A stretch of 64,000 nt of DNA from Gigantopelta aegis (taxonomy: Eukaryota > Mollusca > Gastropoda > Neomphalida > Peltospiridae). The notes below the pieces were generated by a model, which did no database searches, was not told where the DNA came from, and saw only the letters and a program-made list of their open reading frames with translations. Position numbers and translations under genes: made by a program. Where the stretch lies: NCBI RefSeq assembly GCF_016097555.1, contig NC_054701.1:2461540-2525539 (forward strand). Reading direction: 5' to 3'. This document shows positions 1-64,000 of this stretch, in pieces (the stretch's first letter is position 1; every line of letters begins with the position of its first letter).

Positions 1-426
1 CACTAGATAGAGGTTCATGGAATCAACCACTATGCCAAATGATATCCTCGGGAGTGGCTGTCCTCCTGAAGACGAGGCACTAGATAGAGGTTCATGGAAT
101 CAACCACTATGCCAAATGATATCCTCGGGAGGGGCTGTCCTCCTGAAGACGAGGCACTAGATAGAGGTTCATGGAATCAACCACTATGCCAAATGATATC
201 CTCGGGAGTGGCTGTCATCCATAAGACGAGGCACTAGATAGAGGTTCATGGAATCAACCACTATGCCAAATGATATCCTCGGGAGTGGCTGTCCTCCTGA
301 AGACGAGGCACTAGATAGAGGTTCATGGAATCAACCACTATGCCAAATGATATCCTCGGGAGTGGCTGTCCTCCTGAAGACGAGGCACTAGATAGAGGTT
401 CATGGAATCAACCACTATGCCAAATG
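1..426. repeat. 77 bp tandem array, about 5.5 copies
   Basis: Units begin cactagatagaggttcatgg at 1, 78, 155, 232, 309 and 386 and are nearly identical. The array runs off the left edge. A short open frame through it is in-phase repeat, not a gene. Confidence 0.95.
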
Positions 427-514
427 CCTAGTCAACTCTGCATTGTACAGATATACGGCCTTGATCACGTCTTACGGATTTGTCGTTCAGATTTACAAGT
501 AATACTTGTTCAAC

Positions 515-1001
515 TTCCTGTGGCTAATGTCAGATGGTAGTAGTCGGTACACCGAGACCGATAAACTGTTCAACTTTCTACAACTAATGTCAGAGGGTAT
601 AGTTGTTACTCCGAGACCGATACATCGTGTTCAGTCTTCTACAACTAACTAATGTCAGATGGTATAGTTGTTACTCCGAGACCGATACATCGTGTTCAGT
701 GTTCTACAACTAACTAATGCCAGATGGTATAGTTGTTACACCAAGACCGATACATCGTGTTCAGTGTTATACAACTAACTAATGTCAGATGGTATAGTTG
801 TTACTCCGAGACCGATACATCGTATTCAGTGTTCTACAACTAACTAATGTCAGATGGTATAGTTGTTACTCCGAGACCGATACATCGTGTTCAGTGTTCT
901 ACAACTAACTAATGTCAGATGGTATAGTTGTTACACCGAGACAGATATATCGTGTGCAGTGTTTTACAACTAACTAATGTCAGATGGTAAAGTTGTTACT
1001 G
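515..1001. repeat. 65 bp tandem array, about 7 copies
   Basis: Units carry ctaatgtcagatggtatag and ccgagaccgatacatcgtg; the first two copies are shorter and more diverged. Confidence 0.93.
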
Positions 1002-1583
1002 TAAGTCGCAACACGATGACGCATCTTAATATTGCATTAGTAGTTGGCGTGTAATTCCCTGGCGAGAAGTCGTAATGCATATAATGAAGCCCAGCCTCCC
1101 CAACACAGACGGCAAAGTGAAGGTAGTCATTTAATCACGGAGCTGGTGGATCGGTGTGTTATTATCATCTCAACTTCGCCATTGTCAATGTTCTGTGCAT
1201 TATCGTCCAAACGTCCTGTCGGTGAAAGCGGAATGTAGCTCGCGTGTTTGGAGAGTCAATCTCAGGTGTCACAGGTCATAGGATCCACTATGTCAGCAGA
1301 CACATGGGGTAATTTCCCATTCCAACCTGAACCTGGTGACTGGCAAACCAGGCGAGGTGTCGGTGTATGTACATAATGAAGCAAGTTCAAACAACTGCTG
1401 CGGCGTCGGTGGCATAGCGAATACACCATCGACTTAAGATTGGTAGGTGGTGGGTTCGCATCTTGCTACCTGCCCCAAGTGGAAGAGCGAGTTTTAATGG
1501 TTTAATGGGGAGACGTACTGTAGTTATGTCGACTTCTCTCTCACAAACAAGTACCTGATAACCGAGGTGTGTGCCCAGGACAG
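1002..1583. other. No gene seen
   Basis: Unique-looking sequence with short chance open frames only; no splice-supported exon or known repeat was recognised. Confidence 0.5.
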
Positions 1584-1735
1584 AGTTCGACAAATCCACT
1601 AGCCCTCGAGCCCGTCTAGTAGATATTGGGTCCGGGCTAGTGGAGATTATCAAGTGTATTACTATAATAGATAGGGCACTAGCCAAAGCTTCTGTGAGGG
1701 CTAGTGACTTTCTCAAACATTTGTCGAACACTGGT
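1584..1735. mobile_element. Candidate short inverted-repeat element (MITE-like)
   Basis: The ends carry gttcgacaaat and its reverse complement atttgtcgaac, with cactagccct/agggctagtg just inside. The direct repeat ccaggacag flanks it at 1575-1583 and 1736-1744 (9 bp). No coding capacity. Family unassigned. Confidence 0.55.
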
Positions 1736-2277
1736 CCAGGACAGCGTGCCAGGACCTTAATTGGATAAAAACACGAAAATCGAATTAAAACGAAAACAAA
1801 TGATTAAAAAGACTAGTTTATGTGGTAATAATGTTTCGTTTTCATTAAACTTTGGTTAATCACTCACCATTTGCTTGACACAACAGTGTGGTTATCCAGA
1901 ACAATCCATTCCACTCCAGTGGTGGAGGAATATTTCCATCATGCTCACACACCATATAACCCGACGTAAACTGATGACTGGTAACCCAACAGCTGTTATT
2001 GGCGACATGGCATTATGCTATGATACACTGGTGACCCGCATACCGAACCCGAATGAGGTGGTTACCCAGAGATGGGTGTCAGAGAAATGGGTCCAGCTGA
2101 TACACCGAGTCAGATAGGTCATCGTGTTCGACAAGCCCGGTTTAGACGGCATTCATGTTGGCCGATTGATTTGTAAAGTGGTGCGTTAATCGTAAAACCA
2201 CCTGTCATTCACCGGGGCCGTATAAATAGATCGTTTCTATCAACACGTGCGTGCATTTAAATAGCTTCACTTTAAGA

Positions 2278-2472
2278 CGGATACCTCAGGGAGACTCGAC
2301 GGGTGAGCCCAGTACAGGCGTGTTTGAACGTTAGTAAGCACGTCTACCATAGCTGATTGATTATGTCAGGGGCGGATATCTCAGGGAGACTCGACGGGCG
2401 AGCCCAGTACAGGCGTGTTTGAACGTTAGTAAACACGTCAACCATAGTTGATTGATTATGTCAGGGGCGGAT
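2278..2472. repeat. 95 bp direct duplication (two copies)
   Basis: Copies starting cggatacctcagggagactc (2278) and cggatatctcagggagactc (2373) differ at only a few bases and end gattatgtcaggggcgg. Confidence 0.9.
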
Positions 2473-2915
2473 ACAGGATTTTGTAAAGGGGAGATGACAA
2501 ATTCTAAAAAGGGCAAATTGAGTTTGTGGAAGGCAATTGGAGGTATCAAAGGGACGAGATCGTTTTGGGGGTTTGCTGCTCGGAAAATGTTGAAATAAAG
2601 GTGGTCAGAGATGCATCTTCAGGGAAATATAGTGCTGTATATCGTGGATGATGAATTTGAAAAAACAACAAATCATTAAAAAGGTCACTTCAAACGGACA
2701 GGGTGGTCATGGGATATCTGTGACCCCCTCTGGATCCGCCAGTGTGTATCACTTGGCGATTCCTTCGCCTGCTGCGCTGAACGATTGTGTTTACTCCACC
2801 AAAATAACACGCTTCATTACAGCCATTAGCACACGGCGTACTGCTTGCATATTACACGAGTATGCTTTGAATGGAAGCCTGGTTATTACGAACGATACAC
2901 CGCCCAGCATGTCCG

Positions 2916-3183
2916 TGCAAAACACTGATTATTACTGAAACTTACTGTTACAATGCAAAACACTGATTATTACTGAAACTTACTGTTACATTGCAAAACA
3001 CTGATTATTACTGAAACTTACTGTTACAATGCCAAACACTAATTATTACTGAAACTTACTGTTACAATGCCAAACACTGATTATTACTGAAACTTACTGT
3101 TACATTGCAAAACACTGATTATTACTGAAACGTACTGTTACAATGCAAAACACTGATTATTACTGAAACGTACTGTTACAATG
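2916..3183. repeat. 38 bp tandem array, 7 copies
   Basis: The unit contains tgcaaaacactgattattac then tgaaacttactgttacaa. Confidence 0.95.
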
Positions 3184-4175
3184 CCTCTAGCCATGCGTTT
3201 CATTCAAGGCGCGACCCTAGTTTCAACCCGTAAAAATAGACACTAAGTTTAGTTCATCTACAAACTTGTATCTCATTTGGATAAAGTTACAACAGAGTGA
3301 AAGAAGAGTCTGTGAACTCAATAACCGTTACTTCTCAGACGCACGTGTGCTTTTTTAATATTAAAAAAAAAGCATTTTGTGAATACTTAAAACACCAGGA
3401 TGACCAGAAACACTTCGGTTGTACGGAAATGAATAATCTAAACAATAAAATATAAGTAATATTTGATTTTAGTGATCATAAACGGCTCTAATAGTTTAAA
3501 ATATGCTGAAGTGTTTAACAGTAGGGTCCGTCCCCTTAACCAATCACGTTGTTTGGAACGCACCACGGCGAGGCATATATTTGTGTGGCAATGTGTTAAT
3601 TCCTAATAAAGTAAAAATCTTACACAACAATTTACACCGAGGTGGAGGTAGGGCTCCAAATACCCGGAATTCACGACATTAGTATGACTGGTGGATCTAA
3701 AAGGCTTACACATCCAAACTGTTTATATTTACCCTGAAGATAGTTAATACTGGGGGGGGGGGGGGGGGGGGGGATGCCCCTCATCTTTAAATAACCATAT
3801 CGTTATAACTGTATGTGTGAATGAACGCGTTGCGAATTAATTAAATGTTCACATTCTATTCAGCATAACACGGCTTGGGAATAAAACAGCTAACAAAGCA
3901 CATGTGTGTACGGGTACACATGATCGATTCGTACAGTATGCACGATCTGTTGACACGTCACAGGTGTAGACACATTTCGTCACTCTGTTGTGCAGCTGAA
4001 GTTATTTTGTTGTGGTACTCCTGTAGAAGTATCCATGTATTTACATTTAACAACTGTTTTACCATTCTGTTAAGGGCCGTATCTAGAGGGTGGTGGCCAG
4101 GGGAGCAGTAATCCCCTTGAACGCATACGACAAAGTATCACCAGAACAGAACAGAAAAGTATATGTGAGAACACA
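3184..4175. other. Gene-free stretch with a 22 bp poly-G run
   Basis: Only a long G run near 3752-3774 stands out. No exon or repeat family recognised. Confidence 0.5.
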
Positions 4176-4295
4176 TTATTGATTTTTCTGACTTGTCTAT
4201 CAAAGCAAAACACTTCAATCAACGACTCAATAAAAATATTATGTGACAAGTTATTGATTTTCTGACTTGTCTATCAAAGCAAAACACTTCAATCA
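4176..4295. repeat. Imperfect direct duplication, about 75 bp apart
   Basis: Two copies of ttattgattttctgacttg followed by tctatcaaagcaaaacactt. Confidence 0.85.
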
Positions 4296-5287
4296 TTTAG
4301 TGAACATTCTTTTCATTCTTTATTGACTTTGAGCTATATCAAAAAATATATATAAATATATAAATACATAAAGACACGAATACACAGGTGAACAATGGTG
4401 TCACATAATCAAATAATGTAAAATGGAAAGTAAGTAAATAATAAATAAATAAATAAATAAATAATAATTTTTATAATAAATAAATACGATAACTACATTG
4501 TATAGTTTCTTAACTGGGTAGCTTGATACAGATAATTTCCTAAATTGCGTAACTGCTTAATCTTATTAATAGAAAATAGTTGAATAAATTTGTGAACAGA
4601 TGGGGTTTTGCAGTAGTAGGGTTTAATATATGACCTTCTTAATTCACAATAAAATGGAACAAAGCGAAACACTTAAATAATTTATGCAGATTACATGACA
4701 TTTGTGGATCACTGATGTGTTCTATCTTTACATATAACTGAGGCGTGTTCGGTGATGATCAATAATGAATTCTTCCAATCGTAAGCTGTGTTTCTCTTCT
4801 GGTCTGTCTTACAATGACCATTGTTTCACTGTGGTTGTTGTTTTTTCTACCGAACAGCCTAATCGTTAAGATCGATATTTGCAGCAAAGATTAACAATAA
4901 CTTCTACTTGAATACAAAGCTTGGCGTCTGGAACTTACTATCCGCAACGTGTACACCGGGGACAAAAATCAATCTACCAGCATTGATCGAGTTGCAAACA
5001 GTGGTCCAGGCTTAAACAGTTCCAGTTGCCTTGAGATGTTGAAGGAATGTTCCAGAATGGTCACATATAGTAGCATCAATTGTATTAAATGTTAACAGCA
5101 AAACACTTATTTTCTTCAAGGTCGTATCTCGGCATAAGACAGAGTAAAACAAGATTCTGACTGCCACTGTCAGATGTTTCGTCTGTAAGAAAACTTCCAT
5201 TCCACAGAACAAATTCCTGTATTCTTGAAGTAAAATTTTTCATGAAAAGTGAAAGTAAATGTAACACTTGTTAATGCATTTTTTCAC
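4296..5287. other. AT-rich sequence with a TAAA microsatellite, no gene
   Basis: An (aaat)n-like tract lies at about 4430-4485; nothing else is supported. Confidence 0.5.
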
Positions 5288-5720
5288 AACGTATAAGTTT
5301 TGTGTTACGCTAAGTAAGTATATCATCACGGTGATGTACCAACGTATAAGTTTTGTGTTACGCTAAGTAAGTATATCATCACGGTGATGTACCAACGTAT
5401 AAGTTTTGTGTTACGCTAAGTAAGTATATCATCACGGTGATGTAGTTTTGTGTTACGCTAAGTAAGTATATCATCACGGTGATGTACCAACGTATAAGTT
5501 TTGTGTTACGCTAAGTAAGTATATCATCACGGTGATGTAGTTTTGTGTTACGCTAAGTAAGTATATCATCACGGTGATGTAGTTTTGTGTTACGCTAAGT
5601 AAGTATATCATCACGGTGATGTACCAACGTATAAGTTTTGTGTTACGCTAAGTAAGTATATCATCACGGTGATGTAGTTTTGTGTTACGCTAAGTAAGTA
5701 TATCATCACGGTGATGTAGC
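5288..5720. repeat. Composite minisatellite with long (about 54 bp) and short (42 bp) units, 9 copies
   Basis: All units share gttttgtgttacgctaagta and the near-palindrome atcatcacggtgatgt. Long units add ccaacgtataa. Long and short units are interspersed (L L L S L S S L S). Confidence 0.92.
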
Positions 5721-7400
5721 AAATGTTTGGATCAAATGAAACAATTACAATGAACAACTATACGACCCATTCAAATCATTCGTTAGAATCGCAAATATCA
5801 TTGTTAATAACATCAACAACAAACAAACAAACAAAAGACAAACAAAAATGATTATTTTGAAGTGAATATATAGGACTTTGTATTTGAAAAACAAAATAAG
5901 TGAACTGGTCTGACTCCCTTGGTTTACGTGCATGCTTCGGCAGAAGACTTTGAAACCTAGATAATTATATTCTAATATTTTATGCATCTGCATTTTATAA
6001 ATAAAATTCATCATGACAAATGCAGGTATGTGCTTATTAAATAAATAACTTTTAAAAAAACCTCCGTACACCCGCCCGATATCCTTTGTACGTTGTAAGA
6101 GGACTGTCACTCCTAAGACAGGCTTTACAAATTTATAACTGCACAAAGCAGAGGTCATTAAAACAGTTGATGAGACACGTGCTCTCCGTTAATACATTCC
6201 AGCAGACCCATAACTAGCCTCGTTGTCTCTCAGTAAGGTTTATTTCAGAAATGATCAAAAAGCAGTGTCGCTTAAAGGCACCAGTGTATTTTGTTTCATC
6301 ATTTTGGTAGAAATATTTTACATACATACGAAGCTACATATATTCTGTGGTCAGCAAATATTGGAGAATATTTCCGACCCTCCATGCTACATGTTATAAA
6401 TGAAATCCATTTTGTTGACCGAACCTTTAGTACATTGAGACGTTGTACCCGTTGTCCAACCGTTTCGATTTACAAGGATTAGTCATAGAAATCTACACAC
6501 TGCCTTGTATTTCTCAAATAAAGGATGTTATTTTATATTGCCGGAAACGCATGTAAAACCTGAAAAGCGAACTCCATTCTGACCACACAAGTACAGCATT
6601 AACCGTACACATAAATGACAAAACCAGAAAATCCAATTTGATTTCTATAATCGCATTTCAGAGTGGCCACTCATGTATTTTCGCCTGCATGTTCTTCTCC
6701 GTTATGATTCCATTCAACTGCATAGTGTTAAGAGAACCGCGTGCATGAACGTACAATACCTCCTGGATCAATTCCACGTATTAAACCAGCTGTGGTCAGG
6801 TGGGTGTTACAAACAGTGATTTATATCAGTTTACGGGTGGGAAATATTCCCGTTATAACATTAAAAAGAGGAAACCTTCATTGCTAATTATAAAAAAAAT
6901 CAGTAAATTGTTTTTTTGAATGTGATGACGTTTACGGCTATTGCGAAAGAAGAATGTACACCTGTAATTTCACCAAAACAAACCCCCATTTACAAAAGAT
7001 AATTATGTTTACGATATATCTAGACAGTCCACTTAGGGTAGGTCATCTAGAAATATTTTAGTAGGCCTATCAATAATAGTATACCTTTATTCTACATTTA
7101 ATAATGATAATTGTATTTTAATATTTTATGTTACAGTTATCTGAGGAATTATTTCAACATTTGTCCCTATAATATAGCTGGTAGCAAAGCTAATGTGAAT
7201 AAACGATGTTTGTAGATTCGGGCACTTTCGTTTTATTCGGGCAAAAATCACCAACCCTCCCCTCCCGACCCATTACAAAAATGGAAGCTCTTACGCTTAT
7301 GCTAAATTAAAATCTTGGCACTATGAGATTTCGCGTTTGGTTCGTTCTGTTTTTAAATCCGGTCCGATACGAACAGTCCTGAGCAAGGCTGACGACTCCC
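5721..7400. other. Gene-free AT-rich stretch
   Basis: A 137-codon minus-strand open frame at 5745-6158 is AT-rich, has no recognised domain and is not called. Confidence 0.5.
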
Positions 7401-7404
7401 GTTC

Positions 7405-7710
7405 GTAAACGGATCCGTTTATCGCTTCCGTTATTGGCGATTTTGAGCCAGTGGTTTTTAACGAAGTCTCAAACACGTCCATAAACGGTCCGTTTATCGC
7501 TTCCGTTGTTGGCGATTTTGAGCCAGTGGTTTTTAACGAAGTCTCACACACGTCCGTAAACGGTCCGTTTATCGCTTCCGTTGTTGGCGATTTTGAGCCA
7601 GTGGTTTTTAACGAAGGCTCACACACGTCCGTAAACGGTCCGTTTATCGCTTCCGTTGTTGGCGATTTCGAGCCAGTGGTTTTTAACGAAGTCTCACACA
7701 CGTCCGTAAC
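7405..7710. repeat. 75 bp tandem array, 4 copies
   Basis: The unit contains ggtccgtttatcgcttccgt and gagccagtggtttttaacg. Because 75 is a multiple of three, both strands stay open (25-residue peptide repeats), which explains the open frames there. Confidence 0.93.
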
Positions 7711-8176
7711 GTTTAATGTCGGATTCGATTATCAGTGATAATATCACCCGTTTCGTACAGTGCTCGAAACCATTTAAGCAACCGCAGCAAATGTGGCGAC
7801 AGTCACCGTGCTGGCTCGGAATAATCAAGCGATAACCTGGTTTGTGACACTTGTTAACTTAAACCTTTATAGACAGCTTTATCGGGCCTGGTCAGATGGG
7901 TCAGACAAAAGGGTTCAAGTAGGGGTTTTTTGCAAACACATACAAACATGGACGCGCTATCCTTGCAATTCAGATTGTATTTGTACAAGAAAAGGTCCAA
8001 GCAACGTTTACAGCAAAGCCCAGAAGACCTTTTCAAATCCAAAAGATATAAACACGAAAACGCTATTCCTGCAGCTGAGATTGTATTTGTGTAAAGAAGA
8101 GACTTAAATATCATTTGCTGTGAAGCCAGGAACACTCCAGCGTTTGAAATTAGCCAGTCGTGTGCACTGTGTAAAC

Positions 8177-8460
8177 CGTCGCCTAGAGCACAGCCCAGTG
8201 GTAAAGGGCTCGCATGATGCGTGGTGGGTCTAGGATCGATCCCCGTGGGTAGACGCATTGGGCTATTTCTCGTACTAGCCAGTGCATCACGACTGATATA
8301 TCGAAGGCCATGGTATATGCTATCCTGTCTGTCGGATGGTGCTACTAATGGAAAAATGTAGCGGGTTTCCTCTCTAAGATACGTCAGAATTACTAAATAT
8401 TTCAATCCAATAGCCAGTGATTAATAAATCAATGTGCTCTGGTGGTGTCGTTAGAAACAA
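8177..8460 (+). mobile_element. SINE, head type 1 / tail type A
   Basis: The tRNA-like head has gcccagtggtaaagggctcg (A box) and ggtctaggatcgatcccc (B box). The shared core (tggtatatgctatcctgtct) follows, and the tail reads aatgtgctctggtggtgtcg. Confidence 0.85.
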
Positions 8461-8801
8461 CAGATTAAGTGAGACTGTGTTAGGTGATTTAGAAGGATAG
8501 TAAACTGGTTTACAATGTTAATAAACATACATTTTATTTTTGCCAAAAAATATACATTTTGTAGACATACATACATATTTATATATAAAATAGTATAATG
8601 TGCACACTGCGGGGAATGGTATGTAGCATCGGGTTACAACCGATAAAATTCTATAGTAAATGGGTAATGCATGCATAGCAATAATATACAATAATAACAT
8701 ATGTCATGTATCAATGTTGTCTGTTTTATGCGTGGTAGCAGTTTTCAAATACTTACACAATTTAATTAGCTGTTTTGAATTGTCGCTGGACAGTAGTTGC
8801 G

Positions 8802-9718
8802 TTAATTTAAATGTTGATGGTTTTTGTAATAAAAAGGTTTAATATATTTATCTCTTATGTTACTGAAGAAAGGACACACTAGAACAAAGTGATATTCGTC
8901 TTCTACAACATTCATATTGCATAGACGACAAATTCTATTATTCCTGTCAATATTGTGGTATCTGCCCGTTTCTATAAAGAGATTATGGGAAGATAATCTA
9001 TATTTACTCAAAATATGTTTGTATTTCAAGGCAATAGGTTTCTGAAGATAAGGTTGTAAGCAATAATTATTAACAACGAATTTGTATAACAGACATTTTG
9101 GAGAATTGCTGAATACAGCATACATAGATTGGATAAATTGATCAGTCATTCTCTGTTTGAATAGTGATATAAATTTATTGCGATTTTCTACATTTTGATT
9201 ATACCATATGTGACCAAAACCATTAGTGAGAAGCAGGTCTCTTATTTGACTAACCCAGTTAACAGAACGTGGTTTTCTTACGCACTCGTCATATAGGGTG
9301 TTATAACACTCTTTCAAAATACAGTTATCTGTATTCAACAAATTTATCCAATATTTAACCATACGGATGTTCCTACTTATGTACAAAGGTGATCTACCTA
9401 ATTCAAAATAGACCATATATTAGTAGTGCTCCTTTTCACGCCTAAATTACGTTTACAGAATTGTAAATGTAGGATCTCGTGACTATTTACTTTGTTAAAA
9501 CCCCAAACTTCACAGCCATAATTTAAAATACTACTAACATATGAATCAAACAGTGATAGTAATGTTTCTGCATTTAAGAAATAGTTACTAGTTTTACCTA
9601 ATAGAGCAGCCATAGCTTTTCTACCTTGGTTGCATATTATCTTCTGAGCGGTATTAAATTTTCCATTATAATGAAGACAGACCCCAAGATAGTTAAAACT
9701 GTCAACAACAGTAAGACG
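8802..9718 (-). pseudogene. LINE (non-LTR retrotransposon) 3' fragment: end of reverse transcriptase and C-terminal zinc knuckle
   Basis: The upstream part reads VDSFNYLGVCLHYNGKF, then LFDSYVSSILNYGCEVWGF, the usual end of a LINE reverse transcriptase. The second part, in a frame shifted by one base near 9410, runs YFELGRSPLYI to HILSKYRLSSHNLFIETGRY and the Cys/His block NRICRLCN...EDEYHFVLVCPFF, then a stop at 8802. The clade was not assigned. The 5' part is missing, cut off where a SINE begins at about 9719. The same family appears at 16.5-18.4 kb. Confidence 0.85.
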
Positions 9719-9957
9719 GGTGCGGGATGTAGCTCGTTGGTAGAGCGCTCGCCCGCCTGAGGTGACTCGTCGAGTTTGATCTCGTCCCAACCATATCTCT
9801 ATCACTACCATACCAAATGTCGTGCTATGTGCTTTCCTGTTTGTGGAAACGCGCATATTACACACTCCTTGTTGCTATTCCGTAGGACTATTATATTCGG
9901 CGGCAGCGGGTTTCCTTCCTTACTATCTCGACCATATATCGAAATAACCATGTTTCT
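9719..9957 (+). mobile_element. SINE with a variant tRNA-like head, inserted in LINE
   Basis: The head gggatgtagctcgttggtag has an A-box-like start and the B-box-like gtttgatctcgtccc. The core is recognisable (tatgtgctttcctgtttgtg, gcagcgggtttccttcc). It begins where the LINE reverse transcriptase reading stops. Confidence 0.75.
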
Positions 9958-10004
9958 TTGTTTTGTTTAACGACACCACTAAATCATACTGGTTTATTAA
10001 TAAT
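9955..10004 (-). mobile_element. SINE tail fragment (type A)
   Basis: tttgttttgtttaacgacac followed by cactaaatcat is the type A tail alone, truncated where the next SINE's target duplication starts. Confidence 0.65.
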
Positions 10005-10017
10005 CACTATATATTAG

Positions 10018-10413
10018 TAAAGTTTGTTTTATTTAACGACGCCGCTAGAGCACATTGATTTTTTATCTTATCATCGGCTATTGGACGTCAAACATATGGT
10101 CATTCTGACACTGTTTTTTTTAGAGGAAACCCGCTGTCGCCACATAGGCTACTCTTTTTACGACAGGCAGCAAGGGATCTTTTATTTGCGCTTCCCACAG
10201 GCAGGATAGCACAAACCATGGCCTTTGTTGAACCAGTTATGGATCACTGATCGGTGCAAGTGGTTTACACCTACCCACTGAGCCTTGCGGAGCACTCACT
10301 CAGGGTTTGGAGTCGGTATCTCGATTAAAAATCCCATGCCTCGACTGGGATCCGAACCCAGTACCTACCAGCCTGTAGACCGATGGCCTGCCACGACGCC
10401 ACCGAGGCCGGTC
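10018..10413 (-). mobile_element. SINE, head type 2 / tail type A, with target duplication
   Basis: Flanked by the 13 bp direct repeat cactatatattag (10005-10017 and 10414-10426). On the minus strand the head has B-box-like gggttcggatccc and the motif ggcctcggtggcgtcgtgg. The tail contains cgccgctagagcacattgat (type A). Confidence 0.9.
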
Positions 10414-10934
10414 CACTATATATTAGATACGCCAAATAGCATAGTTCATGAATCAAAATGTAACGATGTGACGTTAAAGAGTATTGCCTTTCTTGAGATA
10501 AATCACAGATTTATACACTTTAATTTAAATTTTAATCTATTTTGGACGATTTGGTAGAATAGTAAAATGTCCTCATAACACAGGTGGCTGGTTAAAAGAG
10601 GTGGTTGTTTGAGTGTAATACACATTCTGCAAAATAAAATATTGATCCATATAGCATTATATTACTTTGTATTTTACTACTGAATTGGCCATAATAAAAA
10701 TCTAAGCGATGCCATAAAATATTAAGCGCTGGTGTGGCGGCGGATCTGAATAGAATATTTAATATTCTATTCGAGTGTGAAATTCGTTTCAATATATTCA
10801 TGTATTCAGGTATGCTCAAACTGGACTCCACCCTGAACCTCGTGTCATACTTTCACATTCAGACTGACTGACTGACTGACGGGTGGATGCCTTCAGGTAG
10901 TTCCCAGCAGCTGGCTATCAATAAATGTCAGACG

Positions 10935-11490
10935 CTGTAAATAAATCAATTGAGCACATCAGTGATTTGTAGCCGGCTTTTACAGCAGCTAATGGCTATG
11001 GGATGTTTGATGTTAAGTCAATCGATTTACCGGCTTACCATTCCGACAGTGCACATTTTGTGATTTTACTAAAATGTAAATAAATCAATTGAGCACATCA
11101 GTGATTTGTAGCCGGGTTTTACAGCAGCTAATGGCTATGGGATGTTTGATGTTAAGTCAATCGATTTACCGGCTTACCATTCCGACAGTGCACATTTTGT
11201 GATTTTACTAAAATGTAAATAAATCAATTGAGGACATCAGTGATTTGTAGCCGGGTTTTACAGCAGCTAATGGCTATGGGATGTTTGATGTTAAGTCAAT
11301 CGATTTACCGGCTTACCATTCCGACAGTGCACATTTTGTGATTTTACTCAAATGTAAATAAATCAATTGAGCACATCAGTGATTTGTAGCCGGGTTTTAC
11401 AGCAGCTAATGGCTATGGGATGTTTGATGTTAAGTCAATCGATTTACCGGCTTACCATTCCGACAGTGCACATTTTGTGATTTTACTAAA
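10935..11490. repeat. 139 bp tandem array, 4 copies
   Basis: Units start gtaaataaatcaattgagca and end gtgcacattttgtgatttta; copies are over 97% alike by eye. Confidence 0.95.
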
Positions 11491-11690
11491 TTACAAAAAT
11501 AATTATGAGTTCAGGTTTTAAATGGTGATCGACAGCAAATCCAATGTGTTTTTGCTCGTCTTGAATTTTTTAGTAATTACAAATGCATTTTATGCGAAAT
11601 AGAAAAAAGTATATATACGTGTCGTAGCTTCCATAATGACTGGAGACTGCCATAGAAAGTCCAAAGACTGCACACATTGCATGCACCAGT

Positions 11691-11870
11691 TCAGACTTCA
11701 CTAACAGTTTAGATTTCAGACTTCACTAACAGTTTGGATTTCAGATGTTACTAATAGTCTAGATTTTTGACTCCACTAATCGTCTAGATTTCAAACTTCA
11801 CTAATCTTACAGATTTCAGACTTCATTAATACATTCGATTTTACACTTTACTGAATTTGGGAAGCACTGG
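11691..11870. repeat. Degenerate about 30 bp tandem repeat, about 6 copies
   Basis: Variants of cagacttcactaacagttta with gattt follow each other with substitutions and small indels. This is an old array. Confidence 0.75.
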
Positions 11871-12154
11871 CACAAATTTAAATCTCAGTATTATAGGTTC
11901 ATCAATGTAAACATTACATTATATTTTATTCTATTATTGCGTTTTATAATGTACTTATTAGAGCTGTGTATGAAAAAAACTATAAAGAATGCTACAAATA
12001 AACGCACACACGCACACGCACGTAATCAACATAAACGTGCAGATGTATATAAAAAAAACCCACACAAAAACTTTAATTAGTCACACATACAGTATTAAAA
12101 CAAATACAATATAATATAAACTTTGCTTTGTGCCCTCGATCTCAGTCAGCGCGC

Positions 12155-12300
12155 ACCCCCCCCCCCCCAACAACACAAACACACCCAACACACACACACA
12201 CGCACACTACACACCCACACCCCCAACACGCACACTATACACACACACACACACCCAACACACGCACACTACACACACACACACACACACACACACAATG
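12155..12300. repeat. Poly-C run and (CA)n microsatellite
   Basis: A C run and ACACAC-rich sequence; the three overlapping His/Thr open frames here are microsatellite translation. Confidence 0.95.
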
Positions 12301-12639
12301 TCTACTTGGTTCCGCCTTGCCTGTATATATATACTTTTTATTTTGATTTTTTTCGTAATGAGTCGCATGTAAAATTTTGTGTTAATTAACAATTACAATT
12401 AACTTACCTACTAATCACTGCAACGTAGACGGATTCCACCACTAGAAACCAGTCGCACAACCTACAGACGCAGCCGAGCTGTGAGGACTAAACCAAGGCC
12501 TCTGTGTCGTCAACGTGCGGCTGTCCTCTGCGACAAACTGTCAATCATAACTATAATTGTCAGACGTCGCATTCCTGAAGGCGGGAAAACACAACGAGGC
12601 AGACGATGCGACATGGAGCTCCAGCCCATGACGGCAGAC

Positions 12640-12835
12640 GTAAAGATTACACCACAGACGTAAAGACTACGTAAAGACTACACCACAGACGGAAAGACTA
12701 AACAACAGACGTAAAAACTACACCACAGACGGAAAGAACTACACTGCAGACGTAAAGATCCTACACTACACCGCAAACGTAAAGAATTGTACACCGCAGA
12801 CGTAGATAAGCAAACAGCAGACGATAAAGCTACGC
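12640..12835. repeat. Degenerate 20-23 bp repeat (cacagacgtaaagactac)
   Basis: About eight decayed copies of (c)agacgtaaagacta(ca)c, spacing irregular. Confidence 0.7.
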
Positions 12836-13990
12836 TGCGGGATTGGGAAGATGCTTGACCTGTTCACTTTTTAGAACATATTAATTTCACATGTCGCATT
12901 TAGGTACACACTAGGGTGGCATTACACCAAGTACCTATAGGAGCTCGGCGTGTTTCTTTAACCACAGATTGACCCGTTTGCATTTCACTAATGCAAAATG
13001 ACGTTAATTGGAATGACATCTTTAGCAGGGCGTAGCGTAATAATAATCAGGTTGTGGTGCTACGTCTGTGGGACATGAACACACATGTATTATTCATAAG
13101 GCGTGTAATGTAGCTGCTCTAAAGTTGTTTTTATTACTATAAATGTTGGGCGTTTATTTAGCTGCACTGGTCGTAAAGTATGTAGCTGTCTAGCGATGGT
13201 GCCAGTGAATTTGTACATATGCTGTGCCAAAGAAGAAACACAGTCATTTGTGAGCGTGTTTAGTTGTCCACTGCCATTAAGACACCTATAAAGCCACAGC
13301 ATGCCGAGTGTAAAGCAAACTTCCCCAAGGCTCGGTGATAAGAGAACGATTCGATCTGATACAGTTGATTAAGACTCATCCATATACGTCTTGTGTCAAC
13401 GAACTGTGTGGGAACAAATTAGTTTCGGATTTTACGTCCTTTCTATATGGACACGATATGTGATGTTTTATTAATACAGATTCAGAAGTTTAACGGTTAA
13501 TTCTTTATTCTAATAAACTGTTGGTGATCGTATGGCATTGATTTTGTTTCAGGTTGTTAACAGATGATTAAAGTGGCTTGGTTTCCCAGTCAAATATTCG
13601 TTTATTCTCAAACATCTACAACTAAAGGCGCATGGGTTGGGATGCAATTTGCCCTGATATTTTTGAGGGTAAGATTCAGTCTTTGTCCTAAACCGTGGTC
13701 AGTACACCTGGTGTACGTTTTTCCTACAGACGGCGCGCGACTCGTGCACCTAAGTATATACATTTGATATATGGGAGGACATGACGGTTGATATATGGGA
13801 TATACAATACTTAAAGTACTGGCTCATTATTGAGGTAGTATTCGTAAAACATGGTTAGTTCGTCCAGCACGGGTAGTTAGTTTGAAATATGACACAGATA
13901 CGTTTTTGCTGGAAGATAACAATGTAGTCGAGAAATAGCTATTGTAATCTTGACGGCGACGTCGTGTAATTGTGTGTAACCATAGGCGTA
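12836..13990. other. Gene-free stretch
   Basis: Only short unsupported open frames on either strand. Confidence 0.5.
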
Positions 13991-13996
13991 CGAGGC

Positions 13997-14056
13997 GGGG
14001 GGGGGGGGGGGGGGGGGGGCGGCAGAGATGGGCAACTCCCCCCCCCCCCCCCCCCG
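13997..14056. repeat. Facing poly-G and poly-C runs
   Basis: A run of about 20-23 G is followed about 20 bases later by about 18 C, able to pair as a hairpin. Confidence 0.9.
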
Positions 14057-14263
14057 TCCTGGAGCAAAACCTTAAATTCGGGCAAATATGATAGAGATAT
14101 TGTGGTAAAATGTGCTAATCCGAGACCTTTTTATCGTGTATTTCTATCATTTTACCCTCAAATTAGTAATCCATGTCAAAATGCGTAGTGATTCGTTTGC
14201 AACCTTATATAGCCTAGCTGTTTCGTAGTAATGCTAATATGATTAAATTTACTAATATACCAT

Positions 14264-15503
14264 CATGATCACAGTGAGACTCAAATTATTTACCATGCAT
14301 GTCACTGACTATTATACCATCATAACCGTGTTACTCAAACTATTTACCATGCATGTCACCGACTACTATAGCATCATAACCGTGATACTCAAACTATTTA
14401 CAATGCATGTCACTGACTACTACACCTCCATGATAACCATGTTACTCAAACTATTTACAATGCATGTCACTGACTACTATACCATCATGATAACCGTGAG
14501 ACTCGAACTATTTACCATGCATGTCACCGACTACTATACCATCATGATCACAGTGAGACTCAAACTATTCACCATGCATGTCACCGACTACTATACCATC
14601 ATGATCACTGTGATACTCAAACTATTTACCATGCATGTCACTGACTACTATACCATCATGATAAACGTGAGACTCGAACTATTTACCATGCATGTCACCG
14701 ACTACTATACCACCATGATAACCGTGAGACTCGAACTATTTACCATGCATGTCACAGACTACTATACCATCATGATCACAGTGAGACTCACACTATTCAC
14801 CATGCATGTCACTGACTACTATACCATCATGATAAACGTGAGACTCGAACTATTTACCATGCATGTCACCGACTACTATACCACCATGATAAACGTGAGA
14901 CTCGAACTATTTACCATGCATGTCACCGACTACTATACCATCATGATCACAGTGAGACTCAAACTATTCACCATGCATGTCACTGACTACTATACCATCA
15001 TGATCACTGTGATACTCAAACTATTTACCATGCATGTCACTGACTACTATACCATCATGATAAACGTGAGACTCGAACTATTTACCATGCATGTCACCGA
15101 CTACTATACCACCATGATAACCGTGAGACTCGAATTATTTACCATGCATGTCACCGACTACTATACCACCATGATAACCGTGAGACTCGAACTATTTACC
15201 ATGCATGTCACCGACTACTATACCACCATGATAAACGTGAGACTCGAACTGTTTACCATGCATGTCACCGACTACTATACCACCATGATAACCGTGAGAC
15301 TCGAACTATTTACCATGCATGTCACCGACTACTATACCACCATGATAAACGTGAGACTCGAACTGTTTACCATGCATGTCACCGACTACTATACCATCAT
15401 GATCACTGTGATACTCAAACTATTTACCATGCATGTCACCGACTACTATACCATCATGATAACCGTGAGACTCAAACTATTTACCATGCATGTCACTGAC
15501 TAA
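14264..15503. repeat. 57 bp (some 54 bp) tandem array, about 22 copies, open for 412 codons
   Basis: The unit contains ctactataccatcatgataa and actatttaccatgcatgtca. Unit lengths are multiples of three and lack plus-strand stops, so a 412-codon frame of repeated LFTMHVTDYYT peptides results. It starts and ends with the array and shows no sign of being a gene. Confidence 0.93.
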
Positions 15504-16493
15504 ATTAAGGTCTGATGCAATACCATATTTTGACCTTTCATCTTTTTTGTGAAAATCCTATACCTTTCAACTATGGACTTAACGGCTGTAGGCTGTGCTC
15601 AGGACGGGTGTCACCGATGGGGAAGGAGATGTCACCGTTTCGCGAACACCTGGTGTTATTAGCGAGTGCATGCCATCATAGCTGTATATACTATTATTCC
15701 ATTGAGGTCTAGCCTGTGTTGGTTCGGCTGTTCTAAGATAGTCTTTTCAGTGACAGTCCTCCTATGGGCGGTTCAAGTGGGATGAAACATTATCTATTTC
15801 AAGGTCAGCCAAACGAAAACATAATTATAATGACGATCACTTCGACATGTCTTTAATATCTCCTATTTACACTATAGCCCGAAGAGTACCCGCATTCACC
15901 CGTCAAAGTTTACTCAAACACGGGTACATACGTCGACGGGTAGTTTTAACACAAAGCAGTTTAAATCAAGAACCTCGCTCGCTGTTTACTTTCTGACGCT
16001 AACTCCACATTCCTCGCAATTCTCGTACATTAAACCGAAAAAAAGGCCGAATATTATCTCTTTTCAATTGATGACCATTAAGGCTTCACCCAAACCACGT
16101 CCAGTGTCGCTTCACGTGAAACTACTAAACTCAATATTGACAGGACGGTGTTGACTTACTCACCACACGAACGGACCATCTCGGCCACACCGTGACGATA
16201 TAATCACTCCCAAGGGTTAGACACGTTTTCACTGCCGGGTCTACTTCACTCACAGGTTGGTGTTTTTCTCTTTTCTCCCCTCGTGTAAAATGAGCTGTAT
16301 ATAGCCAGAAGCGTGAAAAATGACAGGATTATAAGTTGCATTATTAACTCCGAGAGGACGCATGAATAGCCAGAAGCGATGCAAATTAAATGTGTTGGGT
16401 GGCGCACCTGACAGATATTTACATTCCACTGCATGGGAAGGAAACACTTTTCTCTTCTTTGTTTTAATAAATAAATAAATACTCACCATTAAA
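15504..16493. other. Gene-free stretch
   Basis: No exon, RNA gene or repeat family recognised. Confidence 0.45.
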
Positions 16494-16620
16494 TTGTCAG
16501 TAAAGGATATTACTTTACAGAAATACCTTATGAACTCTATTCCAGATTTGTATAAAAGGTGCATCACAAGAATTCGATTGTCCTCACATAGCTTAGCTAT
16601 TGAACTTGGTCGTTATAGTA
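16494..16620 (+). pseudogene. LINE fragment, left half (split by the Tc1 element)
   Basis: Codes KYLMNSIPDLYKRCITRI followed by RLSSHSLAIELGRY, clearly related to KYRLSSHNLFIETGRY in the 8.8-9.7 kb LINE. The reading is cut at the TA where the Tc1 element entered. Confidence 0.8.
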
Positions 16621-18129
16621 TACTCAGTAAAACATTAAGCGCCACCCAATGTTTGCAACGTTATTCAAATTTGGACAGACATATTAGTAAAACGATGAAA
16701 GCTTTATACAAAACAACAGAAGTGAATAAAGATATTTATTAGGATTCAACAATAGAAAACAAGTCGTTGATTACATCACAAATGCGGTTCATATCACGTG
16801 GGTATTCGAAAACTATGTATGTGTGCAAAGAAAAGAAGGCTGAAAAACTTTGACCGTCAGCGCAAAACAAGGTGAAATTTAAAACAACCAGTGTTCCAGA
16901 AAGGTACCTAGCACTATGAAGATGTCCTAGAAGCACCAATCACTCAATAACGTGTGTAGGATCCGTGTGCATTGATCACCAGTTGTACCCTACGCCCCAT
17001 GCTATGAATTAACCTCTGAATTGTTTGTTGTGGGACCAACGCCCATTCCTGATGTAAAGCAGCTTCAAGTTCTGCTACAGTGTGAATTGTGTGGATTCGT
17101 TTTACGAATGTTACGTCCAAGAATGTCCCACAAGTGTTCAATGGGGTTGAGATCCGGACTGGTAGAGTCTCTATGGCCTCCTGTTGACGAAACTCCACTA
17201 CAGCCCTTGCTCTGTGAGGTCGAACGTTGTCATCCATGTACACAGGTCAACTTCTTAGGAGATGGTTGTCGAAATGCGGCACTACGATGGGATGAAGGAT
17301 GTCAGTGCGATATTTTCCCCCGTTTAGCGTTCCTTGCACGGTCACCAGATGCAGTTTGCATCCATATGAAACACATCCCCATATCATTACTGATCCCCCA
17401 CCATCTTGAAGGGTAGCTTGGACGTGTTTAGGAGCACATCTACTCTTATCCCGTCTCCAAACACAAACTCTGCCGTCAGTAACCCGCAATAGCATCCTAC
17501 ACTCATCGGACCAATGGATCCTTCTCCAAGAAGCCAAGTTCCAGCCTACTCAATTCCTGCACCACATCAAACGTTCACGGATATGTCTAGCAGTCAAATG
17601 AGGACGTGTAAGAGGTCTACGAGCACGATGTTTCGCAGCCTTGAGACGATTTCTAACCGTCTGGACGAAGAGTCGTCTGTTGGAATTCCATCGGTTCCTA
17701 AGTTCAGGTGCACGTCTTAGTCTTAACAAATTTCTATCTTCACGGACAGATGTTGTTTAGGGACTTCCGGACTTTGGACGGTCCTTGACGGCATTAGTTT
17801 GAGCTTCTTTTTGTACCAGTCTAGTGATAACGCTATGGTGATACCCTAACTGTCTTGCAATAGCCCTGCATTACATCCCGCCATTTTTCATTCCAATTAT
17901 TCTCCATCTCTCATCAGTAGACAGTGTAAGCCTTGCCATTTCACAATTTCAATTCAAAATGTTTGGGTTGGGTTTTTTTTTACAATTATAGACAGTGCAT
18001 TATAGATAAAAATGTACACGAATGTATCATTGCTTGTAACACAAGTTAAATTTATTTTGTAATTTTCCCTTCAAGCCAAAAGATTATTCACATATGATTT
18101 AGGTGGCGCTCAACTTTTTGTACTAAGTA
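16621..18129 (-). mobile_element. Tc1-type DNA transposon, 1.5 kb, inactive
   Basis: The ends are imperfect inverted repeats of 26 and 28 bp; both read TACT(C/T)AGTA at the tip and end GCGCCACC. A TA lies on each side (16619-16620 and 18130-18131). The transposase relic is on the minus strand. The element sits inside a LINE fragment whose two halves resume on either side. Length and TIR structure suit a full-length Tc1-like copy. Inactive because the transposase is broken. Confidence 0.9.
16944..17939 (-). pseudogene. Tc1 transposase relic (DDE family)
   Basis: About 332 codons, the family's usual length. From the N-terminus: MARLTLSTDERWRIIGMKNG, a helix-turn-helix with AIARQLGYHHSVITRLVQK, then the first Asp in HWSDE, the block GGGSVMIWGCVSYG, the second Asp in YMDDNVRPHRARA, SPDLNPIEHLWDILGRN with the catalytic Glu, and a C-terminus ending GSYTRY. 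Four in-frame stops interrupt it (after NGGM, KSGSP, WCRN and LLRS). The NPIEHLWD block lies in another frame, so two compensating frameshifts flank it. It cannot make an active enzyme. Confidence 0.9.
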
Positions 18130-18385
18130 TATTGATAGACGTAATAGAGTTTACGTATTTTGTCAACCCGAAGAGAGTGAAGATGAGCTCCAATGTGAAT
18201 TATGTGGTCCAGATTTGTTTTATGATTCAAGAGTTTAATACATTAAGAAATATTATACGGTGCACCCATCTATGTTCAAATTAATAGTTGCCAAGTACAA
18301 ATACTATTTAAGAATTGTGTATTTAGGTAAATATCTATTAAAAGTATTAAAAAAGACATGCTATATCTATGATTGTTTCTCAGAG
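18130..18385 (+). pseudogene. LINE fragment, right half
   Basis: After the transposon the LINE reading resumes as YIDRRNRVYVFCQPEESEDE, then a stop and YIKKYYTVHPSMFKLIVAKY and LGKYLLKVLKK. It matches the IDRNNRICRLCN...EDEY...DKYIKPFYY part of the other copy. One base is missing at the join relative to a clean TA insertion, so the copy had decayed before or after the insertion. Confidence 0.78.
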
Positions 18386-18567
18386 ACAAGTCGAGTTGTA
18401 CATGTTCTCTTATATTCTCCTCCGATTGTACTACTGCCATTCTTCTGCTATTCATCTTGGAACACTGGTAGGGTCAACGATAACGTCATGCCAAGTCGGT
18501 CAGATACGCAGTCACATTTCACGGCTGATTTTTGCATAATTAACTTATTTAACTAGTGACAAGACTA

Positions 18568-18855
18568 AAAGTTTAACGACACCACTAGAGCACAGTGATT
18601 TATTAATCATCGGCTACTGGATGTCAAACATTTGGTCATTTTGACGTCTTGTCTTAGAGAGAAAACCTGCTACATTGTTTCTTTAGTAACAAGGAGTATT
18701 TTATATGCACCATCCCATAGGCAAGATAGCACATAACATAACATGGCTTTTGATATATCAGTAGTGGTGTACTGACTGGAACGAGAAATAGACCAATGGG
18801 CCCACCGACGGGGATCGATCGTAGACCGACTACGTATAAAGCATAAAGCCCCCGT
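18568..18855 (-). mobile_element. SINE, head type 1 / tail type A, worn
   Basis: Tail aacgacaccactagagcaca, core ttttatatgcaccatcccat, and head remnant with gacggggatcgatcgtagac. The A box is degraded. Confidence 0.85.
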
Positions 18856-18923
18856 GACAAGATTACGTCTTCGTGAGAAGACAATTTAAATAGTGTTCAG
18901 TTGAAATGTATTATTCTGTTTAG

Positions 18924-19307
18924 AAAAAAAAAAAAAGTTTTATTTAACGACGCACTCAACACATTTGTATTTACGGTTATATGGCGTCAGACATATGGTT
19001 AAGGACCACACAGATTTTGAGAGGAAACCTGCTGCCGCCACTACATGGGCTACTCTTTCCGATTAGCAGCAAGGGATCTTTTATTTGCGCTTCCCACAGA
19101 CAGGATAGCACAAACCATGGCCTTTGTTGAACCAGTTATGGATCACTGGTCGGTGCAAGTGGTTTACACCTACCCATTGAGCCTTGTGGAACACTCACTC
19201 AGGGTTTGGAGTCGGTATCTGGATTAAAAATCCCATGCCTCGACTGGTATCCGAACCCAGTACCTACCAGCCTGTAGACCGATGGCCTACCACCGACGCC
19301 GGTCAGA
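18924..19307 (-). mobile_element. SINE, head type 2 / tail type B, with target duplication
   Basis: A 12 bp direct repeat tattctgtttag flanks it (18912-18923 and 19308-19319). The tail is type B (aacgacgcactcaacacatt, atatggcgtcagacatatgg). The head carries gtatccgaacccagtaccta (B box on the minus strand). Confidence 0.9.
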
Positions 19308-19762
19308 TATTCTGTTTAGTGTCAAAGGTTATAATTTGTATGGTTACATAATGCTAATGACAATCTTGTAAGATATATACAAAAACTGTTTCGCTTCATT
19401 ATTCTAATGGTCAGTTTTAAGTGGTCAAAAACATAAAACTGTTATACATACTTTTTTATCATCATGACCCACCTCCCTCCCCAATCGTTTCATTGTGTAT
19501 TTTTATCTTTTGTTGGCAGAGTAAACAAAAAACAACACCAAAAACAAATAAAAAAACAAAGTAAAAAATTTATATTTTATTTTCATCTCCATGACAAAAT
19601 AAAAGAAAGGAAGAGAACCAAGACAAACAGTGAAACGAGCGGGTGTATTTGTTTTACTGTTAACGTCCTGGCACCAAATTATTTTAACCCAGACCAATAA
19701 TATGCATAAGAAAAGACTGACATGTTCATTCTTGTTAAAAAGTCTTCAAACACAGCAGTCAA

Positions 19763-20008
19763 TTTGGTTTGTTTGTTTTGTTTAATGACACCACTGGAAC
19801 ACATTAATTAATTAATCATCGGCTATTAGATGTCAAACATTTCGTAATTTTGACTCAGTCATCAGAGGAAACTCACTACATTTTTATACGTACCTTCCCA
19901 CAGACAGGAAAGCACATACCACGGCCTTTGTCCAGTTGTGGTGCAATGGTTGGAATGAGAAAAAAACCCAATAAGCACAAGTCAACATTCAAACTCTCTG
20001 TTCTGTAG
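19763..20008 (-). mobile_element. SINE, tail type A, head decayed
   Basis: tgtttaatgacaccactgga (tail) and cacagacaggaaagcacata (core) are present; the head cannot be typed. It abuts the next element. Confidence 0.75.
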
Positions 20009-20010
20009 TC

Positions 20011-23000
20011 CAGGGCCCTGTACCACAAAGTCACAGTTATAAGGTAGATAAGCACTAACGGTGATCTTAGGGCTATATTCCACAAAGTCACAGTTATAAG
20101 GTAGCTAAGCACTTACGGTGATCTTAGGGCTATATTCCACAAAGTCTCAGTTATAAGGTAGCTAAGCACTAACGGTGATCTTAGGGCTATATTCCACAAA
20201 GTCATAGTTATAAGGTAGCTAATCACTTAAGGTGATCTTAGGGCTATATTCCACAAAGTCATAGTTATAAGGTAGCTAAGCACTTACGGTGATCTTAGGG
20301 CTATATTCCACAAAGTCAGAGTTATAGGGTAGCTAATCACTTAAGGTGATCTTAAGGCTATATTCCACAAAGTCATAGTTATAAGGTAGCTAATCACTTA
20401 AGGTGATCTTAGGGCTATATTCCACAAAGTCATAGTTATAAGGTAGCTAATCACTTACGGTGATCTTAGGGCTATATTCCACAAAGTCATAGTTATAAGG
20501 TAGCTAATCACTTAAGGTGATCTTAGGGCTATATTCCACAAAGTCATAGTTATAAGGTAGCTAAGCACTAACGGTGATCTTAGGGCTATATTCCACAAAG
20601 TCACAGTTATAAGGTAGCTAAGCACTTATGGTGATCTTAGGGCTATATTCCACAAAGTCACAGTTATAGGGTAGCTAAACATTTAAGGTGATCTTAGGGC
20701 TATATTCCACAAAGTCACAGTTATAAGGTAGCTAAACACTTAAGGTGATCTTAGGGCTATATTCCACAAAGTCACAGTTATAAGGTAGCTAAGCACTTAT
20801 GGTGATCTTAGGGCTATATTCCACAAAGTCAGAGTTATAAGCTAGCTAAGCACTTACGGTGATCTTAGGGCTATATTCCACGAAGTCACAGTTATATGGT
20901 AGCTAATCACTTAAGGTGATCTTAGGGCTATATTCCACAAAGTCACAGTTATAAGGTAGCTAATCGTCTTAGGGCTATATTCCACAAAGTCAGTTATAAG
21001 GTAGCTAAGCACTTAAGGTGATCTTAGGGCTATATTCCACCAAGTCACAGTTATAAGGTAGCTAAGCACTTATGGTGATCTTAGGGCTATATTCCACCAA
21101 GTCACAGTTATAAGGTAGCTAAGCACTTATGGTGATCTTAGGGCTATATTCCACAAAGTCACAGTTATAGGGTAGCTAAGCACTTATGGTGATCTTAGGG
21201 ATATATTCCACAAAGTCACAGTTATAAGGTAGCTAATCACTTACGGTGATCTTAGGGCTATATTCCAAAAAGTCAGAGTTATAGGGTAGCTAAGCACTTA
21301 AGGTGATCTTAGGGCTATATTCCACGAAGTCACAGTTATAAGGTAGCTAAGCACTTACGGTGATCTTAGGGCTATATTCCACAAAGTCACAGTTATAAGG
21401 TAGCTAAGCACTTACGGTGATCTTAGGGCTATATTCCAAAAAGTCATAGTTATATGGTAGCTAATCACTTAAGGTGATCTTAGGGCTATATTCCACAAAG
21501 TCATAGTTATATGGTAGCTAATCACTTAAGGTGATCTTAGGGCTATATTCCACAAAGTCACAGTTATAAGGTAGCTAATCGTCTTAGGGCTATATTCCAC
21601 AAAGTCAGTTATAAGGTAGCTAAGCACTTAAGGTGATCTTAGGGCTATATTCCACAAAGTCACAGTTATAAGGTAGCTAATCACTTAAGGTGATCTTAGG
21701 GCTATATTCCACAAAGTCAGAGTTATAGGGTAGCTAAGCACTTAAGGTGATCTTAGGGCTATATTCCACAAAGTCACAGTTATAAGGTAGCTAATCGTCT
21801 TAGGGCTATATTCCACAAAGTCACAGTTATAAGGTAGCTAAGCACTAACGGTGATCTTAGGGCTATATTCCACAAAGTCACAGTTATATGGTAGCTAATC
21901 ACTTATGGTGATCTTAGGGCTATATTCCAAAAAGTCAGAGTTATAGGGTAGCTAATCACTTAAGGTGATCTTAGGGCTATATTCCACAAAGTCATAGTTA
22001 TATGGTAGCTAATCACTTATGGTGATCTTAGGGCTATATTCCACAAAGTCACAGTTATAGGGTAGCTAAACACTTAAGGTGATCTTAGGGCTATATTCCA
22101 CAAAGTCACAGTTATAAGGTAGCTAAACACTTAAGGTGATCTTAGGGCTATATTCCACAAAGTCACAGTTATAAGGTAGCTAAGCACTTATGGTGATCTT
22201 AGGGCTATATTCCACCAAGTCACAGTTATAAGGTAGCTAAGCACTAACGGTGATCTTAGGGCTATATTCCACGAAGTCATAGTTATAAGGTAGCTAATCA
22301 CTTATGGTGATCTTAGGGCTATATTCCACGAAGTCACAGTTATAAGGTAGCTAAGCACTAACGGTGATCTTAGGGCTATATTCCACGAAGTCACAGTTAT
22401 AAGGTAGCTAATCGTCTTAGGGCTATATTCCACAAAGTCATAGTTATAAGGTAGCTAATCACTTAAGGTGATCTTAGGGCTATATTCCACAAAGTCACAG
22501 TTATAAGGTAGCTAATCGTCTTAGGGCTATATTCCACAAAGTCAGTTATAAGGTAGCTAAGCACTTAAGGTGATCTTAGGGCTATATTCCAAAAAGTCAG
22601 AGTTATAGGGTAGCTAATCACTTAAGGTGATCTTAGGGCTATATTCCACAAAGTCACAGTTATATGGTAGCTAATCACTTACGGTGATCTTAGGGCTATA
22701 TTCCACAAAGTCACAGTTATAAGGTAGCTAAGCACTTATGGTGATCTTAGGGTTATATTCCACAAAGTCACAGTTATAAGGTAGCTAAGCACTAACGGTG
22801 ATCTTAGGGCTATATTCCACGAAGTCACAGTTATAAGGTAGCTAAGCACTTACGGTGATCTTAGGGCTATATTCCACAAAGTCACAGTTATAAGGTAGCT
22901 AATCACTTACGGTGATCTTAGGGCTATATTCCACAAAGTCACAGTTATAAGGTAGCTAATCGTCTTAGGGCTATATTCCACAAAGTCATAGTTATAAGGT

Positions 23001-23170
23001 AGCTAAGCACTTAAGGTGATCTTAGGGCTATATTCCACAAAGTCATAGTTATATGGTAGCTAATCACTAACGGTGATCTTAGGGCTATATTCCACAAAGT
23101 CACAGTTATAGGGTAGCTAAACACTTAAGGTGATCTTAGGGCTAAGATCGCTTCATGTAACAGGGCTCTG
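20011..23170. repeat. 57 bp satellite (about 55 units) enclosed by transposon-like inverted ends
   Basis: The left end cagggccctgtaccacaaag and right end (as reverse complement) cagagccctgttacatgaag form an inverted repeat. Between them runs a 57 bp unit containing cttagggctatattccacaa and agtcacagttataaggtagc. A short unit variant lacking about 14 bp (taatcgtcttaggg) recurs. The unit is visibly a diverged copy of the left end plus the next 35 bp, so the array probably grew from the element's own terminus. No direct target duplication was found. Confidence 0.85.
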
Positions 23171-23426
23171 TTGTGTAAATGTGAATCTTAAGACACACAG
23201 TTGAATTTATTAAGACTAAATCTGTTAAGATAGCTTAACAGTTCATAATACTCTTTTAACCACATGATTAAAAGGAATACCATACAAAAATATGATCAAG
23301 GAAATACACATCATGTCAATTACTAAAGGAGCCAATTGCTCATCTTTACATAGATTAGCAGAAAAAAAAAGAAAAAAAAAGATAATATTTTTGAATTAAA
23401 AAAAACTGAAATGTAAGAGCTAACCC

Positions 23427-23451
23427 TCCTAGGAGTAACCTACTCCTAGGA
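23427..23451. other. Perfect 11+3+11 hairpin
   Basis: tcctaggagta, three-base loop acc, tactcctagga. No gene context, role unknown. Confidence 0.8.
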
Positions 23452-23466
23452 ACACTGGATGTAAAC

Positions 23467-23618
23467 CAGGGGTCTAGTTTGGGATTTTCAGGTGGTACGC
23501 AGACGTTTTCGGCAATGGAATAAAATGCTATTGGCTGCACCCCCTCAATATATTTTAATTAAACAAATATATTTGTAATCCCAGCTGCGTACCTGCGTTT
23601 ATGGAAGCTAGGCCCCTG
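23467..23618. mobile_element. Short hAT-like MITE (152 bp)
   Basis: Ends CAGGGGTCTAG and, inverted, CAGGGGCCTAG. The direct repeat tgtaaac lies at 23460-23466 and 23619-23625. ggtacgcag is inverted near both ends. Confidence 0.7.
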
Positions 23619-23857
23619 TGTAAACAATGCCCTCAAAGAAGAACATTAAGTACTTCCATATGAGCATACTGTATTTTGTATTTATCAATCAGTCACGGCT
23701 CTAACAGCTTCTAAATGGAGAAATCTGTTCCAGTTTTTAAAGATCAAAACGATTCATTATAAATCAAATATAACTACTGGACTATCCAAGAGATATCTGC
23801 GAGAGCTATAACCAAGGACTAGAAATCAAGTTGAATCCAACTGAAACAAAAGGAGTC

Positions 23858-24094
23858 CAGGGACCAATTCACAAAACATTGCAAGTCTAGAGTTGCATGT
23901 AACATAAATCTACGACTAAAGCACAATTTGTATTACCTACAAGAAATCTAGTTTTCTTTTGTGCTGAAATGCTCCATTTTAAGTAATGATGTAATTTTCT
24001 CCCTCAAATAGATGCCACACACGTGTAAATGTATGCCCCGTGTAACTGCTAGTCGCAGACGTAAACTTACAATGTGTTGTGAAATTGACCCCTG
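23858..24094. mobile_element. Candidate MITE (237 bp)
   Basis: Left cagggaccaattcacaaaac and right (inverted) caggggtcaatttcacaaca are related. No target duplication is visible. Confidence 0.55.
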
Positions 24095-24112
24095 ATTTGC
24101 CAAGAAAAGGAA

Positions 24113-24308
24113 ATGACTGCTAACAGTCTATCCTATGTGTTTCACGTAAGTGGAACAACTGTAATATGTTCTGGGTAACTGAGATAACAAGTGTAGCTAC
24201 TATAGAAAATGTCTGCTAACAGTCTATCCTATGTGTTTCACGTAAGTGGAACAACTGTAATATGTTCTGGGTAACTGAGATAACAAGTGTAGCTACTATA
24301 GAAAATGT
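24113..24308. repeat. 96 bp direct duplication
   Basis: Two virtually identical units starting ctgctaacagtctatcctat. Confidence 0.92.
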
Positions 24309-24603
24309 CTGCATCGGTACATGTATGTAAATGTCTCAGGTTTCTGGTGTCTATGACTTTGAACAAATACCTGAGAGAACCCTGCAATTAAAAGACAATT
24401 AAAAGACAAAACAAAATATTAATATTTTACAAAACACTATATGTATTTACTTTACCCTGATGTTTCCTAGTTTTTTGTTTTAAATTTTAACTGTGAAAAT
24501 TTTTCTGAACTTTTTATATATGTACATACTTGTATTTTTTAACTTGTCATAATGTTATTAGATTTGTTTGTTATTCTAAATTATGTAAGCACCATCAGTG
24601 TTT

Positions 24604-24735
24604 ATTTGCTGTCTGCATGCCCATTGGTCAGTGTTTATTTGCTGTCTGCATGCCCATTGGTCAGTGTTTATTTGCTGTCTGCGTGTTCATTGGTCAGTGC
24701 TTATTTGCTGTCTGCGTGTCCATTGGTTGCTGCAT
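24604..24735. repeat. 33 bp x4 array covering the end of TBL2
   Basis: On the minus strand each unit reads accaatgRRcaYgcagacag then caaataaRcactg. The first copy holds the predicted stop codon, and the next three contain AATAAA hexamers. Confidence 0.88.
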
Positions 24736-24758
24736 CCATAATGGCTGATAAGGAAGAT
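24701..24758 (-). CDS. TBL2: TBL2 exon 11: predicted terminal coding exon
   Basis: A strong pyrimidine tract and acceptor (tctttctttttgcag) open an exon in the required phase. It codes RSSLSAIMDAATNGHADSK and then TAA. The length and Lys ending suit the family C-terminus, but the sequence there is not conserved enough to prove it. The stop lies inside the first copy of a 33 bp tandem repeat whose later copies contain AATAAA. Confidence 0.62.
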
Positions 24759-27700
24759 CTGCAAAAAGAAAGAAAACAGAGTGTTACTTAGTTTTACTTA
24801 TATATCTACAGTGATACATGAATGCATCACCCTGTGGCTGGAGACACTCTAGACTTGTAATCTTTTTAGTACAGGACAAAATCAACCATGCATGTCTCAA
24901 AACACGATTTGTAGAAATAAGCTAGCGAGTATGAGTCTTAACGATGATGAAAAATTGGAAATTACTATGGTTCATAGAAGTCTAACATAATGATGGAAAT
25001 TCTGACCAATCCTTTAGAAAGAGAAAAGAAAGTTAATGTTTGCTTTGTTTAATGGCATCACTGAAGCACATTAATATATTAATCATTGGCTACTGGATGT
25101 CAAATATTTGGTCATGTTTGACTCGAATATGGTATTAGAGACTTGTAAAGAAACCCACTGTAGTCCCATATGCTACTCTTGTATGTTAGCACTGTAGAGC
25201 ACTGGTTAGAATGGGAAAAAACAATGGGTCCGTTTTTTAACCAAGCACTATAGCATTGTAACTGTCTAGACTCTATCCCTACTAAATTCCATGCACATGC
25301 ACCTGATAATAATAATAATAATAATAATAACAAGGTGTGTTACCGTGCTTCCTGTATCTGGACCCAGAATTACGGCCTATCTGCAGCAATGTACGGTAAT
25401 AACAACAAGGTGTGTTACCTGGCTTCCTGTATCTGGACCCAGAATTACGGCCTATCTGCAGCAATGTACGGTAATAATATAAGGTGTGTTCATACCTGGC
25501 TTCCTGTATCTGGACTCGAAGCCTCTCTTTCATGGCCCCGCCTGGTGACTTCCTTTCTTTCTCTTCTAGGTCGGCGACCGTCGCTCGATAGCCGGTGATA
25601 TTGTGAAAGACTTGTGCATGCTTGTCTCCCATAGAAACAAAGTATTTCCCACTGATGTCAAATATTAATGATGATATGGATTCTGAAACAAAATTCACGA
25701 CAACATGACCATATAAGTGCACAACATGAGTAACCAATAACAGTGCACAACATGAGTAACCAATAACAGTGCACAACATGAGTAACCAATAACATGGCAC
25801 AACATGAGTAACCAATAACAGTGCACAACATGAGTAACCAATAACTCCATCCATGTTTTGAAATTAGTCGATTAATCTTTTCAGGTCTGTGCTGGGAAGA
25901 CATCATCAACTGAGCTTGTTCGTTCAGGTCTGTGCTGGGAAGACAACATCAACTGAGCTTGTTCGTTCAGGTCTGTGCTGGGAAGACAACATCAACTGAG
26001 CTTGTTCGTTCAGGTCTGTGCTGGGAAGACATCATCAACTGAGCTTGTTCGTTCAGGTCTGTGCTGGGAAGACATCATCAACTGAGCTTGTTCGTTCAGG
26101 TCTGTGCTGGGAAGACAACATCAACTGAGCTTGTTCGTTCAGGTCTGTGCTGGGAAGACATCATCAACTGAGCTTGTTCGTTCAGGTCTGTGCTGGGAAG
26201 ACATCATCAACTGAGCTTGTTCGTCACATAAAACCAATAGCAGCACAGGGGTCCACAAACGTGAAATTGTGATAGTTGCCCGGTGGGCAACCAGTAGCTG
26301 AAGTTTGGTTGCCCAACATCATCTCTTGGTTGCCCACATATTTCATAAAATGTTTTATGAATATAATTTTGAACTGTCTTTAAAATGAAACTGAAATTTA
26401 AAATGTTTTTAGTATTATCATTACTTATCAGTTTAGTTTTATTTCTTTTTTAACATTATTTATCTACAGCTCAACTTCGCTTAGGCTGAAAAAAAGTTTT
26501 TTTGGTTTAACGACACCACTGGAGCACACTGATTAATTAATCATTAGCTATTGGATGTCAAACATTTGGTAATTCTGACTCGTAGTCGTCAGAGGAAACC
26601 CACTACATTTTTCCTAATGCAGCAAGGGATCTTTTATATGCACTTTCTCACAGACAGAAAGGCACATACCACAGCCTTTGTCCGGTTGTTGTGCACTGGT
26701 TGGAAAGAGAAAAAACCCAATCAGCTGAATGGATACACAGAGGTGGTTCGATCTCGCTTGGGCTGTCACAGTCATAATACTTTGTTGAACTCCGGGCTCA
26801 TCCAGGATTAAAAATACCTGTTGCCAAAAACATTGCCAAATGGGATTTTTATTTGCCATAATGAAAATGTTTTAGCCAAAATTGTTTTGTTTAGTACTGT
26901 ATAGAGTATTTATATATGAATATGAAAATGTATCTTTTTCAGCTAATTATGTACAAACTGGAATACATCTGAATAACAAAATTATCCCCGATCAAAATCA
27001 AAGACAGCAATGGGGGTAGGGGCAGTTAATATATTACTTTGATTTTTCAGTGGGTGAGGGGAGATATGCAGAGTTGGAAGCCAATGCCCTCTGCAAACAC
27101 ACCCCAAATTCTAAGGCCTATGGCATTAATAAAAATCTGAGAGCCAATACTCTTCTTCTTTTTTTAAACAGTGCTCATTATTTCTGTAAAATAGCAATCT
27201 TTATTTTGGTATGAACTGCTTTTAATTGTATTTTAAAATAACCCATCTATTCCCCAACAATTTCGTAATTTGCGCCATTTTGTTGATTTCCGCGTAGTGT
27301 TAAATGCTTGTTGTTGATTTCAGCTTGTAAAATACTTAGCCTAAGAATGCTGACTTCACCCTATGACAACTATCCATTTACGTCAAAAGGTTTTGATTAA
27401 AAAGATAATGAATTCAAATTTTACGGTCTTTTTAAAATCTAGCTTACTTTTGAGACGTCACCTCACAGTCAACAAATTTATATAATATTTTATCTCACAA
27501 ATATCATGATTATTTTTAACTAATTGTATTCAGTGTATGTTTAACTGCAATTTGTATAAATACTGCATGTTCCTTTCCCGCGATCGCAAAATGCATGAGT
27601 GCGAAATTAACAAAGACAACAGAAATAAACAAACGAAACAGCAATTAAGTATTCATTGATGCGAACAACTATTTGGTGGTGGGGGTTTTTCTCACAAATT

Positions 27701-30700
27701 TACATCAAGATTTACTTGCGTTTAATCGTATTGTTTAATGTCTGCAACGATGTCTTTTGACACGTGCAACAGTCTCGGCTGACTGTCAAGCATGACCTAT
27801 ATGCACACTGAGAACAGCCAACGAACGTTTTCCAAACGTTCGCGAACTATGCGATTGGTTCCCGACATGGACATTGGGTTTAATGTGAAGCGCATAAACC
27901 AGTTTAGCGGACGTGTTTGTTTTGCTCGGTCTAGCTGAACTTGGCCCTAGGCTACTTGTCTTTGGCCCTGAACTAGCATGTGTATTGAAACTGACACGCA
28001 ATTTCGGTCCGTTTTCATTACTTTGGCTCAAAGACTTTACAGAATTAAAATAACATGCTACAGATTTTTTAGACTTTTCTTGCATACATGTTGCCGTTAA
28101 CATTAATAACTGTGATTATTAAAATAAGCAAACACTGTTATGCTGAATTCTTGATGACACCGCTTCTCGTTACCAGTCGCGAGATCCGTTAATATTTGGT
28201 ATTATTATTATATGTTAGGTGTCGGATAGTTTATGTAACCGATTGTTCACATCTGAAGATAGAAAATGGCTTAGCCAAATTTTTAGCTCAGAACTGGATG
28301 GTTGTTGGCATAGTTTGTGGCCTTTCACATGTCTTGTGCCCTTTTCTAATAGCCACCATTCTGAAACGTATCTGTCTGCATTGAACTCGTCAAAATCATG
28401 CACGGTGGACGCTGAGTGGATATTTATATTGCCTGTCAGTCAAGTTATCAGTTTCGATACTTTTGAATTGCCCGTGACTGTCCGAGTGTCGGGAAGTTTT
28501 GTTTTTCATTTTACTTGTTTTATGATTTTCTTGGTTGCCCGTCGGGCAACTGTTTGACAAAGAATGGTTGCCCGCAACATATTTTGGTTGTCCCGGGCGC
28601 GCGGACAACTGATTTGTGCACCCCTGCAGCACACAGTGTCATAAAATGGTTAAAAAAATGAAGCGTATATTTAACAAGCACTGAGAGAGTACTGCTAAAG
28701 AAATACATGTCCCCTACTGAACCCAACAATGTTTCATATCTCCTAAATTCAAGGGCCATAACTCTGTGAAAAGTGGGTAAACCACCATAAAAGTTAAACT
28801 TGATCAGTAACAGTACATGATAAAGGTATATACAAAATGTCATATCAGTATCTTCAAGCATTGCAAAACAAAAGTCCGGAAAACATATTTTCATATCTCC
28901 TAAGTTTAAGGGCCATACCTCTGTCACAAATGGGTAATCGCCATGAAAGTCAAACTTGATCTGTAACAGTACATGATAAAGGTATACACAAAATTTCAGG
29001 TCAATATCTCCAGGCTTTCTAAAAAGAAAACATCTGGAAAACTATATGTGGGACAGACAGACACACAGACAGAAGGACGGAGATGAAACCTACAGTCCCC
29101 TCCTGTTGGACTGGCAGAGGACTAAATAAAATATATTTAAATAATTATTATCCAAAATGCTTGTATTTTATACTGTTTGAATACTGAATAAAATTCTAGT
29201 GATCCTAAAGTTTGTGTCCTCTGATGTTAGAACATAATCATTCCTCACGAAACCCATTGGCAGTTTGTGTAAAATTAAAGTAGCATAACCGACATATGAA
29301 CAAACTGATGGTTTGTGTGAAATATAACAGCAGTAGAACACATCATAATACTATTGTAAATGTAAAGTGAATGCATTTACACAGGAACTCAGTACATGTA
29401 GAGTATTTATGCCAGACATATATCTGTGTACCTGAATGAACGTTTTCTATGACCTCCTCCTCCTTGCCGGTCAGGGCGTTACATACAGAGATGGTGGTGT
29501 CCCCGGCTATAACGATGGTGCGCGCGTCGGGCGACAACACTATCAACCTGAGACACGGGTTACTCAACGTGCCTGTGAGTAGCAGCTTCGGGTCCTGATC
29601 ATACTCGTATTTCACTGTAACATACAAACATTTCAACAGTTATACAAACATTTCAACAGTTATACAAACACTCAACAGTTATACAAACATTTCAACAGTT
29701 ATACAAACATTTCAACCATATCAACCTGACTGGGGTTACTCAACGTGCCTGTGAGTAGAAGCTTTCGATCATGATTGTACTGTATTTCACTGTATCATAC
29801 AAACATTCATAGAAACATTTCAACGCTTATGCAAACTTTTCTACATTTACGCACAACTGTTATTTAAGGATTATTCACAACATTCCATATATTCATAAGC
29901 ATACACACTATGGACTAATTGTGAGTCTATGATAAGAATGAGCATAAGAAGGCCAAAAGATCTGGTGTGGGCTTTAACATCTTCACTTACCGTCCGTGTT
30001 CCAGTATTTCCATGTCCCATCTTTAGATACAGAAACCATACTGCAAAACAGACACAGGCATTGTGAAACATTACTTCAAAGGTCTGAGACATAGACATTC
30101 ACAAGTCCAAATTTTACATTAGTTTTGATTTTCAGTTTTCAAAAATATTCTATGACAAAACAGAACTGATTACTTAGTAAGATAATATATTAATGTGTTA
30201 TGTTCATATTTAGCTATGTGACTAGACAAAAAAGAACAACGTTTTTTTAAAAATTAAAGTTGTTACTGAATGCCAGATGAAGCTTAGAACACTATGTTTG
30301 TCCATTCCTTTCTTTTGTGACCCTTATGAACGTAGAGCAATTGCTGTGCTTGGCCATCCATCCATACTGACTCCACAAAATCTTTGGTCTCATACGTTTG
30401 ATATTAGTTTTATAAACTTCTTATAGGTTTATGAATTGTTTATAGAAGCATTCATTATATAACATTTGAGACATGCTGGCTAAAACCTTCATCATGTCAA
30501 TTGTAAAAGTTAATAAGAAAACACTTGATTGGCAAACTCCGGTTATGTGTGTAAACGATCCGGAAGTGACCAGTTGTGTGTATTGTCCTTTATAAGTTAA
30601 ATTAAATTAATAATAAAATAATACCTTTCCTTTATTTACAATGATTACTTTTATAAAATAAAAGTAATCTTGTTGGAAATTAATAAATAATATTGTACTT

Positions 30701-33700
30701 TTTGAAGAAACCGTTGAAGCAGGCGTCAAGACGAGTTCTGTTTTTGGCATTGACGGGTAAGTAAGTGTTTTGATAACTTGATTTAATTTTAGATCACAAC
30801 TAAACAAATATGTCTTACTAAGTAGAAAATTAGTTGTACAAGACCTATAATATTATCTAACTGAAAATGATTATATAAATTAATATCTTAAATAATTAGA
30901 CTTTAATTTGATTGAAAACTATTTGGAACCGCCCTCACGCCATAGTAAACAACAAAATCCTGTTTTGTGCTTAGAACTCCTATGGCATGGAAATTAACTA
31001 AAATTAACATTAATTTCAATAAAATATTTTTTGTTTAACCTATTTCTGGCTCTAACAGAAATAGACGTAATTAATACAGTGATCAAAATATATATTAGGA
31101 TGTTGTGTTAATCGCGAGATAGGCTTGTGTTACTGATTTACCACATCCGTCAGTTTTTGATTTCACCCCAGGAATTATCTCCCCTCTAGTTTAATTATAA
31201 ATTCGTCTCGGGCACCTTTACGTCGCACAGAGAAGAATACAAATGTATTTATGTGAATGAATCTAGTGTTATTTATATCATTTGTTGATCTTGCTCATTT
31301 TAGTAGTGTGTTATTTATGTCAACAAAGATAATTCTTTGTTGACATGCAAAGCTTATATACTGTATAAATATCTGGCCGATCGGTGTGTGGAGCCTTTGA
31401 ACAACTAGTAGTTACACTTAGAAATATATCCGGTCACGGCAACACTACCATATAACCCACACCACCCTGAACCGGTTACAACAATATATATATAATTTGG
31501 ATATATTAATAGAGACGGTGTCACCTAAGTTGTGTTTTTCCTTGTGTGCTAAAAGTAAAGGTACGAGTGTTTCCTGAACATATATCATAGTGGGTCTATT
31601 AAATACCACATTTGTAACAATACTGACTACTTACCGACTAGAATCACTGTTAAAACTAAAGCTATGGACCCCAGCACCATGACCTTTGAGTTCAAAAGCT
31701 CTTTTAGCTTCTTTGAAGTTGCCCGACTTGTCAAACACCACCTCCCAGACTTTGATGTCAGGAGTGAAACCTGCAACAAAAACACTGAACTCTTAACAAC
31801 TCCTTTGAGACAAATGACATGCATGGATCACAAGGTGTAAATAATTTCTGACCTAAGTAAGTGAAGCTCTATTCATTGCTGTACAGACTAGCTAACAGAA
31901 GGCAAGACTACCTGATTGGCTGATGTTTATTAAGCTTGCATTCATTGTGTGTGTATGTTGATGTAGTGGTTGTGTATTCTGTCATTGTTCAATAATGAAA
32001 TGAATCAATGTTTTCACTAATAACCATGTTGCTTTGAGAAAGCATTATGTCTGAAATGTTTTTAGTTCCCATGAGCTTTTCCTCAAACAACAAGGACAAG
32101 AAGACTTTTTGGCTGAAGTCGGGAATTTGTAAACAAATTTGGAGATGTTCATTACTGCCACTTCTACAGTGTAGGTGTGGCACTAAAATGTCAAAATTAA
32201 TTTTACATACTGAGAAATCATTTATATTTGTGGGGTTAAATTAATTTTACATACTGAGAAATCATTTACATACTGAGAAATCATTTATATTTGTGGGGTT
32301 AAATTAATTTTACATACTGAGAAATCATTTATATTTGTGGGGTTAAATTAATTTTACATACTGAGAAATCCTTTATATTTGTGGGGTTAAATTAATTTTA
32401 CATACTGAGAAATCCTTTATATTTGTGGGCTTAAATGTTCGGGCTTTTGCTAACATACTGTACACATTTCGTTCAGTACTTAAATTTGTAGGTCTAAAAT
32501 GTAGTATCCTAAATTCACATCGTAGGTAAGCCTATATATATATTATATTTTTGTTATGTTTTTAAATTTGTTGACGGCTCTAGTCCATGAATTACACATA
32601 AATTAGACAACCCCGAATCAAGATGACTTCGCAGTAATGAGATAATCAGCAGAGAACTGACTCACCTGATGAAGCGACAAATCGTCCGCAGTGAGACACG
32701 GCGCCATACGAGTTGTTCATCTGATGTGTGTCGATGGCGGCCAGTAGTTCCCCCTTGATGGTCCACACATTGAGCTGCGTGTCGCGGTGACACGTCATGA
32801 TGAACTTGCCACTGCTAGAAATACCAATACTGATGATCTCCGCCGAGTGGGTCTGCTGTAGAGATAATACAACATCAAAATACAGGTTGAAATACCGCCG
32901 AGTGGGTCTACTTTAGAGATAATACAGCATCAAAATACAGGTTGAAATACCGACACTGATGATCTCGGCTGAGTGGGTCTGCTGTAGAGATAATACAGCA
33001 TCAAAACACAGGTGGAAATACCGACACTGATGATCTCGGCCGAGTGGGTCTGCTGTAGAGATAATACAGCATACAGCATCAAAACACAGGTTGGAATACC
33101 GACACTGATGATCTCGGCCGAGTGGGTCTGCTGTAGAGATAATACAGCATCAAAACACAGGTGGAAATACCGACACTGATGATCTCGGCCGAGTGGGTCT
33201 GCTGTAGAGATAATACAGCATCAAAACACAGGTGGAAATACCAACACTGATGATCTCGGCCGAGTGGGTCTGCTGTAGAGATAATACAGCATCAAAATAC
33301 AGGTTGAAATACCGCCGAGTGGGTCTGCTTTAGAGATAATACAGCATCAAAATACAGGTTGAAATACCGACACTGATGATCTCGGCCGAGTGGGTCTGCT
33401 GTAGAGATAATACAGCATCAAAACACAGGTGGAAATACCGACACTGATGAACTCGGCCGAGTGGGTCTGCTGTAGAGATAATACAGCATCAAAACACAGG
33501 TGGAAATACCGACACTGATGATCTCGGCCGAGTGGGTCTGCTGTAGAGATAATACAGCATCAAAACACAGGTGGAAATACCGACACTGATGAACTCGGCC
33601 GAGTGGGTCTGCTGTAGAGATAATACAGCATCAAAACACAGGTGGAAATACCGACACTGATGATCTCGGCCGAGTGGGTCTGCTGTAGAGATAATACAGC

Positions 33701-36700
33701 ATCAAAACACAGGTGGAAATACCGACACTGATGAACTCGGCCGAGTGGGTCTGCTGTAGAGATAATACAGCATCAAAACACAGGTGGAAATACCGACACT
33801 GATGATCTCGGCCGAGTGGGTCTGCTGTAGAGATAATACAGCATCAAAACACAGGTGGAAATACCGACACTGATGATCTCGGCCGAGTGGGTCTGCTGTA
33901 GAAATAATACAGCATCAAAACACAGGTGGAAATACCGACACTGATGATCTCGGCCGAGTGGGTCTGCTGTAGAGATAATACGCATCAAAACACAGGTGGA
34001 AATACCGACACTGATGATCTCGGCCGAGTGGGTCTGCTGTAGAGATAATACAGCATCAAAACACAGGTGGAAATACCCACTGATGATCTCGGCCGAGTGG
34101 GTCTGCTGTAGAGATAATACAGCATCAAAACACAGGTGGAAATACCGACACTGATGATCTCGGCCGAGTGGGTCTGCTGTAGAGATAATACGCATCAAAA
34201 CACAGGTGGAAATACCGACACTGATGATCTCGGCCGAGTGGGTCTGCTGTAGAGATAATACAGCATCAAAACACAGGTGGAAATACCGACACTGATGATC
34301 TCGGCCGAGTGGGTCTGCTGTAGAGATAATACAGCATCAAAACACAGGTGGAAATACCGACACTGATGATCTCGGCCGAGTGGGTCTGCTGTAGAGATAA
34401 TACAGCATCAAAACACAGGTGGAAATACCGACACTGATGATCTCGGCCGAGTGGGTCTGCTGTAGAGATAATACAGCATCAAAATACAGGTTGAAATACC
34501 GAGTGGGTCTGCTTTAGAGATAATACAGCATCAAAATACAGGTGGAAATACCGACACTGATGATCTCGGCCGAGTGGGTCTGCTGTAGAGATAATACAGC
34601 ATCAAAACACAGGTGGAAATACCGACACTGATGAACTCGGCCGAGTGGGTCTGCTGTAGAGATAACACAGCATCAAAACACAGGTGGAAATACCGACACT
34701 GATGATCTCGGCCGAGTGGGTCTGCTGTAGAGATAATACAGCATCAAAACACAGGTGGAAATACCGACACTGATGATCTCGGCCGAGTGGGTCTGCTGTA
34801 GAGATAACACAGCATCAAAACACAGGTGGAAATACCGACACTGATGAACTCGGCCGAGTGGGTCTGCTGTAGAGATAATACAGCATCAAAACACAGGTGG
34901 AAATACCGACACTGATGATCTCGGCCGAGTGGGTCTGCTGTAGAGATAACACAGCATCAAAACACAGGTGGAAATACCGACACTGATGATCTCGGCCGAG
35001 TGGGTCTGCTGTAGAGATAACACAGCATCAAAACACAGGTGGAAATACCGACACTGATGATCTCGGCCGAGTGGGTCTGCTGTAGAGATAATACAGCATC
35101 AAAACACAGGTGGAAATACCGACACTGATGATCTCGGCCGAGTGGGTCTGCTGTAGAGATAATACAGCATCAAAACACAGGTGGAAATACCGACACTGAT
35201 GATCTCGGCCGAGTGGGTCTGCTGTAGAGATAATACAGCATCAAAACACAGGTGGAAATACCGACCCGATGATCTCGGCCGAGTGGGTCTGCTGTAGAGA
35301 TAATACAGCATCAAAACACAGGTGGAAATACCGACACTGATGATCTCGGCCGAGTGGGTCTGCTGTAGAAATAATACAGCATCAAAACACAGGTGGAAAT
35401 ACCGACCCGATGATCTCGGCCGAGTGGGTCTGCTGTAGAAATAATACAACCAGGTATTCAAACAGGTATGTAGAAACCTGCTAAAATATTATTTCTAGAC
35501 TTGATATACCCCATGAAATAGAATTTGTATAAGGACAAGACAAGGAATTTTTTTTTTTTTTTTCTGCCCTGTGATCATTTGAACTAATTAAAAACTGTTT
35601 TTCTGTTATTATGGTAATGGTATATTATGTTACATTATGATGGGCAACAGGCTTTTGGTTCTGTGATTTTGCCGACATGTTACTGACATACTACCAGAAA
35701 TGATCATATGGATGAAGCATGGGGTAACTTCATTTTAATTTCGTTTCAAATTATACAAAACATGCATTTTTTAATATGAAATGTAGAAAAAATCAAGAAA
35801 AAAAATTGGTTGGATGTACTATTTTAGTATTATTGTCATGTTTTACAATATAAGTGCTAAAGCAATACATGGGTCAAAAACATTTTCATATATCCTTAGT
35901 TCAAGGGTCATAACCCTGTAAAAACGGATAAATCACCATCAAGGAAGGAAATGGTTTATTTAACGATGCACTCAACACATTTTATTTACAGTTATATGGC
36001 GTCGGACATATGGTTAAGGACCACACATATATTGAGGGAGGAAATCCACTGTCGCCACTTCATGGGCTACTTTTTTTTATTAGCAGCAAGGGATCTTTTA
36101 TATGCACCATCCCATAGATAGGATAGCACATACCACGGCCTTTGATGTACCAGTCATGGTGTACTGGCTGGAGTGAGAAATAGCCCAATGGGCCTAGTGA
36201 CGGGGATCGATCCCAAACTGACCGTGCACCAAGCGAATGCTTTACCACTGGGCTTTGTCTTGCCCCCAAAATCACCATGAAAGTCAAACTTAATCTGTAA
36301 CAGTAAATGATAAAGCTTTATAACAAATGTCAGTCCACTATCTTGAGGCACCGTGAAAAAGAGATTTGGAATTTTTTATATATTTATATATAAAATCATA
36401 AGTTCCAGGGCCATAACTCTGTCAAAAATGGGTAAATCACCATAAAAGTCAAACTTGATCAAGAACATGATAAAGCTATATACAAAATGTCTGCTCAAAA
36501 GCAAAAAAAAGTCCTGAAAACTAATTATTTCAAATATCTTAAGTTCAAGGGCCATAATTCTGTCAAAAATAGGTACATCCTCATTGATCGATAAAGCTAT
36601 ACACAAAATTTCAGCTTAGTATCTTGCGGAATTGTGAAAAATAAGTCCGGAAAACTATATGTGGGACAGACAGACAAACAGTCAGACAGCAGGATGGAAA

Positions 36701-39700
36701 CCAAAATAGTTGGACCATAAGGCTACTAAGAAACAAACAACCCTTCTATTATTAAATAAAGAAAAAACCCATTTTACTGCCATGTATAAGCCATGTTAAC
36801 TTCTTCCTAAGAAATATTGGGATGAAAATGTTTGTAGCACGACTAGATTACCTTTGGGAAATCAAAAGATGCTGCCAGTGTCACATTGCCTGTGTCTTCC
36901 TTCTTTCCTATTCGGAATATTCGAATCGTGTTCTCATTGAACAGACATGTCAAAAATGCCCTGGAAAAAGAACAAGACACAGAATTTTATATAAAATATT
37001 ATGACGCATCTTATTCTACTATATACTAAAAAACAAGAGACCCATGGTTAAAAAACCCCCACATATCTAACACTTTAAAATGCTGCAAAGTAATGTTCAA
37101 TAAAGTTATAGTAGTTTGTTATGTGCTATTCTACTGTGAGAATTGTGCAAAAACCAGACTTGTTGGTGAAAAAGGGAAGGAATAGTTTTATGACAGCACC
37201 CGTCTCCTCACTTCCTAGACCAAATGTTACACTCTTACTAGCTATAGTTTTAAATGTGCTGGAGTGTCGATAAATATATCTTTCATTAATCAAGATATGC
37301 TGAAGAAATGTGTTAAATATAAATGATTTAATTTTAATTTTAAGTACTAATTCTCACAGTGGATTCAGCAGCAGGCAGTAAAACAAGCTCTCTCTATTAA
37401 ACATGACAGCTAGTAGTTCCCCTATATCACTGACAGCTAGTAGTTCCCCTATATCACTGACAGCTAGTAGTTCGTATCTGTTAAATTTATTGGAAATTAT
37501 AAAACTATTTATAGTAATGTTGTCCCCTATATCACTGACAGCTAGTAGTTCGTATCTGTTAAATTTATTGGAAATTATAAAACTATTTATAGTAATGTTG
37601 TCCCCTATATCACTGACAGCTAGTAGTTCGTATCTGTTAAATTTATTGGAAATTATAAAACTATTTATAGTTATGTTGTCCCCTATATCACTGACAGGTA
37701 GTAATTTTTTTCAAAGATCTCTACAATCATGGTTGATAAAATTGACAGTAACTAAAGTAAATAAAACGTGACTTACTTGGAATCTGGACTAAAAGAAACT
37801 TTTGTAGCATGATCCAACTCTACAGTACCTCGAATAAATCTAAATATTAAAAATAAAAGTATATAAGTCACTATTTAACAGATTTTAGGTGCACTAAAAA
37901 CAAATTAATCTAAACCAATCTGATGTAATTAAACAGCTTTCCTCACCCACTGAAAGCACATTGATAATTATTGAATATTGTACTATTGTATTTCCAGTTG
38001 TCACAGTAACAAAATTAAGGAAACTTGGGTTTAAATTGTAATGTTCAGCATATTTAGCAAGCTTCTTGATGGTTGTTTAATTATAAGACACTTAAACCTT
38101 CAACAATGCTATCATATCACAAATAATTTTTCGTGCAAAATAATTCCTTATTGTTTTAATTAACGTAAAAATGTCAAAAACCAAACTAAAGAATACATTT
38201 ACCTCAATTCTTTTAGCTCAACATCATGTCGCTAGAAAATTAAACATCACATTCCTTAAGAAAGATATTGAAATTATTTAACATTTATTATCTAGTAAAT
38301 ATATATATTTTTTAATCCTACTTTAGCCAGTGACAGAACTTACTTGTGTTCTTTCTGTGGAAATTCCTTCACACTCCAAAGCATTAATGATCTATCTGTA
38401 AACATATATTACTCACAAGTTAACTGCAAAAGCAATCAAAGCAGTAAATTTTAAAGTGTTATAATACAAATGATTTGCATGTATATATAGGAATAAATTA
38501 AAACTATATAATATATTTATTCTAATTCTATACATATTTTTCAACCTATTTTCATGCTTATATCCAATTACAGTTCAAGCACACTGTCCTGGAAACACAC
38601 CTCAGCTATCTGGGCTGTCTGTCCAGGACAGTGAGTTAGTTGTTAGTACCTACCAGCCTATAGTCCGATGGCTTAATCACTGTGCCACCGAGGCCAGTTC
38701 AATACATATGTGAGAATTAATATGACTGGATCTGTAATAAAATTTTAGGTTGCAAAATCTGCAATACACTGGCTGCAAATTTTCCTTACAACATACTGTA
38801 CGTTACATGTTAAGTGCTCATTTTGCATTTTGCACAAACCAGTGGTTTACCACGTGAACATACTCTATGTTATTGCCTACCACTGTTCTTGTTATTATCG
38901 CTAGTTAATATGTAGACAAAACACTTTTAGTTCTGACTATGCATGATGCATAAAACAAATTTGAAGAGAAATCCATAACTACTATTGCCATGCCCAACAG
39001 CTAGTGAAAACAAAAGAAGTCAAATGTTGTAGTTAAGTTGATTTTGTAAATATGAATATCCTGCCCCCACCCCAACCCCCCAATGTTAGTGTTTTTAACC
39101 TCTATCTCCCCCTTTAGGTGACATACCTGATTATTACTATTATTTAGTAAAATTGTATTAACTTAGAGTAAAGTAGGGTTATTGAATTTTTAATCGTGAC
39201 TAGTAATTTTTTTTAAATCACATGGTAATTAGTGGATTTTATAAAAATTGTAGAAGCCCTGAATATCTGTTTTAACTATTTAAATATTTACTTACCTTCT
39301 GCTGCCGTTAAAAAATATTTTCCGTTTGGACTGAAGTCAGCAGACAGAATGTTAGCTCCATGGCCCTTCAGCGTGCAGCACAGCCAGGGGTGACTCAGGG
39401 GCACATGGGCGGTCTTCTTGCTGCGAACATTGGCACGACTTCGTTTCGAGCCTTTCTCACTAATCTTTTCACTTTTCTTAACCTGCTGATCATTTTCTAA
39501 AAATAACAATAACAATAACTCAGCCATCATGGGCAGTGTTATTATTATAACACTCTTAGCTCTCAGGTATGGACCCAATATTGTGGGATGGAAAAAGTTT
39601 GTTTATTCACTTAATAATCACCCAAATATCACAACACAAGAAGAATGCCACTGGTTCTGGTCAAACATATTGTTTGTCAAAAGAGGATACAGATATTTAC

Positions 39701-42700
39701 ATAATGCAACAAAGGTTCATCATGAAGAGTGAAGTGAATATTAAAATAAAGATAACCTGTTTGTAATATATCGAAGGGAACATCAGACTTATAAATAAAG
39801 ATAACCTGTTTGTAATATATCGAAGGGAACATCAGACTTATAAATAAAGATAACCTGTTTGTAATATATCGAAGGGAACATCAGACTTATAAATAAAGAT
39901 AACCTGTTTGTAATATATCGAAGAGAACATCAGACTTATAAATAAAGATAACCTGTTTGTAATATATCGAAGGGAACATAAAGATAACCTGTTTGTAATA
40001 TATCGAAGGGAACATCAGACTTATAAATAATGATAACCTGTTTGTAATATATCGAAGAGAACATCAGACTTATAAATAATGATAACCTGTTTGTAATATA
40101 TCGAAGGGAACATCAGACTTATAAATAAAGATAACCTGTTTGTAATATATCGAAGAGAACATCAGACTTATAAATAAAGATAACCTGTTTGTAATATATC
40201 GAAGGGAACATCAGACTTATAAATAAAGATAACCTGTTTGTAATATATCGAAGGGAACATCAGACTTATAAATAATGATAACCTGTTTGTAATATATCGA
40301 AGAGAACATCAGACTTATAAATAAAGATAACCTGTTTGTAATATATCGAAGAGAACATCAGACTTATAAATAAAGATAACCTGTTTGTAATATATCGAAG
40401 GGAACATCAGACTTATAAATAAAGATAACCTGTTTGTAATATATCGAAGGGAACATCAGACTTATAAATAAAGATAACCTGTTTGTAATATATCGAAGGG
40501 AACATCAGACTTATAAATAATGATAACCTGTTTGTAATATATCGAAGGGAACATCAGACTTATAAATAAAGATAACCTGTTTGTAATATATCGAAGGGAA
40601 CATCAGACTTATAAATAAAGATAACCTGTTTGTAATATATCGAAGGGAACATCAGACTTATAAATAAAGATAACCTGTTTGTAATATATCGAAGGGAACA
40701 TCAGACTTATAAATAATGATCACTTACACCATTCAAGATGAAGAAAAGCTGCCTCTGACTGACAATTAACACTGACTGAAAAGTTAAAAGTTGTAACACC
40801 CCCCACCACACATCACACACAATGGACTGTAACTCTAGTTGACCAACTTGAAATTTTAGGCAATTATTTACAATATACTAGGTATATCCAGCGAAGTTTA
40901 AAAAAAAAAATGGGTCATGGTCAAAGGTCATGTTGAACTTAACTTTTGAAAGTGTGGTATATAATAAATTTTATGTTCATTCAAAACCTTTGAAAAAGCA
41001 TTTCAAGTTTTTTCTACATGAATTAGTAAAAAAGTTAGTCTTGAAAATGAGTGGTGCCCCTAACGAGATCTAAGTTCAACAACCTGTATCTCAAAAACTA
41101 ATTATGCTAGAAGAAAGAAAAGAAATGTTTTATTTAACGACGCACTCAACACATTTTATTTATGGTTATATGGCGTCAGACAAATGGTTAAGGACCACAC
41201 AGATATTGAGAGAGGAAACCCGCTGTCGCCACTCCATGGGCTACTCTTTTCGAATTCAGCAAGGGATCTGTTATATACACAGACAAGATAGTACATACCA
41301 CTGCCTTTGTTACACCAGTTGTGGAGCACTGGCTGGAACAAGGAATAGCACAATGGGTCCACCAACGGGGATTGATCCTAGACCGAACATGCATCAAGCG
41401 AATGCTTTACCACTGGGCTATGTGGTTGAGAGGTTTTTTCACTGACTACTACAAGTGTACCAAATTTCATTGAAATCTGAAAGGGTGAGTCCTAAAAGTG
41501 ATTGGTTTAACATGGCAGGGCACAATATTTCACGCGAACCGCCGTTCTGTTCGTGTGTCGGTTACGCAAACTTAAATTTACGCGAACCGCAAATCGGTTA
41601 CGTCGTGACCTGTAGACGTTCAGAAATTAAAACTCGCAAACTTCACGATTACAGGAAATTTATTCATGCAGACATACTACTAGTATTCCGGCAAATGTTT
41701 TAGACTGATTTTTAGTACTTGATGCGCGGCAAACCAGTAGACAACGGTATATTGCAACTGTTTTAACTTGCGACCGAAGGCTCAGTATGGAATGCCCATA
41801 ACAGAATTATGTATTAAAATGTCTATACATATAGCTATACATGGAATGCCCATAACAGAATTATGTTTTAAAATGGCTATACATGGAATGCCCGTAACAG
41901 AATTAAGTTTTGAAATGGCTAAACATAAACAAACAGTGTTTTAATTAGCTTTTTGATATGAGCATTTTGGAGTGGTCAGGTGACATGTGTGATTCTTTAA
42001 AAACAATAGACTGCTTTACGGGAGGATCTAAGAAATGTCAAGATTAGATGCCTCTATCCATACATGGCTCAGGCATGGCTATCCCACATCCAGTCTCTGG
42101 CAAGGCCAGTGGTTGAGCATCGGACAGAAGGGGAATTATTTATTGAGTCAATTTTGAATTAATTATAATGCGGGCAAAAGGGGAAAATGTTTGTGTCAGC
42201 CAAACCCAAATCAGGAAACTAATATATATAACTACTTTTAATATTAATTATTTCACACACTAATTTTGATGGGCAGTCTAATTTATATTACTTTATACTA
42301 CTCCCATTACAGAATTTTTTTATTTAAAATATTTATTCTCCTTTGTTAGGATGGTGCCGGCCCATTGAAAACTTCAGTGTGACGAACTGAGGGGAGGCCA
42401 GTCCGTCTTAAACTGACCCTACGGCCTACACCTACTACCTCCCTATTCACTACCTTCCACCAACCACCCCACACATACACACCTAACCCGTTCTCGACAC
42501 CAACCAAAAATATTGAAGACACAAATCAACAGAATGGTTTATTCAAAGAAAGTTTGCAATTTCACCAAAGGTGAAAAGGAGAAGAAATTTAAAAGAAGTT
42601 ACTCGAGGATATAAAGTTAAAGTTTGTTTTGTTTAATAACACCATTAGAGTGTGACAGAAAAATCAACCTCCACTGCAACACTTTATTCAAACACTACTA

Positions 42701-44192
42701 CATACTCATCCCTCAACTGAAACTATATCCCGGAGCTGTGGGCCATGGAAAGTTGAACTGTTACAGGTCCTGACTGGGTTATAATTGTATTCTTGTGTTA
42801 AGAACACACCTAGTCTCTACTTTGGCTCCAAATGTAACAGAAAAGTCAACCTCCATTGAGGGGATTTGAACCACATACTCTCAGTAAGAGAATTCAATGC
42901 TCTATCAACTGAGCTAATAGGGAAATTACCACTAGCTACTGCCAGTAGGAGCACTTGATCCAAGCACTAAGTACTACATGACCACACTGATTTATTAATC
43001 ATCAACTACTGGACGTCAAAGATAATTTGATAATTTCGAGAGTTAACACACTTCATTTTATCACAGCTTTTGATATACCAGTAGTGGTGCACTGACTGGA
43101 ATGAGAAACGGCCCAGTAGGCCCACCAACAGGGAGCGATCCTAGACCAACCATGCATCAGGCAAGCACTTTACCACTGAACTACAACAAGCACCACTTGA
43201 GGATATGTGTGCCAAGGGGACTCATGGAGTATCGGTCCAGAATAGCAAACATGTGAGTGTGTGGGGAATGTTAACTCAATAGTTTTCTTAAGAAAGAACC
43301 ACACTTAGGCCTATTTCGGCCCTTGTGTACGACTCGGAATCTCAGGATTTCAAACTAACATAGTAATTATTATTACACACCAGTGTAAGATATTGCTCAT
43401 GTCATAACAATCACTCAATAACTAACTAGTGTAATATTGGGTGAAGTAGATCACTTGCTGACCCAATTTGTAGAAAAATAATGTGAAACTCGTGAACAGT
43501 GTTGGTATCGGACTTGCTTTCAAAATTGTTCACTCATTTCATAAAAATGGTATGACAAGCAAGCTCGTTTAGTATTCTATATATAGAAAACAATTTAGAA
43601 ATCTCCAGGGCTCGAAACGGCCTGTTGCCAGGTCTCCAGATGCAACCAATGTCCTGTTTGGGAGACTTAAATGTTAAAAAATAATGGCGTTAAGGGCCCA
43701 AATAATATTATTTGCACAATCTTCTTTAGAGCTATAACATATGAGCCACTATTAATATTTGCATTGCATATATTTATTACATATTAAAAATAAAATAGTG
43801 CTCGTGGTTCAACTTCATGGTGCGCTTATCTTAATTTGCCAACATTCATTATTATTTTTGGGGCCACCATATTTTTGGGCGAGTTTCGAGCCCTGATCTC
43901 ACTTTCATTTATATATATTTTTTTTTAATTGACTTTAAACTTATTTTGTTGTGGTCATTTAACCAGTTTTAGTTCTGTCATTAAATTCCTCCAAATGGTT
44001 CTCTTACGTTACAGAGACAGCGCAAGACAATGATCGGTTAATTCCCCAAAACATACCATCCTTATCGTTTTCCTTCTTTTCCTTTCTTCCAATGCTGCAT
44101 AAGAGAACAAAAAGAAATATCACTGCTCCAACTGCAGCAGTAACAGCAATGGTAGAAACAGAGGAAACATCGGACTGTTCGGCGTCCGCCAT
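24701..44192 (-). CDS. TBL2: TBL2, transducin beta-like protein 2 (complete gene, 11 coding exons)
   Basis: Joined minus-strand exons: 44192-44057, 39496-39296, 38395-38344, 37839-37777, 36960-36852, 32855-32666, 31770-31635, 30040-29991, 29614-29432, 25682-25496, 24758-24701. All junctions are GT-AG, all phases agree, and the total is 1365 nt, giving 454 aa; human TBL2 is about 447 aa, from memory. An N-terminal membrane segment (residues about 12-34) is followed by a lysine-rich linker and then WD40 repeats (LKGHGANILSADFSPNGK near 88-105, SIGISSSGKFIMT, DIKVWEV, VSVSKDGTWKYW, FDISGKYF). The family is known to sit in the ER membrane and bind the stress kinase PERK; that role is carried over by homology. 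Identity rests on recall of the human protein along its whole length. The start is the first ATG before the anchor. The last exon is the least certain part. Confidence 0.93.
25033..25262 (-). mobile_element. Diverged SINE (tail A) in TBL2 intron 10
   Basis: gtttgctttgtttaatggca, then cattggctactggatgtcaa, and a worn core and head. It lies in the same orientation as the gene. Confidence 0.65.
25325..25490. repeat. Two partial copies of the TBL2 exon 10 donor end
   Basis: About 74 bp units, each containing (minus strand) gtccagatacaggaagc and a gtaacacacc donor-like start, plus ttgctgcagataggccgtaa. They lie directly downstream of exon 10 in the gene. Confidence 0.85.
25496..25682 (-). CDS. 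TBL2: TBL2 exon 10: last WD blade and C-terminal helix
   Basis: The acceptor is tttcag|AATCC, the donor GCCAG|GTATGA. Codes ESISSLIFDISGKYFVSMGD, then KHAQVFHNITGYRATVADLE and a charged helix ending RVQIQEA. Human TBL2 has IANLSFDITGRFLASCGD and RLFHNTPGHRAMVEEM here. Two partial copies of its 3' end follow in the intron (25325-25480). Confidence 0.9.
25708..25850. repeat. 27 bp tandem array, 5 copies
   Basis: Units of gtgcacaacatgagtaacca plus ataaca, starting about 30 bp before the exon 10 acceptor (gene direction). Confidence 0.92.
25880..26223. repeat. 43 bp tandem array, 8 copies
   Basis: Units of gttcaggtctgtgctgggaa then gacatcatcaactgagcttg. Confidence 0.94.
26247..28625. mobile_element. 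Candidate 2.4 kb hAT-like inverted-repeat element in TBL2 intron 9
   Basis: The left end AGGGGTCCACAAA and right end (inverted) AGGGGTGCACAAA match at 12 of 13. A second inverted block of ttgcccggtgggcaacc type follows. The 7 bp direct repeat gcagcac flanks it (26240-26246 and 28626-28632). It contains a SINE at 26490-26770. Interior open frames at 27.8-28.6 kb have no recognised transposase domain. Confidence 0.5.
26490..26770 (-). mobile_element. SINE, tail type A, head variant
   Basis: tttggtttaacgacaccact, then gcaagggatcttttatatgc, cacataccacagcctttgtc, and a B-box-like ggttcgatctcg. Confidence 0.8.
28718..29128. repeat. Mollusc-type interspersed repeat (two internal units)
   Basis: caagggccataactctgtga and taagggccatacctctgtca head two sub-units, each with acttgatcagtaac-like and aaagtccgg-like blocks. 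It ends with gggacagacagacacacaga and cctcctgttggactgg. The type is widespread in molluscs from memory; class unassigned. Confidence 0.7.
29432..29614 (-). CDS. TBL2: TBL2 exon 9
   Basis: Codes VKYEYDQDPKLLLTGTLSNP, then a segment ending TGKEEEVIENVHS. It aligns with human VEYKKKQDPYLLKTG and EKEECFERVHG. The exon is noticeably GC-rich compared with its introns. A diverged copy of its 5' end and acceptor lies upstream in the intron at 29719-29803. Confidence 0.9.
29634..29716. repeat. 20 bp tandem repeat, 4 copies
   Basis: gttatacaaacatttcaaca repeated just upstream of exon 9, between it and its decayed copy. Confidence 0.9.
29719..29803 (-). pseudogene. Decayed copy of the 5' end and acceptor of TBL2 exon 9
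   Basis: It shares gttactcaacgtgcctgtga and gtatttcactgta with exon 9 (29539-29637) but has several substitutions and indels. The gatacag acceptor is retained; no donor is present. Confidence 0.85.
29991..30040 (-). CDS. TBL2: TBL2 exon 8 (50 nt)
   Basis: Codes MVSVSKDGTWKYWNTD between a tgcag acceptor and a GACG|GTAAGT donor. The VSKDGTWK core is diagnostic for the penultimate WD repeat of TBL2. Confidence 0.92.
30041..31634 (-). other. TBL2: TBL2 intron 7, no other feature seen
   Basis: AT-rich sequence; no repeat family or exon recognised. Confidence 0.55.
31635..31770 (-). CDS. TBL2: TBL2 exon 7
   Basis: Codes GFTPDIKVWEVVFDKSGNF, then a segment ending FELKGHGAGVHSFSFNSDSS. Human TBL2 has GFTPDVKVWEV and FELKGHSAAVHSFAFSNDSR at this place. 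Phase 1 in, phase 2 out; the donor is GTCG|GTAAGT. Confidence 0.93.
32195..32432. repeat. 44 bp tandem array, about 5 copies, in TBL2 intron 6
   Basis: Units of ttttacatactgagaaatca plus tttatatttgtggggttaaa. Confidence 0.93.
32666..32855 (-). CDS. TBL2: TBL2 exon 6: source exon of the 71 bp intronic array
   Basis: A 190 nt exon, acceptor tatctctacag|CAGACC, donor TCATCAG|GTGAGT. Codes QTHSAEIISIGISSSGKF, then IMTCHRDTQLNVWTIKG and HQMNNSYGAVSHCGRFVASS. It aligns with human IDIGIANTGKFIMT and NQMNNTHAAVSPCGRFVASC. The acceptor and first about 45 exon bases are the template of the tandem array directly upstream in the intron (32860-35450). Confidence 0.93.
32860..35450. repeat. 71 bp satellite (about 36 copies) made of the TBL2 exon 6 acceptor and exon start
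   Basis: On the minus strand each unit carries ttatctctacag|CAGACCCACTC, GGCCGAGATCATCAGTG and then ggtatttccacctgtgtttt. The first two blocks are the real 3' splice site and exon 6 start (32811-32870) with few changes. Some units near 32880, 33300 and 34495 are shortened. Reading any unit into exon 6 shifts frame and meets TGA. Confidence 0.95.
35860..36745. repeat. Mollusc-type interspersed repeat, split by a SINE
   Basis: Same family as 28.7 kb: ttcaagggtcataaccctgt, caagggccataactctgtca and the final gggacagacagacaaacagt. The SINE at 35940-36268 lies inside it. Confidence 0.75.
35940..36268 (-). mobile_element. SINE, head type 1 / tail type B, with target duplication
   Basis: 10 bp repeat aaatcaccat at 35930-35939 and 36269-36278. 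Tail ttaacgatgcactcaacaca. Head with gacggggatcgatccc and aatgctttaccactgggct. Confidence 0.9.
36852..36960 (-). CDS. TBL2: TBL2 exon 5: second WD blade
   Basis: Codes KAFLTCLFNENTIRIFRI followed by GKKEDTGNVTLAASFDFPK, aligning with the human segment that ends in DFPK. It begins in phase 2 and ends in phase 0 (CCAAAG|GTAATC). The acceptor is ttttccag. Confidence 0.92.
37406..37702. repeat. 78 bp x3 array preceded by two 27 bp part-units, TBL2 intron 4
   Basis: cccctatatcactgacagct heads every unit; long units add ctgttaaatttattggaaat. It ends 75 bp from the exon 4 donor. Confidence 0.92.
37777..37839 (-). CDS. TBL2: TBL2 exon 4
   Basis: A 63 nt exon coding FIRGTVELDHATKVSFSPDS, equivalent to the human RANVELDHATLVRFSPD stretch. 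Phase 2 at both ends; acceptor atttag, donor CCAA|GTAAGT. Confidence 0.92.
38344..38395 (-). CDS. TBL2: TBL2 exon 3: end of WD repeat 1
   Basis: A 52 nt exon coding DRSLMLWSVKEFPQKEHK, matching human DRTIRIWSTKDFLQREHR as recalled. It ends in phase 2 (CACAA|GTAAGT) and joins directly to the exon at 37839 in frame. Confidence 0.9.
38574..38702 (-). mobile_element. Truncated SINE with type 2 head
   Basis: gtacctaccagcctatagtc, ccgatggcttaatcactgtg and ccaccgaggccagttc form the head. aaacacacctcagctatctg is a different body from the main core. Confidence 0.65.
39296..39496 (-). CDS. TBL2: TBL2 exon 2: basic linker and first WD repeat
   Basis: The acceptor tttttag|AAAATG and donor GAAG|GTAAGT are both strong. 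Codes residues 46-112: a Lys/Arg/Ser-rich linker, then LKGHGANILSADFSPNGK and YFLTAAE, which aligns with the first blade of human TBL2. Confidence 0.92.
39741..40716. repeat. 49 bp tandem array, about 20 copies, TBL2 intron 1
   Basis: Units of acttataaataaagataacc then tgtttgtaatatatcgaagg; one unit near 39975 is shortened. Confidence 0.95.
41118..41432 (-). mobile_element. SINE, head type 1 / tail type B
   Basis: Tail ttaacgacgcactcaacaca, core cagcaagggatctgttatat, and head with aacggggattgatcctagac and gctttaccactgggctatg. Confidence 0.88.
41786..41930. repeat. Three loose copies of a 45-55 bp repeat
   Basis: tggaatgcccataacagaat recurs three times with small changes. Confidence 0.8.
42618..43195 (-). 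mobile_element. SINE (head 1 / tail A) interrupted by a second insertion
   Basis: The tail starts gtttgttttgtttaataaca at 42626, stops near 42651 and resumes at about 42979 with actgatttattaatcatcaa. The head contains ccaacagggagcgatcctag. Confidence 0.8.
42652..42978 (-). mobile_element. Nested tRNA-headed insertion within a SINE
   Basis: On the minus strand tagctcagttgatagagcat (A box) and tggttcaaatcccctc (B box) mark a tRNA-like head unlike the SINE heads nearby. agtcaacctcca-type sequence is duplicated at 42662 and 42843. Confidence 0.65.
43616..43895. mobile_element. hAT-like MITE (280 bp) in TBL2 intron 1
   Basis: Ends CAGGGCTCGAAACGG and, inverted, CAGGGCTCGAAACTC. The flanks share atctc only, so the target duplication is imperfect. 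Confidence 0.6.
44057..44192 (-). CDS. TBL2: TBL2 exon 1: start codon and ER membrane anchor
   Basis: Codes residues 1-45, starting MADAEQSD and continuing into a hydrophobic run (about residues 12-34) that ends in GRKEKKEND, a basic stop-transfer-like flank. The donor reads GATG|GTATG, phase 1. The ATG sits in CAGTATGG, an acceptable start context. An ACTTCC (ETS-type) motif lies just upstream, but no promoter can be proven. Confidence 0.9.
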
Positions 44193-45687
44193 ACTGAAAT
44201 TTGGCAGGAAGTGACGATGCCATATTTGTGTTCATGGTTTTCATTGATTAAATCTTTACATGACTTAATTTGTGATTGGATACCTATTACTGATCACCGG
44301 AAGCAGGTACTTGTTGTTGTTCCTGTTCCAGTTTTGTTATTAAATTCTATGAAGCTAGCGAACAAAGCTAGCGAAATATTTATCGGATGGTTATCTCTAG
44401 AGAGGCAAAAAAGGGAGATAACTATATTAAAAATATTTGTTTTAATGTCTGGTGGAATTTATTTATGCTATTGTCAGATATATAAATACAATTTTAGGGA
44501 AGGGCCATAAGATGACAAATAGAATAACGAAGATGAATTAAATGAAAGAGAGTAAGAAGGAAGAAAAGAGGAGACACAGACAGTCAGATTGAGAGTACAT
44601 CAAATAACCTCTACGTTTCACTGTTGATATAATTTTGTTGGGCTTTATTCTTCACATTTTTAGTCATACAATTCAGTGTCTAATCTACTCTTTTCATGGC
44701 AGGCTCTTTAACCCAGCATTAAAAATCATGTAACGCGAGTCACAAAAAAAGTCCTCTTTTTTCTTACCACACTGCATGAAGTCACTGGTAGTAGTCTATA
44801 TAATTTTCTTGCATGGATGACATATTGGACTAAAAATGTAATAGTTAAAATTACCCCCACCCACCCCACCCCACTTATATGGGTTGGGTTTTTTTAAAGG
44901 GGGGGGGGGGTCGATCCTTCAAATCCCAGTGCAGTGTGAGAACGGGGTAGGGCAATCTGATTAAAATTAGTTCTACTGGTCTACCAGTAGATTTAACAGC
45001 ATTGCGTGGACTCCCATGTCCAGGTGACATTTGATCTATAAATAACAATTTAAATATCGACCATTAACACTTCGCCTTTTATAGCGTTATTCGGGAGCAT
45101 ACAAATTCTAAAAATATCGGGCAAGACTATTTTAAGTATTTATACAATAGGCGAACTTGCTGGTCTATTTCAACATTGAAAAAACTGGGGGGAAAGTGCA
45201 GTAATAAACTCTGGATTGTTACTAGTATAAACATATTTTATGGCTATACCATCACGGTTTTTTTTTAGTCTTGAAACGAATTTTATATAAAGTTTTATAT
45301 TGAAATTAGCTTCCGACATACTTCGTAATTCACCCGAATTATTTCGTATATCCTCGGCATAATCCCGAATTTTTCAAATTCTTTTCAAATCACTGGCATG
45401 ATTTTGCAAGTAAGGTTTTGATTGGTCGAATAAAAGGTCAACTGGACATGAGCTCCAACGGGCTGCTGTTAGATCCACATGTAATAGTGGAGCTAATATT
45501 AAAGTTACAGTGTCTGGTTACCATATAATAATATCATGCACAAATATGAAATACAAGTTCAACTGCACTTTTAAAAAATTCGTGTGTGTTCGCTATAAAC
45601 GGAGAAAGTCAAAAGTATACGCTCGATTCGTCGCCTGTGCGGCCATTGCTCGGCAAACCACAAACGACAGCCTGTTGTCAATTTCAG
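44193..45687. other. Start of the TBL2-POLD4 intergenic region
   Basis: It must hold the TBL2 promoter, but no TATA or other element is convincing. No further gene seen. Confidence 0.45.
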
Positions 45688-45691
45688 TTAA

Positions 45692-46024
45692 AGGCATACT
45701 GTCACGGAGTTAAGGACCTTATTTCTCTAAAAATGGATAATAAATAAAAAATTACATTAATTGTTGGAAACCAAATCTAGCTATCGCATCACCTTAACTG
45801 AACCATGATGGACGGAAATCCATGTTATCTCTCTCGGCAATTTTAGTTTTTGAATTATGGACCATTGCCATAATTCAATTATTTTTACAAAAAGTTAATA
45901 AATGGAGCATGGTGGTTATGAAGATGGTTGAATAAACTACATTTCGGGACAAATCAAATTATTTTTGTTCAGGTAATACTTTGTTTTACCATTAAATAGG
46001 TCAGTAGTCTGTGACAATATGCCT
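45692..46024. mobile_element. MITE with TTAA target duplication (333 bp)
   Basis: TTAA at 45688-45691 and 46025-46028 flanks AGGCATACTGTCAC and, inverted, AGGCATATTGTCAC. This fits piggyBac- or Kolobok-derived MITEs. Confidence 0.75.
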
Positions 46025-46369
46025 TTAACAGATGCGTTTGCGGATTTGAAATTGTAGGATTCGTCTCAAAAAATGAAATGAGAATTCTTGCGCTGTACAA
46101 TGAACGTTCGGTTGAGGATACGCACTATTCTTTCGTTAAAACCGGTTTTGATCTTGACAACGTACTATCGACAATCGTACCTTCCTATTTAAGAATTAAT
46201 ATTTTATAAAGTGTTAGTAGAACTTTCAAAGTTTAGCTTGTATAACACATTGATCATGTATATAGTTCTAATAAAATATACTAAAGTAGAAAATGACCGT
46301 TTTCACTTTTTAATTTTACGTGTGGTAAAATCGACAAATTCAAATAAATATTATTTCGAAAGGGTAAAG

Positions 46370-46806
46370 TTAGTTTGTTTTGTTTAACGACATCAGTGTT
46401 AGAGCATATTGATTTAATAATCATCTGCTTTTGGATGTCAAACGTTTGGTAATTTTGACATATAATCTAAGAGAGGAGACGGGCGCATGTGCAGGGGGAG
46501 GGTATTGGGGGTCGAAACCCTTCCCTGACCAAGATAAAAACAAATTGAAATATATTTTTTGGGGGAACATGGCCCCATATAAACTTCGCTCAACGCAGTC
46601 TATAACCCCCAACCCCGCTGAAATCCCTGCACACGTGCCTTGGAAATCCGATACATTTTTTTATTTTTTTAAGCAAGGGATTATTTATATGTACCATCCC
46701 ACAGACAGGATATCACATACCATGGCCTTTTATATACCCGTCATGGCGCACTGGCTAGAACAATCCCGCCGATGGGGATCGACCCTAGATCGACCGCGCA
46801 TTAAAA
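46370..46806 (-). mobile_element. SINE (head 1 / tail A) carrying an internal insertion
   Basis: Tail gtttgttttgtttaacgaca, core accatcccacagacaggata and head gatggggatcgaccctagat are present. About 160 bp at 46480-46640 does not belong. Confidence 0.82.
46480..46640. mobile_element. Candidate MITE inside the SINE
   Basis: The ends gggcgcatgtgcaggg and (inverted) ggcacgtgtgcaggg are related. A similar ccctgcacacgcacc block occurs twice at 47409-47455. Confidence 0.55.
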
Positions 46807-47619
46807 AAATAAAACCCCCCACATTTTTAGGTCTAAGTAATGAATAGAAATAACATATAGTCTTCATAAATGTTACGTATATCGAGCATACCGCCCTCTT
46901 CCTCTACCCCTCGAGCGTTACGTAATTATTAACACCCCCTTACATGTAACGCATATATGCCAACCGCTGGTCACTGTCAAAATTTCAAGGCAAATCCCAC
47001 ACCGACCCCTGGAAAGGTATTGTACCATACATTTTGGAGGTATGAGACGACCCCTCAATCAAGACTGTTAAATTTGTTCAAAATCATGTGAGAAGCTCAG
47101 CGCCTGCGCAAATCGTGTAAATTCACAGTTTTATTGGCGTCCCTCTAATTGAAGAAAAACAAGCTGGCCATTGAGTTTGCAGTTGACCTAGATAATGTAG
47201 ATAAGCGAGCATTGCGAAACTATAGCGATGTGGTGAGCCTTTTATGTACCAAACAGAACTGGATCATCTATTCTAAATGCTTAAATAATAAAAATATTCC
47301 AGACACTGCAGCTTTAATTAGATTGGGGGTAGGGGGTCTGTACTAAATTTAGGGGGGGGGGGGAGGTCGAGTTATGAGTGTAACATTAGTGTTCGAGCCC
47401 CAAAATTCCCCCTGCACACGCACCTTAATCCACAACCACTCCTGCACACGCACCTGTCTGATATACATTTGTATTGTAATATATAGGCGATTTTCTTGGT
47501 TACTAAGGTTCGGATCAAATACTTTTGACTTTAAACTGTTTGAACCAAAAATTAATTTAAAAACAACGAAAGCTATATCGTCAACGTCCCTAACTGCGTT
47601 ATGCTTTAAATTCCATTCA

Positions 47620-47772
47620 CTTTTTTCTCGTGCACGGTTTGCGCAATCAACATCCGATTTGTTGTCATTTATGAGGTTTTTCTTCACAGTTCAGGAACAT
47701 TTTCATAAACAATAAAGCTCAGAAAAGTAAGTATCTAAATACAAAACTTTACAAACCCCGTAAACCATTATG
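47620..47772. repeat. Dispersed repeat, copy 1
   Basis: About 150 bp shared with 49528-49682: ttctcgtgcacggtttgcgc, caatcaacatccgatttgtt and aacaataaagctcagaaaag. About 10-12% differences by eye. Confidence 0.85.
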
Positions 47773-48642
47773 GAGAAAGATGAATTAACATTTGGTGCGT
47801 GTCACATGACCTCACACGTGCTAGATCAACCAGGCCAAAACATTTAATTTTTACAATTTGTTAGAATTTGTTTTCAATTATTATATTCGATTTGCAAAAA
47901 GTATGCTACATTTTTGTGCCTATATTGTAGTGAATAGTATTCATAATCCTTTCATAACAATTTTGAGTGTATAAATTGTGTTAATTATGAATCAATTCAT
48001 TAAAAAATTATTTTTACAAACTATTCACTGGTATACACGTAATGCCTATCAGTATTGACATCAAATGTTAGCGATGTGTGTTGGTAAAACGCGGACCGGA
48101 CCAGAACGCTTGACAAATTTAATTTTTCCTTTAAAAAAAACAAAAATTAAACTAAGTGTTCTTAAGCTGTGCATACACGAAAACCCATATTTTTTCATGT
48201 AGTGGCCTTAAAAATGGAAAATGACGAACCGCGCGTTACGATACTTTTTGCAAATGCATGCGCCTGAACGCAGTTAGAAACGTCGCACTCTTTCCCGTTT
48301 ACCGGAGGGTGTTTCACTTTTGTTTACTAGAATGGATTTGTTTTACATCCACATTGTTGATTTTGTATGCTAATTGATTGTAATCTATTTTGTTTCCCAT
48401 ATCGTAGCTGAAAATATAGAATAATATTTCCGAAAATATCGTATTCATGTTTTTGTCGACGTCGATGATATAATTATAATAAAGTCTGATAAATCTGAAA
48501 CTTTTTTTCCTCGAAAGGCCTGACGAAGGATAATGTTTGGCTGGAATATTTTGTTGGCTGGCTTCACAACCGCTAGAATTGTTCGCTAGTGTTATTTTAG
48601 TTTTTAAGGCTTATTATATTTTCGCTGTTTATTAATTTAACA

Positions 48643-48718
48643 ATGTCGAATCGTCTTGTTACTGACAGCTATAAAAAAGTGAAAACTTCGCGACAGACCA
48701 AGGATGTAAAAGAAGCTG
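48643..48718 (+). CDS. POLD4: POLD4 exon 1: PCNA-binding N-terminus
   Basis: Codes MSNRLVTDSYKKVKTSRQ and TKDVKEA (25 codons plus G), donor GCTG|GTAAGT. This is the first ATG after an AT-rich leader, and the RLVTDSY motif supports the start. Confidence 0.9.
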
Positions 48719-51700
48719 GTAAGTTTAGCAACTGTTTTGTTGATAGTAATTCATAATTTATTAATGGCATCTAAGGTGCCGGGTGTGTAGCCTGTAGGCT
48801 ACACAGTGTAGGGGGTACCAGACATTTCCAGGTCTGTTCCCTCCAATCAGTTCGCCTCCAAATAGGATGTCGGTTCACCCCCAAATAGGATGTCAGTTCG
48901 CCCCCAAATAGGATGTCAGTTCGTCCACAAATGCGTAACCAGTTTGCCCCCACATGTATAACCAGTTCGCCCCTACAAAGGTACCAGTTCGCCCCCATAA
49001 AAATACCACTGTGTCGATGTGAATGTGTGGTCTGGACCTAGTTCATAAAAATAAACTCGAATGTAAATGCACATAATGTGCATTTACATTCGAGTTTATT
49101 TTTATGAACTAGTCTGGACCCATCTGTGCAACCCTACCCTATTTTTAGGCGATTTCATGATCACGCAGAATTTTACTCGTAAGAATCCGGAATAAACATA
49201 TTTATTATGAATGTCATCAGTGCTAAAGGGACACACCCTAGTTACGTTTATTTGTTAACCATTACGGCGTTGTTTTTTGCTATTAAACCCCATTTTTCAC
49301 AAATAAAATTGCACTTTACTTACATTTTATTATTTAGAATACACATTTCTATTCACCTGAAGTGCTTTTTGGTAATCCTGATGTTTGTAAAACCACGAAA
49401 TGCATTTTTTGCATTTTTTCACAAAACGTGTTGTCGAGAAAAAACCGTTAAGCAAGCGAGGTCCAATCTATTTTTAATGTCACAGACGTTGGTATATCAC
49501 GTGACCGTTATCATTTTGGTTCGGTTTGTTTTCTCGTGCACGGTTCGCGCAATCAACATCCGATTTGTTGTTGTTCATTTGTGAGATTTTTCTTCACAGT
49601 TCATGAACATTTTCAGTAACAATAAAGTTCAGACAAGTAAGTGTCTCAATACAAAACGTTACAAACCCTTAAAACCAATAATTTTGCTAAGTCTTACGAT
49701 ATCTGGAGAGGGGATACAACCAGGACAGAACAGTTGGAACATGTCCAGGAGAGGTGAAACGAACGCACCCCAAGTCTGTGAAATTTGTCGTGACGTAGGC
49801 ATTGTTGTGCTTCTGCCGGTGACATCAGAATACTAACTTTCAAAATTATTTCAAGCAATTGGGACATGGGGATTCCCATGGTATTTATCGATATAAAACC
49901 TGCTTTTTCACTCCATTTGATAAAAACGTGATCTAAGTGTGTTACTGGTTTGTAGATTAACCAAATTATAATTTATTTTCACTGGATGGAACTAGGGTGA
50001 GCGGCTTTAATTCTCAGTCAGGTGTGCCCTGTGTTGCAGGTTCTTCATACCTGAATGGTAAACAGCCTTTTTCAGGTGTATTCAAAGAACACCTATCGTA
50101 TCGAAACCGAAACACATGGTCGGTCCCACAATAAGGAGGTGTTACACATCCTAGACTAGTTGTAGCGAGGCTTAAGGGATTGAGGTTAACGGCGAGAATT
50201 ACAGTAACAGGCAAATAACCTTTGAATCATGCCCCCGGACCCCCCAAATAACTCATGCCTTTGGCACTCATTCAATCTCCCCCCCCCCCCCCCCCCCCCC
50301 CCCAATAATGTCCACCATGCTACGGGCCTGAGTCCCAAAGAAAAGAAAATTATCACATGGGTATCGTGAGTGGTAATTTTTGCTCCAATGTACCCAAACA
50401 ATAGGCCTAATAATATGCATATTTTCTTTGGATTTTTTTAAGAGAGAAAAATACTATAGCTCCACTTTGTTCTATTGATGCAAATTGAAATATATTTAGT
50501 TAAATAGTTTATTATACTATCAAGTCATTTATGTTGTTTTACAAGTCAGGTTGATGAAAGTGAAGTGCTTTTGTCGTAAATTAGTGTTTGTTTACACTGT
50601 GCATACAAGTCGGAGATGACGTCACTTCGCCCAATAATTACGTTTCTTTTATTAACTCTAAAATTACTTGTTTTACATTTGTTAAAGTGTCAGTATGTTT
50701 TGGTGGACCAGGCATGTATCTTTTCAATACATAAGGCTCATGTTTGAGTCTACTCTCCCATTAAAGGAAGGGACAATTAAGGCATTTGGTATGCATATTC
50801 AACGATATATAACGCACATTTTTGTTTAGGGGCTGTCCATAATTTTCAACATTTTCATGAGTGTACAAACTGTATGCTTGGGGGGAAGTTAAGGGGGGTG
50901 GGGAGGGGGTGGTCAAAAGTGTACGGTTTGTACGCTCGTGAAAATGTTGAAAATTATGGACGACTCCTTAATATCAACAAGTATAATCGTATAGTTAATT
51001 AATAAAACGCTTAAATGTGACGGCTATTATATATAACGGGCGCAGCCATTTTGTACCATCCCAGTGAATATACCCTCTGGCAAGCTGGTGATTACGTAAT
51101 ACCTAATGTGTCACGTCAGGAATTCGTCTTCAAACTGAAGAAACAAAACATACCTGATTTTTGCGGATACATCACAATGTTCTGTAATAATATCCATCCC
51201 AGTAAGCCGGCAACAAGTATATATTATTTTTCAATACAAAATAAGCCACCATTGTCAAAGTATTGAAATAACTATTATGTTTTGTACATAAATTAACCCA
51301 CGTACTGAAATAATAATCGGAGTGTGTTCTTGGTTAATTGATCTTATCTTTCCGTGGCCTGTACCTGTGGTTCCTGATTGGCAGGTGTATATTTAGACGG
51401 TCCCCAGAAACTGTGTCTAGACACACTAAAAAGACATGCCTCTTTTATTAAGATCACAAGGTATTGTCTGATAGCCGCGTGGACGCCCCTCAAATCGTAA
51501 TGGACATTATCACTTTATTACTGTAAGTAATTCTGTAAAACCCTTGATTAAGTAGACTTTCCCATTTAAAATCACAAAATTGACCAATTACGTAGTCCCA
51601 AAGAAAAGAAAATTATCACTTGGTGAGTGGTCGTTTTTGCTCGAACATACCCTACCAATAGGCCTAATAATAAAAATAATTTCTTTGGATTTTTTTAAAG

Positions 51701-52812
51701 AGAAAAATACTATAACTCCATTTCATTCTATTGATGCAAATTGAAATATATTTATTTAAATAGTTTATTATACTATCAAGTCATTTATGTTGTTTTACAA
51801 GTCAGGTTGATGAAAGCGAAGCGCCTTGTCGTAAATTAGAGCGTTTGTTTACACTGTGCATAGAGGAGATGGACGGAGCTGACGTCACTTCGCCCCAAGC
51901 TATACCGGACGTCACAAAAATGAAACAAAATGGCTGCCCCCAGTTAGCAGGAATAATCTTGGTGTTTTATTAACTCTAAAATTGCGCGTTTTTCATTTGT
52001 TAAAGTGTCAGTATGTGTTGGTGGTCTGAGTATGCATCTTTTCAACACATAAGGCTCTTATTTGAGTTTACCCTCCCTTTAATGTGCAAATTTAAAATGG
52101 CGGAGAAATGTTTAAATGCCATTCAGTGTTCGAGATAAAAAAAATTGTACAGTATCCCAGTTGGGTACAAACATTTTAAAATCTGGTATCCCACCTGAAA
52201 ATTTAGTATCCCACTTTTGGATATGGTTACCTGATATTCAAATATCAAGCAAGCTCATTTTAATTTTAGTAAATAGAAAAAGGCTGTATTGGTTTAAAAC
52301 ATTTTATAATGGCTACTTGCCTTTTCGGTGTATTTCAGTGAGTAAATATTGTTATGGCGTAGCATTAGGTACGAGATTGAAACTACTGTGACTTAACTTT
52401 GCCGGTAAATGACTTTATTGTTTCAATGAAAAATAAAAATTATAAAATCCCGGCGGCATACTGGGTTCTTGAAGTCTGGTATCCAAAATTAAAATCTGGG
52501 ATATCGGGATACCATTAATCTTGAACACTGAAATTGGAAGATTTATTTTGTTAATAATGACACAAGTACTTCAATCAGGATTTAGTGAGTATGGTAGATT
52601 AAATAAATAATTTGTTTATGTGTCCATTTGTTGCACTATTTCGCTTGAGAAACAGTTGAAACATGGTGCTACAAGTTTTAAATACCAGCTATATATAGGG
52701 TAATGTAACCATTAAATTCGGACATAGAAAGAACCACACTTTCTACGTCCTTTTGAACTAGGAACAGTTGGCAGTGGGTTTTTTTTGTAGATCTAGAACT
52801 CACTCTCTCTTT

Positions 52813-52898
<86 letters not shown>

Positions 52899-55800
52899 AG
52901 TGTTTTTGCAAAATTGATTCATTGTGTTTCTTTGTTAACTATTATTAAACCAATTTTCTTTCCCATTTGATAAACTCAGAATTGTGTATATTTTGGATTT
53001 TCAGATATGTACTCAGATATATGTGTTTATGACTTGCATATTAACCACAACTAGTATAAGTTGAATGTCAGGATCGTGCTTAGCTGACAGAGTAGTGTGA
53101 GCCATTTGTACATGTAGCAGTCTAAACGCTGCAATCTGAGACAAATGTATCAGGTGTTTCTCTTTTGTTGATGCAGGATCAAGCAAGATCAGTGGTGAAG
53201 TGAAGAAAAACTTTGATATTTTACATGAGTTTGACCTCACACTAGAGTATGGACCGTGTATGGGTAAGATGCTTAGTATTCTACAATATGGATGATGTGT
53301 TATTAGAATCGTAGTTATACATACATGAGTTTGACCTCACACTAGAGTGTGGACCGTGTATGGGTAAGATGCTTAGTATTCTACAATATGGATGATGTGT
53401 TATTAGAATCCACAGTCGTGTAGAGATAGTTATACATACATGTGTTTGACCTCACACTAGAGTGTGGACCGTGTATGGGTAAGATGCTTAGTATTCTACA
53501 ATATGGATGATGTGTTATTAGAATCCACAGTCGTGTAGAGATAGTTATACATACATGTGTTTGACCTCACACTAGAGTATGGACCGTGTATGGGTAAGAT
53601 GCTTAGTATTCTACAATATGGATGATGTGTTATTAGAATCCACAGTCGTGTAGAGATAGTTATACATACATGAGTTTGACCTCACACTAGAGCATGGACC
53701 GTGTATGGGTAAGATGCTTAGTATTCTACAATATGGATGATGTGTTATTACAATCCACAGTCGTGTAGAGATAGTTATACATACATGTGTTTGACCTCAC
53801 ACTAGAGCATGGACCGTGTATGGGTAAGATGCTTAGTATTCTACAATATGGATGATGTGTTATTACAATCCACAGTCGTGTAGAGATAGTTATACATACA
53901 TGAGTTTGACCTCACACTAGAGCATGGACCGTGTATGGGTAAGATGCTTAGTATTCTACAATATGGATGATGTGTTATTACAATCCACAGTCGTGTAGAG
54001 ATAGTTATACATACATGTGTTTGACCTCACACTAGAGCGTGGACCGTGTATGGGTAAGATGCTTAGTATTCTACAATATGGATGATGTGTTATTACAATC
54101 CACAGTCGTGTAGAGATAGTTATACATACATGTGTTTGACCTCACACTAGAGCATGGACCGTGTATGGGTAAGATGCTTAGTATTCTACAATATGGATGA
54201 TGTGTTATTACAATCCACAGTCGTGTAGAGATAGTTATACATACATGAGTTTGACCTCACACTAGAGCATGGACCGTGTATGGGTAAGATGCTTAGTATT
54301 CTACAATATGGATGATGTGTTATTACAATCCACAGTCGTGTAGAGATAGTTATACATACATGTGTTTGACCTCACACTAGAGTGTGGACCGTGTATGGGT
54401 AAGATGCTTAGTATTCTACAATATGGATGATGTGTTATTACAATCCACAGTCGTGTAGAGATAGTTATACATACATGTGTTTGACCTCACACTAGAGTGT
54501 GGACCGTGTATGGGTAAGATGCTTAGTATTCTACAATATGGATGATGTGTTATTACAATCCACAGTCGTGTAGAGATAGTTATACATACATGTGTTTGAC
54601 CTCACACTAGAGTGTGGACCGTGTATGGGTAAGATGCTTAGTATTCTACAATATGGATGATGTGTTATTACAATCCACAGTCGTGTAGAGATAGTTATAC
54701 ATACATGTGTTTGACCTCACACTAGAGTGTGGACCGTGTATGGGTAAGATGCTTAGTATTCTACAATATGGATGATGTGTTATTACAATCCACAGTCGTG
54801 TAGAGATAGTTATACATACATGTGTTTGACCTCACACTAGAGTGTGGACCGTGTATGGGTAAGATGCTTAGTATTCTACAATATGGATGATGTGTTATTA
54901 CAATCCACAGTCGTGTAGAGATAGTTATACATACATGTGTTTGACCTCACACTAGAGTGTGGACCGTGTATGGGTAAGATGCTTAGTATTCTACAATATG
55001 GATGATGTGTTATTACAATCCACAGTCGTGTAGAGATAGTTATACATACATGTGTTTGACCTCACACTAGAGTGTGGACCGTGTATGGGTAAGATGCTTA
55101 GTATTCTACAATATGGATGATGTGTTATTACAATCCACAGTCGTGTAGAGATAGTTATACATACATGTGTTTGACCTCACACTAGAGCATGGACCGTGTA
55201 TGGGTAAGATGCTTAGTATTCTACAATATGGATGATGTGTTATTACAATCCACAGTCGTGTAGAGATAGTTATACATACATGTGTTTGACCTCACACTAG
55301 AGCATGGACCGTGTATGGGTAAGATGCTTAGTATTCTACAATATGGATGATGTGTTATTACAATCCACAGTCGTGTAGAGATAGTTATACATACATGTGT
55401 TTGACCTCACACTAGAGCATGGACCGTGTATGGGTAAGATGCTTAGTATTCTACAATATGGATGATGTGTTATTACAATCCACAGTCGTGTAGAGATAGT
55501 TATACATACATGTGTTTGACCTCACACTAGAGCATGGACCGTGTATGGGTAAGATGCTTAGTATTCTACAATATGGATGATGTGTTATTACAATCCACAG
55601 TCGTGTAGAGATAGTTATACATACATGTGTTTGACCTCACACTAGAGCATGGACCGTGTATGGGTAAGATGCTTAGTATTCTACAATATGGATGATGTGT
55701 TATTACAATCCACAGTCGTGTAGAGATAGTTATACATACATGTGTTTGACCTCACACTAGAGTGTGGACCGTGTATGGGTAAGATGCTTAGTATTCTACA

Positions 55801-58800
55801 ATATGGATGATGTGTTATTACAATCCACAGTCGTGTAGAGATAGTTATACATACATGTGTTTGACCTCACACTAGAGTGTGGACCGTGTATGGGTAAGAT
55901 GCTTAGTATTCTACAATATGGATGATGTGTTATTACAATCCACAGTCGTGTAGAGATAGTTATACATACATGTGTTTGACCTCACACTAGAGTGTGGACC
56001 GTGTATGGGTAAGATGCTTAGTATTCTACAATATGGATGATGTGTTATTACAATCCACAGTCGTGTAGAGATAGTTATACATACATGTGTTTGACCTCAC
56101 ACTAGAGTGTGGACCGTGTATGGGTAAGATGCTTAGTATTCTACAATATGGATGATGTGTTATTACAATCCACAGTCGTGTAGAGATAGTTATACATACA
56201 TGTGTTTGACCTCACACTAGAGTGTGGACCGTGTATGGGTAAGATGCTTAGTATTCTACAATATGGATGATGTGTTATTACAATCCACAGTCGTGTAGAG
56301 ATAGTTATACATACATGTGTTTGACCTCACACTAGAGTATGGACCGTGTATGGGTAAGATGCTTAGTATTCTACAATATGGATGATGTGTTATTACAATC
56401 CACAGTCGTGTAGAGATAGTTATACATACATGTGTTTGACCTCACACTAGAGCATGGACCGTGTATGGGTAAGATGCTTAGTATTCTACAATATGGATGA
56501 TGTGTTATTACAATCCACAGTCGTGTAGAGATAGTTATACATACATGTGTTTGACCTCACACTAGAGTGTGGACCGTGTATGGGTAAGATGCTTAGTATT
56601 CTACAATATGGATGATGTGTTATTAGAATCCACAGTCGTGTAGAGATAGTTATACATACATGTGTTTGACCTCACACTAGAGTGTGGACCGTGTATGGGT
56701 AAGATGCTTAGTATTCTACAATATGGATGATGTGTTATTACAATCCACAGTCGTGTAGAGATAGTTATACATACATGTGTTTGACCTCACACTAGAGTGT
56801 GGACCGTGTATGGGTAAGATGCTTAGTATTCTACAATATGGATGATGTGTTATTACAATCCACAGTCGTGTAGAGATAGTTATACATACATGTGTTTGAC
56901 CTCACACTAGAGTGTGGACCGTGTATGGGTAAGATGCTTAGTATTCTACAATATGGATGATGTGTTATTACAATCCACAGTCGTGTAGAGATAGTTATAC
57001 ATACATGTGTTTGACCTCACACTAGAGTGTGGACCGTGTATGGGTAAGATGCTTAGTATTCTACAATATGGATGATGTGTTATTACAATCCACAGTCGTG
57101 TAGAGATAGTTATACATACATGTGTTTGACCTCACACTAGAGCATGGACCGTGTATGGGTAAGATGCTTAGTATTCTACAATATGGATGATGTGTTATTA
57201 CAATCCACAGTCGTGTAGAGATAGTTATACATACATGTGTTATTACAATCCACAGTCGTGTAGAGATAGTTATACATACATGTGTTATTACAATCCACAG
57301 TCGTGTAGAGATAGTTATACATACATGTGTTATTACAATCCACAGTCGTGTAGAGATAGTTATACATACATGTGTTATTACAATCCACAGTCGTGTAGAG
57401 ATAGTTATACATACATGTGTTATTACAATCCACAGTCGTGTAGAGATAGTTATACATACATGTGTTATTACAATCCACAGTCGTGTAGAGATAGTTATAC
57501 ATACATGAGTTATTACAATCCAGTCGTGTAGAGATAGTTATACATACATGAGTTATTACAATCCACAGTCGTGTAGAGATAGTTATACATACATGTGTTA
57601 TTACAATCCACAGTCGTGTAGAGATAGTTATACATACATGTGTTATTACAATCCACAGTCGTGTAGAGATAGTTATACATACATGTGTTATTACAATCCA
57701 CAGTCGTGTAGAGATAGTTATACATACATGAGTTATTACAATCCACAGTCGTGTAGAGATAGTTATACATACATGTGTTATTACAATCCACAGTCGTGTA
57801 GAGATAGTTATACATACATGAGTTATTACAATCCACAGTCGTGTAGAGATAGTTATACATACATGTGTTATTACAATCCACAGTCGTGTAGAGATAGTTA
57901 TACATACATGAGTTATTACAATCCACAGTCGTGTAGAGATAGTTATACATACATGTGTTATTACAATCCACAGTCGTGTAGAGATGTGTTATTACAATCC
58001 ACAGTCGTGTAGAGATAGTTATACATACATGTGTTATTACAATCCACAGTCGTGTAGAGATAGTTATACATACATGTGTTATTACAATCCACAGTCGTGT
58101 AGAGATAGTTATACATACATGTGTTATTACAATCCACAGTCGTGTAGAGATAGTTATACATACATGTGTTATACATACATGAGTTATTACAATCCACAGT
58201 CGTGTAGAGATAGTTATACATACATGTGTTATTACAATCCACAGTCGTGTAGAGATAGTTATACATACATGTGTTATTACAATCCACAGTCGTGTAGAGA
58301 TAGTTATACATACATGTGTTATTACAATCCACAGTCGTGTAGAGATAGTTATACATACATGAGTTATTACAATCCACAGTCGTGTAGAGATAGTTATACA
58401 TACATGAGTTATTACAATCCACAGTCGTGTAGAGATAGTTATACATACATGAGTTATTACAATCCACAGTCGTGTAGAGATAGTTATACATACATGAGTT
58501 ATTACAATCCACAGTCGTGTAGAGATAGTTATACATACATGAGTTATTACAATCCACAGTCGTGTAGAGATAGTTATACATACATGAGTTATTACAATCC
58601 ACAGTCGTGTAGAGATAGTTATACATACATGAGTTATTACAATCCACAGTCGTGTAGAGATAGTTATACATACATGAGTTATTACAATCCACAGTCGTGT
58701 AGAGATAGTTATACATACATGAGTTATTACAATCCACAGTCGTGTAGAGATAGTTATACATACATGAGTTATTACAATCCACAGTCGTGTAGAGATAGTT

Positions 58801-61800
58801 ATACATACATGAGTTATTACAATCCACAGTCGTGTAGAGATAGTTATACATACATGAGTTATTACAATCCACAGTCGTGTAGAGATAGTTATACATACAT
58901 GTGTTATTACAATCCACAGTCGTGTAGAGATAGTTATACATACATGTGTTATTACAATCCACAGTCGTGTACAGATAGTTATACATACATGTGTTATTAC
59001 AATCCACAGTCGTGTACAGATAGTTATACATACATGTGTTATTACAATCCACAGTCGTGTACAGATAGTTATACATACATGTGTTATTACAATCCACAGT
59101 CGTGTACAGATAGTTATACATACATGTGTTATTACAATCCACAGTCGTGTACAGATAGTTATAGTTATACATACATGTGTTATTACAATCCACAGTCGTG
59201 TACAGATAGTTATACATACATGAGTTATTACAATCCACAGTCGTGTACAGATAGTTATACATACATGAGTTATTACAATCCACAGTCGTGTAGAGATAGT
59301 TATACATACATGAGTTATTACAATCCACAGTCGTGTAGAGATAGTTATACACACATGAGTTATTACAATCCACAGTCGTGTAGAGATAGTTATACACACA
59401 TGTGTTATTACAATCCACAGTCGTGTAGAGATAGTTATACACACATGTGTTAGTTATTACAATCAATCCACAGTCGTGTAGAGATAGTTATACACACATG
59501 AGTTATTACAATCCACAGTCGTGTAGAGATAGTTATACACACATGAGTTATTACAATCCACAGTCGTGTAGAGATAGTTATACACACATGAGTTATTACA
59601 ATCCACAGTCGTGTAGAGATAGTTATACACACATGTGTTATTACAATCCACAGTCGTGTAGAGATAGTTATACACACATGAGTTATTACAATCCACAGTC
59701 GTGTAGAGATAGTTATACACACATGTGTTATTACAATCCACAGTCGTGTAGAGATAGTTATACACACATGAGTTATTACAATCCACAGTCGTGTAGAGAT
59801 AGTTATACATACATGAGTTATTACAATCCACAGTCGTGTAGAGATAGTTATACATACATGTGTTATTACAATCCACAGTCGTGTAGAGATAGTTATACAT
59901 ACATGTGTTATTACAATCCACAGTCGTGTAGAGATAGTTATACTGAGTTTACTCTTTCAAGTATGAACCACATTGTATATGTTGTATACATAATTAAGAT
60001 TCCATTGATTTGGGCTATTTCTCGCTCCAGCCAATCACTACGACTAGTATATCAAAGGTGGTGGTATGTGCTATCCTGTCTGTGGTCTTGCTACTAATGG
60101 AAAAGTAGCAGGTTTTATCTCTAAGATTATGCCAAAATTACCAAATGCTTGACATCCGATAGGCGATGATTAGTAAACCAATGTGCTCTAGTGGTGGTGT
60201 TAAAGAAAGCAAACTTTAATTAGTGCATAAAAGAGAAATGTGTGAAAGTATATTTTGTGGATGAAATACAGCAAGATCATACCAAGATGTAGTTCAGTGT
60301 ACGGCCTGCTTTCCAATGATGATTTTTCTTTAATTAGTGCATAAAAGAGAAATGTGTGAAAGTATATTTTGTTGATGGAATACAGCAAGATCATACCAAG
60401 ATGTAGTTCAGTGTACGGCCTGCTTTCCAATGATGATTTTTCTTTAATTAGTGCGTAAAAGAGAAATGTGTGAAAGTATATTTTGTGGATGGAATACAGC
60501 AAGATCATACCAAGATGTAGTTCAGTGTACGGCCTGCTTTCCAATGATGATTTTTCTCAAGAGGATTACTAAATAACAAAATTTTATGTTGTCCGAGTTT
60601 ACTTTAGGGTGTATACTACCAAATCAAATCCCATAGACGACAATAGTAACATATGTGGCTAAAACTCCTACCTGCAACGTATCAACCGACATAAATGCCA
60701 CGGATATAAATACTACCACCCCTTACACTTAAAATGAATCAGAAAAAAATGGGGCTCAAGCTGCTCGTTTCTGAGATAACGGGTAGCGTCTATGACTACC
60801 CTAGTTTCGCACAAAATTCGAGTACTTTTTTTTACAGGTACCCCATACATGTTTCAAGCACAAGGCTACTTGACACATTGGTACTAGATGAAATAAAATT
60901 GCAATTTTTTTTTACCCAGATGAAACTATTATTTTTTACAACCAACACACTCACATTTATAACCAATCACAGGACTTGTGGTGTTCACTTCTCTATCAAA
61001 AGTTCGGTGCACCTCACACTTTGACCCAGCCGGAAGTTATTTGGTTTAGTACTACCTTTAAGCTGAATGTAAATGCTTCACGTTATGACGTCACCAACTG
61101 TTTTCCAGCATGCTGAATGTCCGTGTGTGGAATCGCGTGTATGGAAAGGTACTATGTACATGCACTGTATTGATAAATTGGCACACGACATTGTGTTGGT
61201 GGAAAGCAGGCCTGAGGGTACTAGTGTGAGGGGTTGTAACAATTCATTGCTCTTAGTTTTCCCCTTAATACCAGTCTTTTACAGATGCTAGATCAGACTG
61301 TGGTATGTGCTGTCTTGTCTGTGTGACAGAAGCAGGTTTCCCTTAATTCTTCAGACCTCGTCTTTAAGTAATCAGTAACCATACACCAGCTACCAAATGG
61401 CCTTTGTTAACAATGGCTGGAGTTAGCAGAAATATGTTCCTTTTCCGTCTTTCTGGAGTTATTAACCGTTGACATTTAGAAATGGGAATAAAGTAATGAG
61501 ATGTGATTTTTATTTTTATTTATGTGTTTTTTTTGTGAGAATAAAGTAATGGATATGTCATTTAATATTTCTTGGGAAGGATAAATTACTAGATATGTGA
61601 TTTGTCCTCTACCGCTCCAACCAGGGGGGACTATCAGTTTTGTTTCTGTTTGTCTCGCAGTATGATTTTCCGGTCTTTTCTTTGCAATGCTTCAATATAT
61701 TGAGCTGAATTTTTGCACATGCCTTTATCATGTCGAGTTACAGATGAAGTTTGAGTTTTATGAGGTGTTGAAAACTTTTTGACAGCGATATGGCCCTTGA

Positions 61801-63201
61801 CTTAGGAAATAGTGCCAGACGTAGCCCAGTGGTAAAGCGTTCGCTTGATGTGCAGTCGGTCTAGGATCTATCCCCATCGGTGGACCCATTGGTCTATTTC
61901 TCGTTCCAGCCAGTGCTCCACAACTGGTGTAACAAAGGCCATAGTATGTACTATCATGTGTGGGATGGTGCATATGAAAGATCCCTTGCTGCTAATCGAA
62001 AAGTGTAGCCCATGAAGTAACAACAGCGAATTTCCTATCTCAATACCTGTGTGGTCCATAACCTTATGTCTGACGCCATATAACCATAGATAAAATGTGT
62101 TGAGTGCATCGTTAAATAAAACATTTCCTTCCTTCCTTGACTTCAGGAATCTTCTTTCTACTGCTTCAAGATGTTGACCTATAATTTTGTGTTTACCTTT
62201 ATTACACAGATCAAGTTTGTGTTTCATGGGTATTTCACCCACTCAAAAATGTTATATTTAGTAATGTAAATGTAAATTATATATTACAATCACATGAAAA
62301 GTTGTTGGTGCTGGTAGGTGGCAATACTTTCAGAATGCTTGTTTAATATTTATTCAGAAGGATAAATTACGGAATACGTTGTTTTAAATATTGTACTTGC
62401 ATAGATGACATACTGAATATGTTACGTACCTTCGCTTGGAAGGATAAAGTAGGTTTAGTTTAGTTTTTGTCTAACAACACCACTAGAGCAGATTTATTTA
62501 TTAATCATCGGCTATTGAATGTGAAACATTTGATAATTTTGACATAGTCTTAGAGAGGAAACCCACTACCTTTTTCCATTAGTAGCAAGGGATCTTTTAT
62601 ATGTACCATCCCACAGACGGGACAACACATAAACCATGGCCTTTGATATACCAGTCATGGTGCATTGGCTGGAACGAGAAATATCCCAATGGGCCCACCA
62701 ACGGAGATCAATCCAAAACCGCAAGGGCTTTACCACTGGGCTACATCCCGCCCCTAGGATAAAGTAATGCAGTAAAGTATGTTATTTAATATTGGTTTTC
62801 AAGAATTTGTTGTTTAATTGTAGACACAAGGATAAAGTAATGCATATATGTTATTTAATATTGGTTTTCAAGAATTTGTTGTTTAATTGTAGACACAAGG
62901 ATAAAGTAATGGATGTGATGTTTTTAAAACACTAATAGTCTGTAATCACACAGATAACCATAATGATATGTTGTTTAATTGTAGACACAAGGATAAAGTA
63001 ATGGATGTGATGTTTTTAAAACACTAATAGTCTGTAATCACACAGATAACCATAATGATATGTTGTTTAATTGTATGTGTTACTTGTAGGTATTTCTCGA
63101 CTGGAAAGATGGGAGAGAGCTGAGAAACATGGACTGAACCCGCCAGCTCACGTTCGCGATCTCATCATCGCACACAAAGATGATGACCTCTACACACAAT
63201 G
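48643..63201 (+). CDS. POLD4: POLD4, DNA polymerase delta subunit 4 (p12), partial at 3' end
   Basis: Joined exons 48643-48718, 53177-53263 and 63090-63201 give 91 codons plus two bases. The human protein is 107 aa, so only a short last exon is missing beyond the right edge. The N-terminus MSNRLVTDSYKKVK matches human KRLITDSYPVVK, the PCNA-binding segment of p12. FDLTLEYGPC-MGISRLERW (residues 44-62) matches FDLAWQYGPC-TGITRLQRW, and AEKHGLNPPAHV matches AKQMGLEPPPEV. As known for the family, p12 stabilises the delta holoenzyme and is removed after DNA damage; function here is by homology. Intron 1 is 4.5 kb and intron 2 is 9.8 kb, the latter mostly satellite grown from exon 2. Reading on past exon 3 without splicing gives only W and stop. 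Confidence 0.92.
48835..49000. repeat. 22-24 bp tandem repeat, about 7 copies, POLD4 intron 1
   Basis: Variants of cagttcgcccccaaatagga with tgt. Confidence 0.9.
49039..49111. mobile_element. 73 bp perfect palindrome with 9 bp direct repeats
   Basis: Arms of 36 bp start tagttcataaaaataaactc and end gcacat, around a single central base. gtctggacc lies directly on both sides (49030-49038 and 49112-49120). Nine-base duplications are typical of Mutator-like elements; family assignment is inference. Confidence 0.75.
49528..49682. repeat. Dispersed repeat, copy 2
   Basis: Partner of 47620-47772, with gttcatgaacattttcagta in place of gttcaggaacattttcataa. Confidence 0.85.
50278..50303. repeat. Poly-C run
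   Basis: About 26 C in a row in POLD4 intron 1. Confidence 0.95.
50331..50767. repeat. Dispersed element, copy 1 (437 bp)
   Basis: Starts agtcccaaagaaaagaaaat, ends actctcccattaaaggaagg. Shared over its length with 51595-52083. Confidence 0.88.
50829..50971. mobile_element. MITE with long inverted repeats (about 143 bp)
   Basis: gtccataattttcaacattt appears at the left and, inverted, at the right, with arms of about 40-45 bp. tta on each side may be the target duplication. The centre is G-rich. Confidence 0.7.
51595..52083. repeat. Dispersed element, copy 2 (489 bp)
   Basis: Same direction as copy 1, with an extra about 65 bp (around 51897-51962) containing ggacgtcacaaaaatgaaac that copy 1 lacks. 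Confidence 0.88.
52124..52530. mobile_element. hAT-like MITE (407 bp)
   Basis: Left cagtgttcgagat and right (inverted) cagtgttcaagat, with tatccc-rich inner repeats. No clean target duplication. Confidence 0.6.
52797..52895. repeat. (TC)n microsatellite
   Basis: About 80 bp of uninterrupted TC after a short T-rich lead, in POLD4 intron 1. Confidence 0.97.
53177..53263 (+). CDS. POLD4: POLD4 exon 2: source exon of the 115 bp array
   Basis: The acceptor is gatgcag|GATC, the donor GTATGG|GTAAGATG. Codes GSSKISGEVKKNFDIL and HEFDLTLEYGPCM. The last about 37 exon bases with the donor are the start of the tandem repeat that fills the next 4 kb. Confidence 0.92.
53226..57235. repeat. 115 bp satellite, about 35 copies, seeded by the POLD4 exon 2 donor end
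   Basis: Each unit contains tttgacctcacactagag, a variable dinucleotide (ta, tg, ca or cg), tggaccgtgtatgg|gtaagatg and then intron sequence to gttatacatacat. The first unit overlaps the real end of exon 2. The variable dinucleotide runs in blocks (mostly ca 53.7-54.3 kb, tg 54.4-55.1, ca 55.2-55.7, tg 55.8-56.3), showing block-wise expansion. Confidence 0.96.
57231..59943. repeat. 45 bp satellite, about 60 copies, a sub-unit of the 115 bp repeat
   Basis: The unit is the last 45 bp of the 115 bp repeat (gtgttattacaatccacagt, cgtgtagagatagttata, catacat) with the exon part lost. Because 45 is divisible by three, both strands are open for up to 643 codons; these frames are repeat only. Variant blocks: atgagttatt at 58.3-58.9 kb, gtacagatag at 58.95-59.25, cacacatg at 59.35-59.77. 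Confidence 0.96.
60008..60215 (+). mobile_element. 5'-truncated SINE, tail type A
   Basis: Begins gggctatttctcgctccag, then ggtatgtgctatcctgtctg, and ends aatgtgctctagtggtggtg. The tRNA head is missing. Confidence 0.82.
60216..60556. repeat. 114 bp tandem array, 3 copies
   Basis: Units of tttaattagtgcataaaaga to tgctttccaatgatgatttt, nearly identical. The in-phase minus frame is repeat translation. Confidence 0.94.
60600..61062. mobile_element. Candidate MITE (about 460 bp)
   Basis: tttagggtgtatactaccaaat-like left end and, inverted, ttaaaggtagtactaaacc right end are loosely complementary. The interior 96-codon frame has no recognised domain. Confidence 0.4.
61610..62240 (-). repeat. Mollusc-type interspersed repeat, split by a SINE
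   Basis: Reverse orientation of the 28.7 kb family: gtcctctaccgctccaacca, tgaatttttgcacatgcc and, after the SINE, gacttcaggaatcttctttc. Confidence 0.65.
61807..62136 (+). mobile_element. SINE, head type 1 / tail type B
   Basis: Head gtagcccagtggtaaagcg (A box) and ggtctaggatctatcccc (B box), core agatcccttgctgctaatcg, tail tgttgagtgcatcgttaaat. The flanks share ttgactt(a/c)agga. Confidence 0.9.
62453..62755 (-). mobile_element. SINE, head type 1 / tail type A, with target duplication
   Basis: 11 bp repeat aggataaagta at 62442-62452 and 62756-62766. Tail aacaacaccactagagcaga. Head ends ggctacatcccgcccct. Confidence 0.9.
62756..63075. repeat. Nested direct repeats before the POLD4 exon 3 acceptor
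   Basis: gacacaaggataaagtaatg recurs with two unit types (about 76 bp and about 100 bp). Each contains ttgtttaattgtag, close to the real acceptor context. Confidence 0.88.
63090..63201 (+). CDS. POLD4: POLD4 exon 3: conserved C-terminal core
   Basis: The acceptor is tacttgtag|GTATTT, the donor CAATG|GTGAGT. Codes GISRLERWERAEKHGLNPPA, then HVRDLIIAHKDDDLYTQ. The last 55 exon bases and the donor are repeated in tandem downstream to the window edge. Confidence 0.92.
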
Positions 63202-64000
63202 GTGAGTTTTTACTTCCACCAGCTCACGTTCGCGATCTCATCATTGCACACAAAGATGATGACCTCTACACACAATGGTGAGTTTTTATTTCCACCAGCT
63301 CACGTTTGTGATCTCATCATCGCACACAAAGATGATGATCTCTACACACAGTGGTGAGTTTTTATTTCCACCAGCTCACGTTCGTGATCTCATCATCGCA
63401 CACAAAGATGATGATCTCTACACGCAGTGGTGAGTTCTACACAATGGTGAGTTTTTACTTCCACCAGCTCATGTTTGCGATCTCATCATCGCACACAAAG
63501 ATGATGATCTCTACACACAGTGGTGAGTTTTTATTTCCACCAGCTCACGTTCGTGATCTCATCATCGCACACAAAGATGATGATCTCTACACACAGTGGT
63601 GAGTTCTACACAATGGTGAGTTTTTACTTCCACCAGCTCATGTTTGCGATCTCATCATCGTACACAAAGATGATGATCTCTACACACAATGGTGAGTTTT
63701 TATTTCCACCAGCTCACGTTCGCAATCTCATCATCGCACACAAAGATGATGATCTCTACACACAGTGGTGAGTTCTACACAATGGTGAGTTTTTACTTCC
63801 ACCAGCTCATGTTTGCGATCTCATCATCGCACACAAAGATGATGATCTCTACACACAATGGTGAGTTTTTATTTCCGCCAGCTCACGTTCGCGATCTCAT
63901 CATCGCACACAAAGATGATGACCTCTACACACAATGGTGAGTTTTTACTTCCACCAGCTCACGTTCGCAATCTCATCATTGCACACAAAGATGATGACCT
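63202..64000. repeat. 76 bp (and 17 bp add-on) array seeded by the POLD4 exon 3 donor end
   Basis: Each 76 bp unit is gtgagtttttatttccaccag, split here as gtgagttttta and tttccaccag, followed by CTCACGTTCGCGATCTCAT to CTACACACAATG. The second part is the last 55 bases of exon 3. Some units add gtgagttctacacaatg. About 10 copies are seen and the array continues past the edge. Confidence 0.95.

Follow-up and report, generated by a model that had tools for sequence, protein, structure and literature searches.

Do the exon-intron junctions of the gastropod mollusc Gigantopelta aegis start tandem duplications, or are tandem duplications preferentially kept there? The question is raised by TBL2 and POLD4, two neighbouring genes on opposite strands, several exons of which end in tandem arrays that carry copies of their own splice signals. 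Both genes lie in the 64,000-nt stretch of DNA that was analysed (the window), and their hand-rebuilt models comprise 14 exons and 25 splice junctions, as follows.

24701..44192, minus strand: TBL2 gene, 11 exons; modelled by hand (GT-AG junctions, single open frame), WD40
44192-44057, 39496-39296, 38395-38344, 37839-37777, 36960-36852, 32855-32666, minus strand: TBL2 exons 1 to 6
31770-31635, 30040-29991, 29614-29432, 25682-25496, 24758-24701 (stop included), minus strand: TBL2 exons 7 to 11
48643..63201, plus strand: POLD4 gene, hand model; exons 1 to 3 at 48643-48718, 53177-53263 and 63090-63201

The TBL2 model is identical to the annotated G. aegis isoform X2 over the 453 aa of that isoform, apart from one additional Gln with which exon 6 of the model begins. 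POLD4 contains the PF04081 domain (80.4 bits), and the 91 aa coded within the window agree at every position with the protein annotated in G. aegis (99 aa), the final eight residues of which lie outside the window. A motif scan of ~3.2 kb beyond the exon 3 array gave no match to the last POLD4 exon, and one further POLD4-like match, located on a small contig, was without an array. The arrays at or near the exon ends of the two genes are these.

32840..35448, minus strand: TBL2 exon 6 acceptor array, 71-bp unit, ~37 copies, junction 32856/32855 (TRF)
29717..29845 (ends approximate), minus strand: diverged second TBL2 exon 9 acceptor with ~80 nt of exon 9 (alignment)
29622..29716, minus strand: intron-tail array at TBL2 exon 9, 20-bp unit, 8 bp away from the acceptor (TRF)
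25716..25845, minus strand: array within the intron, 26-bp unit; ends 34 bp before the TBL2 exon 10 acceptor and does not span it (TRF)
25322..25515, minus strand: TBL2 exon 10 donor array, 75-bp unit, 2.6 copies, junction 25496/25495 (TRF)
24595..24727, minus strand: TBL2 stop-codon array, 33-bp unit, 4 copies (TRF and sequence)
53222..57241, plus strand: POLD4 exon 2 donor array, 115-bp unit, ~34 copies, junction 53263/53264 (TRF)
57190..59943, plus strand: 45-bp array 3' of POLD4 exon 2, ~61 copies (TRF and sequence)
62756..63075, plus strand: array within the intron, 69/92-bp unit; ends 15 bp before the POLD4 exon 3 acceptor and does not span it (TRF)
63143..64000, plus strand: POLD4 exon 3 donor array, 76-bp unit, junction 63201/63202 (TRF)

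The first-pass annotation of this DNA had counted six of 14 exons with duplicated ends, in up to about 60 copies. TRF and alignment upheld five of these exons, namely the acceptors of TBL2 exons 6 and 9, the donor of TBL2 exon 10 and the donors of POLD4 exons 2 and 3, amounting to 5 of the 25 junctions. The sixth, TBL2 exon 11, carries an array over its last codons, the stop codon and the 3' UTR, where there is no splice junction. The ~60-copy array proved to be a repeat of a 45-bp sub-unit that descends from the intronic part of the POLD4 115-bp unit and contains no exon sequence; arrays that do span a junction reach ~37 copies. Comparison of the units in the window confirmed that the arrays are direct and locus-specific, that they adjoin acceptors as well as donors, and that they occur on either strand. 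The TBL2 exon 6 unit runs from the intron tail through the CAG acceptor into the head of the exon, with AG retained in 37/37 junction copies, and the POLD4 exon 2 unit, the first spacing of which is 100, includes the exon end and retains GT in 34/34 junction copies. The POLD4 exon 3 array continues beyond the window to coordinate 64502, with ~18 copies in all, and the acceptor of TBL2 exon 9 has one copy (97/127 alignment columns identical), separated from it by the 20-bp array. The annotated proteins of POLD4 and TBL2 isoform X2 follow the exon-proximal splice copies.

Whether such a pattern exceeds chance depends on the null that is chosen. The 33 arrays in the window make up 33% of its length, and circular shifts of whole arrays covered 8.3 junctions on average versus the 4 seen by TRF, that is, there was no excess. 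Much of the impression given by six of 14 exons came from this high array density, and we dropped that count as evidence of anything beyond chance. Since a junction is counted once per array and intron positions are multiplied by expansion, arrays were also collapsed or weighted. When each array in the window was collapsed to one unit, 0.92 junctions were expected and 4 were observed (P = 0.014), so that the comparison with shifted positions yields an excess for founding units and none for whole arrays. Present-day 40-mers likewise showed no junction excess, being repeated at 19/200 junctions versus 114/921 intron positions. In the set used for the ancestral test, in which 207/1330 intron points were repeated, the like-for-like, copy-weighted comparison gave a junction excess of 1.9-2.0-fold, probably a lower bound, as copy counts were curtailed by the fetched flanks. 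In a TRF-independent search with the window included (score >= 32), the exon-end 40-mer was copied in the adjoining 500 bp at 18/206 junctions, compared with 5/206 for exon-middle 40-mers and 0/206 for shuffled flanks. An exon-end match (C8:45240178) and an exon-middle match (C2:15596654) were not confirmed as junction copies, the alignment having matched overlapping intron only.

The suggestion that the pattern extends beyond this locus was borne out in chaperonin and myosin genes, where one or more junction arrays occur at 12 of the 30 other gene loci sampled. This set comprises 202 junctions placed by profile edge and splice-site score, not by RNA. From 64 chaperonin matches, 15 were left out (13 on small contigs, one single-long-exon gene and one stray match) and two more long single-exon matches were removed, giving 47 exons; where one match extended across an intron, just the last exon was kept. 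Exclusion of 10 ends (first, last or unresolved) brought the number of junctions to 84. Among 80 myosin matches, 17 on small contigs and three on chromosomes were unused, and removal of one duplicate exon left 59 exons with 118 junctions. A sampling bias from long open frames at the chaperonin matches was considered and rejected, the open frames of the real exons being ordinary. Founding units spanned a junction or lay <=12 bp from it in 19/202 cases versus 5.55 expected (P = 6e-6), and in 17/169 versus 5.03 at good-splice-score junctions alone; the observed/expected ratio was 3.4 (gene bootstrap over the 30 loci, 1.84-5.07). Collapsing and weighting together thus place the excess between 1.9- and 3.4-fold. 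Ten of the 19 units were spanning (5 acceptors, 5 donors; 4.5 expected, P = 0.016) and nine were abutting with edges at 1-12 bp (4 acceptors, 5 donors; 1.1 expected, P = 2.5e-6). Alignment added six further junction-spanning cases to the ten found by TRF.

Array edges were concentrated next to the splice sites, with a density of 3.98/kb at 1-12 bp, 0.29 at 13-50, 0.22 at 51-100 and 0.81 at 101-200 bp. First arrays occurred at 0.49/kb between 13 and 500 bp from junctions, and five stretches at round-number positions held 3 arrays in 20 kb. Some arrays stop 2-12 bp before the junction, and exon-end copies are lacking from most abutting arrays; of the nine abutting cases, two are nested junction-spanning duplications and another is a low-complexity tract of CTGT/CT. 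The junction arrays are found on several chromosomes, with unit lengths of 20-158 bp and sequences that differ among the loci displayed, and their duplication break points fall 8 to 79 nt inside the exon. None of the 107 complete exons (window included; 18.6 kb) wholly contained an array, versus 9.1 arrays expected at the intron rate, a figure that drops somewhat if whole units must fit. Among 107 arrays, window included, those at junctions numbered 4/43 in the lowest copy class (<3 copies), 8/36 in the middle and 12/28 in the highest (>=8 copies); the contrast of >=8 with <8 copies gave P = 0.007, and P = 0.07 among the 74 arrays with score >= 150. GT or AG was retained in 127/136 junction copies of the 14 TRF-spanning arrays, many of them scoring near the used site, and array C1:27053251 retained GT in 0/5 copies.

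We consider it probable, with some reservation, that these are mirage-type minisatellites produced by ordinary birth and turnover and filtered by selection for arrays that leave the exon-proximal splice site intact. Local tandem duplications would by chance span an exon-intron junction, or end just before it, and would then expand and contract like any minisatellite. Duplications within exons would be purged because they change the protein, whereas one across an exon end may be close to neutral, since the full original splice site is still present in the copy adjoining the exon body. Exon definition would select that copy, which for a donor is the first one and for an acceptor the one closest to the donor at the other end of the exon. 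Arrays may in this way become trapped along the borders of constrained sequence, be it a donor core, an acceptor core or a stop codon; since they could not be removed from the exon side without damage, they would be longer-lived and larger there. No splice-directed duplication machinery would be required. The abundance of arrays near the sampled exons, their absence from exon interiors and the junction excess among founding events speak for trapping. Against it stand the loss of significance of the copy-number trend without weak arrays and the lack of a junction excess in present-day positions, and from trapping by itself one would expect enrichment to fall off gradually away from exons, in contrast to the sharp edge excess at 1-12 bp that was observed.

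That sharp spike and the excess of spanning units are what a mutational process directed at junctions would produce. Here something at exon-intron borders, such as transcription or R-loop breaks, a nucleosome edge, a step in base composition or the initiation of recombination, would preferentially start tandem duplications, as the first-pass annotation had proposed. The occurrence at both junction types in 12 of 30 loci and the higher array density near exons than in the round-number stretches also agree with it. We nevertheless regard this account as rather doubtful, given that the like-for-like ancestral excess is only about 2-fold, low-copy arrays are not enriched, exon-side break points are scattered, the abutting cases include two nested duplications and a low-complexity tract, and the stop-codon array requires no splice site. 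Selection on persistence fits the scattered break points, the copy-number trend and the stop-codon array at least as well as duplication started at junctions.

Pure chance, by which a minisatellite-rich genome with arrays on a third of the window inevitably has some on exon ends, accounts for the whole-array shifts and for intron 40-mers that are repeated at least as often as junction 40-mers. It is unlikely as the full explanation in view of the collapsed and weighted excess, its replication outside the window, and the frequency of nearby exon-end copies relative to exon-middle and shuffled controls. The intact GT/AG in most copies and their good scores could also point to functional selection, with redundant splice-site copies kept to strengthen or regulate splicing. 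This is very improbable, however, as the retention would probably be close to the neutral expectation at such similarity, one array has lost GT from every copy, and most abutting arrays lack an exon end. Still harder to credit is an assembly artefact or the insertion of transposons or introners: arrays are difficult to assemble and the window is rich in other repeats, but substitutions distinguish the copies and the pattern recurs on several chromosomes. Introners and mobile introns are near-identical dispersed units, whereas the displayed G. aegis units vary by locus in length and sequence and hold local exon sequence.

We tentatively raise the possibility that splice junctions are hotspots at which minisatellites arise or are preferentially kept, with edges within ~12 bp of the splice core and about a tenth of junctions affected, in animal lineages as unrelated as a gastropod and the cephalochordates. 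If so, duplicated splice sites would be continually at hand as material from which introns could slide or be gained and splicing could become alternative. Mirages have so far been a lancelet curiosity, and countable mollusc cases make their origin, by directed mutation or selective trapping, testable; the arrays also offer a natural system in which to study intron gain by duplication and the means by which the spliceosome passes over numerous decoy sites that are intact. The best-ranked matches in the open literature included no report of mirages in molluscs, subscription papers and the Gigantopelta genome paper being outside this coverage. As far as searched, the mollusc occurrence, a frequency, and the concentration of array edges within 12 bp of splice sites are new.

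The structure itself is known; to the first-pass annotation, a process that starts duplications at such junctions would have been new. The original paper on mirages in amphioxus is said to be that of Canestro et al. 2002. Later accounts describe them in amphioxus Adh3, the globins BflGb6 and BflGb9, PGBD5 and troponin C (PMC3087553, PMC3902484); the structure described there equals that seen here, the normal mRNA is reportedly left undisturbed, and the mechanism is called unclear (PMC3087553). Other systems share single features. Human segmental duplications likewise have minisatellites at exon-intron boundaries, but in recent paralogues, with units averaging 30 bp x 4 and a link to new introns or coding repeats (PMC2812944). 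In the potato RdRp gene, a duplication over intron and exon likewise copied the acceptor, and a new intron arose, (PMC4974935), whereas the arrays of G. aegis are intronic and the annotated proteins correspond to use of the exon-proximal copy. Earthworm metallothionein minisatellites are described as intron-1 arrays, with no junction spanning in the available part of that account (PMC12783039). In contrast, amphioxus mirages and the G. aegis arrays, as described so far, are both minisatellite-like tandem duplications across intron-exon boundaries of both types, with locus-specific units of ~10 to 160 bp and many copies with AG/GT. Amphioxus mirages are reported to be left out of the normal message, and the G. 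aegis arrays are left out of the annotated protein. Variation of copy number among haplotypes or cells is a further trait of mirages; the G. aegis counts come from a single assembly. The printed mirage cases come from a cephalochordate and ours from a gastropod mollusc, which concerns the known range and is not a structural requirement. Set against the amphioxus cases as printed, the G. aegis arrays reach up to ~37 spanning copies, include arrays that end 2-12 bp short of the junction, and come with a measured frequency and junction excess.

Gigantopelta is a neomphaline gastropod that lives at deep-sea vents. Gene models rebuilt from the window sequence give TBL2 11 exons on the minus strand, while POLD4, on the plus strand, has three of its exons within the window; all 25 junctions are GT-AG. 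The joined TBL2 exons yield a single complete reading frame and those of POLD4 an open, partial one. In a protein search, annotated G. aegis TBL2 isoform X2 equaled the model except for a single Gln, absent from the isoform, with which exon 6 begins in the model, and the POLD4 model was identical to the annotated 99-aa protein across the 91/91 residues encoded in the window. Muscle myosin exons also indicated a mollusc, their best matches being structures from squid and scallop. TBL2 exon 6 has a CAG/CAG tandem acceptor (window 32858-32853), of which the first of two possible cut points would add the Gln that isoform X2 does not carry; the same junction bears a 37-copy array.

Tandem duplications at exon ends of TBL2 (minus strand) and POLD4 (plus strand)
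TBL2 exon 6, acceptor: 71-bp unit, about 37 copies (TRF)
TBL2 exon 9, acceptor: a single extra, diverged copy comprising the acceptor and about 80 nt of exon, separated from the original by a 20-bp intronic array
TBL2 exon 10, donor: 75-bp unit, 2.6 copies (TRF)
TBL2 exon 11: 33-bp unit over the stop codon, an exon end only as the coding end
POLD4 exon 2, donor: 115-bp unit, about 34 copies, then about 61 copies of a 45-bp sub-unit made up of intron sequence only
POLD4 exon 3, donor: 76-bp unit, about 18 copies, extending 502 bp beyond the window end

Five of the 25 splice junctions are thus duplicated. The first-pass annotation had counted six exon ends as seeds of tandem arrays; five hold as duplicated splice junctions, and the sixth, TBL2 exon 11, drops out, its array covering the stop codon. 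Arrays are not confined to TBL2 and POLD4, since large ones also occur in window 1-24600, the first third, where no gene was modelled (two with 57-bp units, 22 copies at 14251-15502 and 55 copies at 20023-23144). By eye, a palindrome of about 75 bp with apparently perfect arms was seen at window 49038-49112, and a dispersed element was seen twice, in similar form, in POLD4 intron 1 (window 50527-50760 and 51776-52060).

With units of at least 10 bp considered, the window holds 33 arrays covering 33% of its sequence. Whether they hit junctions more often than chance would allow depends on the null. When all arrays were shifted together, 8.3 junctions fell inside arrays on average versus 4 observed by TRF, and by this measure there is nothing to explain. 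However, a junction occurs once whatever the array length, whereas intron positions multiply, and each array was therefore collapsed to a single founding unit. By this count an excess appeared, with 4 junctions observed versus 0.92 expected (P = 0.014); likewise, 10 arrays versus an expected 3.5 lay no more than 100 bp from a junction (P = 0.002), P values that are only suggestive because the window was picked after a reader had noticed arrays.

Outside the window, a genome search was performed with exon probes from two unrelated families, chaperonin TCP-1 and myosin head, and junctions were placed by profile edge and splice score on exons taken with their flanks. Among 202 junctions in 30 gene loci, TRF called 10 spanned by an array and 9 further ones with an array edge in the intron, no more than 12 bp away. 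Outward from the junctions, the first-array rate per kb was 3.98 at 1-12 bp, 0.29 at 13-50, 0.22 at 51-100, 0.81 at 101-200, 0.51 at 201-350, and 0.38 at 351-500. Given the rate at 13-500 bp and the average length of a unit, 5.55 arrays are expected to span or abut junctions versus 19 observed (P = 6e-6), an observed/expected ratio of 3.4 (gene bootstrap range, 1.84-5.07), and 12/30 loci carry at least one. Junctions with good splice scores gave 17/169 versus 5.03 expected, and for the first 164 junctions 16 were counted versus 5.3 in a re-placement simulation (P = 0.00025). The sampled genes and their surroundings are richer in arrays than five 4-kb stretches at round-number positions, which contained 3 arrays amounting to 1.2% of bases. 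In example alignments (slash, splice junction), an 80-bp donor-side unit ends CTCATCGAGAGG/gtgagtca and an 86-bp acceptor-side unit ends ...tctctccag/GTTATTCAG; one chaperonin gene has acceptor units of 44 and 50 bp.

Chaperonin or myosin matches, many with internal stops, were also found on small contigs (C758, C861, C950, C1023, C1076, C1234, C1254, and C782), which may be contaminant or symbiont-associated sequence. One chromosome, C11, has what seem to be two occurrences of a single myosin exon 4.7 Mb apart (L105 at C11:41587 and L108 at C11:4761549); the splice sequences flanking them are identical, which suggests that a block was duplicated either in the genome or by the assembly.

Checks independent of TRF point both ways on the excess. 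At a score of at least 32, exon-end 40-mers had a copy in the nearest 500 bp of the adjacent intron at 18/206 junctions (window included), versus 5/206 for exon-middle 40-mers, four of them at already counted junctions, and 0/206 for shuffled flanks. Inspection of the matches outside the window revealed six more junction-spanning duplications not called spanning by TRF, two of them at abutting arrays, which revised the tally to 16/202 junctions spanned and 7 abutted only. Conversely, junction-centred 40-mers were repeated outward at 19/200 junctions versus 114/921 points for intron 40-mers, giving no junction excess; weighting intron points by inverse copy number lowered them to 5.1% versus 9.5% at junctions, a 1.9-fold excess that is probably a lower bound because copy numbers were cut short by the extent of the flanks taken. 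Taking TRF and 40-mer results together, we estimate the excess at about two-fold for spanning arrays and up to three-fold for arrays at or next to junctions.

Among 107 complete exons, none contained an entire array, whereas the rate in introns predicts 9.1 (a somewhat lower number if whole units have to fit), which suggests that exon-internal duplications are eliminated. A duplication across an exon end would be nearly harmless, since the copy beside the exon body would retain a whole splice site; in the annotated proteins seen (TBL2 isoform X2 and POLD4), the exon-adjacent copies are in use. GT or AG is intact in 127/136 copies in spanning arrays, many as strong as the used site, so the spliceosome would have to ignore them. 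Arrays might instead be born preferentially at junctions. The share of arrays at junctions climbs with copy number, from 4/43 below three copies to 8/36 at three to eight and 12/28 above, which suggests rather that arrays persist and grow at the edges of constrained sequence; with weak arrays removed (4/16, 8/32, and 12/26) the trend has P = 0.07, making this a lean and not proof. Such trapping by selection, our best reading, does not account for the sharp array edges. The spike at 1-12 bp comprises nine cases, including two nested spanning duplications and one low-complexity CTGT/CT tract, and three arrays (C4:3310785-3311331, C8:71018307-71018802, and C7:4058545-4058815) end 3 to 8 bp before the splice junction with no copied exon sequence seen.

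The first-pass annotation inferred a process that starts duplications at exon-intron junctions and would be new. Its observation is true apart from the one member that drops out, and its interpretation is partly right. The structure is of a known kind, the mirages of amphioxus, minisatellite-like tandem duplications across intron-exon boundaries. Among the papers listed in a literature search there was no report of mirages in a mollusc, nor of their frequency relative to introns. Related cases, in human segmental duplications (PMC2812944) and a potato gene (PMC4974935), are tied to new introns. The amphioxus reports describe repeats across both types of intron-exon boundary with units of 10 to 160 bp, AG/GT in many copies, variable copy number and undisturbed regular splicing, and call the mechanism unclear (PMC3087553, PMC3902484). 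The structural features tested in G. aegis (units spanning boundaries of both types, specific to their locus, with AG/GT in most copies) were all found, and its arrays are the same structures. The host is a mollusc; the mirage reports cited are from amphioxus. The G. aegis arrays thus extend a known type of structure to a new lineage, and their excess at splice junctions can be measured.
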